Shown: in pieces, positions 1-58,000 of the stretch
Position numbering within the stretch: position 1 is the stretch's first letter
Layout of the letters: the number at the start of each line of letters is the position of its first letter
Position numbers and translations under genes: made by a program
Assembly: GCA_001595945.1 (NCBI GenBank)
Contig: LSSI01000052.1
Span: 1-58,000 of the forward strand
DNA: 58,000 bases
Direction: 5' to 3'
Source: Thermoplasmatales archaeon SM1-50
GTDB taxonomy: Archaea > Thermoplasmatota > E2 > DHVEG-1
Notes under the pieces: model-generated
Databases searched by the model: none
Seen by the model: the letters and a program-made list of their open reading frames with translations, nothing else
Told to the model about the DNA's origin: nothing

Positions 1-275
1 AAATCGTAGTTTCCCACCTTGATACTTACTTTCTCATTGACTCCAAGTGTGATATTTGCAGGGCTTGCTCTAAACCCCTCATTAAAAGCAAGTTGTGGTA
101 TTGTTTTCCCATAAGCCCATCCAAGGTAATTTAGCGCGGGAAATGGTATCATATCTTTTAATTTTGGGATATCAATATCAAATATCTTTGCTTCTACAAC
201 CACAACCTGCTGGATTATGAGTGGACAGAGAATAAATACAATAAGAATGAACCGTACATAGTTCTGGTATTTTAT
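1..275 (-). CDS. Partial exported protein of unknown function, 5' end only
   Basis: The reading frame runs off the left edge of the window, so only about 91 N-terminal residues are seen. Translation gives KYQNYVRFILIVFILCPL and then more hydrophobic residues ending near VVVVEA, a typical export signal, followed by a polar segment. No ATG, GTG or TTG stands where the signal should begin. The codon in that place is ATA, just after a G-rich run that could be the ribosome site, and the next in-frame codons upstream reach a TAG. The gene therefore uses a rare start or has lost its start codon. A dispersed box lies 90 bp upstream. The family was not recognised. Confidence 0.55.
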   Translation of the reverse strand, partial: MKYQNYVRFILIVFILCPLIIQQVVVVEAKIFDIDIPKLKDMIPFPALNYLGWAYGKTIPQLAFNEGFRASPANITLGVNEKVSIKVGNYD

Positions 276-364
276 AGGATGTCCCCCCTACGCATCAATC
301 ATGTCATACATTACAATCGACTATATCCATATAAATATTTTGAAAAAATAAAAATCTTATAACA

Positions 365-393
365 GGTGGGTGAGGAAGCAGTGACACCGTTTA
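365..393 (-). promoter_or_regulatory. Dispersed intergenic box, copy 1
   Basis: Good match to the box (GGTGGGTGAGGAAGC, then AGTGACACCGTTTA). It lies upstream of the partial exported gene at the left edge and touches the stop codon of the next lipoprotein gene. A TATA-like ATATAAATA lies about 35 bp away on the gene side. Confidence 0.7.
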
Positions 394-783
394 TAATGCT
401 AGAAACTCGTATTTAACATAATCAATATTTTCAGCATAATCATCATAACTGTGTACCGTAACTGAAAACTCTTTGGTGTATGTATTCGCTAAATAATAAA
501 TAGTATCGGTTCGTTTGAATAGAAAATGATCATTTTCATCATAGAACTTAACGGTCACTGATACTCCGTTCAACATATAACCTGCTACATTTTTTATTGT
601 TCCTTTATAATAATCATACCAACCGACGATTGTACTGTGACGTTCATAATCAGTATCAATCAATTTAACTTTAGCTATTTCACTTGTTTTATCATTTTCA
701 GAGTTTGATTGTTCAGTGCATCCACTCAATAATCCAGTACAAATAAAAAGGATGATAGCCCACAACATTACAATTTTTTTCAT
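391..783 (-). CDS. Small lipoprotein with FxLYD-like domain
   Basis: 130 residues. The N-terminus is a lipoprotein signal ending in the lipobox LLSGC, with the lipid-carrying Cys at residue 22. A polar linker leads to a compact beta-rich domain (about residues 50-125) with the pattern G-x-I-K-N-x-A-G-Y-x-L-N-x-V-x-V-x-V-x-F-Y-D. This is characteristic of the FxLYD family, an extracellular beta-sandwich of unknown role. It is probably anchored on the outer face of the membrane. The start follows a purine-rich leader (AGGAGAGGAAGG). Family placement is fairly safe; function is unknown. Confidence 0.75.
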   Translation of the reverse strand: MKKIVMLWAIILFICTGLLSGCTEQSNSENDKTSEIAKVKLIDTDYERHSTIVGWYDYYKGTIKNVAGYMLNGVSVTVKFYDENDHFLFKRTDTIYYLANTYTKEFSVTVHSYDDYAENIDYVKYEFLAL

Positions 784-987
784 ATCCCTTACCTTCCTCT
801 CCTGCTTTGTAACTATTCTTTCCTTAAAAACTTATACCCGACCCTACTTTTTTAAATAACATAGAAAGGAAGGGGATAGGACTCTCTTGGGGTCCTATCG
901 GCCGGAATATTACCCCCAAGGGGCTTTTAACCTCTACGAGCCTTCTATGAGCCTTATTTTTCAAGCCCCCTTTGAATAACTCCAAAG

Positions 988-1010
988 GTTCAAATCCCTC
1001 CCCCTGCATA
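988..1010 (+). promoter_or_regulatory. Divergent form of the dispersed box, plus orientation
   Basis: AGGTTCAAATCC followed by CTCCCCCTGCA. It lies about 50 bp upstream of a TATA-like AAATATAAATAC (1056-1067) that serves the plus-strand gene at 1106. Similar strings occur near 1789 and 8822. It also resembles a tRNA T-arm, but the stem does not pair. Otherwise the interval 784-1105 shows no gene. Confidence 0.4.
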
Positions 1011-1105
1011 CTTTTTCATTATTGTGATAATAAGGAAATCCTTACTGTTGAATGAAAAAATATAAATACGTGGTATGCTTTAGCATTGCATGTGGAGGAT
1101 TGTTT

Positions 1106-1699
1106 ATGAGAAAAAAAGTAGTTGTAATATTTGTAATAATGCTGATGCTTACAATGGGCATTTCGTATTCTGTAGCCGGCATTCCTTCCAATAAAAATTC
1201 TCAATTAGACGATGAAAAAATATCAGCAAATATTGATGCACCATTAACAGTAAGAGCAGAGGTAAAAAATGTAGATGAAAGAAAAGTTGTCTTGAATGTG
1301 TACGCAACAAACACCTGGAATGAACAAATAGAAGTAAATTGGGGTGGCAAACGCATCACATCCGCAGTTTGGTATCTTCCAAATGGAGAATGGGATTCAA
1401 GAATTTTTGTATATTACCCATATCATAGAAATATGTTTAGTTTTATCAATCGTTTTATTAATACAAAATTTAAACCAGGTGAGGAAAGACTTTTACAGAC
1501 AACGGTATTTTTTGGTTTGACAAATATCATTCTGCCTATGATAGCCCGAGGAAATCATAATATCATTGAATCTTTTCCATGGTTGCCTGATGGAGAATAC
1601 AGATTCGACGCGACAATAAATCCTTATAGGCTTGCTGGGGATTGGCACCAGTACCATACTTTTTCCTCAGAGGCTGTGTACTTTCATTTCGGCTCTTAA
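1106..1699 (+). CDS. Exported beta-sandwich protein, BsuPI-like (tentative)
   Basis: 197 residues from the start chosen here, which follows GGAGG with 7-nt spacing; an upstream in-frame ATG at 1052 lacks a ribosome site. Residues 1-25 form a signal peptide. The rest is beta-rich: a strand pattern ERKVVLNVYATNTWNEQIEV, a W-containing core, FKPGEERLLQTTVFF and a closing PDGEYRFDATI. The order 'Asn-containing strand, PGE, then PDGxY' resembles intracellular proteinase inhibitor (BsuPI)-type sandwiches, but this is by eye only. It is convergent with the beta-helix gene on its right. Confidence 0.6.
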   Translation: MRKKVVVIFVIMLMLTMGISYSVAGIPSNKNSQLDDEKISANIDAPLTVRAEVKNVDERKVVLNVYATNTWNEQIEVNWGGKRITSAVWYLPNGEWDSRIFVYYPYHRNMFSFINRFINTKFKPGEERLLQTTVFFGLTNIILPMIARGNHNIIESFPWLPDGEYRFDATINPYRLAGDWHQYHTFSSEAVYFHFGS

Positions 1700-1788
1700 T
1701 ATGTCTCAGAGAGTACAATCAAATGTATGATGATATTTAATTAAAGATGCTTCTAAAGGCACTTGTTGTCGTTCCAATAAACGCGGGT

Positions 1789-1862
1789 TCAAATCCTTTC
1801 CCCTGCACTTGAAAATAAATTCTCAGAAAATTGGGGTGGTGAGGAAGCAGATGGAAAGTTTT
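1789..1862. repeat. Opposed pair of boxes at a convergent gene end
   Basis: A plus-oriented divergent box (GGTTCAAATCC then TTTCCCCTGCA, about 1789-1808) is followed by a minus-oriented box (GGGGTGGTGAGGAAGCAG, 1833-1850). They lie between the stop of the plus-strand gene at 1699 and the stop of the minus-strand gene at 1868. No promoter is needed here, so these copies do not fit a pure promoter role. Confidence 0.5.
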
Positions 1863-1867
1863 GAATC

Positions 1868-3064
1868 TTATGTTATTCCAATAACAAAGAACAGGAGAAT
1901 AAATCCTGATGCAGTCATCTCAATATCATCAACTTTTACGGTAATGGAGATAGGACCAAGACCAAACAATTGTAATGAAACCACGGGTAATGTTTCTCCT
2001 GCAGTGATGTCGATTGTACCATTCATCGTTGTATTAATCAACCCGAAAATGCCGCCTTCCACGTGAATCCACCATGTGATATTGTCCGCGTCTGTTTGTC
2101 CATTGTTGGTGACGAGTACATTGATTCCAAGACCTCCTGTAATATCGATAGTTAAATCTGGTGGTTCATTTACCCAACCATTCGGTTCCATGAACGGGTA
2201 GTGGTCTTGGTTGCTCCCACCAGGAATGTTGTATGGTGTGTCTCCGATGCCATCCCCATCAGTATCTGTTCCATTGTAGTCTGACCAGTAGTTGCCACCA
2301 GAGGGGTACCCATTGTCCCAGATGTTACTGCATTTATCATACGCGTTTTGAGCGTTATTTATAAGATTATTATGATACAGATGGTTGTTGTTGCCGGAAG
2401 AAAATTCGTAGCCTAGGTAGATGCCACAGTTGTTGTGTGATGCGTTGTTGCCTATAATGGTGTTGTTGCTGGAAGATATTAGGAGGATGCCAAGGTAGTT
2501 GTTTGATGCATTGTTGCCTATAATGGTGTTGTTGCTGGAATATCCTAGGAAGATGCCTTCGCTGTTGTTTGATGCTGTATTGTCTATGATAGCGGTGTTA
2601 TTAGAAAGTTCGAGGTAAATGCCACAGACGTTGTTGTGTGATGCGTTATTGCTTGCGATGGTGTTGTTGCTGGAAGAACCAAGGACGATGCCATGGAAAC
2701 CGTTCTGTATGGTGAAACCAGAAATCGTCACCCCATCTGAAGTAACACACACAACACTACCTGCCCCTCCACCATCAATAATTGTAGTATCCCTATTTTC
2801 CCCAATCAAATCGATTGTTTTATTCACCACTACATGCTCAGAATATGTTCCATTGTACACAAACACCGTATCACCAGGGTTTGCATCATTAATTGCACTT
2901 TGAATAGTCGTATAGTTCCCAGGTCCACTCCCACCAACATAGAGCCACCCACGACCTAATGGTTGAGGATTTGAATTTATTTGATAACCAGACACGACAC
3001 TTGCTCCAACAAACAACACGAGAATACCTAAAACAATACTATTCTTCAATACGCTGCTTTTCAT
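1868..3064 (-). CDS. Secreted NosD-type beta-helix protein with C-terminal Ig-like module
   Basis: 398 residues. Signal peptide at 1-26; the opening motif PGNYTTIQSAINDANPGDTV marks a right-handed parallel beta-helix of the NosD / periplasmic copper-binding repeat type. About six coils carry the asparagine ladder (SSNNTI, SNNNAS). A TDTDGDGIGD loop, likely calcium-binding, ends the helix. The last ~95 residues form a separate Ig-like module (ITGGLGINVLVTNNG to the closing GFILLFFVIGIT) that also occurs as a stand-alone exported protein nearby. Such helices usually bind or process polysaccharide outside the cell; no catalytic residues were identified. Strong leader GGGGAGGAAACAGACC before ATG. 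Confidence 0.85.
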   Translation of the reverse strand: MKSSVLKNSIVLGILVLFVGASVVSGYQINSNPQPLGRGWLYVGGSGPGNYTTIQSAINDANPGDTVFVYNGTYSEHVVVNKTIDLIGENRDTTIIDGGGAGSVVCVTSDGVTISGFTIQNGFHGIVLGSSSNNTIASNNASHNNVCGIYLELSNNTAIIDNTASNNSEGIFLGYSSNNTIIGNNASNNYLGILLISSSNNTIIGNNASHNNCGIYLGYEFSSGNNNHLYHNNLINNAQNAYDKCSNIWDNGYPSGGNYWSDYNGTDTDGDGIGDTPYNIPGGSNQDHYPFMEPNGWVNEPPDLTIDITGGLGINVLVTNNGQTDADNITWWIHVEGGIFGLINTTMNGTIDITAGETLPVVSLQLFGLGPISITVKVDDIEMTASGFILLFFVIGIT

Positions 3065-3172
3065 GGTCTGTTTCCTCCCCTAAAAAATGGGTGCAGGAAA
3101 TTAATATCCATTAATCTTATTTATATCTTATGATTGTATTTTAATCGTAACAAAAGTTACAAAAAGAAACAT

Positions 3173-3200
3173 GGTTGGGGGAAAGCAGTGACACGGTTCC
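3173..3200 (-). promoter_or_regulatory. Dispersed intergenic box, copy 3
   Basis: GGTTGGGGGAAAGC then AGTGACACGGTTCC, 109 bp upstream of the beta-helix gene start at 3064 and 24 bp after the stop of the next gene. Confidence 0.7.
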
Positions 3201-3223
3201 ATAATCGGTTTTTTTGTGTAAAA

Positions 3224-4690
3224 TCAAGGGATGTCATAGGGTTCTTGTAATGGATGCCAATCAAAATTAATCCAAGGTATATTGACCCTTGAATTTCCTA
3301 ATCTCATTTTTCCTAAAATCAGTTTTGGAAAAATCCTTGGTCTTTCCCAATAATTGTCAGTCCAATTATTTATTCGATCACCTGAAAAAACAGAGAATCC
3401 TGCATTTCGACTATTATTAAGAAAATTATTAAACATTATATTGTTATTAGAGCCAAATTCAACGTGTAGTCCATATTTATTTTCTGAAATGATATTATTT
3501 TTTATGGTATTGTTCCATCCGATTAGATCAATCCCATATTCATTGTTTGCGATGAGGTTACCTTCGATATTAGTTCTTTGAGTAATACAGTAGAGTCCAT
3601 TACTATTGTTTAAGATTGTATTGCTCATAATATGGTGATCATACCCATGAAGATGAATCCCATACCTATTATCTGCGAGACAGTTATCAACAATGACACA
3701 ATTATCACTACCTTCTAACTGAATCCCAATCGAGGTATGTGTTAACTCTTGATTTTGAATGGTAATATTCTCACAGTAGACAAGAATTATTTGACCTGCT
3801 TGAATAGAGATTACTTTATCTGATACGTGATCTAAATAAACAAGTGATTTATTATTCACAGTATTATTAACGATATCATTTGTTTCTGTTATGGAGACAG
3901 AAACGAAAATACCATCATTGAAAAAGGTATTATTACAAACGATGTTTAACGTACCACTCACTAAAATCCCATTATTTACATTTGAATCTAAAAGATTATC
4001 AGAAATAAAAGTTGTATTTGATCTGGAGAGATAAATCCCTTGATTATTCGAAGAGAGGGTATTTCCAATTATTTTATTCTCTTGACAACAAAAGAGTTGT
4101 ATTCCGTCGCCTTTATTCGAATGAATAGTATTATTTAGAATTGAGTTATTATTACTTGAATACCACAGTCCTATCCCATTTAGTTGAGTAGAACTAATAC
4201 TATTCTCTGAAAGTATATTATTAAAACGGTTTTTATAAATATTAATTCCATCACAACAATCTTTTATATTGTTATTGGTGATTAAGGAACAGTTCGCTAC
4301 GATATCAACTCCAGCCATCTGCCAAAATTCACCGGAATTCTGCAAAGTAAATCCTTCCACGCATACTCCATCAGCAGAAATTTTGATGACATCTCCGTTT
4401 CCTCCGGCATCTATTACCGTAGTATTTTTATTTTCACCAATCAAATTGAGTGCTTTATTTACCGTGATTCCTTCATAATAGGGGGAGGAATCATCATAGA
4501 CAAAGATGGTATCACCAGGATTCGCATCATTTATCGCACTTTGAATGGATGTATAATTTCCTGGTCCGTCGCCACCGACATACAACCAACCACGGTTCAA
4601 TGATTGATGACTTGTATGTATTTGAAAACCAGAGACTACACTTCCTCCAATAAATAACAGTATTATTCCAACAGCTAATATTTTCCGCAT
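3224..4690 (-). CDS. Secreted NosD-type parallel beta-helix protein
   Basis: 488 residues. Signal peptide (1-22), then PGNYTSIQSAINDANPGDTI and a long right-handed beta-helix with many N-N-x-I turns. Midway comes a break reading NNKSLVYLDHVSDKV and then IQAGQIILVYCENITIQNQ. This 'NNKSLVYL...GQIILVxCxNITI' insert is shared with the 625-residue protein at 55.9-57.7 kb. Both end in NYW-x-R/Q-P followed by a conserved hydrophobic tail closing in PYDIP or PYNIP, so they are paralogues. Likely an extracellular carbohydrate-binding or carbohydrate-modifying protein; no active site was assigned. ATG is preceded by GGGGGAGGAATTAGAAC. Confidence 0.82.
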   Translation of the reverse strand: MRKILAVGIILLFIGGSVVSGFQIHTSHQSLNRGWLYVGGDGPGNYTSIQSAINDANPGDTIFVYDDSSPYYEGITVNKALNLIGENKNTTVIDAGGNGDVIKISADGVCVEGFTLQNSGEFWQMAGVDIVANCSLITNNNIKDCCDGINIYKNRFNNILSENSISSTQLNGIGLWYSSNNNSILNNTIHSNKGDGIQLFCCQENKIIGNTLSSNNQGIYLSRSNTTFISDNLLDSNVNNGILVSGTLNIVCNNTFFNDGIFVSVSITETNDIVNNTVNNKSLVYLDHVSDKVISIQAGQIILVYCENITIQNQELTHTSIGIQLEGSDNCVIVDNCLADNRYGIHLHGYDHHIMSNTILNNSNGLYCITQRTNIEGNLIANNEYGIDLIGWNNTIKNNIISENKYGLHVEFGSNNNIMFNNFLNNSRNAGFSVFSGDRINNWTDNYWERPRIFPKLILGKMRLGNSRVNIPWINFDWHPLQEPYDIP

Positions 4691-4792
4691 GTTCTAATTC
4701 CTCCCCCTGTTAAAACAACAGGTCTAAGATTCATATAATGTTATTTTATTTAAAGGTTTGGAAACAATATAAAAAAAACAAAAACAAAGGCA

Positions 4793-4822
4793 GGTGGGTG
4801 GGAAAGCAGTGACAGGGTTTAC
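4793..4822 (-). promoter_or_regulatory. Dispersed intergenic box, copy 4, near consensus
   Basis: GGTGGGTGGGAAAGC then AGTGACAGGGTTTAC. Its TATA (ATTTAAAGG on the plus strand, 4748-4757) lies about 40 bp closer to the gene at 4690, with the accompanying TTTGGAAAC sequence. Confidence 0.75.
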
Positions 4823-4871
4823 ATCAATAATAATGAGAAGGGTTTCTTAATAAAAATATCTAAAAATATCA

Positions 4872-4892
4872 AACAAAAAAAAGAAAAAAATT
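4872..4892 (-). terminator. T-rich tract downstream of the Ig-like protein gene
   Basis: On the minus strand this A-rich stretch reads as a long run of T with few C, about 105 nt after the stop of the gene at 4998. Archaeal intrinsic termination favours such T tracts. No hairpin was seen. Confidence 0.4.
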
Positions 4893-4997
4893 GGAGATTT
4901 TTAAAATCCCAATAGTTGCTGTATAATTGCTCCCACTAACCAGGTATGTCCTTCAGCACATAACTATCCAGGCTTTGGATGGATATTCATACTATTA

Positions 4998-5405
4998 TCA
5001 TACTTGCATGATGAAAAGGAATATCCAGCCAATCTCTGTTCTTTTAACAGGGTCAGCATTTGATGCCTGAGCAGAGACAGTAATTTCCATTGGACGCAAT
5101 ACTCCAAATCCAAACACAGGACCTGAAAAAATATTTTTTTCTCCTCCTACATCAATACTGTCACAAGCACCATTCCTTTCACTACCAAGCGGGATGAGAA
5201 CTATGCCACCTTCAAAACGTATCGACCACGCAACGTCCTTGGCAGGTGCATCTCCAATGTTTTTAATGATTGATGCGACACCAACGAGTAATCCTTCATC
5301 TATCTCTCCTATTTCAAGGACAGTGCTCTGATGGGCCAAACCCGCTGTCGAAAAAATTGGTAACATTACCAGCATACAAATAACAATACAATATTGTTTT
5401 CTCAA
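4998..5405 (-). CDS. Small exported Ig-like module protein
   Basis: 135 residues from a TTG start that follows AAGGAGGAAATTTC. Residues 1-24 are a signal peptide (MLPIFSTAGLAHQ). The body is one Ig-like module: a first strand GLLVGVASIIKNIGDAPAKD, then VAWSIRFEGGI, a DxxGGE turn, GPVFGFGVLRPMEITVSA and a closing hydrophobic strand GWIFLFIMQV. The same plan forms the C-terminus of the beta-helix protein at 1.9-3.1 kb and the small proteins at 28.2, 30.9 and 42.3 kb. It resembles CARDB-type adhesion modules. No enzyme function is expected. Confidence 0.65.
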   Translation of the reverse strand: MRKQYCIVICMLVMLPIFSTAGLAHQSTVLEIGEIDEGLLVGVASIIKNIGDAPAKDVAWSIRFEGGIVLIPLGSERNGACDSIDVGGEKNIFSGPVFGFGVLRPMEITVSAQASNADPVKRTEIGWIFLFIMQV

Positions 5406-5518
5406 GAAATTTCCTCCTTAGATCATTATAAGTGAATATTATTATTTATAATTTTCCTTTTTAGAGATAAAACTGTGTACAATTTCCCCCGTAAAAACAT
5501 ATCCTCAGAAACAGATTA

Positions 5519-5545
5519 GGTGCCGGAAAACAGTGATACGGTCTA
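5519..5545 (-). promoter_or_regulatory. Dispersed intergenic box, copy 5
   Basis: GGTGCCGGAAAACAGTGATA then CGGTCTA, preceded by AACATATCCTCAGAAACAG, the gene-side flank shared by several copies. It lies upstream of the Ig-like protein gene starting at 5405. Confidence 0.65.
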
Positions 5546-5620
5546 CTCTTAAGGGGTTTTTGCGAAAGCATTATGATAAAAAAGATAAGGCGCAAATTGT
5601 GAATCTGCAGTCACTGCTAC

Positions 5621-6973
5621 TTACGTGTAGATAGCAGGGTACCCCCCAATTTTTAGGCTAGGATCACCTAAAATAATGATTTCTTGTAGAGTCATATAAT
5701 CCTTCCAAGTATCATTTATAAATGAAGTAACTGCTTTTATGTACATCTCTGAAAGTTTTATCCCAGGTTCGTATGATTCAAAAAATTTTATAATTAGTAA
5801 TCCACCAAAGCTAGAGAGGGGGTCTTCTCGATTTAAATGACCCTTTCGTGTTGAACCAATAGTTGCAATCGAACCACCCTTCTCATACTTTAAAAATTCC
5901 CAGGCAATACATCGTTGTAACTTAGTGGTATCAACTCCTAAAAACTGTAAAAAACTGTCCATTCTTACTAAACCAAATTCTATCAGGAGGCTATATACTG
6001 AAGCATCAAGCTGGGCATTATAGCACCCACCAATAAAAGCAACTGGTAATTTATCTATATTATTAAGTCCTTTAATGAATAATTTATGATAATTCGCAAT
6101 AGCCATATGCCTACCATGAGCAAAGAAAAGAAACAATCCAGCGCCTGTATTCAATTCCTTATTTATGAGACGTGGTTTAAGCGTACCTAATGATTCATAC
6201 AATTTTACTGACGTAAAATTTTTCAGTAATTCTCCAACCCAATCAGTTATCATCTCACATTGATAGCCTGGTTCAGGAAAACCATCCTCACCCGCAAGAA
6301 TCAACCGATGAAACCACTCACCAAACGACTGTGTCTCATATGAAATAATTTTATCTATGACATTTGCTAATTCATTATCATTGCCACAGGGTATTCGTCC
6401 CACACCAATATCTGGATATAAATCAACCTCATCAACCACCTCAATCTCACCCGGATTTTCACCCATATTATATAAATAAAATTCAGAAAAAACATTATCA
6501 TTATTTGAATCCCAACTACTGAAATTTCCCTCAGCATCAAAGATATCAGCATAATACAAATCAGTGATAATATTATCAACTTGTATTAGATCAGCACCCG
6601 GCCATATATGGTTCACCTCAGTCGTCCTAATTGGTAAGGTGTCTACATCACCTATCAACAACACATAAGAAATACCTAGAGTTTCAACGGCTTCATAAAG
6701 ATAATATTTTATCTGTTCCGCTTCATCACGTCCATCATATTCAGTATAAATCTCTTCAGTTGTTTTTAAAAATGTTTGTATCCCAACAGTGTTCTTATGG
6801 GCAAGCAATGGTTGAAGTACATCAGAAAACATCTCTGGTGCAATAATTACCATGTCATATTCATCTAAAAGTACAGGTTGTTTCAAAGTTGTTTCTTGTA
6901 ATAGTGATGCCCCCGCTCCAAGTCCACTTATAAATAAAATACTTGTTAATATAATTGATAGTATTTTTTTCAT
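5621..6973 (-). CDS. Secreted gingipain-like cysteine peptidase, family C25
   Basis: 450 residues. Signal peptide (1-22), then a C25 domain: YDMVIIAPEMF near residue 40, LLIGDVDTLPI near 105, DIGVGRIPCGN near 180. The catalytic pair is visible as FFAHGRH (His about 286) and FIGGCYNAQ (Cys about 317), and the domain closes with IILGDPSLKIGGYP, a typical C25 ending. This family cleaves after Arg or Lys in proteins outside the cell. The gene is shorter than bacterial gingipains because adhesin domains are missing. C25 peptidases are a known part of the predicted MBG-D secretome. ATG follows GGAGGGAAAAA; a box and TATA lie about 75-110 bp upstream. Confidence 0.85.
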   Translation of the reverse strand: MKKILSIILTSILFISGLGAGASLLQETTLKQPVLLDEYDMVIIAPEMFSDVLQPLLAHKNTVGIQTFLKTTEEIYTEYDGRDEAEQIKYYLYEAVETLGISYVLLIGDVDTLPIRTTEVNHIWPGADLIQVDNIITDLYYADIFDAEGNFSSWDSNNDNVFSEFYLYNMGENPGEIEVVDEVDLYPDIGVGRIPCGNDNELANVIDKIISYETQSFGEWFHRLILAGEDGFPEPGYQCEMITDWVGELLKNFTSVKLYESLGTLKPRLINKELNTGAGLFLFFAHGRHMAIANYHKLFIKGLNNIDKLPVAFIGGCYNAQLDASVYSLLIEFGLVRMDSFLQFLGVDTTKLQRCIAWEFLKYEKGGSIATIGSTRKGHLNREDPLSSFGGLLIIKFFESYEPGIKLSEMYIKAVTSFINDTWKDYMTLQEIIILGDPSLKIGGYPAIYT

Positions 6974-7083
6974 TTTTTCCCTCCGTTTAAATAAGGATTT
7001 TCACGCCCTATTATTAATATATTAAAAGTTAATAAGTTGTTATTTTACTTAAATGTTTGGAACCAATAAAAATCATATTTTAG

Positions 7084-7113
7084 GGTAGGTAGGGAAGCAG
7101 TGACACGGTTTAC
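7084..7113 (-). promoter_or_regulatory. Dispersed intergenic box, copy 6, with clear TATA
   Basis: GGTAGGTAGGGAAGC then AGTGACACGGTTTAC. On the gene side, ACTTAAATGTTTGGAACCAA carries the TATA and the common flank, about 30 bp from the box. It serves the C25 peptidase. Confidence 0.75.
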
Positions 7114-7434
7114 AGGCAGAGAGGTATTTGTTTTTGTGCCAATTGTTAATAAAAAAATGTAAAGGGGGAAAGGAAGATAAATAGGGGGTTTATAAAGAAC
7201 GTAAAACGTCCCTTCCTCCTCTCCCATGACATAGCATGGCATACCATATATTTATACTTTGCTAATTATTTTCTTATTCGTTAATAACATCTTCTATGAA
7301 AAAAGGCGGGTGGAAAAACATTGACACGCTCTCTAAGACACAAATGATACTGTTCTTTGTACGAAATCAAATGAAAAAAAATAAAAATTTTATAAAATAC
7401 AGTAGTCAAAAAATTTATAAACATTCCTAGATAC
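7114..7434. other. Intergenic stretch with a second box but no gene
   Basis: A second minus-oriented box (7305-7334: GGCGGGTGGAAAAACATTGA then CACGCTCTCT) has a TATA-like sequence near 7250 (TATATTTATAC) and a minus-strand leader rich in GGAGAGGAGGAAGGG near 7208-7224. No credible reading frame follows. This looks like the promoter and leader of a gene whose coding part has been deleted. The right end holds the promoter of the M28 peptidase. Confidence 0.45.
7409..7418 (+). promoter_or_regulatory. TATA box of the M28 peptidase gene
   Basis: AATTTATAAA lies about 22-26 nt before the ATG at 7435. That spacing places transcription start at or next to the ATG, so the messenger is probably leaderless. 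Confidence 0.5.
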
Positions 7435-8763
7435 ATGAAAGTTTATATGCATACGATGATACTAAAAATATGGTGTTTTTTCGTTCTCACGCTCGTGGTT
7501 TTTGGACCAACAGTCACTTCAAAAACGATAGCAAAAGAACATCAACAGAGTGAGTATGAACAGAATGCCGTGTTACAGACAGATGAAAAAATTCAAAATA
7601 TATTACTTAAAATAAATGAAACACTTATAAAAAACTTTATGGAATCTTTAGTTTTAAAAATAGGTTTTAGGTATACTGGAACCTCTGGTTGTCAAAACGC
7701 GTCGCATTATATCTATGAGCAATTTGAAAACATGGGCATACAAGTACGATATCACAATTGGAGTGCAAAAATAAACAAATCAAATCCGACCGTTGTTGCA
7801 TCACAAAATGTCGAAGCAACACAGCCAGGATCAGATCCAAATTATGATGACATAATAATTTTTAATGCACATTATGATTCAGCAAAAGGAACAGTTGGCG
7901 CAAATGATGATGGCTCAGGGACAGTCGCCGTTCTTGCTGCTGCATATGCTCTTAGTCAATATAGTTTTAAAAGAACCATGAAATTTGTAACATTTTCCGG
8001 GGAAGAACAAGGCCTTTTCGGAAGTGATGCATATGTCCGAGAACTCTATGATCAACGAACACCTGTTTTAGTGGAGTTCAACGCAGACGGAATAGGAAGA
8101 GCAACCACCGCCGAAAACGGAAGAAAAATCAGACTTTCTGTTACAGAAGATACAGGATGGATAGTAGATATTATGCAGAAGATAACCAAAGAATATGGTT
8201 TAAATTTTGACATCACTACTTTTTGGAAGGTAAACAGATATTTACCTATTGGTTTTAGTGATTATTATTATTTTACGAAATTTGGTTATGAATCAATAAG
8301 TGTATGGGAAGCTGAAGGGGATCCAAATTATCATTCACCCCAAGACAATATAAGTAATATCAATTTCAGTTATCTTGTGAATATCACAAGGCATATCGCT
8401 GCGACAATGGCAATCCTCGCAGATATGCAGGTAGAAGTACCACAGGTGTATATTGCAAACCCAAGAGCAGGAAAAATAATTTATAATGATATTATCCTTA
8501 AAAATACAAAATATGTAACATCCCTAATTATTAATGAAACCAATATTTATGCCGAAGTAAAACCAGGAGTATATCCAATTGATAGAGTAGAATTTTATTA
8601 CGGCAATAAACTATTTTTTACTGATACTGAAAAACCCTACGAATATTTGCTTAATAAAAGATCAATAGGTTTGCATAAGATAAAAGTTGTCATCTATGAT
8701 TCAAAGGGAAACAGTGCAACAGATCAAATGAAAATATTGTTTTTCAATATACAAACTAAATAA
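7435..8763 (+). CDS. Secreted zinc aminopeptidase, family M28
   Basis: 442 residues. N-terminal hydrophobic signal (about 8-27). The M28 domain (about 60-335) keeps all five metal ligands: His146 in NAHYDS, Asp158 in ANDDGSG, the pair Glu190-Glu191 in SGEEQG, Asp218 in NADG and His300 in YHSPQD. Such enzymes use two zinc ions to remove N-terminal residues from peptides. Residues 345-440 form an Ig-like domain ending in GLHKIKVVIYDSKGN, seen in secreted archaeal enzymes. Together with the C25 peptidase next door it fits extracellular protein breakdown. The gene lacks a ribosome site and is likely leaderless. Confidence 0.88.
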   Translation: MKVYMHTMILKIWCFFVLTLVVFGPTVTSKTIAKEHQQSEYEQNAVLQTDEKIQNILLKINETLIKNFMESLVLKIGFRYTGTSGCQNASHYIYEQFENMGIQVRYHNWSAKINKSNPTVVASQNVEATQPGSDPNYDDIIIFNAHYDSAKGTVGANDDGSGTVAVLAAAYALSQYSFKRTMKFVTFSGEEQGLFGSDAYVRELYDQRTPVLVEFNADGIGRATTAENGRKIRLSVTEDTGWIVDIMQKITKEYGLNFDITTFWKVNRYLPIGFSDYYYFTKFGYESISVWEAEGDPNYHSPQDNISNINFSYLVNITRHIAATMAILADMQVEVPQVYIANPRAGKIIYNDIILKNTKYVTSLIINETNIYAEVKPGVYPIDRVEFYYGNKLFFTDTEKPYEYLLNKRSIGLHKIKVVIYDSKGNSATDQMKILFFNIQTK

Positions 8764-8821
8764 ACGAATAAAAAAATATTATTTCAATCTTTTTATAAGA
8801 TTATTTTCACATCCATATGTT

Positions 8822-8890
8822 CAAATTTCTTCCCCTGTATTCATAAATATATCAGCAGAACCAGGTTGAAGGAACGCATTGACCTGATTC
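8822..8890. repeat. Opposed pair of boxes at a second convergent gene end
   Basis: A plus-oriented divergent box (GTTCAAATTTCTTCCCCTG, about 8819-8837) faces a minus-oriented box (GGTTGAAGGAACGCATTGAC, from 8864). The latter ends exactly at the stop codon of the gene at 8891. Same plan as at 1789-1862. Confidence 0.5.
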
Positions 8891-11419
8891 CTACGACAAG
8901 TAATTAGATAAAACAAAAAGAAAAAGATAGGGGATTCTTAGTATCCTAATAGTTGTCATAGGATTGAAAACGCATGGGATAATAAATCGCTGGAAAAATA
9001 ACTCCAAAACCCGGAGTATCGGCTTATTAAAAGAAAAAGGCATTATTATAGGTAAAGGATCTGACCAAACGCTATTAGCACCTGTTATATCTTTTGCTTT
9101 GACTTTGATATTATAGATTCCTTTTGCTGACCATATATGTGATGCTGTCGCTGTTTGACCAGAGTTGAATGGTCCTGTCCAGGTTAATGGAGTTCCATCG
9201 TCCCAATCCCACATATAGTACACTAAACCACCATTTGGATCTATCGTTGATGTTTCATATGTGTATAATATTCCGGGTTTTCCTAAACAAGGTCCACTGG
9301 GTACATTTGGTTTATTTGGTCCGGGGTTACCCCCTTGTACTTGGAAATAATAATCGTCTATCATAGTTTCGTTTAACACAGGTATTTCACTTGGTATAGG
9401 TGTTCCTTCTGTAATTCCTTTTACACGGGTTGCCCAATTTCCCATATGGTTACTTGTGTAATCTCCAGGATATTGTGTTCCTCCGCATAGTTCGAAGAAA
9501 GAACCATAACTAGAATGGTCTTCAAGAGACAATCTATTGTACGCACGCATCTTGGAAGGGAACTCAGGGATCCATACTTTATCAAAGTAGAGACAGGCAC
9601 CTCCTGTATTATAAATACAAATCAGGGTTCCACCAGCGGGAAGCGGATTGCATATGATATAACTAAAGAGATGACCAGATACCTCCGAACCAGAGGAACC
9701 TTTCAAATAAATATTGTAGACACACTCGTTTATTCTTATATATCTAAAAACGTCTGCATTAACATAAGTATCCCAGCCACTATTGAGGTAATTATCCTGG
9801 AGTCGAACTCCATATTTAAATTGGTCGATATACACCCGTGTACTCCATACCCAACATACACTTGTATATAATTGACCTTGCTCCAGACAATAGATTCCGG
9901 TTCCCTTAGTGTTGCTTGAAAGAAGAACCATATTGTCGATTATAGCCCCTAAGTGGTAGTCGCTAACTAAATTGGTTACTCGCATAGCAGCCTGGTCATC
10001 TGATAAAACAACTTCAGTGCAATCGATTATACCATTTAATATCATAGAGCCTTTACTTAAAGTTATTACATTCATCGCAGAAGTTGGTTTAATAGTTGAA
10101 CCCATTAAATCTAAAAAAGCATATTCAGGAACTGTAATAGGAGAAGATATTGCATACGTATCCTTTGGAACCCAAATCGTACCTGGTTGACCTTCGAGAT
10201 CATTTAAGGCTAATTGTATATCTGAGAAGGTATTTCCTTTGCTATTTACTATCTGGTCGGTTTCTGTAAAGAGATAATAAGGACTTTCTAAACCTAACCA
10301 AGTTCCAGAACCGCTAGCAGTAGTATGATAGGCATCTTGCATATCGTCTAGGAAATGTAATGTATCCCACTGAGAAGGAGGCATATAAATTGGTAATTTC
10401 CAAAGAACATTATTTGTACCAGCATCTATGTAATCACTGTTTCCAGGAGTCCCATCTCCTTCATTACCTCCTGTCCAAGCAACAAAATTATTACTTGTAG
10501 AGGCATCGAGATTCAATGACATCTTCCCCATCTCCTTCATGTCAACAGAGTAATCCCAAAAGAACATACTTCTGAAAAGATTATTATGACAATCGCCTTT
10601 CATGACGATATTACATTCTGTTACTCCAGTTCCCCAACCCGTATTAGCAAACCCTGGTTGGGCTTCGAACATATCAAATAGATTATCGGATATTTCTGAA
10701 CTTCCAGATGCTTCTAAATACAGTTGATAATAGTTTGCATACTCTCCGATATATTTGAAGATGTTTTCTTGAATGTCACCACCGTGTGCAAACATTCGAA
10801 TACCATATCTAAATCCACTAATATGAATTCTGGAAAACAATGCTCTGTAACAAATCCCAGATGGAGCGTTTAGGAATACACCACATCCATAATAGTATTG
10901 ATTCGAACCAACTCCAACTTTTCCATCCATCCGTATATTTTTTATTGTTTGTATTGTATCACCACTAACAACACCAGAAAATCCAGATAAATAAACTGCG
11001 GCATCAGTATCTGACATAACAATTGAAGTACAATCTATAAATCCGTTCCAGAAATTAGCATCTTTTTCAAGCCGAACGATACTACCATAAGCAGATAACG
11101 GTTTAATGGTCGCTCCGCATAAATCAAGAGTGATTCCTTCTTTTATAAGTATAGTATCTGGTGGATTATATGTACCAGACGGAACCCAGACAGTACCTGG
11201 GCTAGATGTACTATCGATTGCGACTTGAATGTTACCAGATGTTGCATCGAATGTTTCTCCATCGCTGTTCCGTATCTTAGTCATACTGATAAATAGCATA
11301 TCTGGATTCACTAATCCAGCCAAAGCCTCTGAATAATTATTATTATTATTTTCTGCAACAACTAATGGAAAAGAACTTAATAAAAGACATATAAATATGA
11401 TTATGAATATATTCTTCAT
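8891..11419 (-). CDS. Large secreted protein: duplicated beta-helix domain plus PKD domain
   Basis: 842 residues. Signal peptide (1-22) precedes two homologous pectate-lyase-like beta-helix domains, about 50-340 and 395-690. Both open with 'IQxAxxxxxxxPGTxWVPxxTY', then 'LDLxGxTIKPxSAxxxI' and 'NGxIDCTxxVxSDxxAA'. A PKD domain follows (about 725-800: YYMWDWDDGTP to IYNIKVKAKD). The C-terminus breaks the family pattern: paralogues end in a conserved ERFPNAFP tail, but here the last ~40 residues are out of frame. An alternative frame still encodes QLLGY and a stop. A frameshift near 8960-9000 is likely. Probably a surface polysaccharide-binding or lyase-like protein. Confidence 0.8.
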   Translation of the reverse strand: MKNIFIIIFICLLLSSFPLVVAENNNNNYSEALAGLVNPDMLFISMTKIRNSDGETFDATSGNIQVAIDSTSSPGTVWVPSGTYNPPDTILIKEGITLDLCGATIKPLSAYGSIVRLEKDANFWNGFIDCTSIVMSDTDAAVYLSGFSGVVSGDTIQTIKNIRMDGKVGVGSNQYYYGCGVFLNAPSGICYRALFSRIHISGFRYGIRMFAHGGDIQENIFKYIGEYANYYQLYLEASGSSEISDNLFDMFEAQPGFANTGWGTGVTECNIVMKGDCHNNLFRSMFFWDYSVDMKEMGKMSLNLDASTSNNFVAWTGGNEGDGTPGNSDYIDAGTNNVLWKLPIYMPPSQWDTLHFLDDMQDAYHTTASGSGTWLGLESPYYLFTETDQIVNSKGNTFSDIQLALNDLEGQPGTIWVPKDTYAISSPITVPEYAFLDLMGSTIKPTSAMNVITLSKGSMILNGIIDCTEVVLSDDQAAMRVTNLVSDYHLGAIIDNMVLLSSNTKGTGIYCLEQGQLYTSVCWVWSTRVYIDQFKYGVRLQDNYLNSGWDTYVNADVFRYIRINECVYNIYLKGSSGSEVSGHLFSYIICNPLPAGGTLICIYNTGGACLYFDKVWIPEFPSKMRAYNRLSLEDHSSYGSFFELCGGTQYPGDYTSNHMGNWATRVKGITEGTPIPSEIPVLNETMIDDYYFQVQGGNPGPNKPNVPSGPCLGKPGILYTYETSTIDPNGGLVYYMWDWDDGTPLTWTGPFNSGQTATASHIWSAKGIYNIKVKAKDITGANSVWSDPLPIIMPFSFNKPILRVLELFFQRFIIPCVFNPMTTIRILRIPYLFLFVLSNYLS

Positions 11420-11495
11420 AATTACCCTCTTTCCTTAATTAACAATTGTTAAAAAACTTTTTCCATAACGTATTTATACAATTATTTTTCATAAC

Positions 11496-11523
11496 CAAGA
11501 AGCCAAGCATCGACACGATTTAC
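11496..11523 (-). promoter_or_regulatory. Dispersed intergenic box, copy 9 (degenerate)
   Basis: AAGAAGCCAAGCATCGACAC then GATTTACA, upstream of the 842-residue protein starting at 11419. A TATA-like GTATTTATAC lies 20-25 bp away on the gene side. Confidence 0.55.
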
Positions 11524-11852
11524 ATAGTTTTTTTTATAGCGCAATCAAATTTGAGATGTTCTTTGATTCGAAGAGGACTTGTTAGACCACAGATTATCAA
11601 TGATTACAGCAATCGCGGTAGATAGCGATTGTCGATTTGGAACCTGTTTTCCAGCAGAATGCACATTATCTTCGACAGTGAGGTTCCCGCAAGTGGCTCT
11701 CGAGTCATGCATAACGTGTTCTGTTTGAGCTGAACATAGTCAATATGAGGGAGGAAAAAAAACTGTACGGTATAAATATGTTCTATCTCAGGAGCATAGG
11801 TTTTTTCAAATGCATTTAATGATGGTGTGTAATGGATCGTCAATAACCACGA
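11524..11852. other. Interval between two boxes with a doubtful 79-codon frame
   Basis: A minus-strand frame 11604-11843 could encode 79 residues, without signal peptide, ribosome site or recognisable motif. It lies between two minus-oriented boxes, the position a gene usually takes. It may be the worn remnant of one; it was not called a gene. Confidence 0.35.
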
Positions 11853-11886
11853 GACGGGTGGGGAAAGAAAACAATAACACGAGTTC
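11853..11886 (-). promoter_or_regulatory. Dispersed intergenic box, copy 10
   Basis: GACGGGTGGGGAAAGAAAAC then AATAACACGAGTTC, 44 bp after the stop of the radical SAM gene; the gene it might have served on the left is not convincing. Confidence 0.5.
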
Positions 11887-11929
11887 TATGATATAAATGA
11901 TAATCGTTCTTTAGTATAAACAACTAGAA

Positions 11930-13207
11930 TTAAATTCTGAATAATTTATGCATAATAAAATAATCAACTATGATACTATTAAAAAGTCGATTTATAGAAC
12001 GATTTTTATCGTTAAAACTCTTCTGTAAATAATTAGAAAAAGATTGAAACTCTTTTGCAATAGAGTTTCTCCCATCTAAAAGTTGTTCAACAGATAGATT
12101 TTTTGGTTGAAATACAACATTCCTAAGATTATATTTTGACCAATCTGTTGTCAAAATTCTTCCTTCTTTTAAAAATTCATTAAATAAGGTTGTTCCCGGG
12201 AAGGGAGTCAATAACGCAAATCCAACACGTTCAAGTCCCATTTTATTTATTGTTTCAAGGGTAGATGAAAAAACATCAAGGGTATCAGTATCAAATCCAA
12301 ACATGAAGAGACCCATAATATTCATCCCATAGTCTTTGATTTTTTTTACCGCAGAGGTATAGTATTGAACAGTATTTGTTTTTTTACCGATAGCTTGTAA
12401 CGTCTCCTGATTTATCGATTCGAATCCAATGAGCCATTGCTCACATCCTGCTTCACTAGCTATTCGTAAGAGTTCGTCATCATGGTATAACACATCGACA
12501 TTCCCATAGCAACTAAATTTTTTCTGTAACGGGATCATTGCTCGAAATAGTTTTTTTGTATACGTTTTATTTATAGTCAATGAACTATCCGCGAAAAAAA
12601 ACCGATTACTTTTCAGATTTTTAATCTCCTCGATGACAGACGGGAGTGGTCTGGCTCGAAATAGACCTCCCTCAACAGTTTGCACTGCACAATATTTACA
12701 TTGATATGGGCATCCACGTGTTGCTTGGATTATCCCTGTTGCACGGAGATACTCTGGTAATGTGCTTGCAGGAGGAATCATACGAGGATCAACAGGTTTT
12801 GATTTATAGAATGGCTTGAGTGTATTAGATTCATAATCTTTGAGAAGTTGCGGCCAGCTAATTTCAGCTTCCCCGATTACCACTGAATCTGCATGTTGTT
12901 TCGCTTCTTCAGGTATTGCAGAAGGATGGTATCCTCCGAGAATAACAGTTTTTCCCTGTCGTCTGAACTCGTCAGCGAGCTTGTATGCACGGTTCGCATT
13001 AACGGTAGTCGCTGTAATACCGACGAGATTTCCCTTCCAGTGAAAATCAACGGTTTGTAACCGTTCATCAATATAATCCACTTCATATTTTTTCGGCGTA
13101 CAAGCTACTAATTGTTCTAAAGTCAGTGAAGGAAATCCTAATGATGTTATTAATTTATTTAAAATATTGTTTTGTTTGTGATGGGGTAGTATGAGTAATA
13201 TTTTCAT
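11930..13207 (-). CDS. B12-binding-domain radical SAM protein
   Basis: 425 residues, cytoplasmic. Residues 1-130 form a cobalamin-binding-like Rossmann domain (VGITATTVNANRAYKLADEF, VILGGYHPSAIPEEA, VIGEAE), but the usual DxHxxG cobalamin His loop is not evident. The radical SAM core (about 155-370) has the cluster motif RGCPYQCKYC (Cys 166, 170, 173), IGFES and GLFMFGFDTDT, with PFPGTTLFNEF near 315. These enzymes generate a 5'-deoxyadenosyl radical. Close families methylate or modify lipids and other unactivated carbons; the substrate cannot be read here. Divergent from the helicase gene. It is one of few minus-strand genes without an adjacent upstream box. Confidence 0.8.
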   Translation of the reverse strand: MKILLILPHHKQNNILNKLITSLGFPSLTLEQLVACTPKKYEVDYIDERLQTVDFHWKGNLVGITATTVNANRAYKLADEFRRQGKTVILGGYHPSAIPEEAKQHADSVVIGEAEISWPQLLKDYESNTLKPFYKSKPVDPRMIPPASTLPEYLRATGIIQATRGCPYQCKYCAVQTVEGGLFRARPLPSVIEEIKNLKSNRFFFADSSLTINKTYTKKLFRAMIPLQKKFSCYGNVDVLYHDDELLRIASEAGCEQWLIGFESINQETLQAIGKKTNTVQYYTSAVKKIKDYGMNIMGLFMFGFDTDTLDVFSSTLETINKMGLERVGFALLTPFPGTTLFNEFLKEGRILTTDWSKYNLRNVVFQPKNLSVEQLLDGRNSIAKEFQSFSNYLQKSFNDKNRSINRLFNSIIVDYFIMHKLFRI

Positions 13208-13275
13208 AACGTTACTCTTGTTCTATATTGTTCTACGGGTTCATAAAGGACAATGGTAATGCATGGGTTACAAGA

Positions 13276-13285
13276 GTTTTTAAAC
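13276..13285 (+). promoter_or_regulatory. TATA box of the Hef-like helicase gene
   Basis: GTTTTTAAAC lies about 28 nt upstream of the GTG at 13309, the spacing of a leaderless archaeal promoter. Confidence 0.5.
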
Positions 13286-13308
13286 AGACCCCTTGTTCTG
13301 GACATTGT

Positions 13309-14916
13309 GTGACAAGCACAACAACCCCCTTCATCAGCCATTCACTTATCAAACCCTGCAGAATAGAACAGCGGCAGTACCAGATAGCGATCTATAAGGC
13401 AGTGAAAAACACCAACAGCCTTGTGGTATTACCCACGGGGCTGGGAAAAACCATTATTGCGGTGCTGGTGCTTGTAGATACATTGGTTTCAGGGAAGAAA
13501 GTGCTGTTTCTTGCTCCCACAAAACCACTTTGTGAGCAGCATGCCTCGTTTATTCGGAAGACAACTATTCTCTCCCCAGATGAGGTTGCCCTAGTGACTG
13601 GTGAGACCCTGTCGCCACAAAAGAGAACGGAGGTGTATAAGAACGCAAGGGTGGTCGTTGCAACACCCCAAACCATTGACCATGATCTTGATACCAGGGT
13701 AGCTCTCACTGACTATGGGTTGATTATCTTTGATGAGGCGCATCGAACCGTTGGCGACTATGCTTATGTGCGGATTAGTGAGAAGTTCCACTCGAATCCT
13801 GATACACGATTCCTTGGATTGACAGCATCGCCTGGTAGGGATTTCAAACAGGTCGAAGATGTAGTCCATTCCCTAGGGATACGACACATTGAGGTGAGAA
13901 CGGAATCGGATGATGACGTGCGACCGTATCTGTCACATCGGTCTTTGCAGTGGCATCTCATCGACATGCCCATGGAGGTCACCCTGGTCATGCAGCAGAT
14001 TGATGGGATCCTTCGGGAGCTCCTCAGAACTCTTGGGAAGTATTCGCGTCAGGCGACATACCTGACCCCTGAGAAATTAAGCAAGAAAGCATTAGTGGAG
14101 ATTCAACATAGGATGCAGCGGAATCTCGGGAGACGAGGCGGGTACCTCTACCAGGGACTTAGTGTCGTCTCTGCGACAATGAAGCTCTCCCACCTTAAGG
14201 ATCTGTTGACCAGTCAGGGAGCCACGGTGGCACAGACATATCTAATGAAGCTCGATGCAGATTCATCACGGGGTGCACAACAAATACAGAAACATCCATC
14301 CTATCCTCACATCAAACAAGGAATCAATAACATCCACGATGGACAGCCGAAACTCGCGATTACGAAAACCATTCTGCAACACCATCTGACAGAAAAGAAG
14401 GAGGCGCGGATTATGGTGTTCGCAGAATACCGAGATACTGTGCAAATGCTTCTTTCAATTCTGAACACGATACCAGGTGTCCGCGCTATTCACTTCATCG
14501 GTCAGGCTACCACCACATCGGAAAAAGGGATGAGCCAAGCAGAACAGAAACAAACACTAGATGGATTCCGACAAGGCACCTATAATGTCCTCATCTCCAC
14601 CAGTATCGGTGAGGAAGGCATTGACATCCCCACCACATCCCTGGTGTTGTTCTACGAGCCGGTTCCCTCTGCAATCCGACATATCCAGCGGAAAGGACGA
14701 ACTGCACGAGACGGGTACCCTGGAGAGGTGAAAATCCTTATTATGAAAGGATCACGGGATGAAGCATACTACTGGAGTAGTATGAAAAAAGAAAAAAAGA
14801 TGTATAGCTATGTATACCAGCTGAAGAACCAGTTAGAAGGAAAAAGACCAGCGAAAAAAAGATGGGTACAGCAGAAAACGATTGAAGACTATGTATACGA
14901 GATCAACCAGGGATAA
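13309..14916 (+). CDS. Hef-type superfamily 2 DNA helicase, nuclease domain absent
   Basis: About 535 residues from the GTG chosen here, which is in frame and 28 nt after a TATA box; an upstream in-frame TTG at 13228 lacks support. Motifs: Walker A PTGLGKT (about 42-48), DEAH box (142-145), motif III LTASPG, and C-terminal motifs STSIGEEGIDIP and QRKGRTAR. An insert between the two RecA domains matches the fork-recognition region of Hef / MPH1. These helicases process stalled or branched forks. In euryarchaeal Hef an XPF-like nuclease follows; here the protein stops after YVYEI, so the nuclease must be separate. GC content is clearly higher than in neighbouring genes. Confidence 0.85.
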   Translation: MTSTTTPFISHSLIKPCRIEQRQYQIAIYKAVKNTNSLVVLPTGLGKTIIAVLVLVDTLVSGKKVLFLAPTKPLCEQHASFIRKTTILSPDEVALVTGETLSPQKRTEVYKNARVVVATPQTIDHDLDTRVALTDYGLIIFDEAHRTVGDYAYVRISEKFHSNPDTRFLGLTASPGRDFKQVEDVVHSLGIRHIEVRTESDDDVRPYLSHRSLQWHLIDMPMEVTLVMQQIDGILRELLRTLGKYSRQATYLTPEKLSKKALVEIQHRMQRNLGRRGGYLYQGLSVVSATMKLSHLKDLLTSQGATVAQTYLMKLDADSSRGAQQIQKHPSYPHIKQGINNIHDGQPKLAITKTILQHHLTEKKEARIMVFAEYRDTVQMLLSILNTIPGVRAIHFIGQATTTSEKGMSQAEQKQTLDGFRQGTYNVLISTSIGEEGIDIPTTSLVLFYEPVPSAIRHIQRKGRTARDGYPGEVKILIMKGSRDEAYYWSSMKKEKKMYSYVYQLKNQLEGKRPAKKRWVQQKTIEDYVYEINQG

Positions 14917-15124
14917 TAGGAACAAATCAAATATAGGGGGAAATCAGAGAACGCATCACAAAATGCTGATACATCCCTCCCTTCATTCAATCAAAAACAT
15001 CAGAAAATATGTAGATACCAACTCGCACAACCTACTATATTATCACCGACAGAGATACGGGCAACACAACACTCATAAGAATCTATAACCAAATGGAAGT
15101 TTACTCAGGTTGATGAGAGATGTA

Positions 15125-15600
15125 ATTCCTCAATTTCATATCCTCTTTCTTTTCAACAGTATTTAATGGAATATAAAAGAGTGCTTCCCGACACTCCTGG
15201 CACAGGATCGTCACCCCCTCCTAAAATGTCTCACCTTTGAAGAAATCCTCAATCCGGGTTGCCTTCCCAGACCGCGGGCAGGTCTTGGTCTGCGGCGGTA
15301 TCAACTCCGCTTCTATCTACTGCAGCTCCCGCTGATGCTCCACGAGGCTAGACAGAATCACCGATTCAAACAGATCAGGGCTTTGTATTTTCGACACTGC
15401 TTTGGCATTCTGTTTCGCACGAGTTGTTAAAAAGATAAAGGCTTCTTTATCCATGTCATCTAACGCATCTCGAAATTCAGACCATTAAAACCCATACATC
15501 TCGACAAGATGCTATAATTTTGAGACTGTTTTCATCGGACGAATCAACCCCAGAATCAGACAAGTCATCTGATCTTTATCAACCTATAACGAGGAACAGC
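15125..15600 (-). pseudogene. Decayed gene with zinc-ribbon C-terminus
   Basis: The minus strand translates into one largely continuous frame broken by several stops: FRDALDDMDKEAFIFLTTRA, VSKIQSPDLFESVILSSLVE, then KTCPRSGK and ILCQECREALFYIP. The paired Cys motifs suggest a zinc ribbon at the end. Upstream codons (DQMTCLILGLIRPMKTVSKL) hint at a helical regulatory domain. GC-rich codon use resembles the helicase gene just before it rather than the secreted genes. At least four in-frame stops make it non-functional. The family is unknown. Confidence 0.5.
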
Positions 15601-15786
15601 GAAAGTATTATTCCTCCTCAAGGGAGCAACCGGTCGATAAATCGATTACTGTATTCCTAATGACCCCAGGGCAACCATTATTATTCTTATAAAAGTAGAT
15701 CACGATGCATAGACAGACAGTAATTCAGCACCCACTAAGAAAGAAAACATCAAAACCTACGAAGCCAACGGTAGGGCTTCACCCCC

Positions 15787-15802
15787 GGAGCTGACGAGCT
15801 CC
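15787..15802. repeat. Hairpin GGAGCT-GACG-AGCTCC
   Basis: Perfect 6-bp stem with a 4-nt loop, inside a GC-rich patch (15780-15815) that contrasts with AT-rich flanks. Role unknown. Confidence 0.6.
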
Positions 15803-15830
15803 ACTGGAGCCCGTGGACTGTAGAAGAAAA

Positions 15831-15844
15831 AATTACCGGTAATT
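15831..15844. promoter_or_regulatory. Perfect 14-bp palindrome with CCGG centre
   Basis: AATTACCGGTAATT equals its own reverse complement. It is the first of two palindromes whose centres lie 24 bp apart, upstream of the HTH/coiled-coil gene. It may be an operator. Confidence 0.6.
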
Positions 15845-15852
15845 ATAGGGAG

Positions 15853-15870
15853 AAAATTTCCGGAAATTTT
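15853..15870. promoter_or_regulatory. Perfect 18-bp palindrome with CCGG centre
   Basis: AAAATTTCCGGAAATTTT equals its own reverse complement. Paired with the 14-bp palindrome just upstream, about 150 bp before the gene at 16023. Confidence 0.65.
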
Positions 15871-16022
15871 TCATGTAACTTCCCCGCAGCTAGTCCAGAT
15901 GCAGGGCTCACAAGAAAAATCGGTGTTATTTTCACGTATAATTCTTTTATGAAATAAACGGTCCAACCAATAAATACATATTCTAATACTTTGATTTGAT
16001 AAAAAAAAAAGGTGATCAAAAA

Positions 16023-17063
16023 ATGACGTTATCACAAAAAAAAGTTGATATGATTTTTGAATACGATAAAAAGGATATACCGAAAAACGTAATCGCGTTT
16101 GCTGTTAAAACATCGGTAAAATCGGTCTATAATACGTTAAACAATAGACAGCCATCAGATACAATCGCTTATACAAGAACCATCACACCAACCTCTGTCT
16201 CCCCTGAGGCTCCACAGCAGCCATTGATACCAGGTCAGACACAGTATTATACCTATCATAATCAAAAACCTAGGTCAAATCCATCCTTCGTAAGCTACGA
16301 TGAATATCAAAAAGTGACGAAGGAAAATGCTACATTAAAACAGATGATACAGCATATGATTGAAAAGCAAGACGAAACAACAACTGAACTACAAAAGCAG
16401 AGAACAGCAGCAGAGCAAGAACATCAAAGGATCGTGGCTCAAAAAGATCAGGAACTTGGAGAAACGTCACAACAAGCGACACGACTAACAAATGAACGCA
16501 ACACACTCTTACAGGAATTACATAACCAGAAACAAATAGAAAATCAAAGAAACCAAGAAATTAATCGACTACACTATGCGTACGAACGAGCAAAAAAAGA
16601 GAAGACCCAGGAAAAACAATGCTATATTGAGAGAGAAAAAACTTTTAAAGAGGAGATAGCACAAGCCAATAAACGAATCGCTTATTTAAAGACAATGATT
16701 GACAATATCACAGAAGAAAAAAATCAAATGACAGAGGAATTACAGAAATTAATAGAAGATCAAAATGATAATTGGGTAACATACTTCATTACTGCTCTAG
16801 GAGGCTTTATAGGTGGAATGGGACTAGGATGGTATTTTGGGGGAAAAAACAAAAATCCACCCCTACCTGAAAAATTAAATAACCAAAAAAATACTGGACG
16901 TAGTGTTCAGTTAAACCAGAAGAACCGTTGGGTTCCTACCCATATTTATGGAAAAAGCTACAAAACAGATGGAACTGCTACACCCGGCATACGTCTGGGG
17001 TTCGGCCTTGGCTGTGGGATAGCCATCCCCAAATCAATAATATACTACCTTAACCAAACGTAG
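16023..17063 (+). CDS. HTH, coiled-coil and membrane-segment protein, unknown function
   Basis: 346 residues from the ATG after GGTGATC (anti-SD match, spacing 6); an upstream in-frame start at 15996 lacks one. Order: a possible helix-turn-helix (about 1-42, DIPKNVIAFAVKTSVKSVYN), a Pro/Gln-rich linker, a long charged coiled coil (about 95-245, many K/E/Q heptads), a glycine-rich hydrophobic segment TALGGFIGGMGLGWYFGG (about 255-272), and a basic tail ending in a second Gly-rich hydrophobic stretch. The plan suggests a DNA-tethering or phage/plasmid-type structural protein, but no family was recognised. Two perfect palindromes lie upstream, and broken genes flank it on both sides, so it may belong to an acquired element. 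Confidence 0.7.
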   Translation: MTLSQKKVDMIFEYDKKDIPKNVIAFAVKTSVKSVYNTLNNRQPSDTIAYTRTITPTSVSPEAPQQPLIPGQTQYYTYHNQKPRSNPSFVSYDEYQKVTKENATLKQMIQHMIEKQDETTTELQKQRTAAEQEHQRIVAQKDQELGETSQQATRLTNERNTLLQELHNQKQIENQRNQEINRLHYAYERAKKEKTQEKQCYIEREKTFKEEIAQANKRIAYLKTMIDNITEEKNQMTEELQKLIEDQNDNWVTYFITALGGFIGGMGLGWYFGGKNKNPPLPEKLNNQKNTGRSVQLNQKNRWVPTHIYGKSYKTDGTATPGIRLGFGLGCGIAIPKSIIYYLNQT

Positions 17064-17103
17064 TATGAAACCATCTGTTTAACAAGACTTTTTCCATTGA
17101 TAA

Positions 17104-17346
17104 AGAATTGGATTTATCACCTCTAATCAGGAGAAGCTAAGAAAAGACACTATCGGGGTAAAAGCCATCCAAGAAATCTGCGCTGCTTGGGGATACTACC
17201 AAGCAACCTGCGCCAAGGTAATTACCACCAATCGATTCACTCAACCCGCATTTGAACTCCCACACAAACTTGGTGTAGAATGCTGGCATGGAGAACGCCT
17301 CCTTCAAGAGATCTACAAAACCCAGTATTTCAACATGCCAGACTAG
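17104..17346 (+). pseudogene. 3' fragment of an Mrr-type restriction endonuclease
   Basis: About 80 codons without a start: IGVKAIQEICAAWGYYQA, then VITTNRFTQPAFELPHKLGV and LLQEIYKTQYF before TAG. This is the C-terminal half of the Mrr catalytic domain ('VKAxQEIxAAxxYYxA...VxTxxxFTxxAxELAxxxGVxL'). The N-terminal half, with the Asp and QxK catalytic residues, is missing and stops lie directly upstream. It is a remnant of a defence or plasmid gene, which supports past acquisition and decay at 15-17.4 kb. Confidence 0.6.
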
Positions 17347-17542
17347 CAATACCAAGCTCCTCGTTGACTCTTTTTCCTTTTTTTAATTTTTCTTACACGT
17401 TTCCGACACCACCGCACAACTCCAACCAAAAACTCTTAGTACTATTGTTCCTTTTTCGCTGTACACAAAAACCAAAGAAAAAAAATACTAGAACATCGAT
17501 GTAGTATTCTACAAATCACAGCACTATGAGGAGATAAGATAT

Positions 17543-17833
17543 ATGATATCAAAAAAAGAAAAAGAAGAAATTATAGATGATTTGCAAAACGAACAAAGTA
17601 AGGATAAAGAAAGCGACTCTGATTTGGTACTGGAAAAGGAGATGAAGATAGAAATGAAAAAAGATGGTACAAACTACCGTACTGAGATCGTGCCACGAGA
17701 CCACGTCGTCCTGAAACTTGACTCCTACCTCAGTGAGGCAGGGCTAAACATGGGAAAAAGCGATTATTGTTACGTAAAGATCGTCGGCAATCATCTTGAG
17801 ATTGGACGGGCAAAGATAGTCCTAGAGGAATAA
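17543..17833 (+). CDS. Small charged protein of unknown function
   Basis: 96 residues, no signal peptide. N-terminal half is a highly charged helix (KKEKEEIIDDLQNEQ); the second half is beta-rich with TEIVPRDHVVLKLDSYLSEA and a closing VKIVGNHLEIGRAKIVLEE. The C-terminal strand pattern loosely recalls AbrB-type swapped-hairpin proteins, but the match is too weak to assign. The start is supported by GAGGAGATAAGATAT. A run of A and C, then T-rich sequence, follows the stop. It stands alone between decayed sequence and the cupin gene. Confidence 0.6.
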   Translation: MISKKEKEEIIDDLQNEQSKDKESDSDLVLEKEMKIEMKKDGTNYRTEIVPRDHVVLKLDSYLSEAGLNMGKSDYCYVKIVGNHLEIGRAKIVLEE

Positions 17834-18017
17834 AAAAAAAACCCCCCTTATCTTTTTCCTATCAATTCCAAAAATAACTGTCCGTTAGACCCTTTTTTTA
17901 AAGAAGAAAAACCGCGCTAATGCTTCTATTATTTTGTATATATGTTGACGTACAAAGAAAGAGACGTAAAACCAAAATAGTACCGAAGCAACAATTAGCA
18001 GTGAACAATACATAGGA

Positions 18018-18365
18018 TTATGACTTTATCATTATCAACATCATTTTAAATCTCTTTACTGCTTTTACTGCATGTGGTTTATTTGCTGGCATTATTACCA
18101 TCTCACCTTTTTCCATAAGAAGAGTTTTTCCAGAGATTGTTATTTCAGCCTCACCATCAAGAATTTGCACGAACGCATCGAAAGGTACAGTATGCTCGCT
18201 TAAACATTGGTCTTCATCAAAAGCAAAAAGTGTTATTGTTCCAGACTCTTTATTAAGGATAATTCGGCTCACAACGGAATCCTTTTGATACTCTGCTAAA
18301 TCGATCAACTTACATGCTTGTGATTCTAATTTATCTATGTTTTTTTGTTTTTTAACGTTCTTCAT
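18018..18365 (-). CDS. Small cupin-domain protein
   Basis: 115 residues, cytoplasmic. A conserved cupin barrel spans about 35-113: the first motif contains SEHTVPFDAFVQILDGEAEI (usual Gly and Glu), the second GEMVIMPANKPHAVKA with the metal-binding His. Short one-barrel cupins of this type occur widely in anaerobes as uncharacterised metal-binding proteins. The N-terminal 30 residues are basic and helical. ATG follows GTGAGGAAAAA. A weak box-like sequence (18468-18495) lies about 100 bp upstream. Confidence 0.75.
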   Translation of the reverse strand: MKNVKKQKNIDKLESQACKLIDLAEYQKDSVVSRIILNKESGTITLFAFDEDQCLSEHTVPFDAFVQILDGEAEITISGKTLLMEKGEMVIMPANKPHAVKAVKRFKMMLIMIKS

Positions 18366-18644
18366 TTTTTCCTCACTGCGATATTAAAACATAATATAAA
18401 ATTTATACTTTGTTTTTCCAACTATAGTCAGGATAAAAAGTGCAGAAGAGAAGGGAAACTTGAATTTACCAGTAAAAAATCAGTAACACGATTATTTAAA
18501 ACGTAATGATTTTTTTCAGCGAAAATCAAATAATGAAAGAAAGATAAAAAAAGAAGAAAAAGAGGAAATTCTTTTGTTTTGTACAATATTGAAGAGGAAA
18601 GTCTTATAGTTATAAAAATTTTATTAATAATAAGTGATGAAATC

Positions 18645-18791
18645 ATGGGAATTTGTCCATATTGTAAACAATATATTGATCTTCATAATGTAATAATTCA
18701 AAAGAAAGGAAGAGGAGCTGGAGAACAAGATAGAATATATGTGTGTCCCTTTTGTGATTACATACTTGGATTTTCTTATGCAATGAGATAA
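18645..18791 (+). CDS. 48-residue zinc-ribbon protein
   Basis: The start chosen is the ATG at 18645 after AAGTGATGAAATC; a longer in-frame version from 18579 adds a hydrophobic, unlikely N-terminus. The protein begins MGICPYC and ends YVCPFCDYILGFSYAMR: two CPxC knuckles 35 residues apart, a minimal zinc ribbon. Such tiny proteins may bind nucleic acid or act as subunits; no partner is evident. It is convergent with the methyltransferase-like gene on its right. Confidence 0.65.
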   Translation: MGICPYCKQYIDLHNVIIQKKGRGAGEQDRIYVCPFCDYILGFSYAMR

Positions 18792-18822
18792 ATGATTATG
18801 TATTTGTTATTTTTTCATTGTA

Positions 18823-18846
18823 ACGGACAAACAATGACACAGTTTT
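18823..18846 (-). promoter_or_regulatory. Dispersed box, degenerate copy at a convergent end
   Basis: CGGACAAACAATGACACAGT then TTTG. It lies after the stop of the plus-strand zinc-ribbon gene and 25 bp after the stop of the minus-strand gene at 18871, with no gene start on either side. Confidence 0.45.
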
Positions 18847-18870
18847 GACTCATAATTGTTATTGTGTTAA

Positions 18871-19437
18871 CTATTTCTTTGATTTAGGGAACCCTAGCCA
18901 TTGTGGTGTTTTTTCCATGTATTCCTTATATGGTTTTCCATAATGTCCTAAAGTTACTGCTTCTTCAAAAGGAGACAAATAAACCGTGATGAAAATAAAA
19001 AATATTGTTATCAATAGAAAAACCCAAGAAATAGAAACAATAGCTATGCCAAAATAGATCAAAAACCAACCAATAAACATAGGATTTCTTGAATAACGAT
19101 AAATACCTTTAGTAACAGGTTTATTCATTGGAGTAGCAGCAAAATTTAACATTGCTATAGCAACCAAAACCAATCCACCTAAGTATACAATCAATCCTGC
19201 ATAGAACCAAATTGTTCCAAGTTTTAATGGCAAAAAAACACTATAAAAAAAGGATCCAAACATGACTATAACCAATAGATATGAAAGAATCTTCTCCTTC
19301 CTTTTTGAAGGGGGAACAGCTTCAGGCATCCTTTTCGAAAATAAAAATTTGACACCACTAATCCAAAACACGATATCGGGGATTATAAAAATCCACGCAT
19401 TCCATATACCAATTTCAAAATCAGGAATCCACGACAT
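18871..19437 (-). CDS. Isoprenylcysteine/phospholipid methyltransferase-like membrane protein
   Basis: 188 residues with about five membrane segments. The diagnostic C-terminal region reads TKGIYRYSRNPMFIGWFLIY, then FEEAVTLGHYGKPYKEYMEK and TPQWLG: the 'R(Y/H)xRNPMY(x)G ... EE..L...G..Y..Y....P.W' signature of the PEMT/ICMT family. These enzymes methylate isoprenylated or lipid substrates at the membrane using S-adenosylmethionine. The substrate here is unknown. ATG is preceded by AGGAGAGAAC; the next box upstream is at 19495. Confidence 0.78.
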   Translation of the reverse strand: MSWIPDFEIGIWNAWIFIIPDIVFWISGVKFLFSKRMPEAVPPSKRKEKILSYLLVIVMFGSFFYSVFLPLKLGTIWFYAGLIVYLGGLVLVAIAMLNFAATPMNKPVTKGIYRYSRNPMFIGWFLIYFGIAIVSISWVFLLITIFFIFITVYLSPFEEAVTLGHYGKPYKEYMEKTPQWLGFPKSKK

Positions 19438-19494
19438 TGTTCTCTCCTACCTTTGAGTTTTATAACAATTCCTATCTTAAAAACATATCCTTAA

Positions 19495-19523
19495 GGGAGA
19501 CAGAAGCTTTGACATGGTTTTAC
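19495..19523 (-). promoter_or_regulatory. Dispersed intergenic box, copy 13
   Basis: GGGAGACAGAAGCTTTGACA then TGGTTTTAC, preceded on the gene side by TCTTAAAAACATATCC, a TATA-like flank shared with other copies. It serves the methyltransferase-like gene. Confidence 0.6.
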
Positions 19524-19589
19524 AGAGACATGAATGTAAAAGAAAAAAAGGAGAGAAGAGGGAATGAAACCCTTATTTGACTATTAAAA

Positions 19590-20453
19590 TCAGGGAGTAT
19601 AGGAGTAAGAAACTAACTCAGATTCGAATGTAAACCCTGGTCTTCCGCCAATATCTGTGGCATTGGAAACATCTTTTACCGTCCAACCTACTTCAGGCAC
19701 GTAGTAGTAGGATTCGGAAGCATGATACAGACCACTGGTAGCTGTCACTGAGACATTGTACGCGTCATAGGTCCCTGTTGGAACAGTAATGTTTGCCATC
19801 TCGCACGTGTAATTCTGTTCACCCGTGTACCCATAGAGGTCTGGCCAATTAAAAAGCGTGATAAGACCCCAGAAGAGTGAACATTTTTCATGACCTGTAT
19901 AAGAACTATTCGGCAGGGTACCATTTGTTCCTGCGGTTAGTGGAAACGGAAGAGATACAGCAGGTGGTGAATAAGTACCTGCCCAAGCATCAGTATATTG
20001 CGCGGGGATAGGTATCATGTTAAAAAGTAACCAAAAGACAAGACCCTTTTCTTGACCATAACGACTTACTAGAGCAAGATCTGTTTTACTAAGTTTAGCT
20101 TCACCGGATAATTTAGTTAATTTAGTAAATTTGAAGTGAAACGAGCTGATAGTGACACTCCCCTCATCATTTGTCGTGGTCATCTTGACCGTATAGTTAT
20201 CTCCAGTCGTGTTAGTAACATCATAGGTGCTTGTACAATTATGATACCATAAATACCATAAAGTACCATCTGCCTTGTACAAACGATTTACATATTTTTC
20301 ATTATAGGTAAATGAATCCCCTACCTCCCACACCGGGACATCAACACTAAATGATTGTGGTTGGATTTTCTCCTTGATATTTATATTTGTTGCAGATACC
20401 AAGGTAGTAGCCACTAGCATACAAATACATATTCCTACTATTTTCTTGTACAT
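19590..20453 (-). CDS. Exported protein of unknown function
   Basis: 287 residues from the ATG at 20453, which follows GGGAGGAAAAAAT; an in-frame ATG 48 nt upstream adds residues with no function and contains the ribosome site itself. Signal peptide about 1-22 (VGICICMLVATTLVSA). The mature part starts VPVWEVGDSFTYNEKY and ends GFTFESELVSYSY. It is rich in Thr, Tyr and Asn with many N-x-T sites and alternating strands, so a beta-sandwich or lipocalin-like barrel is likely. PTGTYDAYNVSVTATSG resembles archaeal DUF3108-like surface proteins. The family was not recognised. Confidence 0.7.
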   Translation of the reverse strand: MYKKIVGICICMLVATTLVSATNINIKEKIQPQSFSVDVPVWEVGDSFTYNEKYVNRLYKADGTLWYLWYHNCTSTYDVTNTTGDNYTVKMTTTNDEGSVTISSFHFKFTKLTKLSGEAKLSKTDLALVSRYGQEKGLVFWLLFNMIPIPAQYTDAWAGTYSPPAVSLPFPLTAGTNGTLPNSSYTGHEKCSLFWGLITLFNWPDLYGYTGEQNYTCEMANITVPTGTYDAYNVSVTATSGLYHASESYYYVPEVGWTVKDVSNATDIGGRPGFTFESELVSYSYTP

Positions 20454-20534
20454 ATTTTTTCCTCCCCTGACAATATAGGGTAAAAATTGGAACGACGCCA
20501 TCTTATTTAAATGTTATGAAAATAATAAAAATAA

Positions 20535-20558
20535 CGGGGAGAAGCAATGATACGGTTT
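20535..20558 (-). promoter_or_regulatory. Dispersed intergenic box, copy 14
   Basis: CGGGGAGAAGCAATGATACG then GTTT, about 25 bp from a TATA (CTTATTTAAATG, 20502-20513). It serves the exported protein starting at 20453. Confidence 0.65.
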
Positions 20559-20645
20559 TTTAGGGTCTGTTTTGTCTGAGAATCATGCTGACACACGCCT
20601 TGGTAAAAGAAATAGTCTCAGACACAAGAAATAGATATTGAATAA

Positions 20646-20840
20646 TTAGAATCTCTTTCTCTTGAAGAAAAACTGCAAACTAGTAGTAGTCCCTCCACCC
20701 ATTTGAGATAAAGGTACTACTGAAACAAGTTCCCAATCATCCCTTCCTAAATCAGCTAATAATTGTTCTATATCTGATTTATCTTCCCCTGACCAGAAAG
20801 ATTTTTCTGTTGTAATAATTTTATACTCCCAACTTGTCAT
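20646..20840 (-). CDS. DUF4177 family small protein
   Basis: 64 residues. The sequence MTSWEYKII near the start, LLADLGRDDWELVSVVPL in the middle and FFFKRKRF at the end match the DUF4177 pattern ('WEYKxV ... LNxLGxxGWELVxVxP ... FFKR'). DUF4177 proteins are short cytoplasmic alpha/beta proteins without assigned function. ATG follows GGGTGAAATAA. Boxes flank it on both sides although it carries no signal peptide. Confidence 0.8.
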   Translation of the reverse strand: MTSWEYKIITTEKSFWSGEDKSDIEQLLADLGRDDWELVSVVPLSQMGGGTTTSLQFFFKRKRF

Positions 20841-20940
20841 TTATTTCACCCTATGCTTCCATTTTAATCAGCAATATTATAACAAGTAAGTTCTTTCATA
20901 CTATATCCTTAAAAAAAGTATCCTCAAGAAACAAGAGAAA

Positions 20941-20963
20941 AGGGAAAACATTAACACGGTTTT
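20941..20963 (-). promoter_or_regulatory. Dispersed intergenic box, copy 15
   Basis: AGGGAAAACATTAACACGGT then TTT, about 100 bp upstream of the DUF4177 gene. Confidence 0.6.
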
Positions 20964-20999
20964 AACTGATATCATCCTTAATCACTTACTTAATAAACT

Positions 21000-21149
21000 C
21001 TAAGATCTACTTTCAGATTCTTTAGTCTCACCCTCACAAAACACCTCTGAAAGTTCACAATGGAGATGAAATCCTCTCTCTTTATCATCATCTTTTGTTA
21101 ATTGTTTATGACAAATAGGACAAAATACTATTCCTTCTGGATATTTCAC
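21000..21149 (-). CDS. 49-residue zinc-binding protein, GTG start
   Basis: A gene too short for most callers. From the GTG at 21149 the frame gives 49 residues: VKYPEGIVFCPICHKQLTK, an acidic stretch, then GFHLHCELSEVFCEG before a stop. One CPIC knuckle and an HxxC/FC pair form a likely zinc site. The start is strongly supported by GGAGGAATAGAAG directly before GTG. A TATA (ATTTAAACGTTTGGAAC) and a near-consensus box lie 55-120 bp upstream, so it has the same spacer as the exported genes although it carries no signal peptide. Confidence 0.65.
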   Translation of the reverse strand: MKYPEGIVFCPICHKQLTKDDDKERGFHLHCELSEVFCEGETKESESRS

Positions 21150-21240
21150 CTTCTATTCCTCCACTTACAATAAAGTTAAAAAGTTAATATCTTCTGATTT
21201 TATTTAAACGTTTGGAACTAATAAAAATCCTCAGAAAACA

Positions 21241-21270
21241 GGTGGGTGGGAACGAATTGACCTAGTTCAC
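21241..21270 (-). promoter_or_regulatory. Dispersed intergenic box, copy 16, near consensus
   Basis: GGTGGGTGGGAACGAATTGA then CCTAGTTCAC, with ATTTAAACGTTTGGAAC about 30 bp away on the gene side. It supports the short zinc-binding gene at 21149. Confidence 0.7.
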
Positions 21271-21304
21271 AGACTTAATGGGTTTTTTGGTGTAAATCTA
21301 AGCA

Positions 21305-21324
21305 TAATAAAAAAGAAAAAGAGA
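21305..21324 (-). terminator. T-rich tract after the 110-residue exported protein gene
   Basis: Minus-strand T/C run (reading CTCTTTTTCTTTTTTATTA) about 25 nt after the stop at 21347. The same tract follows its paralogue at 31609. Confidence 0.4.
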
Positions 21325-21346
21325 GAAGAGGGGCGTGATTCCTTTT

Positions 21347-21679
21347 TTAAAATTCTAAGGCGCCAATGCACCAGCCCATGATCATGTGTGGCATCAGGAC
21401 GCCTCTGAATGTATTTGGTATAACCATCATCTGGCCACCATACCGAAAACCAGTAATCCGTTGAACAATACTCTGAGCGACATAATGGACAAATAGACAG
21501 CGAAACATTATCAATGCGCCGCCGTTTATCTCTCTAGGTCGGGTGAGTAGAAAGCCCTGGATGGTTGTCCAACCGATTCTACTTGGTTGCGGATTTTCCT
21601 GTATAGTTAGTCCTGCTGTGACAGGAATCACGGTTAATAACAGCATGCATATTAAGATGCTTATAATTTTGTATTTCAT
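21347..21679 (-). CDS. Exported 110-residue protein, copy A of a paralogous pair
   Basis: Signal peptide 1-23 (ILICMLLLTVIPVTAG). The mature part reads IGWTTIQGFLLTRPREINGG, then FRCLFVHYVAQ, VIPNTFRGVLMPHMIMGWC and LEF. A closely similar protein is encoded at 31609-31941. The two share most residues, the leader (AAGGGAGGGAGAAAAAC) and much of the 3' flank, so a whole unit was duplicated. The core 'W-T-T-I-Q-G-F' plus 'LFVHY' suggests a small beta-sandwich. No function is known. Confidence 0.7.
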   Translation of the reverse strand: MKYKIISILICMLLLTVIPVTAGLTIQENPQPSRIGWTTIQGFLLTRPREINGGALIMFRCLFVHYVAQSIVQRITGFRYGGQMMVIPNTFRGVLMPHMIMGWCIGALEF

Positions 21680-21852
21680 GTTTTTCTCCCTCCCTTTAAA
21701 ACCTGGGTTCTATTCAACTAACGAATGCCACTACGGTATTTATATTTTATCATCAGTTTTTATTGTAACAAAAGTTATAATAATTAAAAAACTATTTTTG
21801 TTCCAGCGTACTTGTTGATGTATATTTCTTTAAAACCTATCCTAAGAAATAA

Positions 21853-21885
21853 GGTAAGGGGCGGGAAAGCAGTCACACGGTTTAA
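21853..21885 (-). promoter_or_regulatory. Dispersed intergenic box, copy 17, near consensus
   Basis: GGTAAGGGGCGGGAAAGCAG then TCACACGGTTTAA, with TCTTTAAAACCTATCCTAAG on the gene side. It serves the exported 110-residue protein. Confidence 0.7.
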
Positions 21886-21936
21886 ACTTGGTTGTTTTAG
21901 GCGAAAACAAAATAATAAAAGAAAAAAAATTAGGGT

Positions 21937-24900
21937 TTAGGAAACTTGATAACTGACTTCCGCAAAATGGCCGGCTCTCATAACAATATATAGTGTTGTA
22001 TATCCAACGAATTCCACAGAGTATAATGCAGGTCTACCTAGGTGGAAGAAAGAATACCCATAAAATCCATCTATGTCAGTTTGAAGACTGAGAGTTCCAC
22101 CTTCTATCGAAGGGCCCGTTATGATAATATCAGATCCTATAATTGGATTCCCAGATGAGTCTGTGAGAAAGCCTATGATCCCTCTAAATTTTTTGAATTC
22201 ATTCCTGTTCTGAATTGTATCCTCCGCCGCAAATGAATCCGGACCAGTTGCTGAGAATAAATGGTCTATCATATCATAGATTGATGCTGTATCAGGATCC
22301 TTTATTGCATTTCCCCGTACGACTCCGTTCTCATCATAATAATATTGAAGCTCATATCCACCGGTTTGTTTTAGTGCATAATCACAATGTACAGTGATGT
22401 AGATAAAACCATCATACTCTGCAAATGGAGTGACAGTAAGTAAGTTTCTATCAATACCGATATCAAAAGCATCTGAAATATCGTCCTCAGGTATAAGACA
22501 GCCGTCAGGTCCTGCAATGACCGAGCTATACACATGAACTGGCGTTGCACCTTGGGTCTCAAAAGTGCTTGGCAATGTTATCTCAAAATCACCAGTGATG
22601 TCTTGTCCGCTATAGAATACATGATAGTAGAATTGACCTGGATTGGTTGCCGTAACTTTGTATAAATTCGGATCATTAGCTATATCTGGAGTGAAAATTA
22701 CTCTGAACTGCTGTCCATCTGCTTCATCAATATCAAAGTAACACAAACTTGAATCAGTTATCAACCCTCCTTCAAACCAGTTACCAAAGTTAAGTTCAAC
22801 ATCACCACCACTTTGGGCAATCACTTGATGAGAATCACCAGTAGGTTGAGTTTTTGTCCAAATATCAGGAGCACCCTCAGATACCATGTATGTACCTGGT
22901 TCTTTGAGTGTGAACTCATAATATCCCGTGTCCCATGTGCCATCTCCAGTTATTACAGAAACTGTGTCATCATTATGATCAAGAGTTATTGTCCATCCAT
23001 CAAGGTAAGGTTCATCATTATTCCATGTTCCATCACCGTTACCATCAAAATATTTATGACCGTAGATATAAAGCCACTCAAAGTTCATAAAGTCATTACC
23101 AGCCAAATCAACGCTATTTTCTATAGTGACACTGTAACCGAAAACAGAGGAACCATCACCGTAGACAATATCACCTGGATATAGTTTTGTCCATCCGATT
23201 GGTAAAACTTCTTTTATTTCATAATAACCAGGCTCGATAACAACAAATTCATAATATCCATTTACATCAGTTGTCGTCGAATTTAGCAGCGAACTCTCAT
23301 TCCATAGTTCAATAGCCCAATTTTCAATTGGATTGGTTGTTGTTTGGGTACCATCACTATCCTCATATTTTATGCCAGAGACTGTCACCCATTCAAAGTA
23401 ATGAGCTGTTGCAGTATGGGCTGAATTCATGGTAACAGTTATTGGATTTTCTCCATCAGCTTGGTTTGTTCCATCAATATCCCAGTATAGGAAAGTGTAA
23501 CCATCTATAGATGGCGCAGTTACTTCAACGTCTGTTCCTTGTTCATACCAGCCTTCTTCTGCGAAGGTTGTTAGACCTGCTGGATCAGTACCGACAGTAA
23601 GGTAGTAAAATTGAATAGGTGGACAGAGGCTAAAATCGAGAATACTAGGCTCCTCAGCATTTACTTCTACTGACATGGTTTGACTCACATATCCCTCAGC
23701 CTCAACAGTAACGTTCCCTGTTCTTGAACTGCCACCTGGACCTAATTCTATATCTGTCAGAGTATAAACACCATCTTCATCGGTATAGGCGATTACACCA
23801 AAAGTACTACCTACAAAAGCTCCTTCTATAGGCTCACCGGTTACACAATCCGTAACAGTACCTGTAACAGAGCCAAAAGCAATCTCAGGCCCAGCGAAAT
23901 CTATGGTTATAATACCGCCACAGAAAATAGTGCCTGTTTTGGTTTGGGGCCAATAGCCTGAAGCAGATGCTCGGACATTATAGAGGCGGGGCTCGTTGTC
24001 ATACCCTAATGGTAAATTCGGGAGGGTGTAAACACCCTGATCATCGGTAGTAAACTCTCGGATCCAAGTCTGGGAGTAGATGTAAAACGGTATATTGGAT
24101 TGAATGTAGGACCAAGCATAAAGATCCGCCCCAACGATAGGTTCACCAGTAGTAGCATCAATAACCTTCCCTGTGATAGTAGCATGACACAAGGCGATAT
24201 CCACAGTGACATCGGTATTGGCTACCGCAGTAGCACCAAGGTAGGTTGAGGAATACCCATCTGCATGGAAGCCGATTATATAGTCCGTCGGGAGATTAAC
24301 CGCATTTAGCGGGACATTGGGCATAGTGTAGTACCCATCAGCGTCTGTGGTGACCTCAAGCGTTTTATACCAATTGCTATGAGTCGGATATTTATAATAA
24401 TAATGATATCGGGGATAAATAAACACGGTCGCTCCTGCGATCGGGTCATCTGTTTCTGCATCAATAACTCGTCCGTTAAAAGCACCATACAGCTTAGGGA
24501 TCAAGGAAAAATCTGATGTACCATTGATGCCACAAGAAACAGTAGCTGCTTGTGTCTCACTGTTATAGTATTCTGGGTGGGTTACTACAATACTATAGGT
24601 ACGAGCTGCGTCATCCTCCCCAAGAGCTATATTAGGTAGAGTATAACCTCCCTGTTCATCAGTATAAAAGTTATAAGCCCTCACATATGAATAGGGTGTA
24701 ATGTCAGAACGGGCGGTGATCTTGGCTCCCATAATGCCCATACCAGTATTAGCGTCGATAACCACACCAGTGATATTATTAGGAGGACACATGGCCATAT
24801 CAACAGTGACTTCAGTATTAGCTATAGCAGTGGCAACGTGGTAAGTCTCAGAGTAACCTTCTGCGTGGAAACCTAACACCCACACTTTAGGGTTGTTGCA

Positions 24901-26106
24901 TGGAATTAATGGTACGTTATTCATAACATATTCACCATTAGTGTCTGTGGTTACCTCAATTGTTGTATACCATCGGATATACTCCGGGTAAATATTGAAA
25001 TACTGATGCGGATTTGGCTCATAATAAATATACACCTTAGCCCCTGCGATTGGTTCTTCGGTAACGATATCAGTGACCCGTCCGATAAAAGTACCATAAC
25101 ACTTAGGGACCAATGAAATATTCAAAAAAATGTTACTGCCACAGGATATAGTTGCTTCTTGCTCAGCTGTACAGTATTCTGGGGCTGATACTGTGACAAC
25201 GTAGGTACGATCCGTGTTATCCTCAGCAAGAGGTAGATTCGGCAAGGAATAATAGCCATTTTCATCGGTAGTAAATTGATAGGCATAGACATAGGAGCTG
25301 ACGGCAGAGGACACTGCAACAATATTAGCATCTGGAACAGGTTGATTGGTATTAGCATCAATAACCCAGCCTGTGATACTCGCATGACATAAGGCTATGT
25401 CCACAGTGACAATAGTATCGGCAACAGCTGTCGCAACATGGTAATTGCCAGAGTAACCATCAGCATGGGCGCCTACCGTCCAAATTTTAGGGGCATTGTT
25501 GGTATTTAGTGGTACACCCGTAATAAGATAATTACCACCTGAGTCTGTGGTAACCTCGATTGTTTTACCCCAATAGTTATTCTCTCCTCCTCCTGGTCTC
25601 ATATAATAATTATAAGATGAATATATAAACACTTTAGCTTCTGCAATTGGTAACCCAGTATCCATATCTGTTACCTGCCCAGCAAAGGTTCCAAATTTCA
25701 TGGGAATTAAGCCAAAATCAATTGTAATTGATGTAGCTGTCGTATGGGTAAGACCTCCACCGGTTCCTATCAATGTTATCGGATAATTACCTGTTATTAC
25801 TCCTTCTATTGTGCTTATTGTTAGGGTGGAATATCCTGTAGGCGTAACAGGAGTAGGATTAAAATTTGCATATGCTCCATCAGGAAGTCCTGAAATGCTT
25901 AAACTAACTGGAGAGCTAAAGCCATTAAGGGAAGTAACTGTTACTACAAATGTGGTATATTCTCCAGGAGCTACAGTTTGAGACGATGGAAATACAGAGA
26001 TTGAAAAATCAGGTTCATCATCTGCATTTACATTCGTTGATACTATCGCAAAAGCGGTCAAAACCAGCGTTAAAAAAACAAATATATACACAATTTTTCG
26101 CTTCAT
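21937..26106 (-). CDS. Giant surface protein with repeated carboxypeptidase-regulatory-like domains
   Basis: 1389 residues, the largest gene here. Signal peptide (1-28), then an Ig-like domain (about 35-125). Next come seven CarboxypepD_reg-like domains in alternating types: A units opening with G-x-F-x-G-R-V-x-D...PIAGAKVFIY and B units with ITGxVIDANT...PxxxA, giving three A-B pairs and one more. About 830-905 resembles a divergent InlB-type repeat (YYLTVGTDPAGLTTFAEEGW). Two SdrD-B-like domains follow (SGIKYEDSDG, YGHKYFDGNGDGTW), then a unique C-terminal part with no visible anchor. Such proteins are extended adhesins. ATG is preceded by GGAGGAGGAAAAAAG. Confidence 0.85.
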   Translation of the reverse strand: MKRKIVYIFVFLTLVLTAFAIVSTNVNADDEPDFSISVFPSSQTVAPGEYTTFVVTVTSLNGFSSPVSLSISGLPDGAYANFNPTPVTPTGYSTLTISTIEGVITGNYPITLIGTGGGLTHTTATSITIDFGLIPMKFGTFAGQVTDMDTGLPIAEAKVFIYSSYNYYMRPGGGENNYWGKTIEVTTDSGGNYLITGVPLNTNNAPKIWTVGAHADGYSGNYHVATAVADTIVTVDIALCHASITGWVIDANTNQPVPDANIVAVSSAVSSYVYAYQFTTDENGYYSLPNLPLAEDNTDRTYVVTVSAPEYCTAEQEATISCGSNIFLNISLVPKCYGTFIGRVTDIVTEEPIAGAKVYIYYEPNPHQYFNIYPEYIRWYTTIEVTTDTNGEYVMNNVPLIPCNNPKVWVLGFHAEGYSETYHVATAIANTEVTVDMAMCPPNNITGVVIDANTGMGIMGAKITARSDITPYSYVRAYNFYTDEQGGYTLPNIALGEDDAARTYSIVVTHPEYYNSETQAATVSCGINGTSDFSLIPKLYGAFNGRVIDAETDDPIAGATVFIYPRYHYYYKYPTHSNWYKTLEVTTDADGYYTMPNVPLNAVNLPTDYIIGFHADGYSSTYLGATAVANTDVTVDIALCHATITGKVIDATTGEPIVGADLYAWSYIQSNIPFYIYSQTWIREFTTDDQGVYTLPNLPLGYDNEPRLYNVRASASGYWPQTKTGTIFCGGIITIDFAGPEIAFGSVTGTVTDCVTGEPIEGAFVGSTFGVIAYTDEDGVYTLTDIELGPGGSSRTGNVTVEAEGYVSQTMSVEVNAEEPSILDFSLCPPIQFYYLTVGTDPAGLTTFAEEGWYEQGTDVEVTAPSIDGYTFLYWDIDGTNQADGENPITVTMNSAHTATAHYFEWVTVSGIKYEDSDGTQTTTNPIENWAIELWNESSLLNSTTTDVNGYYEFVVIEPGYYEIKEVLPIGWTKLYPGDIVYGDGSSVFGYSVTIENSVDLAGNDFMNFEWLYIYGHKYFDGNGDGTWNNDEPYLDGWTITLDHNDDTVSVITGDGTWDTGYYEFTLKEPGTYMVSEGAPDIWTKTQPTGDSHQVIAQSGGDVELNFGNWFEGGLITDSSLCYFDIDEADGQQFRVIFTPDIANDPNLYKVTATNPGQFYYHVFYSGQDITGDFEITLPSTFETQGATPVHVYSSVIAGPDGCLIPEDDISDAFDIGIDRNLLTVTPFAEYDGFIYITVHCDYALKQTGGYELQYYYDENGVVRGNAIKDPDTASIYDMIDHLFSATGPDSFAAEDTIQNRNEFKKFRGIIGFLTDSSGNPIIGSDIIITGPSIEGGTLSLQTDIDGFYGYSFFHLGRPALYSVEFVGYTTLYIVMRAGHFAEVSYQVS

Positions 26107-26277
26107 TTTCTTTTTTCCTCCTCCAAAAATAAACGTTTCTCCACATTAGGAATATCTAACAATATATAAAAATTTCTATAAGATAATTATTACAACAAAT
26201 GTAACAATAAAATAATCCTATTATATAAAGATACATCTGTTAAATAATACAAGTATCCAAAAAAACATCCCGAAATA

Positions 26278-26302
26278 AGAGGAAGCATTGACAGCTTATA
26301 CA
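26278..26302 (-). promoter_or_regulatory. Dispersed intergenic box, copy 18 (shortened)
   Basis: AGAGGAAGCATTGACAGCTT then ATACA; the G-rich half is reduced. It lies upstream of the giant surface protein. Confidence 0.55.
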
Positions 26303-26337
26303 GAGACAATAAATGAAAAAGAAAAAGAGTGAGATTC

Positions 26338-27951
26338 TTAGTATCCTAGCAGGTGTCGTAATAATGGGAATGCATTGGGAAACCGCTGGAACAATCGTTC
26401 CCAAAACCATTGCATCGGTATTTTGTATGAACAGGGCATGGTCACGGGTAAAGGATCTGACCAATCGCTCTCAACATCATGGATGTCTTTTGCTTTTACT
26501 TTAATACTGTAATCTCCTTTCACGCTCCAGGAATGTTCAGCAGCTGCAAAAAGTCCTGAGTCGTATGGACCAAGCCAGGTGCTCTGTGATCCATCACCCC
26601 AATCCCATTGGTAACAGACTTGGTCACCATCAACGTCAATGGTCTTTGTTGTATAGATATAATCAGTGTTGATTTTCCCCTTTGTTTCACCAGAGGGTTT
26701 ATCTGGTTTATCTGGCGGTTCATTCACCCATCCATTTGGTTCCATGAATGGATAGCGGTCTTGGTTGCTTCCACCAGAGATATTATACGGTGTATCGCCG
26801 ATGCCATCGCCATCATTATCCATTCCTATATAGACTGACCAGTAGTTCCCACCAGAGGGATATCCATTATCCCAGGCGTTGCTGCCATCATCATACGAAT
26901 CTTGATAGTTGTCGATTAGATTATTATGATAAAGATTATTGCTGTTTGATTGATAGAGGTAGATCTCCTCATGGTTGTGTGTTACAGTGTTCTCCATGAT
27001 AGTGTTGCTATAAGAAGTATGTAAAAAGATGGCAGCAGAGTTGCTCGTTATCGTGTTTTGTATGATATCGTTGTCATTGGAGGAAACTTGTAGATGGATG
27101 CCGCCACCATTGTCTGATACGGTGTTCCCTATAATGTTGTTGTTGCTCGAATAGTCTAGAAGGATGCCAAAGGAATTATCTGATACTGTGTTCCCTATGA
27201 TGTCGTTGTAGCTGGAAGAGTCTATCCAAATACCATAGATATAATTTGATACTATGTTTCCCGTTAAGTGGTTGTAGCTAGAAGAGTCTATGAAAATACC
27301 ATTATCATTATTTAATACCGTGTTTTCTGTGACACTGTTATTGCTAGAAGAGTCTATGAAGATACCACAGTCATTATTTGATACTGTATTTCCCATGACA
27401 ATATTGTTATTTGAAAGCCATACTTGGATACCATAGTCCACGTTTGAGTAAGCTGTGTTTCCTATGACCGTGTTATTGTTTGAAAGCCATACATAGATAC
27501 CAGCCAAGTTTGAGTGTGCTATGTTTCCTATGACCGTATTATTGTTGTAATAGGGAAAGAGGACAATGCCAAAGAAATCATCTTGTACAGTGAAACCAGT
27601 AATCGTTACTCCTTCTGACATAATATCGACAGCATCTCCAAGGGATAGACCGTCAATAACCGTAGTATCGTTGTTCTCTCCAATGAGATTAATGTTATCT
27701 TTATTTACGACAACATTCTCATAATACGTTCCACTGTACACAAAAACCGTGTCACCAGGATTCGCATCGTTAATTGCTGACTGTATGGTGGTATAGTTCC
27801 CAGGTCCAGTTCCTCCAACATACAACCACTCACGATTCATTAGTTGAGAATTTGTTGTTACCAGCGTATCTGAAGCCGAAACAGCATACATTCCAAAAAA
27901 CAACAGTATTATTCCTATAACAATAGCTTTTCTTGATTCACTCTTATTCAT
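26338..27951 (-). CDS. Secreted beta-helix protein with PKD domain and conserved C-terminal tail
   Basis: 537 residues. Signal peptide (1-26), then PGNYTTIQSAINDANPGDTV and a NosD-type beta-helix of about eleven coils (SSNNSVTENTVLNNDNGIFI type). A GMDNDGDGIGD loop, then a PKD domain (about 425-505: VCYQWDWGDGSQ to YSIKVKAKDIHDVESDW) follow. The last 30 residues, WFWERLFQRFPNAFP then LLRHLLGY, match the ends of the FG-GAP protein at 51.4 kb and, after a frameshift, the 842-residue protein. The tail may be a sorting or assembly signal. ATG is preceded by GGGGAGGAACAAAAC. Confidence 0.85.
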   Translation of the reverse strand: MNKSESRKAIVIGIILLFFGMYAVSASDTLVTTNSQLMNREWLYVGGTGPGNYTTIQSAINDANPGDTVFVYSGTYYENVVVNKDNINLIGENNDTTVIDGLSLGDAVDIMSEGVTITGFTVQDDFFGIVLFPYYNNNTVIGNIAHSNLAGIYVWLSNNNTVIGNTAYSNVDYGIQVWLSNNNIVMGNTVSNNDCGIFIDSSSNNSVTENTVLNNDNGIFIDSSSYNHLTGNIVSNYIYGIWIDSSSYNDIIGNTVSDNSFGILLDYSSNNNIIGNTVSDNGGGIHLQVSSNDNDIIQNTITSNSAAIFLHTSYSNTIMENTVTHNHEEIYLYQSNSNNLYHNNLIDNYQDSYDDGSNAWDNGYPSGGNYWSVYIGMDNDGDGIGDTPYNISGGSNQDRYPFMEPNGWVNEPPDKPDKPSGETKGKINTDYIYTTKTIDVDGDQVCYQWDWGDGSQSTWLGPYDSGLFAAAEHSWSVKGDYSIKVKAKDIHDVESDWSDPLPVTMPCSYKIPMQWFWERLFQRFPNAFPLLRHLLGY

Positions 27952-28043
27952 GTTTTGTTCCTCCCCTGATTCTTCAGGTTGGAAATAGGTATGAAGTTAT
28001 TTTATTTAAAAGTTAGGAAAAAATAAAAATAAAAAGAAATAAC

Positions 28044-28062
28044 AGGGTGGAGTATGACCCCC
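28044..28062 (-). promoter_or_regulatory. Degenerate box upstream of the beta-helix/PKD gene
   Basis: AGGGTGGAGTATGACCCCC keeps only the G-rich half; TATA (TTTATTTAAAAGTTAGG, 27993-28009) lies about 40 bp away on the gene side. Confidence 0.4.
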
Positions 28063-28069
28063 TAGGATT

Positions 28070-28244
28070 ATAGAAACCACCTGGTTCAGCGTTATTTACT
28101 AAGACGTAAACAACGCGAACATCACGAAAATCCATGAAAATGTGTACCTCTATGCGGGATTAATCGGGATGCAGTAATACTACTTTTAGTCATAGTTATT
28201 TATACGATAACAAAATTAGAAAAAAAGAGTGAGAACAAAGATTA
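28070..28244 (+). pseudogene. 3' remnant of a membrane-anchored protein gene, copy 1
   Basis: The plus strand carries NITKIHENVYLYAGLIGM, a stop, then in a shifted frame ILLLVIVIYTITKLEKKSE before the last stop. This is a short exterior segment, one membrane helix and a Lys-rich tail: the C-terminus of an anchored surface protein with a frame break. A homologous, differently damaged remnant sits at 42160-42335. Both end next to the stop of a minus-strand Ig-like module gene. Confidence 0.45.
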
Positions 28245-28685
28245 ATTATTAATTAGGAGAGAAGGCCATGATAAGGGAATCCATGTAAAACTCCCTATCT
28301 GAACCCCTTTTGCTGTACCGGTCACAGTCTCTGCATTTATTGCTGATGCAGTCAGTGTTATTACAACTAGACCAAATCCATACGTCCCATATATTCCGAC
28401 ACCCAAAGCATTATGCGGAAGGATTTCGTTTTCATATCCATGGTTTATTACATTAATAGTATTACCAAATCCTCCCGTTATTGTCATATTATACGAAATA
28501 TTATGTGCGGTCTCATCACCGGCATTGAGTATTACCCCTAAAACATTTTTGGAAAAATAGGGCAAGGGTAAGCTGCCTACGATTTTTATCTCTAAATTCG
28601 TATTTGAATCCGCTACTGTTGTTACAGAAAAAACAGGGAAGATCAACAACAAACAAATTATGATTCTAATGAATTGTATCTTCAT
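28242..28685 (-). CDS. Small exported Ig-like module protein
   Basis: 147 residues. Signal peptide 1-25. One Ig-like module: NLEIKIVGSLPLPYF, then GVILNAGDETAHNISYNMTI, a GGFGN turn, GFGLVVITLTASAINA and a conserved end GSFTWIPLSW. The ending matches the 158-residue protein at 30.9 kb (GGFTWVPLSW), so they are close paralogues. Likely a surface or secreted binding module. ATG follows TGGAGGAAAAGT. A TATA (GGGATTTAAATGTTTGGAACC) lies upstream, but no clear box accompanies it. Confidence 0.65.
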   Translation of the reverse strand: MKIQFIRIIICLLLIFPVFSVTTVADSNTNLEIKIVGSLPLPYFSKNVLGVILNAGDETAHNISYNMTITGGFGNTINVINHGYENEILPHNALGVGIYGTYGFGLVVITLTASAINAETVTGTAKGVQIGSFTWIPLSWPSLLINN

Positions 28686-28908
28686 ACTTTTCCTCCATTC
28701 ATAACCTATGTAAGAATTACTATCATCTTAAGGGATTTAAATGTTTGGAACCGATAAAAATAAGAGAAAGATAAAAACTAGTTATCCTTCTTTAGAAGCT
28801 ATTTGTACCGGTTCTTTCTCGCCACCGGAATACTATTACAGCTATAGAAGATAGAGTAAGAATAAGTTTAAAACCAAAGTTTTTATAGTCATTAATAGAG
28901 CTAAAATC

Positions 28909-29325
28909 CTATTGTTTTTTTTCAAAGAAGCTCCTATTACTTATAAGAAAGCCAATCATTACAACAAACAAAAAGAAAATCAACAAAGGGAGTGTTAACA
29001 ATAAATCCGTAACATCATACAATCCATCAAAACCAACATAGAACAACGAAATGATCATGCTATAAAGCGAAGAAAACAAAAATACCACGCCAAATAAGGA
29101 GAAGATTAATGCAATATAAAATGCCCATTTTTTACACACAAGAAGTCCCCATCCAACGGTGATAAAACTAAAGCTTATCATAAGTGGTATAATCCCAACA
29201 GGAGAAAAATAAAATGATGAGGAAAGAAATCCTGATGTGAGGATAAGGACAAAAGTTCCTAATAAAATCCAGAATATCGAGATAAAAACAATACTCGTCG
29301 GAGCAATTGGGTTGTCTGTTTCCAT
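28909..29325 (-). CDS. Four-helix membrane protein of unknown function
   Basis: 138 residues with four hydrophobic segments (about 10-35, 40-60, 65-85, 105-130) and a basic C-terminus. No family signature was recognised. It starts 6 nt after the upstream gene's stop, so it is the last member of a three-gene operon with 29332-29766 and 29780-30076, all membrane proteins. The ribosome site is weak (GGTAATAACC), consistent with translational coupling. Confidence 0.65.
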
Positions 29326-29331
29326 TGGTTA

Positions 29332-29766
29332 TTACCTATTGTGTCTTTTTTTCAAAATCAATAGGGTAATGAAAAGAGCTCCTAAGCTTGGTATAATCTC
29401 AAAACCGGGTATTCCATAACCTGTAGGTCGACGATCATACGATTCACTCCCTGATGGTGTTTGCGATGTTGGAACATACCATTCAAGAGATTGTGATCCA
29501 ACTGTATATATGATAAGTAAAACTAACCCAAGTAGTAAAAGTAAAAGTCGATAGTTTTTATCAAGATCTTCGGTTGAGATCCCACCGACAACCATCGAGG
29601 TGATGACAACTCCGATTCCCATTAATTTTATTGTGCTGGAGAGTTTATATGATATGAGATCAGTTCGGCTACTTGGAAATACATTACTGATTATCGCGCC
29701 AATAAAAAACAAAGCAATCCCTATAATAAGTCCTAGCGTTATAAGATTCTTCATGGTCATTTTCAT
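29332..29766 (-). CDS. Membrane protein with PGF-CTERM-like C-terminal signal
   Basis: 144 residues. Three N-terminal membrane segments are followed by an exterior loop (ESYDRRPTGYG) and the ending PGFEIIPSLGALFITLLILK with basic residues after it. PGF, a hydrophobic helix and a basic end is the plan of archaeal PGF-CTERM sorting signals, which are cut by archaeosortase A. The N-terminal region resembles the next upstream protein (both have KLxGxGxVxxxMxVGG), so the pair arose by duplication. Middle gene of a three-gene operon; ATG lies 14 nt after the upstream stop. Confidence 0.65.
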   Translation of the reverse strand: MKMTMKNLITLGLIIGIALFFIGAIISNVFPSSRTDLISYKLSSTIKLMGIGVVITSMVVGGISTEDLDKNYRLLLLLLGLVLLIIYTVGSQSLEWYVPTSQTPSGSESYDRRPTGYGIPGFEIIPSLGALFITLLILKKRHNR

Positions 29767-29779
29767 GGTCTTTCACTTC

Positions 29780-30076
29780 CTAATAATAACGAGAAGATGA
29801 GAATAGAAAAATGTTTAATAATAATAGAATCACCCCAAATAAAAGTAATAACAGTTTTGTATCTTTTTCTATTTTATCTATAAAAAAGCCACCAACAATC
29901 ATACAGATGCAAACGATACCCATTCCAGTAAGTTTTACCACGGACGAGACTTGTTTTGGGATAAGATAAGTATCCGTGCTAGGTCCTAAAATAATATATG
30001 TAACTATGCCAATAAAAAAGAGCATAATCCCACTACCCAAGCCAATAATTATAAGAATTTTCTTATTCCACACCAT
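29780..30076 (-). CDS. Small membrane protein, paralogue of the next gene
   Basis: 98 residues from the ATG at 30076, which follows GGAGTGAAAGT; an in-frame ATG 27 nt upstream has no ribosome site. Three to four membrane segments, with SSVVKLTGMGIVCICMIVGG and IEKDTKLLLLLFGVILLLL shared with the neighbour. It lacks that neighbour's PGF-type C-terminus. First gene of the operon. A box at 30189 lies upstream, so this operon shares the exported-protein spacer. Function is unknown. Confidence 0.65.
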   Translation of the reverse strand: MVWNKKILIIIGLGSGIMLFFIGIVTYIILGPSTDTYLIPKQVSSVVKLTGMGIVCICMIVGGFFIDKIEKDTKLLLLLFGVILLLLNIFLFSSSRYY

Positions 30077-30188
30077 ACTTTCACTCCATAAATGAAAGCT
30101 CATACATGTTCTAAATAATTATTGGTACATTATTTTGAATGTAATTTGAATTAAGTTAATTTATTAAAATAAAAATCCTTAGAAATAG

Positions 30189-30216
30189 AGGTGGTAGGAA
30201 AGCATTGACACGGTTT
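30189..30216 (-). promoter_or_regulatory. Dispersed intergenic box, copy 20
   Basis: AGGTGGTAGGAAAGCATTGA then CACGGTTT, preceded by AAAATAAAAATCCTTAGAAAT. It serves the three-gene membrane operon. Confidence 0.7.
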
Positions 30217-30326
30217 TGATAAACAAGGGGAAAAATAAGTTGCTTACGTTGATGTAAAAGGCAATTAAGAAACAAAAAAACAAAAGAAGTGATTGTTTGT
30301 ATCCGAATTTAATAGATATGTATTTT

Positions 30327-30650
30327 TTAATCTCTTAGAAAATACAGTAAACCAAATATTACAACTCCCAACATGAGTATTATAATCCCTATGGTAACAG
30401 CTATTCTTTTTCTCTTTATTTCAAATTCTGTAAGAGGACGAATCTTACCCTGCTGTTTATATTTATTTTCTATTGATTGTCCTATTGCTAATCCAAATGC
30501 TACACCCAGCGCAGGTCCAATTCCAATAAATCCTAAGTTGTCGGTAACAATGCTTAGAGGAACCCCAATTACTGAGAAAATGGCGATACCTACCCCCATC
30601 CACATTCCTAAAAAATGACCTTCTGGATACGTAGTGTCTTTCTCTTTCAT
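30327..30650 (-). CDS. Glycine-rich membrane protein
   Basis: 107 residues with three hydrophobic segments. A Gly-rich central stretch (IGIGPALGVAFGLAIGQSIE) precedes KIRPLTEFEIKRKR and a final membrane helix. The pairing of a Gly-zipper-like helix with 'G-x-IRPLTE' is common in uncharacterised membrane proteins of archaea and bacteria. No ribosome site precedes the ATG, while a TATA-like ACTTTTAAATG lies about 28 nt upstream, so the messenger is probably leaderless. Confidence 0.65.
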   Translation of the reverse strand: MKEKDTTYPEGHFLGMWMGVGIAIFSVIGVPLSIVTDNLGFIGIGPALGVAFGLAIGQSIENKYKQQGKIRPLTEFEIKRKRIAVTIGIIILMLGVVIFGLLYFLRD

Positions 30651-30797
30651 ACTATGAATAAAATTTTATTTACATTTAAAAGTTATTATTGAAAAAATAG
30701 ACAAAAACATATCCAACTTTTTTTCCAACTAGAAATTCCCATCTCTCTTTCATACAGAATCTCTTTTCTCTCTTTAAAAATATATCATCAGAAACAA

Positions 30798-30826
30798 GGT
30801 AAGTGAGAAAGCAGTCACGGGTTTAC
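30798..30826 (-). promoter_or_regulatory. Dispersed intergenic box, copy 21
   Basis: GGTAAGTGAGAAAGCAGTCA then CGGGTTTAC, with CTTTAAAAATATATCATCAG on the gene side. Upstream of the Gly-rich membrane protein gene. Confidence 0.7.
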
Positions 30827-30934
30827 CATCATCTTTTTTTGGTATTAATGCTGCGATTATTCCGACGATATCTGCTCATAATTAAGGGAAAATATTAATT
30901 TGAAAAAAAGAGGGAAGGCGTTGAAATCCTCTTT

Positions 30935-31411
30935 TCATTCATCTGGTGGATGATAATCAAGCCAGGGAATATAGCCTTTCAAGATCGGGGGCAACGCCCA
31001 TGAGAGTGGAACCCAGGTAAAACCTCCCAGCTGGATTCCTTTTGCTGCCTTCGATTTGACGTATCCATCCGATGTTGAGATAGTAATCGTGATGATAATG
31101 ACCCCGACGCCTTGTGTGCCGTTTGGAATCGAGACCAACATCGGGCGTTCCGGACCATCATGTGAGTACGTCGCCTCATAGGATGCATTAACCTTCCCGG
31201 TTATCGTAATGTTATAGGTCACATCGTAAGTCGCGTTGGATAGGTCGAAGTTCATAAGGATACCGCCGACAACATGCATAAAATTCGGGACGAGGTTCCC
31301 ACCGACGACCTGTACATCAAAATTTGCAGTTGGAAAAGCGGCAACAGTAAAAGAAAGAAACGGAATCACCAGTAGCATGCAGACTAGGGCGCCTATTATT
31401 CTCTTCTTCAT
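30935..31411 (-). CDS. Exported Ig-like module protein
   Basis: 158 residues. Signal peptide 1-25 (CMLLVIPFLSFTVAA). Ig-like module: NFDVQVVGGNLVPNFMHVVG, GILMNFDLSNATYDVTYNIT, a G-x-N turn, GVGVIIITITISTSDG and the closing GGFTWVPLSW, then a short polar tail. It is a paralogue of the protein at 28242-28685. A second, high-GC frame on the same strand (30979-31188) is a shadow. ATG follows TGGAGGTTAAAT. Confidence 0.68.
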   Translation of the reverse strand: MKKRIIGALVCMLLVIPFLSFTVAAFPTANFDVQVVGGNLVPNFMHVVGGILMNFDLSNATYDVTYNITITGKVNASYEATYSHDGPERPMLVSIPNGTQGVGVIIITITISTSDGYVKSKAAKGIQLGGFTWVPLSWALPPILKGYIPWLDYHPPDE

Positions 31412-31510
31412 ATTTAACCTCCAGTGATATAATAAGTGATAGTATTATTTAATTTTTTCTTAAAATATATCAGATTTTACGAAAAAATATTCATTTAGAA
31501 TTATTCTGAA

Positions 31511-31535
31511 GAGGAAAAGCAGTGACGGGGGTTAC
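31511..31535 (-). promoter_or_regulatory. Dispersed intergenic box, copy 22
   Basis: GAGGAAAAGCAGTGACGGGG then GTTAC, upstream of the Ig-like module gene starting at 31411. Confidence 0.65.
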
Positions 31536-31566
31536 AGAGACGATTAATGGTTTTTTTGGTGCGAAA

Positions 31567-31587
31567 ATTAAAAATGAAAAAAAAGAG
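31567..31587 (-). terminator. T-rich tract after the second 110-residue protein gene
   Basis: Minus-strand T run with a C/T lead (CTCTCTTTTTTTTCATTTTT), about 25 nt after the stop at 31609. It matches the tract after copy A at 21305. Confidence 0.4.
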
Positions 31588-31608
31588 AGGGGGGAATAAA
31601 GGTTTTCT

Positions 31609-31941
31609 TTAAAATTCTAAGACGCCACGGCACCAACCCAAGATCATATGTGGCATCAGGACGCCCCGGAATGTATTTGGTATAACCATTATCGTGCCGC
31701 CAAACCGAAAACCAGTGACACGCGGACCTAAACCTTGAGCAACGTAATGAACGAAGAGACAGCGAAACCATATCAATGTGCCGCCGTTTATTTCTTGAGG
31801 TGGGGTGAGTAGAAAGCCCTGGATGGTCGTCCAACCAATGTCACTTCGTTGCGGATCTTCCGGTACACTCATTCCTGCTGCGACAGGAATCATGGTCAAC
31901 AACAGCATGCATGCAAAGATACCTATAACTTTAATTTTCAT
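31609..31941 (-). CDS. Exported 110-residue protein, copy B of a paralogous pair
   Basis: Signal peptide 1-22, then IGWTTIQGFLLTPPQEINGG, FRCLFVHYVAQ, VIPNTFRGVLMPHMILGWC and LEF. It differs from copy A (21347-21679) mainly in the variable loop before TGFRFGG and in the signal peptide. Leader (GGGAGGGAAAATAAC) and 3' flank are also alike, which points to duplication of an entire gene-plus-spacer unit. Function is unknown. Confidence 0.7.
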   Translation of the reverse strand: MKIKVIGIFACMLLLTMIPVAAGMSVPEDPQRSDIGWTTIQGFLLTPPQEINGGTLIWFRCLFVHYVAQGLGPRVTGFRFGGTIMVIPNTFRGVLMPHMILGWCRGVLEF

Positions 31942-32106
31942 GTTATTTTCCCTCCCGAAAATTCAGGTTATATAATAAAACAATATAATCGTAGTATATA
32001 TAATTTATGATAGATTTTAATAGCAACAAAAGTTACAATAAATAAAACAAATGTCTAAAATCTAGAAACTCATCGTTTTTTTTCTTGAAAGTATAGACTT
32101 AGAGCC

Positions 32107-32129
32107 AAGGGAAAACAATACCATGGTTT
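32107..32129 (-). promoter_or_regulatory. Degenerate box upstream of copy B
   Basis: AAGGGAAAACAATACCATGG then TTT. About 165 bp before the ATG at 31941 and next to the remnant of a PKD protein. Confidence 0.45.
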
Positions 32130-32164
32130 CTAAGATAAAACATTGTAAAAAAAAGAAAGGAAAA

Positions 32165-32350
32165 TGATAGAGGGATTCGTAGTATCTCATCAGATCCCTT
32201 GGTATTGAGAACACATGAGAGAACCACTCTAGTAATTTTATTTAGTACTGCATAAATGGCATGAATGACATGTTATATAAGTAAGGCTTTTTCCCCGTAA
32301 GAAAACTCCAGTCTCCATACATATCATGGATATCATTTGCTCCCGCTTGA
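32165..32350 (-). pseudogene. C-terminal remnant of a PKD / beta-helix protein
   Basis: The minus strand encodes AGANDIHDMYGDWSFLTGKK, then a broken segment and WFSHVFSIPRDLMRYYE. This aligns with the end of the intact protein at 26.3 kb (AKDIHDVESDWSDPL, then the FPNAFPLLRHLLGY tail), with stops and frame changes between. Only the PKD end and tail survive. No coding signal was seen further upstream (32350-32546), so most of the gene has been deleted. Confidence 0.5.
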
Positions 32351-32546
32351 ATCATATTCGTCTCTTTTATCCATCTTTATTTTAATTACATTTCTTTTGG
32401 TAGAGTTTAGCAATACACAACTTTTTAACATATTATTTTCAGGAGCCCATTTGTGAATTATTCAATTTAATTCCTTCATTTTCTATTCCATTTTAAATCT
32501 TCATCAAATTATCAACGTAGAATCATCAGTAACAAAATTGAACACT

Positions 32547-32978
32547 CTACAAAAATATTTTATTTTTAGACGAATTTTCGCCTAATTCTCTAATTTTTTG
32601 TGTAAACTCAGTAGCTACTTTTGCATATTTCTGTCCTTCTGCTGCAGAAACCCATGAAAGACGGAGACGATCCGACTCTAAACCAAGACTATCAAAAACT
32701 TTTTTTAACATCACAAATCGTCTTCGGGTATAGTAATTTCCCTCCTGATAATGGCAATCCCCCAGATGACAACCAGTTACAAGAACCCCATCGAATCCAT
32801 TTAAAAATGCTCTTAAAATTAGAAGAGGATCAACTCGACTTGAGCACATCACCCTCACAGGAAGGATGGAAGCTGGATATTGTAATCTACTTGTTCCAGC
32901 TAGATCCGCGCCAGCGTAAGAACACCAATTACAGAGAAAAGTAAGTATTTTTGGTAAAAAAATGTCATCTTTTTTCAT
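32547..32978 (-). CDS. MvhD-like [2Fe-2S] electron transfer subunit, copy 1
   Basis: 143 residues from the ATG at 32978 after GAGGGTTATAT, 11 nt behind the upstream gene; longer in-frame versions overlap that gene. The MvhD family is clear: FLCNWCSYAGADLAGTSRLQ, VRVMCSSRVDPLLIL, GFDGVLVTGCHLGDCHY and YTRRRFVMLKKVFDSLGLE, with the five conserved Cys. MvhD carries electrons between a hydrogenase or dehydrogenase and HdrA in flavin-based bifurcating complexes. It is the last gene of the redox operon; a second copy stands near the front (38215-38637). Confidence 0.9.
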   Translation of the reverse strand: MKKDDIFLPKILTFLCNWCSYAGADLAGTSRLQYPASILPVRVMCSSRVDPLLILRAFLNGFDGVLVTGCHLGDCHYQEGNYYTRRRFVMLKKVFDSLGLESDRLRLSWVSAAEGQKYAKVATEFTQKIRELGENSSKNKIFL

Positions 32979-32988
32979 ATATAACCCT

Positions 32989-34095
32989 CTATCCTTCAAT
33001 TTCAGTATATTCCTCTTCATTATAAGTAACAAGAGGTATCTTTTCCGTAATATTTTTTCCTGGAATGTATTCAAATATTTGTTGCATAGACTCACCAACT
33101 TTTTTAAATATAAGTGTTAATGGTATGTTAACAGGGCAGACATCCTCACATGAGCCACATCCAACACATGAGATACCAACATGGGTTAGTCTCCCAAGGT
33201 GATAATATATCGTACCTGGAGGGATTTTTAGTCCCCCTCTTTGGCGAACCTCTGATTCATACTTCGATGGTTTATATTCTAAATTAGAAGAATCAAACAT
33301 GCATAATGTGCAATAACATATTGGACAAACCTTACTACATCCGTGACAACCAATACATCTACCAAATATTTTTATTAAATCATCTAATCCGTTTATTTTC
33401 GTATTTTCATTAAAAAATTGGTTCTTTGCTTTCTCTCGTTTAGCATAAAATTTTTTTAGTTTTTCTTTATCAAAGTCGCGGTCTACAAGTTCCCCTTTCA
33501 TGTCTTGAACAAGTTCTTCGCCTTTTTTTGTATTAAGTAACAAAAAACATTTCTTCTCTAACTCAGTATTACCTATTAAATCAACAGTGATATCTGCACC
33601 ATAAGGGGTAAATTCTGTACACGCTGTGCAAGCAGGTCTTAAATCTTGATTGATTTCTCCTTTTTTTACTGCATCCCAATAGTCAGAGAGATTCTTTTCG
33701 ATAGTCCCGTCCGTTGCTGTTTTCAGTGGATAAACTCCGCCACATGTTGAACTGATGATATAGAGATTTTCAAAGTGTCCCTGTTCCCGTTTAACAAGTT
33801 CTATAAATGCGCGTAATTCGCAAGGTTTTACAATAACAGCAACTGGTTCGGTTGTGCTTCCATTTCGAGTAATACGTGATAAAAGTTTACCTGCGTTTGT
33901 TGGCATTAACGGATAAAAAGGCACTGCATCATTAAGCTCATCTGATTTTGTTATAAGCGAATACGTTACAGCTCCATTTTTACCTATCTTCTTTAATGTG
34001 AAAACCCCTTTCACTTTCCTTTTTTCTAAAAGGATTTTTAAAAATTCACGGACACTTTCTTCAGTATTTTTTGTTATCTTGAGTGCGTTAGCCAT
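32989..34095 (-). CDS. Iron-sulfur flavoprotein, FrhB/FdhB- or sulfhydrogenase-beta-like, copy 1
   Basis: 368 residues from the ATG at 34095 (GAGG 6 nt upstream); it overlaps the upstream gene's end by 8 nt. N-terminal alpha/beta region with VIVKPCELRAFIELVKREQG, resembling the F420-hydrogenase/dehydrogenase beta family. The C-terminal half has two ferredoxin clusters, CIGCHGCSKVCPICYCTLC (about 255) and CVGCGSCEDVCPVNIPL (about 315). Sulfhydrogenase beta and AsrA share that layout. Such subunits pass electrons between a flavin and the Hdr core; the external donor (F420, NAD(P)H or sulfur) cannot be read. It is a paralogue of the preceding gene. Confidence 0.75.
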   Translation of the reverse strand: MANALKITKNTEESVREFLKILLEKRKVKGVFTLKKIGKNGAVTYSLITKSDELNDAVPFYPLMPTNAGKLLSRITRNGSTTEPVAVIVKPCELRAFIELVKREQGHFENLYIISSTCGGVYPLKTATDGTIEKNLSDYWDAVKKGEINQDLRPACTACTEFTPYGADITVDLIGNTELEKKCFLLLNTKKGEELVQDMKGELVDRDFDKEKLKKFYAKREKAKNQFFNENTKINGLDDLIKIFGRCIGCHGCSKVCPICYCTLCMFDSSNLEYKPSKYESEVRQRGGLKIPPGTIYYHLGRLTHVGISCVGCGSCEDVCPVNIPLTLIFKKVGESMQQIFEYIPGKNITEKIPLVTYNEEEYTEIEG

Positions 34096-35227
34096 GTACA
34101 TCCTCTACTTCATGAAGTTCATCTTCTTTATATGTTCTTAAAGGAAGAGGTTCTTCCAGACATCTACCAGCAACATAATCAAATAACCTCTGAGTTTCAT
34201 CAGCAACCATGCTGAAAATCTGAGCAACTGGGATAGACATCGGGCATGCATCTTCACAGGACCCGCAGGATACACAAGAAAGACTCATATGCATCATTCT
34301 TCCCATGTGGAAAAGAGTAGTATCTGGTAAGATTCGAATGCTTCCTTTATCTTTTGCTCTCTGGAGATATTCTTCAGAGGAATGTTTTACCTTATTAGAA
34401 TCAAAATAACATAAACGACAAGAACAGATAGGGCAGACTCTCATGCAATTATGACAATTGATGCACTGGCTGAAAATATCAAGAAGGTTAGTGAGGTCAC
34501 CTATCTTGTTTTTCAAATCACTATGTACTTCCTGTCTTTTTTTCAATTTTTTTTCTGAGTTTTCCTTAACCTTCTTATTCCAGCTATCAATACTATCTGT
34601 AAGCGGTAGTTTAAGTTTTTCGAGAATATCTTTTCCTTTTGTACTATTTGGTATAATAAAAAACGATTTTTTATCAGTTCCAAGTGTTCCTATGTGAAGA
34701 TCACCGGCTACCATACTTGATTTATCACATATCTGACATACCGGCCGCATTTGTGTATCATCCCAACTTTTTGTTGCATCATTAAATAGTGTCATTGTTT
34801 TTTCAGGCTCATTAACCATATCTAAGATAGGCATTGTACCAGGACAGTCCATGCTGATAAGAATGATATTTTCTAGATCCGTTTGATCAAGTTTTGTCAG
34901 TTCAATTGTTGCGCGTATTTCACAAGGTCTCATGACAGCAGCAATCTTCATGTTTCTGTTTCCGAGTCGTGTTACACTGGACACTGCTTTAGCCCCCTGA
35001 ACTGACATAGTTGGTGGAAGGGGAAATGCGTCGTTAAGAAGAGATTTATTTTTAATTAGGACATAAGAAAAAGAATCACCAGCTGGAACCCGCAGAGGTA
35101 TCATAACTGCGTCAAACACACAGTGATCTATCCCGTTTTTTAAAAGATCTTTAATCGAATCTTGAATTGATGTTTTAATAGGGAGAACTGCACCTTTTTT
35201 TTCAGAAGTTTCCGCAGATTTATTCAT
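34088..35227 (-). CDS. Iron-sulfur flavoprotein, FrhB/FdhB- or sulfhydrogenase-beta-like, copy 2
   Basis: 379 residues. Same plan as its downstream paralogue: VMRPCEIRATIELTKLDQTD in the N-terminal half, then CINCHNCMRVCPICSCRLC and CVSCGSCEDACPMSIPV. The two may form a heterodimer, or each may serve a different partner. ATG overlaps the TGA of the HdrA gene (ATGA), with AAGGAGG before it, so translation is coupled. Membership in the HdrA operon makes electron transfer to or from HdrA likely. Confidence 0.75.
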   Translation of the reverse strand: MNKSAETSEKKGAVLPIKTSIQDSIKDLLKNGIDHCVFDAVMIPLRVPAGDSFSYVLIKNKSLLNDAFPLPPTMSVQGAKAVSSVTRLGNRNMKIAAVMRPCEIRATIELTKLDQTDLENIILISMDCPGTMPILDMVNEPEKTMTLFNDATKSWDDTQMRPVCQICDKSSMVAGDLHIGTLGTDKKSFFIIPNSTKGKDILEKLKLPLTDSIDSWNKKVKENSEKKLKKRQEVHSDLKNKIGDLTNLLDIFSQCINCHNCMRVCPICSCRLCYFDSNKVKHSSEEYLQRAKDKGSIRILPDTTLFHMGRMMHMSLSCVSCGSCEDACPMSIPVAQIFSMVADETQRLFDYVAGRCLEEPLPLRTYKEDELHEVEDVHG

Positions 35228-36906
35228 TGTACAGCCTCCTTTAGTTCTTCATAAATTTGATTAAAAGTAAAATGTTTAAGAGTGATTGCACCGGAAGGAC
35301 ATGCAGCAACGCAATTTCCACATCCTCTGCATATCACCTCATTAACAACAGATATCTTATTCATTTCGTCAAAAGTGATAGCCCCATAGGAACAAATATC
35401 AAGGCATGTTTTACATCCAATACAAAAAGATTCAGATATTTGTGAGACTTTCACCTCAGGTTCTATTTTTTTACCGGGAATAAGTGAAGAAAGTATTTTT
35501 CCAGTAACTGCTTCAGCTTGGATAATTGTATCTGAGATGCTTTTTGGACCCTGAGCGCAACCTGCAATAAATACACCCTGTGTAGACGTTGATACGGGAT
35601 TTAACTTTTCATGCTCCTCAGCAAAGAAATCACCATCACCCAAAGGAACACCAGTAAATTCCGCGAGTTTCGCCGCATCAACTGATGGTTCTAAAGCAGG
35701 TGAAAGAATAACCATATCAACGATACAGTTCTTCTTCCTATTAGTTTCATCATCATAGGAAATGTTCAATTGCTCCCCTTTTTTAGTAATATCAATATTT
35801 TCAGCTCTGATGAAATCAATATTTTCTCCTTGTGTTTGTTCATAAAATTTCTGATGTGATTTACCCGGGATGCACAAGTCAGAGTAAAAATTAACTATTT
35901 TGATGTCAGGAATATTATCTTTAAGATAACGAACAAATTTAATAGAGTACATACAACATATTTCTGAACAATAACCTTTATCAGTTCTACCAACACAATA
36001 GATAATAGCTACAGATTTTGGAGTTTTATTATTTTTCAGAACAATTTTTTTGGATAAATTCATCTGTTCGAATTCCAATGAGGTTAACACATTATCGAAT
36101 TTTCCATAGCCATACTGAGGGTTCTTATTTATATCGAACAGAGAAGAACCAGTGGCAAAAACCACTGCCCCTACATTAAAACTCTCAATATCCTTCTCTT
36201 TTTTATTTTTTACTTTTACCTCAAAATTACCAAAAAAACCAAGTATTTCTTGAACTTCACTATCTGTAAAAATCTTAATATTACTGATCTTCTTTATCGT
36301 TTCAATTTTTTGTAAAATACTTGCTGAACACGGCTGCATTTCTGGATATTTTTTTTCAAAATTTTTTATCAACCCACCGAGAAATGAGTTTTTTTCAACA
36401 AGGTAAATTTTTCTATTAGAATGTGCAAGCTGTAAACTTGCTTCAATACCAGCTATACCTCCACCAATTATTAAGATATCAGGGTTACTTTCTATCTCCT
36501 TTTTTTCAAGAGGAGAATGACAACGTACTCGGGCAATAGCAGCTTTTGTTAAACGGATAGCTTTTTTTGTAGCCTCTTCTTTGTTATCTGTCACCCATGC
36601 ACATTGTTCTCGAATATTGGCAAGTTGGAAAAGGTAGGGGTTGATTTTCGCATTTTCGCATACCTCCATAAATGTAAGTTGATGGTCCCGTGGTGAACAC
36701 GCAGCAACAACTAGATGAGTTAAACTATGTTTTTTAATCTGTTCCGTGAGGTAATTTTTCCCAGCTTCCGAGCAAAGGAGTTTATATCGTTCAACAGTAA
36801 CGATGTCGTTAAGAGATGTCACCGCTTCGATAACCTTATCAATATCAATTTTTTCGGCTATATTTGGTCCGCATTCACAAATATAAACTCCTATTTTTCT
36901 GTTCAT
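35224..36906 (-). CDS. hdrA: HdrA, flavin- and ferredoxin-containing subunit
   Basis: 560 residues. The HdrA-specific N-terminal domain is present (VYICECGPNIAEKID, AACSPRDHQLTF), then the FAD-binding fold with IIGGGIAGIEAS (about 146-157) and VFATGSSLFD, the central CSEICCMYSIKFVRYLKDN region, and IAGCAQGPKSI. The C-terminus carries two 4Fe-4S clusters: CIGCKTCLDIC and CRGCGNCVAACPSGAI. HdrA is the electron-bifurcating flavoprotein of heterodisulfide reductase-like complexes. HdrB and HdrC, which would reduce the heterodisulfide, are not in this window. ATG follows AAAGGGGACTTAG, 12 nt after the preceding gene. Confidence 0.88.
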   Translation of the reverse strand: MNRKIGVYICECGPNIAEKIDIDKVIEAVTSLNDIVTVERYKLLCSEAGKNYLTEQIKKHSLTHLVVAACSPRDHQLTFMEVCENAKINPYLFQLANIREQCAWVTDNKEEATKKAIRLTKAAIARVRCHSPLEKKEIESNPDILIIGGGIAGIEASLQLAHSNRKIYLVEKNSFLGGLIKNFEKKYPEMQPCSASILQKIETIKKISNIKIFTDSEVQEILGFFGNFEVKVKNKKEKDIESFNVGAVVFATGSSLFDINKNPQYGYGKFDNVLTSLEFEQMNLSKKIVLKNNKTPKSVAIIYCVGRTDKGYCSEICCMYSIKFVRYLKDNIPDIKIVNFYSDLCIPGKSHQKFYEQTQGENIDFIRAENIDITKKGEQLNISYDDETNRKKNCIVDMVILSPALEPSVDAAKLAEFTGVPLGDGDFFAEEHEKLNPVSTSTQGVFIAGCAQGPKSISDTIIQAEAVTGKILSSLIPGKKIEPEVKVSQISESFCIGCKTCLDICSYGAITFDEMNKISVVNEVICRGCGNCVAACPSGAITLKHFTFNQIYEELKEAVQ

Positions 36907-36918
36907 CTAAGTCCCCTT

Positions 36919-38196
36919 TTAATGTGTTGAAAGTATTTTTCCAACCGCAGCGCCAGCTTGAGAGATTGATTCCTGAATGTTTTTTGGCCCCTGGGAACAA
37001 CCAACGATAAAAACACCAGGTTTCGACGTCACTACAGAAGAAGCATTTTGATTTTGTTCTTTGAAAAAACCGTACTCATCGATTGTTATCCCTAAGATTT
37101 TTGCTAGTTTTTCAGCATCATCCTTCGGCACTATAGCAGATGTGAGAATTACCATATCTACGGTAATACTGTTTTTCTTACCGCCCACATCGATATATTT
37201 TATCGCGATTTCTTCTCCTTGCTCTGTAATCTCGATATCGCTCGCACGAATCAACATTGTTCCCATTTTTTTTATTTTTTCATAGAACTTCTGATGTGAT
37301 TTACCAGGAATACAAAGATCAGTATAAAATTCAGATATCTTGATTCCAGGTATTTTGGATGTGAGATAATGATTAAACTTCAATGAATACATACAGCAAA
37401 CCGATGAACAATAACCTTTATTGTCCCGACCAACACAATGAATGATAGCGGCAGATTTTGGAATTTTCCCATTTTTCAGAAGTATTTTTCCATCAGTAGG
37501 ACCGTTTGATGCATACAGTCTTTCAAACTCAAAAGCGGTAAATACATTGTTGATTTTTCCATATCCGTACTGAGGAATCTCTCTACAATCAAATGGAGTA
37601 TATCCAGTTGCCACAATAATTGCACCAATAGTAAGCTGAATGTGCTCGTCTTTTTGATTGAAATCAATGGCCTCGAACATACACGCTTCTTGACAAGCAC
37701 GACAATCTTTTCCATTGAAACGAAGACAATGCTTAGTGTCGATCATGGGAGCATTCGGAAGCGCACCAGCAAACGGAGTGTATATTGCTTTTCTTTCGCT
37801 AAGACATTCCTCAAATTCATTTTTTAAATGAACTGGACATGGTTCAAAACAAGCATTACATCCAATGCAATTTTTCATATCAACATATCTTGCCTTTTTG
37901 TGAATCTTAACAGTAAAATTTCCAAAGCAACCTTCCACATCTTCAACTTCTGCGAGTGTTAGTAGGTTAATATTTTTATTCTGCAGTAATTCTTGTTGTA
38001 ATGGAGCTACCATGCATGTTGAGCATTCCATATTTGCAAATACTTCTTCAAACTTTATTGCCATACCACCAGTATATGACGTCTTTTCAATGAGATGCAC
38101 TTTTCTATCAGATTTAGAAAGCATTAAGCTAGATTCAATTCCGGTTATACCCGCTCCAATAACCAAAATATCTAAATTACTTTGTATTTCATTCAT
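36919..38196 (-). CDS. HdrA-like flavoprotein lacking the N-terminal HdrA domain
   Basis: 425 residues. It starts directly at the FAD fold (ILVIGAGITGIESSL, about 10-24) and lacks the 'VGVYxCxCG' domain of true HdrA. Two cluster-binding stretches are inserted after the FAD fold: CIGCNACFEPCP (about 109-120) and CRACQEACMFEAI (about 165-177). The rest follows HdrA (CSSVCCMYSLKFNHYL, IVGCSQGPKNI) and ends at KILSTH without C-terminal ferredoxin. Together with the next gene it would form a pair of unlike HdrA subunits. The ribosome site is weak (AGATGAACAG), suggesting coupling to the preceding MvhD gene 18 nt away. Confidence 0.82.
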   Translation of the reverse strand: MNEIQSNLDILVIGAGITGIESSLMLSKSDRKVHLIEKTSYTGGMAIKFEEVFANMECSTCMVAPLQQELLQNKNINLLTLAEVEDVEGCFGNFTVKIHKKARYVDMKNCIGCNACFEPCPVHLKNEFEECLSERKAIYTPFAGALPNAPMIDTKHCLRFNGKDCRACQEACMFEAIDFNQKDEHIQLTIGAIIVATGYTPFDCREIPQYGYGKINNVFTAFEFERLYASNGPTDGKILLKNGKIPKSAAIIHCVGRDNKGYCSSVCCMYSLKFNHYLTSKIPGIKISEFYTDLCIPGKSHQKFYEKIKKMGTMLIRASDIEITEQGEEIAIKYIDVGGKKNSITVDMVILTSAIVPKDDAEKLAKILGITIDEYGFFKEQNQNASSVVTSKPGVFIVGCSQGPKNIQESISQAGAAVGKILSTH

Positions 38197-38214
38197 CTGT
38201 TCATCTTCATTTCA

Positions 38215-38637
38215 TTATAACATCTTTTTCTTCATCGGGTTCTGTCCCATCTTTTTTATTTTCTCATTGAATTCGTTAACGACCTCTGCAAATCTTTGTC
38301 CTTCTGATGCAGAAACCCATGAAAGACAAAGACGATCCGACTCTAAACCAAGACTATCAACCACTTTTTTTAATACTGCAAATCGTCTGCGCGCATAATA
38401 GTTACCCTCATTATAATGGCAATCTCCTGGATGACAGCCTGCAATTAAAACGCCATCAGCACCTTGAAGTAATGCAGTCAGAATAAGAACAGGATCAATT
38501 CTACTAGAACACATAACACGAATTGGTGTAAGAGACGAAGGAATTTTTAACTTACTCGTCCCCGCTAAATCTGCTCCGGCATAGGAACACCAATTACATA
38601 GGAAACCCACGATTCGTGGTTCGAATTGTTCAGTCAT
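38215..38637 (-). CDS. MvhD-like [2Fe-2S] electron transfer subunit, copy 2
   Basis: 140 residues. Full MvhD signature: FLCNWCSYAGADLAGTSKLK, VRVMCSSRIDPVLIL, GADGVLIAGCHPGDCHY and YARRRFAVLKKVVDSLGLE. It is close to copy 1 at the other end of the operon, and the encoding DNA is also similar, indicating recent duplication. Two MvhD copies may let two HdrA-type subunits connect to different partners. It lies between tusA and the HdrA-like gene. Confidence 0.9.
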   Translation of the reverse strand: MTEQFEPRIVGFLCNWCSYAGADLAGTSKLKIPSSLTPIRVMCSSRIDPVLILTALLQGADGVLIAGCHPGDCHYNEGNYYARRRFAVLKKVVDSLGLESDRLCLSWVSASEGQRFAEVVNEFNEKIKKMGQNPMKKKML

Positions 38638-38676
38638 GAAAAGACCTGAGATGCTGTTTTTTTTAATAAAATATGA

Positions 38677-38901
38677 TTAAAATTGTATTTGTGCTTTGAA
38701 CTTTCCACTGCCTTCATCCGCGCATACAAGAAGCGTTTTATTTGTTTTTGAACACCATGCTTTGATATCATCTGGAAATGAGTGACAATCTGCCATTACT
38801 TCAAGAATGTCACCAGGTTGTAGTTCTTTTGCTTTAATTGCCACTTTCAAAATTGGTTGTGGGCATTTCAAACCTAATGTATCAAGGGTATGGGTTGACA
38901 T
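38677..38901 (-). CDS. tusA: TusA-type sulfur carrier
   Basis: 74 residues from the ATG at 38901, strongly supported by GGAGGTGATAGAATTT; a longer frame from a TTG 18 nt upstream would place its start inside that ribosome site. The TusA motif is clear: LDTLGLKCPQPILKVAIKA, with the CPxP sulfur-carrying Cys at about residue 13. The rest matches the family's small alpha/beta fold. TusA accepts persulfide sulfur and hands it to partners such as DsrE proteins. Its position between dsrE-like and mvhD suggests a link between sulfur transfer and the Hdr-like electron carriers. Confidence 0.88.
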   Translation of the reverse strand: MSTHTLDTLGLKCPQPILKVAIKAKELQPGDILEVMADCHSFPDDIKAWCSKTNKTLLVCADEGSGKFKAQIQF

Positions 38902-38924
38902 AAATTCTATCACCTCCAAACTTT

Positions 38925-39311
38925 TTAAAATGAAAATGTTATTTGAGCATCATGTATATCTGCCATAAACTTTGTTGCTCCAATAATTTCTATGCCATCT
39001 CTAAATTCTTCTTTTTTCATATCTTTTGCTTCTAAAGCAAGCTCACAAAGAAGAATTTTTCCCCCAAGACTCGTGACTCCTTCTACCAGTTCCGCCATAT
39101 CAGGCATACCTTTTGCTTTTATTTTCTCAAGTTCTCCTTTTCTTAGGGCAGTTGCGGCACCGGGGGTAAAAAATAATACAACTTCATCACCGGAAGCTGC
39201 CGCACTTGAAGCCAACACAAAAGTCGGGTAAAGATTCTTGTTTTCTGCTCCGTTACATACAATAGCTACTTTTTTGCTCGTAATAAAACCTCCGAGGGTA
39301 GCAATATTCAA
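38925..39311 (-). CDS. DsrE-like sulfurtransferase (DsrE2 type)
   Basis: Up to 128 residues. The fold is that of DsrE/DsrF-like proteins: KKVAIVCNGAENKNLYPTFV, AASGDEVVLFFTPGAATAL, MPDMAELVEGVTSLGGKILL then CELALEAKDMKKEEF, ending FMADIHDAQITF. The Cys in LLCELAL is in the usual persulfide position of the DsrE2 group. The start is uncertain: a TTG at 39311 lies right beside the likely TATA, while GGAGG at 39289-39293 is followed only by ATT and ACG codons, so a rare start near 39284 or 39281 is possible. It is the first gene of the redox operon. Confidence 0.8.
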   Translation of the reverse strand: MNIATLGGFITSKKVAIVCNGAENKNLYPTFVLASSAAASGDEVVLFFTPGAATALRKGELEKIKAKGMPDMAELVEGVTSLGGKILLCELALEAKDMKKEEFRDGIEIIGATKFMADIHDAQITFSF

Positions 39312-39324
39312 ACTATATATAATT
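39312..39324 (-). promoter_or_regulatory. Likely TATA box of the dsrE-tusA-hdr operon
   Basis: On the minus strand the sequence reads AATTATATATAGT. About 26 nt downstream would place transcription start at about 39292, next to the GGAGG. No dispersed box is present. Confidence 0.5.
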
Positions 39325-39377
39325 GTTATGGTTTTTTGTGTATTCAGACTAGAAATTATTTAATTATCATTTCATTT

Positions 39378-39390
39378 TGAAACATTTAAA
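39378..39390 (+). promoter_or_regulatory. TATA box of the Lrp-type regulator
   Basis: ACATTTAAATATT lies about 20-25 nt before the ATG at 39403, suggesting a leaderless messenger. The intergenic space to the divergent redox operon is only about 90 bp, so the regulator could bind both promoters. Confidence 0.5.
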
Positions 39391-39402
39391 TATTCATATT
39401 GC

Positions 39403-39978
39403 ATGATGGATGCTATGAAAAATCTTGATGAAACAGACAAAAAAATTATAACAATGATTAATGAGAATTGGCAACAAGGTACCACAAGAATGGGTAAAAA
39501 ATTAGGCATGTCCCATACAGCAGTACGATCAAGACTAAATCGTCTCCAAAGAGATATACTAAAAGTAAATTGTATCATAGACACCGAAAAACTTGGTCTA
39601 AAAATGTTTTTCATTTGTTTAGAAGCAAGATTTAAAAGTAAGGTCATTAATCATGTAAAAAATTGTCCAAAAATAGTTTGTTATTTCAATACCTACGGTG
39701 AATATAATTTTATAATGCTCGCTGTCGCAGAAAATACAGATACGATGGAATCAATGATCGAACAGTGTTTCTCATTTAATTTTACCAATATCACAAAATA
39801 CAATGTAATGCCAATTGCTACATCTTCATCCACTTGTCATCATGTAAAATTTTTTACAGAAAATGAAAAAAATAACATGAAATGTGATTTCAAAACAACT
39901 TGTACAAACTGTAAATCTTTTAAAGAAAATAGATGCGTTGGATGTCCATTGTATAAAGGATATAAAGGAATACTGTAA
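39403..39978 (+). CDS. Lrp/AsnC-family regulator with C-terminal Cys cluster
   Basis: 191 residues. Winged HTH of Lrp type (about 8-60: LDETDKKIITMINENWQQG, TRMGKKLGMSHTAVRSRLNR), then the ligand/oligomerisation domain (about 65-150). The C-terminal 45 residues are unusual: CHHVKFF, then CDFKTTCTNCKSF and RCVGCPLYKGYKG, giving six Cys that could hold zinc or an iron-sulfur cluster. It is divergent from the dsrE-tusA-hdr operon and is the obvious candidate regulator. Leaderless; in-frame ATGs at 39403, 39406 and 39415 are all possible starts. Confidence 0.8.
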   Translation: MMDAMKNLDETDKKIITMINENWQQGTTRMGKKLGMSHTAVRSRLNRLQRDILKVNCIIDTEKLGLKMFFICLEARFKSKVINHVKNCPKIVCYFNTYGEYNFIMLAVAENTDTMESMIEQCFSFNFTNITKYNVMPIATSSSTCHHVKFFTENEKNNMKCDFKTTCTNCKSFKENRCVGCPLYKGYKGIL

Positions 39979-40314
39979 GATTAACAAAAATGTAAGGTTA
40001 CTCAGAATAATATTTAAATGACATTTTAAAAAAATATATCAGAAATCCTTATACATAGTAAAATAAGTGCTCCTATAATTTTTCTCTCCAAGATATCCTT
40101 ATGACATATTCCCTAATAAATAGATGCATTGACACGGTTTTCAGGTTCAATATTGCAACAAAAAAACTTTTGTATTCAATGATACGAAAAAATAGATATT
40201 TTTAGGAAAATTGTACAAATCAATCAGAATTAGCATATTCAATATTTTTTTGTTCAATAAAGAGGAAAAAAATCTTTTATATTGTTGTATGACTCTCTTT
40301 CTTGAGGAAATGCT
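39979..40314. other. Intergenic region with an orphan minus-oriented box
   Basis: Holds a box (40123-40144: TAGATGCATTGACACGGTTT then TC) and a minus-facing TATA-like sequence (ATATTTAAATGACATTTTAA, 40012-40031), but there is no minus-strand gene to the left. Both flanking genes are on the plus strand. No coding frame was seen. It may be the remains of an excised gene unit. The right end holds the promoter of the gene at 40315. Confidence 0.45.
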
Positions 40315-40728
40315 ATGGAAAAGAAAATATTAGGTATCTTGGTATGCATGCTGTTCATCTTGACAACAGTATCAACTGTTGCTGCTAAACAAGAAAGAAC
40401 CCTTTACAAAAATTGTTATCTTGAAGTAGAAGCACAACGGGAGGGGCTTTATAGAATGATAAAATATGTATTTCTTAGACCCAATGGTGATAACAGTGCT
40501 TTTGTCCTATGTTGGCTCATTCAATGGATGGGACCGGAATATGTCACCGTAAAAATTTACGATCAAAAAAACGGGAACGAACTATGGAACAATCAAAACC
40601 AAGAAGGTATCTGGGCCTTCAGACTCTTTTTCTATAATGGTCTGTACACATGGTCCACTGAAAATGGACAAGACATGTTTACCCTTCAGGGTAGCACCAA
40701 AGCTATCATTGTCTTATATGAGGGTTAA
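40315..40728 (+). CDS. Exported protein of unknown function
   Basis: 137 residues. Signal peptide 1-25 (ILGILVCMLFILTTVSTVAA). The mature part contains a beta-rich stretch with LRPNGDNSAFVLCWLIQWMG, VTVKIYDQKNG and STKAIIVLYEG; one Cys. The pattern (NGxxxVxV...YTWS) suggests a small beta-sandwich. ATG is preceded by TTGAGGAAATGCT. No family was recognised. It stands alone on the plus strand, without a plus-oriented box. Confidence 0.65.
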   Translation: MEKKILGILVCMLFILTTVSTVAAKQERTLYKNCYLEVEAQREGLYRMIKYVFLRPNGDNSAFVLCWLIQWMGPEYVTVKIYDQKNGNELWNNQNQEGIWAFRLFFYNGLYTWSTENGQDMFTLQGSTKAIIVLYEG

Positions 40729-40859
40729 TGCCTCTTATTTTATCCCTTCTTTTTCCCCATCTGTTCCTTCTTTAAAAATAAATCTTTAGAAACATAAGAA
40801 ATAGAAAAAAAATAAGAAACATACTTAGTAGAGGAACTATTGTTAGAATAGAATTTTTA

Positions 40860-41000
40860 TTTATGGGAGCGAGTATCCCATCAAATTTCACTAATAATCT
40901 AGAAAATACAGAACAATTACCTGAAATTATTGGTGATGATTTAAGCATTAAAATTACAGAAATTATAAAAAAAAGCTCTAGTTCTTCAATGTTGTTTTAA
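40860..41000 (+). other. Possible 45-codon plus-strand coding fragment
   Basis: From ATG 40864 the frame gives MGASIPSNFTNNLENTEQLP and then a Lys/Ser-rich end with TAA at 40998. Composition is protein-like but there is no ribosome site or TATA at normal spacing, and its end overlaps the stop of the phosphoesterase gene on the other strand. It may be a small gene or a fragment of one. Confidence 0.25.
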
Positions 41001-41972
41001 TTCTCGTATCGCCATTGGAGTAGACAGAAAAATAATACCGGCATTTTCAATCTCTACGCACTCCTCAAGCCATACATCATTATGTACTACACTGATATTC
41101 CGATAATGAATACCTTGTTTACAGTCATCGGTTTGTACATATAACGGTGGATACTGACTACAGTTCATTACAGCATTTGGATATTCATTTAAATCATAAT
41201 CATAGATTTTTGATCGATGGGTATGTCCAGTCAACACCAGATCAATAGCATATGTTTCACAGAGCGCAACAAACTCCGTTCGGTTCTCGATAAATAGATC
41301 ATCAGGTTCACCCACAGCGGGATGATGCATTAATATGATTTTATGCACAGAACTGCAATTGCAAAGTTTTGTATCTAACCATGCGATGTCTTCATCGGAT
41401 AGTCCTTGGCCATGCCAATCGAATAAAATCGATAGGTCTGCATAATAGTTAGGGCCGGAATCCATGAAAAAGAGGCTGACGTCGTCATAGGTGATCACAT
41501 AACGATCTTTATCATCAATGTGATTTGGATCGATATAGGTATGGTAATTCCGGATGTCTCGATGAAAGCAATAATCGTGGTTCCCTGGTGTGGTATACAC
41601 AGGGATAGTATACGCTGCATCAGCAAATAATTGTCCTTCCTGTTCATAGAGACAATCAAGCATCGTCTGGTAATTCAGAGCCCCAAGCCATCCATTGCCA
41701 CCCCATTCCACGAGATCGCCAGTGATGACAATAAAGGCGGGTTTGGTATCAAATGAGACAACTGTGTTAATCACTGTTGAAAACCTTGTTTTCGACAGCT
41801 CATGTCGATCAAAAATTCTATTCAAAATATGTGTATCCGTTAAATGAACAAAATAAAAATCAGTAGATGCCGTCTCAGACTCATTGATAAGGTAACTATT
41901 TGCAGAAATACTGCTGAAGAAAACACTGCAACATAAACTGAGTAGCACTATCTGGATTTGCCATTGTTTCAT
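40986..41972 (-). CDS. Secreted calcineurin-like metallophosphoesterase
   Basis: 328 residues. Signal peptide about 1-25. All five metal-site blocks are visible: FVHLTDTHIL, FIVITGDLVEWGGNGW, YTTPGNHDYC, ILMHHPAVG and LVLTGHTHRSK. These enzymes use two metal ions to hydrolyse phosphomonoesters, diesters or nucleotides; the export signal suggests an extracellular substrate. No close box is seen upstream, but a TATA-like CCTATAAATAC lies about 36 nt before the ATG, so the leader is short. Confidence 0.87.
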   Translation of the reverse strand: MKQWQIQIVLLSLCCSVFFSSISANSYLINESETASTDFYFVHLTDTHILNRIFDRHELSKTRFSTVINTVVSFDTKPAFIVITGDLVEWGGNGWLGALNYQTMLDCLYEQEGQLFADAAYTIPVYTTPGNHDYCFHRDIRNYHTYIDPNHIDDKDRYVITYDDVSLFFMDSGPNYYADLSILFDWHGQGLSDEDIAWLDTKLCNCSSVHKIILMHHPAVGEPDDLFIENRTEFVALCETYAIDLVLTGHTHRSKIYDYDLNEYPNAVMNCSQYPPLYVQTDDCKQGIHYRNISVVHNDVWLEECVEIENAGIIFLSTPMAIRELKQH

Positions 41973-42159
41973 AAATGTCTTTAACTATGGATTCATAGTA
42001 TTTATAGGTTGTTCCCCTGGTACACTAGAATTCTAATTATATAACTATCTAGAGAGCTTTCTCTTATATAATACTGAATACTTGTTGAAATACAATACTC
42101 ATCTCAATGCTATGAATTCTATATCATCTTCTTTCAGATATCTAAGAAACCCTGTTTTT

Positions 42160-42335
42160 CTCCAATAAACCGCGGGATACAGAACAAGCGACGCAGACGA
42201 TACGAACCTGACAAAATTCTATGAAAAAGTGTATCTCTAACTAGGAGTAAAGCAGGAGCATTAGCATTGCTTTTCCTAATGATTTTTGTACGAATAACCA
42301 AAAGGAAAAAAATAAAAAAAAAAGAAGATGAAATC
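42160..42335 (+). pseudogene. 3' remnant of a membrane-anchored protein gene, copy 2
   Basis: The plus strand has NLTKFYEKVYL followed by a stop and then, in another frame, ALALLFLMIFVRITKRKKIK with a Lys-rich end. It corresponds in order and position to the remnant at 28070-28244 (NITKIHENVYL, one membrane helix, basic end). The anchored protein's exterior part is gone. The rest of 41973-42160 shows no gene. Confidence 0.45.
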
Positions 42336-42708
42336 TATTCAACTCCAAAGACGAAACCAAGCAATACCTTTGCCGATGCCGTCTCTACCGTTGTATCAAT
42401 CGATATTTCGATATTTGTGTTCCCAAATCCTAAGATAGGGCTCCAACTTTTTCTTTTCCCCAGAAAATCATCGATCCATCAAGAATGATGCTTACATCCG
42501 CACGCTCGATATCGGTCGTTCCAATATTTTTTATGATTGCATTTACACCAAATCCACCTTTAATGGTAATAACAAGTTGTGATGCAGATGAACTAATATC
42601 TTTACTAAACGTCTGTTCATCAGTTGTTCGAAACGCTGAGCTTCCTACCGGAATCATAGTGGCAAACAACAATCCAATTATAAACATTCCAACCACTTTC
42701 CTAAACAT
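42335..42708 (-). pseudogene. Frameshifted exported Ig-like module gene
   Basis: The intact front part (signal peptide, then LVITIKGGFGVNAIIKNIGT and DVSIILDGSMIFWGKEK) ends at a stop at 42430. In the next frame the module continues as ILGFGNTNIEISIDTTVETA and closes SAKVLLGFVFGVE at 42335. The middle stretch (the 'G-x-I-x-x-xPGE' turn seen in relatives) is missing, so a deletion with frameshift has broken the gene. If still translated, it would give a 92-residue truncated module. ATG is preceded by TTGAGGTTATAAT. Confidence 0.6.
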
Positions 42709-43099
42709 ATTATAACCTCAAAATATGTAACAATAGATTGATTCATAAAATTTCTTTTAGAAATTTTGTACATAAGTATAAAAAATAAAATGATTACGAG
42801 ATATTTGTTCAATTTTTAAGCATATCTTCTTTTTTTCCTTTTTTAAAGGCTCATATATAAAGAATTAATCAAATTTATTCTTCTTTTTATTTCATTTAAA
42901 TGTCTTGAAACAATAAAAATAAGTGGGAAAGCATCGACATGATTTACAGAGAGTTTTTTTGGTATGAATATCAAAATAAAAAAAAAGAAAAAGACGGGGG
43001 TTTCTTAGAAACCCACTTGCTTTGTTTTAGTTAAGGAAATACATTATGAAATCATTTATAGAAAGAGGTAAGCTTCATAAAGCTGATTGATTTGTTGTT
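42709..43099. other. Spacer with box, TATA and terminator-like tract
   Basis: In gene (minus) order: T-rich tract (42972-42993), A-rich patch, box (42923-42947: GTGGGAAAGCATCGACATGA then TTTAC), TATA (CATTTAAATGTCTTGAAAC, 42894-42912). This is a good example of the standard spacer. No gene was seen in it. Confidence 0.6.
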
Positions 43100-43723
43100 T
43101 TAGATTGGATGGATAGTAATATTTGTGTTTATTACTTCGTCAGGAAAGTATGCTTCACAAAGATCATGAATGTATGGAATGGGTGTCGCACCTGGCCAAG
43201 CAAAAACAATTAATTTACACTCGAGTGTATTATTATTTGTAAATAACTGTTTACTACTATTAATTGAGATATTATAGTTGACAAGAAAGGTTGTATTACA
43301 TAATGTAGTAGTTTTCGAATAACAGTAATCTTCACCTGCATAGTTAACGTATAGAGTTATACCTGACCATCGATAGGTTCTAGGAAAAATCCATTTAGCC
43401 CAATAGATTGGTATTGGATTTATAAGATGCTGGACATTCAGTGAAAAATTCAACTCTACATATCCATTTTCATCCTCGGGAAAATAATAGTCATACGTCG
43501 GATTACCTACTGGTGGTTCATAATCTGTTATTAATCCCTGATCTCCAATAATGGTTCGTAATAAAGGTTGATGTTTTAGTATCGCGGTCCCTAAAGAGTT
43601 CTCATCAGAGATGTTCAGAGATGAGGGATTTTTATCATTGTTTACTTTAGCACTACCAAGTATCGCAGTCGATATCATTACTAGAATTATGCTGCCTACA
43701 ATTATTTTTTTTACAACTTTCAT
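43100..43723 (-). CDS. Exported protein of unknown function
   Basis: 207 residues. Signal peptide 1-24 (IIVGSIILVMISTAILGSA). The mature protein has YFPEDENGYVELNFSLNVQH, a WAKWIF motif, four Cys (CYSKTTTLC, then CKLIVF and CEAYF) that may form disulfides, and many N-x-T/S sites. The ending VINTNITIHPI is beta-like. No family was recognised. ATG follows AAAAGGAGGAAATAATTT, and a box plus TATA (ACATTTAAATGTTTGGAAG) lies upstream. Confidence 0.68.
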   Translation of the reverse strand: MKVVKKIIVGSIILVMISTAILGSAKVNNDKNPSSLNISDENSLGTAILKHQPLLRTIIGDQGLITDYEPPVGNPTYDYYFPEDENGYVELNFSLNVQHLINPIPIYWAKWIFPRTYRWSGITLYVNYAGEDYCYSKTTTLCNTTFLVNYNISINSSKQLFTNNNTLECKLIVFAWPGATPIPYIHDLCEAYFPDEVINTNITIHPI

Positions 43724-43833
43724 AAATTATTTCCTCCTTTTTATTGTTCCCCCTGTACAAAAGGTACTATAGTATTATACTGTTCTTACATTTAAATGTT
43801 TGGAAGCGATACAAAAATAACAAAAAATAGAGA

Positions 43834-43862
43834 AGGGGGTGAAAAAGCAGTGATACGGTTTT
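43834..43862 (-). promoter_or_regulatory. Dispersed intergenic box, copy 26
   Basis: AGGGGGTGAAAAAGCAGTGA then TACGGTTTT. It lies 42 bp from a TATA (ACATTTAAATG) on the gene side and almost touches the stop of the next gene at 43867. Confidence 0.7.
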
Positions 43863-43866
43863 TTGA

Positions 43867-44208
43867 TTATTGTTTTGTCCATACTTCAGTAAAATTATTT
43901 TCAATAAAGGTAAGTGTAAGAGTTTTGTCATTGTTGGAAAATGTATAATTATATGTAGTTATTAAAGAAATGCTTATTAAATTGATAACTAATTTTCCAT
44001 CTGTTAACTCCCATGTTCCGTTATAACCATATATACATTTTCCATCTTTAAAAAACTCTAGAATAGAAGGAGAACCAGTTGTACTATGCCATGTTCCTAT
44101 AAATCTATCCTCTTCAGTATTTATTGTATTATTGTGCTCATTACATCCACTCAATCCAACATAAATAAGTATAGAAATAATTCCAATGATCAAGAGTTGT
44201 TTTTTCAT
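43867..44208 (-). CDS. Small lipoprotein, lipocalin-like
   Basis: 113 residues. Lipoprotein signal with lipobox VGLSGC (Cys 21). The mature domain begins FIGTWHSTTGSPSILEFFKD and continues GKCIYGYNGTWELTDGKLVI, then YTFSNNDKTLTLTF. The 'GTW...L.F..DG......G.W...dg.L.i' pattern matches lipocalin-like DUF families (DUF5640 type) that form small ligand-binding barrels. Probably anchored outside the membrane. ATG follows GGAGAAGATAAGACATA. Confidence 0.72.
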   Translation of the reverse strand: MKKQLLIIGIISILIYVGLSGCNEHNNTINTEEDRFIGTWHSTTGSPSILEFFKDGKCIYGYNGTWELTDGKLVINLISISLITTYNYTFSNNDKTLTLTFIENNFTEVWTKQ

Positions 44209-44729
44209 TATGTCTTATCTTCTCCTAATGTTTTATAACGTTTCATTCTTTAAAAATATATCCTCAGAAAACAGGTGGGCAGGAAAGCGTTGATACGTTT
44301 TTTGTTGTTTTCGTACGAAAGAATGACAAAGTATTGTCGGTCTAGAGAGAAGAGTGGCAGATTATTTGGAAGTATAAATTAAGGGGGAAATATGAAGAAA
44401 AAATATTTTCTGCCAGACTCCCTTTCCTGTTCAAGTTTTTAATTCCTCCTCTCTATGACCTAATTGTTCAAGAAATGATGACCTGAACCATTATTATTTA
44501 CTTTCTTTTTTTCCTCCACTGATAATACAGGTTACAAATAGGAACGAAGTTATCATATTTAAAAATTTTGGAAAAAATAAAAATTTAAGAAAAACAAAGG
44601 TGTGGGAAAGTATTAACACAGTTTTAAAACACAATGATAATGGTTTTTATTATGTAAATCATTACTAAAAAAGGTAAGAAATATAAAATAGTTAGATTTG
44701 ATATAATTTACTGAAAGAGTATAAAAAGA
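44209..44729. other. Spacer pair around a lost gene
   Basis: Contains box 44274-44302 (GGTGGGCAGGAAAGCGTTGA then TACGTTTTT, with TTTAAAAATATATCCTC on the gene side), serving the lipoprotein. A second box at 44599-44624 has TATA (CATATTTAAAAATTTTGG, 44554-44571) and a minus-strand leader with GGAGGAA (44512-44518). The leader is followed by ATG at 44491 and only six further codons before a stop. The promoter and leader are intact but the gene is gone. Confidence 0.5.
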
Positions 44730-45932
44730 TTATTTAGCGTTATTGCCCTTTTTTAGTTTTTTTAGTTTAATGAAATATAATATGAGTAATGGAGGGCCTA
44801 AACTCCAAGCTGAATAAAGAAACACGCGGCTAAAGCCAAGTAACACTACTAAAGAGCCACTAATAGCACCTAAACCAAATTCACTGAAATTACCGATACT
44901 GGCAAAAATTGAATACTGCGTCGTTCCTATTTTCCGATTGGAAACATTCATAAGTAACGCTCCACCCGCTGCGTAGAGACCACCGCCTTGTAAAAATCCG
45001 ATGATTCCATATAATATCCCAACTGCTTCCCAAGTATGTGCAAAAATAAGTGCAGCAGAAAACACAAGACTTACACTCATAAAAACGAATAATATCTTTT
45101 TAACACCCCATTTATCAGCAAGGACTCCTCCAAATAATGAACCAAAAACTAAAGTTATTGGATATATTGACATAACAAGCCCAATTTGACCAACATTAAG
45201 ATGTAAAATTGTTTTCAAATACAACGGAATCGCAAATATCAACAAACCAAAATTTATTCCATGGACCGAACAGTACAAAGCAACAAGCTGTGTCGTTGCT
45301 TTCTTAAATTCTGCTTTTAGAATTGACGAAATTTTCTGTGCTCGTTTCAACATTTTCTCTTCGTGTATGAGAAGTGAAACAACAATAATGACAAGAATGA
45401 TTATAGCACCGGTAAAGAAACAAAGATTATATCCATAGATTTCTGCTATAGAAGACAGTACTAAGGTCGAAAATGTCATTCCTGCAAAAAGTCCTGCGGT
45501 CATCGCTCCATTTATTTTTCCTCGTTCATTTTCCTTTGATATATAAATCGCCCATCCATCACAAGAGACATCAACAAAGACGATACCAAGATGACTCAGA
45601 AATAAAAAGAGCGAAAATAATAGTAATGAGGTGGATGGATGAAGGACCATAATTAAGAAAAGACCAATTGCTCCTAATAACCCACCAATAATAATAAAAA
45701 TTTTTTTTCCTAAAGAATAAAAATAATCAACGATTGGGGCGAAAACAAACTTTAGGTACCATGGTGCTGCCGTTACTCCTGCAACAAGTGTAGCGATTGG
45801 CATAGAAATTCCTTGATCAAGGAGATAAATAGGGACAATTACTGTCGTAAGCGTTAGCTGTAGTCCTTCGGAGAAATATAAGCTCCCAAATAAAAGACTT
45901 TTATGCCAACATTTTTTACTAATATCGATCAT
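44730..45932 (-). CDS. MFS transporter, AmpG/acetyl-CoA-transporter-like
   Basis: 400 residues with about twelve membrane helices. The N-terminal region YFSEGLQLTLTTVIVPIYLL, then VAGVTAAPWYLKFVFAPIVD, resembles the AmpG / acetyl-CoA transporter branch of the major facilitator superfamily. VDVSCDGWAIY fills the usual motif after the fourth helix and GGVLADKWGVKK is a typical MFS loop. The substrate is unknown; AmpG relatives carry anhydro-muropeptides and others organic acids or CoA esters. GTGATAACTTATT stands before ATG. A box at 46079 lies upstream. Confidence 0.78.
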   Translation of the reverse strand: MIDISKKCWHKSLLFGSLYFSEGLQLTLTTVIVPIYLLDQGISMPIATLVAGVTAAPWYLKFVFAPIVDYFYSLGKKIFIIIGGLLGAIGLFLIMVLHPSTSLLLFSLFLFLSHLGIVFVDVSCDGWAIYISKENERGKINGAMTAGLFAGMTFSTLVLSSIAEIYGYNLCFFTGAIIILVIIVVSLLIHEEKMLKRAQKISSILKAEFKKATTQLVALYCSVHGINFGLLIFAIPLYLKTILHLNVGQIGLVMSIYPITLVFGSLFGGVLADKWGVKKILFVFMSVSLVFSAALIFAHTWEAVGILYGIIGFLQGGGLYAAGGALLMNVSNRKIGTTQYSIFASIGNFSEFGLGAISGSLVVLLGFSRVFLYSAWSLGPPLLILYFIKLKKLKKGNNAK

Positions 45933-46078
45933 AATAAGTTATCACTCTGTAAAGATTTTTATCAATGAATTCGGTTTTTATAAGTCTCTACACTCCCTGA
46001 ATTTCAACAGAATATATTATTTATAATCACATAAAAGAATATAAATGTTTGGAAAAAATAAAAATAAACAAAATAATC

Positions 46079-46111
46079 GGGGTGGTGGTCTGAAAGCATT
46101 GACATAGATTT
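46079..46111 (-). promoter_or_regulatory. Dispersed intergenic box, copy 29
   Basis: GGGGTGGTGGTCTGAAAGCA then TTGACATAGATTT, 42 bp from ATATAAATGTTTGGAAA on the gene side. It serves the MFS transporter. Confidence 0.6.
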
Positions 46112-46169
46112 TTTTATGCGGTACCGTCTTAGTCTTCACCTTGGATGAAAATGCTTTTTACCGTAATTA

Positions 46170-47948
46170 TTAAATCAAGAACGAACGGTATTGAAAGAGT
46201 TCATGATACATTGGGATTCGGTTGAGAATATTTTGTAATTTTTCAGGAAGCTGTAGAGGGGAATATTCATCTTCAGGTGTGTGTTGCCGGGTAGTGGGTA
46301 TCCATTGCGTGTTATGGATTGTTGCGTTTACCGGTATTTCCGGAAGGATAAGACACGAGGAATGAATATTATCGACATAAACGGTGTTATTAGCAACGAA
46401 GGATGATGTGTTTTTATACATCCCATCAGCAGTATTTGGGTTACTCAGATAGCGTGGGTAGTTCGAGGAGGAAACAGCAACTCGTATTTGATGACCTGTG
46501 TTCCATACATAGGACGTACTCCAAAGATCGATCTCTACTTGGTAGATCATTCCAGGGTTCATCAGTTCCCAATGATCTGTCCCATTGCGATTCCTCATAC
46601 GCAGGATTCCATCAATAATGAGCATGGATCGGCCATCCGGGTACACATCAGTGAGTTTTACGGTAAAATCAGTGTCAGAGCGATTGGATGATACATACAA
46701 CCGTGCTTTTATAGCCCCCGTCGCCTCGTACGGATGTGTAAGCACCGGGCTGGTGAACACCAAAACATCAGATCGATTCTCAACCGAGCGTTCATCACAT
46801 GGACCTGGAGAAAGAAGAAGGTTTCCTCCACCAAGAGTGGGAACTGGGTTTGAGGGATCATACGTATAGGTAAATTGATGCGTATCTGAGGGAATGGTGG
46901 TATGTAGACTTCCATCCGTTTGGAAGTACCAAGCGCGTTGTGTATATGGTATCGGCCAGTCATCAGCAGTTCGCCATTCATTGCCTGGAGCATTAGCATC
47001 ATCCACATCACCCATCACATAGTAGGTCACCGCCGGCCAGTTGTCATATTCAGTTGAACCTCCCATAGTATATTCATCGACCATCTGCCAGAATAGAGGC
47101 TGGGAAAAATTATCAATGGAATTTGCAGGATACGTAAGTTCACCTTGCTTCCGAGTCCCTGCACCTCCATGTGTCCATGGTCCAAGTATTAATTTGGATT
47201 TGCCAACAGCCCCTGGTCCTCCCTGATGCTGATAGCCAAAGAATCCATCAATAGTTCCTTGAGTGAAGATGTCGTACCATCCACCGATATGGATAGCTGG
47301 GACGTTCACATCCTGCCAGTTATCGTCTAATGAGACATTTGTCCAATAGTCCAGGGTGTAATTCTCATGAGCCCAGAGCTCAGGGAGGATATCTTCACTC
47401 CCTTGGTTTTTAAGCCAGCCTTCTACCATACTTTTCCTGAATTCTCCCCCTGGGTACATCGCATGCTTATACAGGTTTGGAGTTGCAACCTGGATGTATT
47501 GACAGGCAAGATATGGAGGGTTAGCACCAGCCGTCAAATATTGGGTGATGCCTAACGCAGAAGCACCAAAGGTTGCAATTTTACCGTTTGACCATGTCTG
47601 ATTCGCGACCCACGCAAGCGTATCAGGTCCATCGGTGTGCTCATTTCTAAAAACCGTATCACTCCCCTCCGATGCATACCGTCCTCGCATATCCTGGGTT
47701 ACGGTAGGCCAGCCATTCTGCGCCCAATTCCTTGCAATGAGGAGGAGAAAATTTTTGTTATACGGTGTCCGGATAAGGATTGCACCATGAGGCGATGTAG
47801 ACGACCTGGGTGTATAAACATCTGTTGCCAACCCAACCCCATCGCGCATTGGCACCATATAATTGTCTTTCACAACACACCCAGCAAATAAAAGGGTAAG
47901 CAGAATAATACTAATAAATACTCCACCAATAATTTTTTTGTTTTTCAT
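46170..47948 (-). CDS. Lipoprotein CocE/NonD-family hydrolase (X-Pro dipeptidyl peptidase-like)
   Basis: 592 residues. Lipoprotein signal with lipobox LFAGC (Cys about 24). The S15/CocE alpha/beta-hydrolase domain begins VPMRDGVGLATDVYTP and contains the nucleophile motif FGASALGITQYLT (Ser within GASALG), GGWYDIFTQGTIDGFF and the His block LGPWTHGG. The C-terminal jelly roll (about 370-560: FTSPVLTHPYEATGAIKARL, VDLWSTSYVWNTGHQIRVAV) is typical of X-Pro dipeptidyl peptidases and cocaine esterases. Substrate: peptide ends after proline, or esters. GC is higher than in its neighbours. ATG follows GAGGGAGACCTAT. Confidence 0.86.
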   Translation of the reverse strand: MKNKKIIGGVFISIILLTLLFAGCVVKDNYMVPMRDGVGLATDVYTPRSSTSPHGAILIRTPYNKNFLLLIARNWAQNGWPTVTQDMRGRYASEGSDTVFRNEHTDGPDTLAWVANQTWSNGKIATFGASALGITQYLTAGANPPYLACQYIQVATPNLYKHAMYPGGEFRKSMVEGWLKNQGSEDILPELWAHENYTLDYWTNVSLDDNWQDVNVPAIHIGGWYDIFTQGTIDGFFGYQHQGGPGAVGKSKLILGPWTHGGAGTRKQGELTYPANSIDNFSQPLFWQMVDEYTMGGSTEYDNWPAVTYYVMGDVDDANAPGNEWRTADDWPIPYTQRAWYFQTDGSLHTTIPSDTHQFTYTYDPSNPVPTLGGGNLLLSPGPCDERSVENRSDVLVFTSPVLTHPYEATGAIKARLYVSSNRSDTDFTVKLTDVYPDGRSMLIIDGILRMRNRNGTDHWELMNPGMIYQVEIDLWSTSYVWNTGHQIRVAVSSSNYPRYLSNPNTADGMYKNTSSFVANNTVYVDNIHSSCLILPEIPVNATIHNTQWIPTTRQHTPEDEYSPLQLPEKLQNILNRIPMYHELFQYRSFLI

Positions 47949-48092
47949 ATAGGTCTCCCTCTTTTTATATTACAATACAGAGATACTATTTATTTTTATC
48001 TATATGGATAATATGCATCGTGTCTTTTAAACTGTACCGTTTCTTACTTTTTTATTTGTTTTCGTATAAAAAACAGTAACATTTTGTCTTAG

Positions 48093-48119
48093 AAACCGTG
48101 CCACTGCTTTCCCACCCGC
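48093..48119 (+). promoter_or_regulatory. Near-consensus box in opposite orientation, no gene behind it
   Basis: AAACCGTGCCACTGCTTTCC then CACCCGC is the reverse complement of the box. Downstream on the plus strand is a TATA-like GGTTCTAAATATATAAAC (48143-48160), but no plus-strand gene begins before 48981. It lies between the CocE-type gene start and the end of a minus-strand membrane gene, so this is either a lost gene's promoter or an inverted copy. The interval 47949-48328 shows no coding frame. Confidence 0.6.
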
Positions 48120-48328
48120 TTCTCTGTTTTTTCTTATTTTTTATCGGTTCTAAATATATAAACGAAATTCATATGATACCTGCCTATAACCTATTCTAAT
48201 AAAAAAGAGGACAAGCAAAGTCAAAAATGCATTATTATCATTCTTTTTAAGGAATCAATATGATATGATACCAAGTAGAAATCCATTTCATGATATCTAT
48301 CAATTTTTTTTTAGTAACTATGTAGCTT

Positions 48329-48871
48329 TTATGAAATTTGAGTTCGAGTTATTAATATTAAAAAAATGTAGCTAAACGCATTTACGATAAAAGAAAAAAT
48401 AAGGGAGCTTTCGATGGGTTTATTGATCTTTTTTTGTAGAAATAGAAAGATAACTGGTGTTTCAAATAAACAAGAGACCATGTACATCATGACTAGTGAG
48501 ACATACGAGTATTGAAATGGTTGGTTAAGGAATGGATAAAGAAATCCAATCACTGTGGTAAGACCATTCGCGCAAAGAAATATAAAAAAAGATTTCTTGT
48601 ATTTGATTGGATAATTCCAAATATTCAATCTTACTAAAAAATATACAATGGTCGCTTCTATAAAAATCACAGGAATCAGATAGATTAGATGAAAAAGGGA
48701 AAAAAAATTAAACAAACTAGGTATAATTACATCAGCTTTGACGGTAGGGATACACAAGAGGATAACAAAGAAAATAATAATAAACATATGAGTAAAATTA
48801 CACCCCTTGCCTGTACTTGTTGTGATGTTATAAAAAGCCTGTTTAAGTCGCATTGTTTTTAATGTGTTCAT
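48329..48871 (-). CDS. Membrane protein with signal-like N-terminus
   Basis: 180 residues, five hydrophobic segments. An internal Met (about residue 29) begins MFIIIFFVILLCIPTVKA, a good signal peptide, so the true start may be 48787 (AAGGGGTG upstream). Later segments (LIYLIPVIFIEATIVYFLVR, FFIFLCANGLTTVIGFLYPF, SLVMMYMVSCLFETPVIFLF) form membrane helices. No family was recognised. It is divergent from the membrane-anchored ArsR-type regulator, which may control it. Confidence 0.62.
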   Translation of the reverse strand: MNTLKTMRLKQAFYNITTSTGKGCNFTHMFIIIFFVILLCIPTVKADVIIPSLFNFFSLFHLIYLIPVIFIEATIVYFLVRLNIWNYPIKYKKSFFIFLCANGLTTVIGFLYPFLNQPFQYSYVSLVMMYMVSCLFETPVIFLFLQKKINKPIESSLIFSFIVNAFSYIFLILITRTQIS

Positions 48872-48980
48872 AATCTACAATGAATAAAGCGAATTATTAA
48901 GAGTGGGAAAATATAGGGAAATTACCCTAGAAAACCCAATAGGTATTAAAGCAGTTTTTAGATAAAGCTCTTTGGCATAT

Positions 48981-49490
48981 ATGTCAAAAATCACTTTAGA
49001 TATTGAGGATTTCAAGACATTGGCCTCAGAGACTCGGTTAGATATTCTTCGTGCTATCGATCAAAAAAATATGAATCTAAAAGATATTAGCCGTGTGACA
49101 AAACTACATGAAACGACCGTCCATGAACATTTAACAAAATTAGTAAATTCAGGTTTTGTGAAAAAGAATGAACGGCAAGGACATAAATGGGTGTACTATA
49201 AACTCTCCTGGAAAGGATCAAGTCTCTTGCATCCAGATAATACAAAAGTAGTTGTTATGTTCACGACAACATTCGTCATTTTCATAGGCGGCATGGTGAG
49301 TATATTAAACATGATGAACCTCTTTAATGTCTCAAAAGCGGAAACTATTGCCCGCCCAAATATGAATGCAATGGGTAGTGGCGAGTTTTTTGTCTTTTTT
49401 CCTATTGCTCTTATTTGTCTTATTTTTTTCTGTGTTTTTATGATTGCATCAATTAGGTTGTTTCGAAAAAATAAATCACCAAAATTATAA
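48981..49490 (+). CDS. ArsR-type winged HTH regulator with two membrane helices
   Basis: 169 residues from ATG 48981; a TTG 9 nt upstream is also in frame. The N-terminal 80 residues are a winged HTH (FKTLASETRLDILRAIDQKN, LHETTVHEHLTKLVNSGFVK, GHKWVYYKLS). Then follow two membrane segments (about 90-113 and 136-162) with a short outside loop, and a basic end. This is a one-component membrane-anchored DNA-binding protein. Its divergent neighbour, a five-helix membrane protein 109 bp away, is a likely target. No strong ribosome site. Confidence 0.78.
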   Translation: MSKITLDIEDFKTLASETRLDILRAIDQKNMNLKDISRVTKLHETTVHEHLTKLVNSGFVKKNERQGHKWVYYKLSWKGSSLLHPDNTKVVVMFTTTFVIFIGGMVSILNMMNLFNVSKAETIARPNMNAMGSGEFFVFFPIALICLIFFCVFMIASIRLFRKNKSPKL

Positions 49491-49667
49491 AACAACATGC
49501 TTTTTTTGGTATTTCTCTTAATTATCTTATATAAGTGTTTTTTCTTGAAAAATTGTAGTGTCTGTCTGATTTGTTTTGGTTTTTTCCCTAGAACTTCAGA
49601 GGATATATAAATAATGTGACCTATTTGCTTTTTGTTGCTTATATAACATATGGAGGACGGAAGAAAT

Positions 49668-50570
49668 ATGGGAAAGTTTCTATGGAAAAAAGAAATTGCG
49701 TTAGGAATTGCTTTTCTGTTTTTTTGTTTGGCTGTAGGTGTTTCGACCGCAGGTCAAAAAACAAATGTCCGTCATGATGTAGTCCCATCTGATGGCTTTG
49801 GTCTGCACAGCGTTCTGAATATCGAATGGAGCCAAAATGCGACATACGACCCACTTCCTCCTGATAGTACACTCCGATTGATCACCTTGAACATAACATA
49901 TTGGACCACGCATGGTCCCTTCTTTTATCGGATGATTCTGTTGTATTGTCAGCTTACACATCAGACTATTACGGTGAATCTAGATGTTAGAGATACACCT
50001 AGTTGGTGTACTGCGACCCTTCAAAACACCCAATTACCATTTCTTATATCAGAGACTCAAGTAACACAACATACAACCCTACTTGTTGCAGTGGATGAAC
50101 ACGCGCCTGCTTTCGAACCATTTTTAATCACTCTGTATGCATCAGTGGATACGATGATTGGTCCGTTTGGTCTCCTCCCGTTTGTTTATGGATTTGAAAT
50201 AGATAGGAAGATTGGTTTTGTACCCGGGTACCGAGCGCAAATTACTGTCACCCCGGAATCTAATTTCCTCGAGACCACACCTGGAACCTCGGTCACTGAC
50301 CTGATAACTGTAGAAAATCTCGGAAATGGGAAAACCCTGGTTAATATACAAATTGTTGATTTACCTCAGAACTGGGTTGTTATAATTGATCCGTCTCAAC
50401 TCATTCTAGAAATGAATGAAAGAAAAATAACAAGGCTCATAGTCACTCCTCCTTTTGGTTACTATGGAGTTGCTACAATACTCTTATCTTTTACTCCCCG
50501 GTCGTATTATCATCCAGAATATACCGGAGAACCGCACTTTCTGCACATTGTAGTTGAGGTGAAACCATAA
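49668..50570 (+). CDS. Exported protein with NEW3/CARDB-type C-terminal domain
   Basis: 300 residues from the ATG at 49668, after GGAGGACGGAAGAAAT; an in-frame ATG at 49650 precedes this ribosome site. Signal peptide about 1-30 (IAFLFFCLAVGVSTAG). N-terminal half: beta-rich Ig-like (LRLITLNITYWTTHGPFFYR). C-terminal half, from about 195, opens with TVTPESNFLETTPGTSVTDL and contains VENLGNGKTLVNIQIVDLP and YHPEYTGEPHFLHIVVEV: the NEW3 / NPCBM-associated Ig fold. An extracellular stalk or adhesion protein. It stops one codon-frame before the PKD lipoprotein remnant. Confidence 0.72.
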   Translation: MGKFLWKKEIALGIAFLFFCLAVGVSTAGQKTNVRHDVVPSDGFGLHSVLNIEWSQNATYDPLPPDSTLRLITLNITYWTTHGPFFYRMILLYCQLTHQTITVNLDVRDTPSWCTATLQNTQLPFLISETQVTQHTTLLVAVDEHAPAFEPFLITLYASVDTMIGPFGLLPFVYGFEIDRKIGFVPGYRAQITVTPESNFLETTPGTSVTDLITVENLGNGKTLVNIQIVDLPQNWVVIIDPSQLILEMNERKITRLIVTPPFGYYGVATILLSFTPRSYYHPEYTGEPHFLHIVVEVKP

Positions 50571-51215
50571 AAAAAATTGAGTCATATATTTGGTTTTATA
50601 ATATTATTATTATCAGCGTCATACTTAATTGGTTGTTTTGATGAAAACATAGACAAGAATAAACCACCAATAGCAGATTATATATTTACTAATGCGAGTA
50701 ATGCATCTATTGATAACTGTTACAAATCTGCTTTTAAATTTACGGATAATTCCTCAGATACTGATGGTGAAATTGTCAAATGGTCTTGGGATTTCGGTGA
50801 TGGCAGCTCTTCAGGTGCCCGGAATCCTCTTTATTATTTCTCCACTCCATGTCACCAGGTAATTACTATAACGTAACTTTAAACGGTAACAGATGAAGAT
50901 GGTGCTATAAACTCAACCACACAAAAAGTACAGATATTTATGGTACCTATTTGTATCCCTGTGGTAAACTCTACATACAGTCCCAAAGAAAATATTACAA
51001 ATCAAACATCTTTATTTTTCAACGCATCATTATCTGAAATATATGGGCAGGATGTTATCTATTACTGGGACTTTGGAAATGGAATAAAAGTTAATGAAAC
51101 AAACGCTATAACAACCCATATTTATGCCATCGCTGGAGTATATACAATAAGTCTAACCATTTCAATTAAAAATGGTCTTTTAGACTATATTACAAAAGAT
51201 ATCATAATATCTTAG
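50571..51215 (+). pseudogene. PKD-domain lipoprotein broken by two compensating frameshifts
   Basis: The first part (from TTG 50577) has a lipoprotein signal (LLLSASYLIGC) and a PKD domain (IVKWSWDFGDGSS) but meets a stop at 50876. In another frame, GNYYNVTL fits exactly where the PKD strand should continue. An extra A near 50880 then returns reading to the first frame: TVTDEDGAINSTTQKVQIFM, followed by a second PKD domain (VIYYWDFGNGIKV to YTISLTISI) ending at 51215. One deletion and one insertion within about 35 bp explain this. It directly follows the gene at 49668-50570 and may have been co-translated with it. Confidence 0.6.
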
Positions 51216-51265
51216 ACTAAAAATATAGATAAATTACGTTTGAATTAAAATAAAACCATAAATGA

Positions 51266-51287
51266 AAACCATGTCAATGCATTCCCA
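51266..51287 (+). promoter_or_regulatory. Box in plus orientation upstream of a plus-strand gene
   Basis: AAACCATGTCAATGCATTCC then CA: the reverse complement form. A TATA (AACATTTAAAAG, 51323-51334) lies about 40 bp on, followed by the leader AGGGGAGGAAC and ATG 51388. Here box, TATA and gene are all turned round together, which supports a promoter-linked function. Confidence 0.7.
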
Positions 51288-51387
51288 TATTCTTATTTTT
51301 TATTTTATTTTTATTTTTTCATAACATTTAAAAGAAATAATGTCATACCAATTTTCATCCTGATTGTATCAGGGGAGGAACAAAAAA

Positions 51388-53028
51388 ATGAAAAAGAAAT
51401 TGATAGGTATGTCGATTTGTATAATATTATTGGTAGCCACTATTCCTGTAGTGTCATCGCTAACTACATATAAATCATCTCAAAACAACCAGAGCCGTAC
51501 AGATTGGATTGAAAAACAAAAACTTCTCGCCTCTGACGGTTCAGCACTGGATTATTTCGGAACTTCTGTCTCATTGGATGGCGACACCGCTCTCATCGGC
51601 GCCTTTAATGCCGATGTTAACGGAATAGCTTGTGGTTCAGCATACGTATTTAACTATGCGGATAACACCTGGACAGAGCAAACAAAGCTTATCGCCTCAG
51701 ATGGAGAGCTTTTTGATTGCTTTGGCTGCTCTGTGTCTCTTGATGGAGACACCGCTCTAATCGGCGCATCTGATGACGATGACCATGGAAGTTGTTCAGG
51801 GTCTGCATACGTCTTCCTCCGAAGTGGAACCACATGGACCCAGCAAGCCAAACTCCTTGCTTTTGATGGAGAAGCTCATGATGATTTCGGATGTGCTGTT
51901 TCTGTGTATGGCAACACCGCACTAATTGGAGCAAGTCATGATGGTGACAATGGAGAAGCAGCGGGCGCTGCTTATGTATTCACACGCACGAGCAACACCT
52001 GGGCATTTCAAGCAAAACTCCTTGCTTCAGATGGGATCGCCTGGGATCGATTCGGATCCTCTGTTTCTCTTTATGGTGATATTGCAATCATTGGAGCACC
52101 GATGGATGATGATGGGAAGGGATCCGTCTATGTCTTCACCCGCTCAGGGTCTACGTGGACACAGCAACAGAAGCTTCAAGCATCTGATGGAAACATGGGA
52201 CATTTTTTTGGCTATGCTGTCTCTCTCTACATGGAGACCGTTCTCATTGGAGCATACGGGGAGGACTCTCATGGACAACTTTCTGGATCAGCATATGTAT
52301 TTATTCGTATCGGTACCACCTGGGCACAACAAGCAAAACTCCTAGCATTAGATAACCAAGAAGAGGATGGTTTTGGCTGGTCTGTATCCCTTGAGGGGAC
52401 CACCGCTGTGATTGGAGCACCATGGGACGACGACAATGGAGACAATTCCGGCTCAACCTATGTATTCACCTACTCTGGAAACCTATGGACACAAGTAAGC
52501 AAGATTCTTCCCTCAGATGGAGGAGAATGGCAATACTTTGGCAATTCAGTTTCTCACCAGATGAACACCACTTTTATCGCAGCAGACCATGATGATGATA
52601 AGGGAGATAATTCTGGTTCTGTCTATGTCTTAGAAAGAGAAGAAGATAATACTCCCCCTAGTGCCCCATACATTACTGGCCCTACAAGTATTAAAGCAAA
52701 GACCGCATACCTATGGAATTTCACCGCAATTGACCCGGAAAACAATGATATATTTTATCAGATTGATTGGGGTGATAATACCATAACCGACTGGATTGGC
52801 AGTTATCATTCCGGGGAAACAATGAGTCAATCGCACGTCTACTTGTATAAAGGAGAGTATCAAATTAAAGCAAAAGCAAAGGATCTGTATAACAACGAAG
52901 GTGACTGGGGAACACTCTCTATTTATGTGCCAACCGCATATAATAAACCAACAAATCTATGGTTCTGGGAACAGCTACTAGAACGATTTCCCAATGCATT
53001 CCCAATACTTCGGCACCTATTTTACTAA
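51388..53028 (+). CDS. Secreted FG-GAP beta-propeller protein with PKD domain and conserved tail
   Basis: 546 residues from ATG 51388 after GGGGAGGAACAAAAAA. Signal peptide about 1-23. About seven FG-GAP-like repeats (about 40-430), each reading LxASDG...FGxSVSLxGDTALIGAxxDD...GSAYVF, fold as an integrin-alpha-like propeller; the acidic loops may bind calcium. A PKD domain (about 440-520: DIFYQIDWGDNTI to YQIKAKAKDLYNNEGDW) follows. The last residues, FWEQLLERFPNAFP then ILRHLFY, are the tail shared with two other secreted proteins here. A surface adhesin is likely. Confidence 0.86.
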   Translation: MKKKLIGMSICIILLVATIPVVSSLTTYKSSQNNQSRTDWIEKQKLLASDGSALDYFGTSVSLDGDTALIGAFNADVNGIACGSAYVFNYADNTWTEQTKLIASDGELFDCFGCSVSLDGDTALIGASDDDDHGSCSGSAYVFLRSGTTWTQQAKLLAFDGEAHDDFGCAVSVYGNTALIGASHDGDNGEAAGAAYVFTRTSNTWAFQAKLLASDGIAWDRFGSSVSLYGDIAIIGAPMDDDGKGSVYVFTRSGSTWTQQQKLQASDGNMGHFFGYAVSLYMETVLIGAYGEDSHGQLSGSAYVFIRIGTTWAQQAKLLALDNQEEDGFGWSVSLEGTTAVIGAPWDDDNGDNSGSTYVFTYSGNLWTQVSKILPSDGGEWQYFGNSVSHQMNTTFIAADHDDDKGDNSGSVYVLEREEDNTPPSAPYITGPTSIKAKTAYLWNFTAIDPENNDIFYQIDWGDNTITDWIGSYHSGETMSQSHVYLYKGEYQIKAKAKDLYNNEGDWGTLSIYVPTAYNKPTNLWFWEQLLERFPNAFPILRHLFY

Positions 53029-53117
53029 GGATATCTTTTTTTTATCACATGTAATTCGCAAAAAAAATTTATTGAGGTAATAACCATATCAATAAATCTG
53101 TATTTCCAAGATTTTTA

Positions 53118-53132
53118 TCTTTTCCAAACATT
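53118..53132 (+). promoter_or_regulatory. TATA region with conserved flank before the papain-like gene
   Basis: CCAAACATTTAAATG is the plus-strand form of the TATA flank seen with many boxes. A weak box relative (AACCATATCAATAAATC) lies about 35 bp further upstream. Confidence 0.45.
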
Positions 53133-53189
53133 TAAATGAATCTATTAAATATCAAAACTCACCTGGTTTTACACTAGCTGAAAGGAAAT

Positions 53190-54182
53190 ATGCGAAGCAT
53201 GTTACTTAGAGATATTTATACAATGGGAGTATTACTATTAATTATTGGAATGAATACTATACCAAACATTAGCTGTAAGAATATCCAAAATAGTCCTCAT
53301 AAAGTAGACAATACCTTGAATAAAAACATCATACATAATCAAAAACATGTTCCTGATTGTGTAAAACTTGGAGATTTGCTTTTATTTGATGTTGGATATG
53401 ATGAATCAAATCGATGGAAGAGACCTGGACCATATAATGAACATGGTGTAATTTACATAGGGAGGAATACCACATCTAATGAGGATAAGTTTGTTGAGTT
53501 TATGGGAAACGTGCGTCATCGAAATTACACACAAATTTATAACCAACAAAAAAATCTTATATTTTTACGAGTAAAAACTGCTGATTCTAACCAAATACAA
53601 GCTGCTGTGAAATGGGCAAATAGTAAAATCAATCTCCAATACCAGATTTTTTTCCAATTTCCATTTGGTCTAAAAATTGCGAACACAGATCTTCTCTTTC
53701 CTACCGCGAACAAACTATATTGCATGGAGCTCCTCTGGGCCGCATATTATCAACAAGGAATAGATATTGATCAAAACGGATGGTGTTTTCCATGGTGGGT
53801 GACAGGAAACGATATTCTTACTGATAACGACATCGAAGTCATTTATCAGGAAATCAATGATAGTACCGAGTTCATCAAACCATACAAAGGTATACATATT
53901 GCAAATAATAAAATACTATCGTTGATAAATGCGATGAATAGATCATATATCTTCGGGGATATAGACCTAGAAGTCATTAGCTATAATGATAGGATACAGA
54001 GAGTAGATTTTTACGTTAACGGCATCTATCTAGGGAATGATACAAAACCAAATATTGTACTGACACCTTATTCTTGGTCTTGGAAAGAATCAGAACCAGG
54101 TAAATATGTTATAAAAGCAGATGCATTAGACGATAGAGGAAACGAGTATTTTTCTCGTATCACAGTATGGAAATTCTGTTAG
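53190..54182 (+). CDS. Exported permuted papain-like (YiiX/YebB type) enzyme
   Basis: 330 residues. Hydrophobic N-terminus (about 12-24) as signal. The domain at about 58-215 starts KLGDLLLFDVGYD, has the catalytic His in YNEHGVIYIG (His85) and, later, the Cys in KLYCMELLWAAYYQ (Cys178). This His-before-Cys order marks circularly permuted NlpC/P60 enzymes of the YiiX family, which cut peptide, amide or lipid-linked bonds. The C-terminal 90 residues (IDLEVISYNDRIQRVDFYVN, KYVIKADALDDRGN) form an Ig-like domain like that of the M28 peptidase. AAAGGAAAT precedes ATG. Substrate unknown. Confidence 0.78.
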   Translation: MRSMLLRDIYTMGVLLLIIGMNTIPNISCKNIQNSPHKVDNTLNKNIIHNQKHVPDCVKLGDLLLFDVGYDESNRWKRPGPYNEHGVIYIGRNTTSNEDKFVEFMGNVRHRNYTQIYNQQKNLIFLRVKTADSNQIQAAVKWANSKINLQYQIFFQFPFGLKIANTDLLFPTANKLYCMELLWAAYYQQGIDIDQNGWCFPWWVTGNDILTDNDIEVIYQEINDSTEFIKPYKGIHIANNKILSLINAMNRSYIFGDIDLEVISYNDRIQRVDFYVNGIYLGNDTKPNIVLTPYSWSWKESEPGKYVIKADALDDRGNEYFSRITVWKFC

Positions 54183-54275
54183 GCATCATGATGTTTTTTA
54201 ACAAGTAACAGAGTGACTTTTCTACTCCCTTTCTTTTTTTATTTTTTGGGATATTGAAATGAGCTAAATATGTGC

Positions 54276-54296
54276 GAAGAGCGATGATTTGAACCG
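54276..54296. repeat. Short GATTTGAACC string at a convergent end
   Basis: GAAGAGCGATGATTTGAACC, between the stops of converging genes. A relative, GGAAGGGATTTGAACC, occurs at 55183-55198. Both resemble the divergent boxes near 990 and 1790 read on the other strand. Confidence 0.35.
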
Positions 54297-54322
54297 TAGT
54301 TTATTAATAAAAAAAAATAATT

Positions 54323-54931
54323 TTATTTATTATAGAGTGTAACTTCTGGTGTCTGATGTATCGTTATTCCTAACATCTCAAACTCATCAATTATTTTTAC
54401 AAATAATTTAAATAAATTTTTTAGTGTCTCTTTATCTTTTATTACGCCAGTTTTTACAAAATATAGTTCACTTGTATCGTCTTTGAATTTTGGACCAAAT
54501 CTCCCTTCATTATCTTTTATTTCTAATAAAATTCTTGATTGTTTCTCAATGAGATTTCTTAGTTTATGGTTTTGAAATACCTTTCTTAATAATATTTCAT
54601 CATTACCTTTTATTATGTAGTCGTTATCAAAGTAATCATAACCAATTTCAATATCTTGCATTCCTAATGCTTTTCCAATATTTGAAAAAACACCTTTTTT
54701 ATAAATTTTAAAAAAGAATTTTTTTGGATTCATAAATGGTAATCTCATTCTTGTATAGGTTATACTACTTTTACCTGTTGAAACTGTATAGGTATCTAGA
54801 TATATAGTCCAAATATTGTGCTTATACTCTATTCTAGGACCTATGAAATAACCGCCCTCAATATAACTAGCATTCATTTCTTCAGAGAGTTGTCTCCAAA
54901 CTTCTTTTCTGGATAACCCAAATAGTCTCAT
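54323..54931 (-). CDS. Cytoplasmic protein, DUF3137-like (tentative)
   Basis: 202 residues from the ATG at 54931 (AAGGACAAAAT before it); a longer in-frame version adds eight residues. No signal peptide or membrane helix. Visible blocks: VWRQLSEEMNASYIEGGYF, IWTIYLDTYTVSTGKSSITY, GMQDIEIGYDYFDNDYIIKG and LRNLIEKQSRILLEIKDNEG. The order 'W..ls.e..a.y..G..f - W.i.lDTY - iGd..FD..fiik.n' recalls DUF3137-like proteins, judged by eye. It is one of few non-exported genes in this part of the window. Confidence 0.6.
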   Translation of the reverse strand: MRLFGLSRKEVWRQLSEEMNASYIEGGYFIGPRIEYKHNIWTIYLDTYTVSTGKSSITYTRMRLPFMNPKKFFFKIYKKGVFSNIGKALGMQDIEIGYDYFDNDYIIKGNDEILLRKVFQNHKLRNLIEKQSRILLEIKDNEGRFGPKFKDDTSELYFVKTGVIKDKETLKNLFKLFVKIIDEFEMLGITIHQTPEVTLYNK

Positions 54932-54955
54932 ATTTTGTCCTTCTATGGATATCAC

Positions 54956-55281
54956 TCTTAGAGTAAATCAATCTTTAATGAGTCGATACACCTTACTTCA
55001 AACAACAGAATTAGTAAGTAATAAATGTTATTAATAAATGTTATTTTTGTTAAGTATTTATAATGTAACATTATACTAGAAAACACATCCAAAAAATTTT
55101 TTAGAAAAAATTTACATAATATTATGATCCCATGAGTATGAATACACGAATTTACTGATAAGAATATTAAATGGTTAAGTAAGGAAGGGATTTGAACCTA
55201 AGATTATCGATATTATTACTATTTACATTGAATTAGTAATACATATTCTTTCCATATAAATCTAAAACAGCATATAGTAAT
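54956..55281. other. Intergenic region, no gene seen
   Basis: AT-rich. The only notable string is GGAAGGGATTTGAACC at 55183-55198, similar to the one at 54276. It resembles the end of a tRNA gene on the minus strand, but the stem does not pair and no tRNA body is present. Confidence 0.4.
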
Positions 55282-55752
55282 TTATCCAAGATACATGTAT
55301 ATCAAGCATCCAATCAATATCCAAAACGTTGACAAGACAATAAAACCCATTTTTCTATTGATATTAAAGGATACACCTATCATACTAAAAGAAGCAGCAT
55401 AAAAGACAATAATGTAGGGTATATGCAGCGCTAAAATATCTCGAAACGGAATTTTTAAAATGTAATCGAATACTATTTCAAGAACAAGATAAAAGAAAAT
55501 TATAAGAAGCGAGAGTATTATCTTTTTTTCCACTTTTTTCTTTATGTATATTATCAGCGAGACGGTAAATGGTATTAATAATACAACAACAATCGTACCA
55601 AAAGTTTGTCGAAAAACTTCATTATTAAATTTTGAAGAAAGATATACACCACTTATTCCAATATTAAAAATAATTGCGCTAACCACGAAAAGAATATTAG
55701 TAAATTTATATAGATTAGTTAGAGTAGAATTAACCTCTTTTCCTTGATTCAT
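55282..55752 (-). CDS. Five-helix membrane protein of unknown function
   Basis: 156 residues from the ATG at 55752, which follows AAAGAAGGAT; a longer in-frame start has no ribosome site. Five hydrophobic segments (about 12-33, 45-65, 72-90, 100-120, 130-152), with the conserved-looking loop DYILKIPFRDILALHIPYII. No family was recognised. TATA-like ACTTTTAAATATTTAT lies near 55805. The box found at most such spacers is absent. Confidence 0.62.
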   Translation of the reverse strand: MNQGKEVNSTLTNLYKFTNILFVVSAIIFNIGISGVYLSSKFNNEVFRQTFGTIVVVLLIPFTVSLIIYIKKKVEKKIILSLLIIFFYLVLEIVFDYILKIPFRDILALHIPYIIVFYAASFSMIGVSFNINRKMGFIVLSTFWILIGCLIYMYLG

Positions 55753-55900
55753 ATCCTTCTTTTTATACGATAATATAATTCTCAAAAAAGATAAATACCT
55801 ATTAACTTTTAAATATTTATCGATAACTTATGCAGGCACTTGGTATTTGGACCAACCTGTTCACTAGGGGTATTCTGATTCTTGGATAAATAATTCTCTT

Positions 55901-57745
55901 TCAACTCATAAGTGGAATATTATATGGTTTTAAAGATGGGAAGCAATCTAAACGAAAGAGAATGCACGTTCTTGTTGCATGTTCAAATATTAAGACGGTT
56001 TTGGTGCCCCAGATGATTTTTATAAACTTTGGTTGACCCCAGTAGTTTCTTAACCACTTGTTAAAAAATGCTTTACATAAGTAGGCTTGGAAAAATGCAT
56101 CTTGTTTATTATCGATGAAATTATTTTTTATTATGCTATTGTTATATGCATCATCAAGGATTAATCCATTTTGATTGGCTCTAAAATCATTATTTAAAAT
56201 TGTGTGCTTATTGCAATATGCACCAAGTATAATGCCGTAATCATTCTGCATGAACACATTTTCAGCTATAGTGTTATTTGTTGAATCAGATATTGAAATG
56301 CCATATTCAAAATTCTGTTTTATTATGTTATGTTTGATATTTGTATTAGAGAGAAATCGAATACTCATACCTTCTGTATTTCTCGAAATTGTATTGTTGA
56401 TGATTGAACTATTTTGTCCTGTTAAAACAAAACCAACATAACCATTATGATCAATGTTGTTATTAGCGATTGTGTTGTTCACACCGCTATTAATTAGTCC
56501 GTAATCTTCATTGTTTTCAATATTATTGTTGTAAATGTTGTTGTTTGATGAATCGATACTAAGTCCATTATCCTTATTGAGGGTAATAATATTATTACAA
56601 ATATTGGTAAAGTTTGATGAGCTGCAGATAATACCTTGACGGTTATTGAAAATTGTGTTATTAATTAGATTGCAATGATTGGAATCTTTTAGGTAGATTG
56701 CACGCACCGTCTGTTGGATGTTCTGATTTTTTACAGTAATATTACTGCAGTTAATCAGAATAATTTGACCACAAGTATAGTCAATTACTACATCTGATTT
56801 TTCATCTAAATAGACGAGTGGTTTCCCTTGAACAAAGTTATTTAGAATTATGTTAGGGTATGATTCATCAATTAAAATCCCAGAGTATAAAGTGTTGTTT
56901 TCAACGATACATCGCGGTGAATCTGTAAGCGTTATATCGCAAGCATAATTGTAATAAATTGGTTGTCTTAAAAAGTTACCTTTAATTGTATTATCAGGAG
57001 CATCGGTAAGTATAATGGCCTTCCACCGGCAACCAATAACGCTATTAGCTACTAGGGTTGAATTAGTCGAAGCTGAAATATATATGCCATGATAGGTCTT
57101 ATTTACTGTATTATTGCATATTGTATTGTTGTTACAGCAAACACTCAATATCCCTATAGTATAACCATCTACTCGAGATATTATATTATGTTGAATCGAT
57201 GAATGATTTGTATAATACAGGTGGATATTATCATCGTTATTGTTTCTTAGGTCGTTGCTATGGATTATATTATCTGTAGTGTAACATACGCATATTCCAA
57301 AGTTATTATTAGAAATGATGTTACTTGATACGTTACAATTATTTCCAAAGAGTTTAATCCCTGCATTATCTTCCCTTCCACTGTGTTGAATAGAAAAATT
57401 TGTTATATTTACATTATCTGCGTTTATTTCAATAACGGTTCCATTTTGTTTCGCATCGATCCAAGTTGACGATTTCTCCTCCCCAATGAGTCGTATTGAT
57501 TTATTTACATGTACATTTTCATAATAAGGTGATGAATCATTGTAAACAAAAACAGTATCACCCTCAGATGCATTATCAATCGCATCCTGAATCTTTGAAT
57601 AATTCCCTGGACCTGAACCACCGACATACCACCGGGTACCTCTTGTTGTCTCAGATGTTTTTTCTATGTTTTTTGCAGTAGAAGGAATGATGTTTGTCCC
57701 AATAATCAAGAAAATAATTCCAATTGCTAAACCGTTCCGTTTCAT
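55901..57745 (-). CDS. Large secreted NosD-type beta-helix protein
   Basis: 614 residues from ATG 57745, which follows GGTGAGTTA; an in-frame ATG 33 nt upstream lacks a ribosome site. Signal peptide 1-24, then PGNYSKIQDAIDNASEGDTV and a long right-handed beta-helix with roughly twenty coils. In the middle stands VQGKPLVYLDEKSDVVIDYT then CGQIILINCSNITVKNQNIQ, the insert shared with the protein at 3.2-4.7 kb. The C-terminus (NYWGQPKFIK to SLKPYNIPLMS) is also shared. No catalytic residues were assigned. Probable surface polysaccharide-binding protein. Confidence 0.82.
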   Translation of the reverse strand: MKRNGLAIGIIFLIIGTNIIPSTAKNIEKTSETTRGTRWYVGGSGPGNYSKIQDAIDNASEGDTVFVYNDSSPYYENVHVNKSIRLIGEEKSSTWIDAKQNGTVIEINADNVNITNFSIQHSGREDNAGIKLFGNNCNVSSNIISNNNFGICVCYTTDNIIHSNDLRNNNDDNIHLYYTNHSSIQHNIISRVDGYTIGILSVCCNNNTICNNTVNKTYHGIYISASTNSTLVANSVIGCRWKAIILTDAPDNTIKGNFLRQPIYYNYACDITLTDSPRCIVENNTLYSGILIDESYPNIILNNFVQGKPLVYLDEKSDVVIDYTCGQIILINCSNITVKNQNIQQTVRAIYLKDSNHCNLINNTIFNNRQGIICSSSNFTNICNNIITLNKDNGLSIDSSNNNIYNNNIENNEDYGLINSGVNNTIANNNIDHNGYVGFVLTGQNSSIINNTISRNTEGMSIRFLSNTNIKHNIIKQNFEYGISISDSTNNTIAENVFMQNDYGIILGAYCNKHTILNNDFRANQNGLILDDAYNNSIIKNNFIDNKQDAFFQAYLCKAFFNKWLRNYWGQPKFIKIIWGTKTVLIFEHATRTCILFRLDCFPSLKPYNIPLMS

Positions 57746-57778
57746 TAACTCACCATATGCTATGCTAATACATGGCAC

Positions 57779-58000
57779 ATAATAGATGTTGAATATTTAA
57801 AACTTTCCCTAAAGGAAAAAAGTGCTAGAGAATAGACATCAACCTCAAATCCAAATCACCGATCTATTAAGAAATGTAATCTTGAAATATAAAATTTCTA
57901 AAATTTTAAAAGAAGTTACTAAATTATCTAAAATTCTTACGTGAAAAAAAGAAAAGAAATAAGAGTTGAGCAATTTTTTTATTTATTTTTAAAGAGGTTT
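57779..58000. other. AT-rich end of window
   Basis: No coding frame was seen. A TATA-like ATATTTAAAACTTT (57792-57805, minus-facing) likely belongs to the beta-helix gene. Confidence 0.35.

Follow-up and report, generated by a model that had tools for sequence, protein, structure and literature searches.

Boxes of about 30 bp that recur between the genes of an uncultured archaeon are, in our reading, the joints of a mobile gene-cassette array that also abuts promoters, an interpretation to which we assign a probability of about 0.58. The array's geometry, the breaks of homology at the box, a unit that is more alike between species than the genomic backbone, and swings in copy number are all observed directly. 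The behaviour of the system is integron-like, although it fails the tests for attC and for IntI, and no recombinase is linked to it. The stretch analysed, referred to here as the window, is 58 kb long and forms contig C52 of a 2.09-Mb draft genome (G000).

The box and its arrangement

A weight matrix of 30 columns, grown from the consensus of the initial annotation, detected 39 sites of at least 12 bits in the window, against 0-5 (mean about 1.5) in first-order Markov shuffles. Exact-pattern scans gave 8 and 15 half-box matches where 0.7 and 1.0 were expected. The dispersed box is thus real, and the positions given for it at the outset proved right to within a few bases (20941 becomes 20935, 31511 becomes 31506, 42923 becomes 42918 and 48093 becomes 48091). 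A few weak matches were set aside as chance; those on the + strand at 21501 and 31763 fall within a pair of paralogous genes.

Read with the gene, the element consists of a T-rich tract, TTTTCGCACcAAAAAAcCATTAAGTCt, the core GTAAACCGTGTCACTGCTT and a tail TCCCACCCACC, often followed by one of two promoter types; the core in gene sense can be written (TT)AAAACCGTGTCA[A/C]TGCTT. Twenty-six copies were aligned and inspected, and most show the T-rich tract, box, TATA, GGAGG and ATG in the order first described. The placing of TATA inside a single motif needs amendment: the TTCCAAACATTTAAATAA type is one promoter class, but a second class has CTGTTTCTRAGGATATGTTTTTAAAG. Sister species carry the core TTAAAACCGTGTCAATGCTT and the arm GATTCGCACAAAAAACATTGAGTC; the window's species has CACTG in its core. 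The tail is largely genome-specific (TCCCAC in the window's genome, CTGTTT in G005, GACCGC in G010). The core is asymmetric, with no two inverted arms around a short centre. The window gave no match in Rfam and contains no tRNA genes, and no description of this repeat was found in the literature searched.

Strong boxes from 365 to 46112 all lie on the - strand, despite several + genes in that region. The boxes and cassette genes of the window are as follows.

365..394, - strand: box, 34 bits; 3' joint of the lipoprotein cassette 391-783
391..783, - strand: cassette gene, small lipoprotein, 130 aa; stop codon touched by the box
3172..3201, - strand: box, 32 bits; between 3224-4690 and 1868-3064
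3224..4690, - strand: cassette gene, exported, beta-helix/NosD look; flanked by boxes 3172 and 4793; family seen among unit proteins
4793..4822, - strand: box, 39 bits, the window's best copy; then TTCCAAACCTTTAAATAA promoter
4998..5405, - strand: cassette gene, exported, 135 aa; between boxes
5517..5546, - strand: box, 27 bits
5621..6973, - strand: cassette gene, exported, 450 aa; flanked by boxes 5517 and 7084
7084..7113, - strand: box with promoter, 37 bits
7305..7334, - strand: box, 28 bits; adjoins the start of the divergent + gene 7435; 200 bp to box 7084, with no clear gene
8863..8892, - strand: box, 23 bits; overlaps the stop of 8891-11419; then a tRNA-3'-end-like motif
11494..11523, - strand: box, 21 bits; upstream of 8891-11419
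11858..11887, - strand: box, 23 bits; 43 bp behind the radical SAM gene 11930-13207
18818..18847, - strand: box, 21.5 bits; behind 18871-19437
19493..19522, - strand: weaker box, 19.5 bits; between 19590-20501 and 18871-19437
20531..20560, - strand: box, 26 bits
20935..20964, - strand: box, 29 bits
21241..21270, - strand: box, 24 bits
21856..21885, - strand: box, 34 bits; behind the exported 1389-aa protein 21937-26106
30189..30218, - strand: box, 36 bits
30798..30827, - strand: box, 21 bits
31506..31535, - strand: box with full T-rich/TTTTCGCACCAAAAAA arm, 24 bits
31609..31941, - strand: cassette gene; flanked by boxes 31506 and 32102; paralogue of 21347-21679
32102..32131, - strand: box, 22 bits; behind the redox operon
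40113..40142, - strand: box, 18 bits; between two + genes, keeping the array's - orientation
42918..42947, - strand: box, 30 bits
43100..43723, - strand: cassette gene; flanked by boxes 42918 and 43834
43834..43863, - strand: box, 34 bits
43867..44208, - strand: cassette gene, lipoprotein, 113 aa; related cassettes in contigs C82 (70%, box-flanked on either side) and C12 (69%)
44274..44303, - strand: box, 28 bits
44597..44626, - strand: box, 27 bits
46083..46112, - strand: box, 23 bits
48091..48120, + strand: box with arm and promoter, 37 bits; opposite to both neighbouring genes
51264..51293, + strand: box, 31 bits; before the exported protein 51364-53028

Box-bearing stretches of nine genomes, 0.92 Mb in total, show the same geometry. 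Neighbouring boxes share their orientation in 131 of 147 cases, the median interval from box to box is about 1 kb, and exactly one ORF occupies 78 of the 121 intervals of up to 4 kb. ORFs of at least 90 aa are co-oriented with the box in 109 cases and opposite in 22. Single-gene units with a repeat in one orientation, as in integrons, are therefore what is found. Co-orientation with the box holds for the preceding gene in 147 of 184 cases (80%) and for the following gene in 143 of 184 (78%); for spaced neighbours in box-free contigs the figure is 52%.

Box-bearing relatives are classed as Thermoplasmata (LFW-68_2, PMC8561730) and Candidatus Thermoplasmatota, and the genomes compared closely are all draft metagenome bins. 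A sequence-only profile gave 90 matches in the window's own genome at E<=10. With a second model at E<=0.01 the counts were 63 in G000, 81 in G005 and 46 in G004; the remaining species of the genus had 15, 12, 10, 8, 2 and 0, so that the range within the genus is 0-81. Under this model 29 of 36 genomes from other genera of the family lack the box and the rest have 1-6 each. Copies are also clustered, with 22 in the 58-kb window against one in 253 kb (20 stretches of this genome, chosen arbitrarily). By hand count, 13 boxes are found no more than 300 bp from the first base of a contig, where about 4.4 were expected (Poisson p about 0.0007), an excess that would be expected if assemblies fork at boxes. 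Three IMG/VR contigs match a 19-mer, where by estimate 1-2 chance matches are expected in that collection; they belong to a single head-tail virus group with baseplate genes and no array, and the matches were judged to be chance rather than a sign of viral origin.

Homology breaks and moving units

Among 97 homologous box pairs with strong homology by the core, the upstream side is common to 21 and the downstream side to 78; both sides are shared in only two, and one side only in the other 95. The clearest case is a nitroreductase gene of 250 aa, which lies antisense between boxes in four species (G001, G004, G005 and G006). The unit is 94.7-98% identical across them, whereas a 4-kb stretch of backbone around pyrG gives only 77-88% when G004 is compared with the other three. 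On one side ...CATCGAT(T/A)AAGCATTnACACGGTTT is common to all four, and divergence is complete thereafter, so that homology ends in the core. On the other the arm ACCATCGAGTCC and TTAAAACC are common to three, with divergence in the core, and G005 is truncated there. The neighbouring genes differ between species. Likewise, a 147-aa unit of the window's genome (L110:17282-17850, contig C12) is 86% identical from core to core to its counterpart in G004 (L189), and the flanks are unrelated. Units thus move whole, with their joints at the repeat, as integron cassettes do.

Within the window's genome, contig C55 reads A, box 1, a 135-aa gene, box 2, and contig C82 reads A, box 2 (L117 and L124). 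A and box 2 are 97-98% identical between the two, the arrangement that deletion of a unit would give. The junction falls within TTTTCGCAC, on the upstream side of the core, and another exchange (L089/L091) likewise breaks in the arm upstream of the core, a pattern that general recombination would also give. As to where inside the core the crossover may fall, downstream-shared pairs (>=85%), which include few independent ones, diverge less than random in the right half (0.087 against 0.148) but not in the left half (0.144 against 0.155). A clean single-unit insertion with its empty site was found neither at the messy pyrG junction nor at a zinc-ribbon locus. The former was rejected as an empty site, since just two species carry boxes there and 90-170 bp of unrelated DNA intervenes; at the latter, four species have boxes and six lack them, and the left side is rearranged.

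In this reading a unit normally consists of one gene, in most cases encoding an exported protein and frequently equipped with a promoter of its own, and is bounded by two boxes that point the same way. Loci and species would lose, gain and exchange such units through recombination at the core or beside it (TTAAAACCGTGTCAATGCTT; in the window's species, CACTG). A dedicated recombinase acting in trans would recognise the core, although general homologous recombination between the repeats may be responsible instead. The preferred distances of the core (18, about 29 and about 40 bp) before TATA may arise because the units begin with their own promoter, and the core may in addition act as an upstream promoter element.

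Promoters, exported genes and other readings

The initial annotation had taken the box for the upstream activator site of a regulon of exported proteins. Much of what inspired that view stands. By a crude N-terminal hydrophobicity rule for exported or membrane-anchored proteins, 102 of 131 unit ORFs (78%) are exported, against 62 of 217 (29%) in arbitrarily chosen contigs. In the window, by a similarly crude rule, a co-oriented box lies within 260 bp upstream of 13 of 33 exported-looking ORFs and of 0 of 17 others, so that the export bias is real there. The bias depends on strand: a box precedes 12 of the 26 exported genes on the - strand and 1 of the 7 on the + strand. The families represented in a set of 120 unit proteins include NosD/beta-helix proteins, C25 and M28 peptidases, PKD domains, phosphoesterases and nitroreductase; the 25 commonest include no recombinase family.

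A recognisable promoter of type A or B follows 104 of 226 boxes, compared with 7 in shuffles. The end of the core (GCTT) is separated from TATA by 18 bp in 29 copies, and most of the others have 28-33 or 37-44 bp, the copies not being independent of one another. The preferred distances noted earlier (about 20, 30-32 and 40-42 bp) are thus broadly borne out as peaks. Their spacing of roughly 11 bp is suggestive of helical phasing, but the periodicity test does not single out 10.5 bp: all periods from 9 to 12 bp score alike, a few promoter families being dominant. At a small conserved zinc-ribbon gene the box stands about 18-20 bp before TATA in G002, G005 and G010 (G010 belongs to another genus), while in G000 the distance is larger; six other species have the same promoter without it. 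A promoter role is favoured by the excess of downstream-shared pairs (78 against 21) and by the constant distances to TATA. Either the box aids transcription, or the capture of units takes place close to promoters.

The strongest competitor, which we consider unlikely though not negligibly so, accordingly makes the box an upstream activator or promoter-class element of an exported-protein regulon and ascribes the breaks to copying of genes with their promoters and to recombination between repeats. The TATA spacings, the zinc-ribbon promoters, the enrichment of exported genes and the more frequent sharing with the downstream gene all speak for it. Yet the box is not confined to positions upstream of co-oriented genes: for 41 of 184 placed boxes (22%) the gene behind is on the other strand. 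Convergent gaps are not avoided, 30 of 77 containing a box (47 without) compared with 26 of 113 divergent gaps (87 without); occurrence in convergent gaps at least as often as in divergent ones argues against a promoter element, which should show the opposite pattern. The link to the gene in front is as strong as that to the gene behind, orientation is uniform whatever the genes, units break at the box, and 62 exported genes in other contigs do without it. A copy number of 0-81 within one genus is odd for a regulon, and the zinc-ribbon promoter lacks the box in six species. A regulon may be part of the story but is not supported as the whole. If the cassette reading is right, it corrects a natural misreading, in that a repeat standing before many genes need not be a regulator's site.

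It is less probable still that the box is a short mobile repeat, MITE-like and composed of terminator, core and promoter parts, which inserts before promoters and behind genes, with gene exchange as a secondary effect. Copy-number variation, presence or absence at orthologous promoters and a 65-bp box unit that occurs in two contexts at 97% identity would suit it. However, complementarity between arm and core is close to that of shuffled controls (mean 4.2 against 4.1 in relatives, 4.1 against 3.7 in the own genome), so that neither an inverted repeat nor a hairpin stands out above shuffles; the junctions inspected showed no target duplications; and boxes, far from being dispersed at random, come in clusters with single genes between them. 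That the box is part of a termination or 3'-end element of the upstream gene, as the T-rich tract directly before it, the nearby upstream stop codon and the 80% co-orientation with the upstream gene might suggest, is very improbable given the conserved core behind the T-tract and the full-arm boxes at 7305 and 48091, which have no co-oriented upstream gene.

Comparison with known systems

If the boxes are joints of a cassette array, the nearest analogy is with integrons. Published archaeal integrons were identified through attC models (PMC9668308). Integron arrays, including these, resemble the box system in their head-to-tail single-gene units, in a repeat of one orientation that is largely species-specific, in exchange between loci and species, and in often having no integrase gene nearby (CALIN-like) (PMC9668308). 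In contrast to them, the box system has no RYYYAAC/GTTRRRY boxes, no attC-like fold and no IntI over the cut-off; its units often have promoters and the core of its repeat is about 20 bp. None of 224 elements has the R'' (RYYYAAC) and R' (GTTRRRY) boxes of attC on either strand, against 0.7 in shuffles, and IntI (TIGR02249) gave nothing over cut-off in nine draft genomes of the genus. A canonical integron was rejected on these two grounds and on the lack of an attC fold. Nor is any recombinase gene a consistent neighbour of the boxes: those of the tyrosine type, considered as regular neighbours and discarded, are scattered (one in G000 is at C76:24731-25243) and absent from G003, and a serine recombinase (in G000 at C11:5661-6095) occurs in all 12 genomes tested, including the box-less G003.

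Archaeal upstream activator sites before BRE/TATA share with the box the preferred distances before TATA; unlike them, the box also lies behind genes and in convergent gaps, swings in copy number and ends shared units. Sites of the dif type are 28 bp long with inverted arms. The pdif (XerC/XerD) modules of Acinetobacter plasmids likewise consist of genes bounded by short recombination sites and are moved by a host recombinase in trans, as we propose for the box system (PMC6449649); the latter differs in its asymmetric core, its single box orientation and the lack of a conserved Xer-type gene in the genus. The 'dark matter islands' of archaeal genomes are also clusters of fast-changing membrane and exported-protein genes; in the parts of that account considered here, no repeated joint between the genes is described (PMC4158269).

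It is tempting to speculate, though we hold this only as a possibility, that the arrays represent an undescribed archaeal cassette system with its own site (no attC fold, no IntI), its own recombinase, arrays of exported genes in Thermoplasmata and a core set at a fixed distance before the promoter. If the cassette reading itself is right, the core would be a marker for such arrays in other genomes, raising the question of which recombinase reads it, and changes in the exported repertoire of such archaea would be explained. An uncultured archaeon would have its own means of collecting and swapping genes for surface and exported proteins, comparable to bacterial integrons but built on a different site.

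Promoters and paralogous cassettes

A conserved zinc-ribbon protein of 43-46 aa, starting MTYCKVCKK..., is encoded at four of the fetched loci (L176, L204, L281 and L120). In three species from two genera, the box lies about 18-20 bp before the TATA of this gene's promoter; in the SM1-50 genome it lies farther from the TATA, and in six species the promoter is without a box. Within the window, paralogous exported proteins of 110 aa each are encoded in separate cassettes:

21347-21679, exported protein, 110 aa
31609-31941, its paralogue, 110 aa

Weak box-like matches on the + strand inside both genes are due to chance.

Forked contig ends and serine recombinases

Two contigs of the SM1-50 genome, C82 and C55, whose ends are loci L117 and L124, terminate in a common stretch of about 150 bp and diverge at a box, which suggests duplication or population variation. 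At least one serine recombinase gene of the kind listed here was found in 12 of 12 genomes tested.

Tandem pairs of serine recombinase genes, about 260-300 aa (genome:contig:positions)
G006:C102:29811-31166
G008:C35:40150-41505
G014:C1:609225-610579

A second dispersed motif

The motif GCAGGGGAAGGGATTTGAACCCCAGATTACCGGT, also dispersed, resembles an antisense tRNA 3' end. It occurs in the window, as follows, and elsewhere in the fetched loci:

988-1007, - strand, tRNA-3'-end-like motif
1787-1806, - strand, same motif
8819-8838, - strand, same motif

A scan of 0.92 Mb of fetched loci gave 59 matches with at most 4 mismatches. With at most 3, there were 13 in 312 kb of box-rich SM1-50 contigs versus 3 in 253 kb of its other contigs. 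Several copies of the motif lie about 25-35 bp behind a box core. On SM1-50 contig C37 (L119), a box is preceded, at a distance of about 160 bp, by an intact tRNA-Asn gene (L119:3309-3382) and followed by a tRNA-3'-end-like piece. The copies of the motif may be what is left of elements that had inserted into a tRNA gene.
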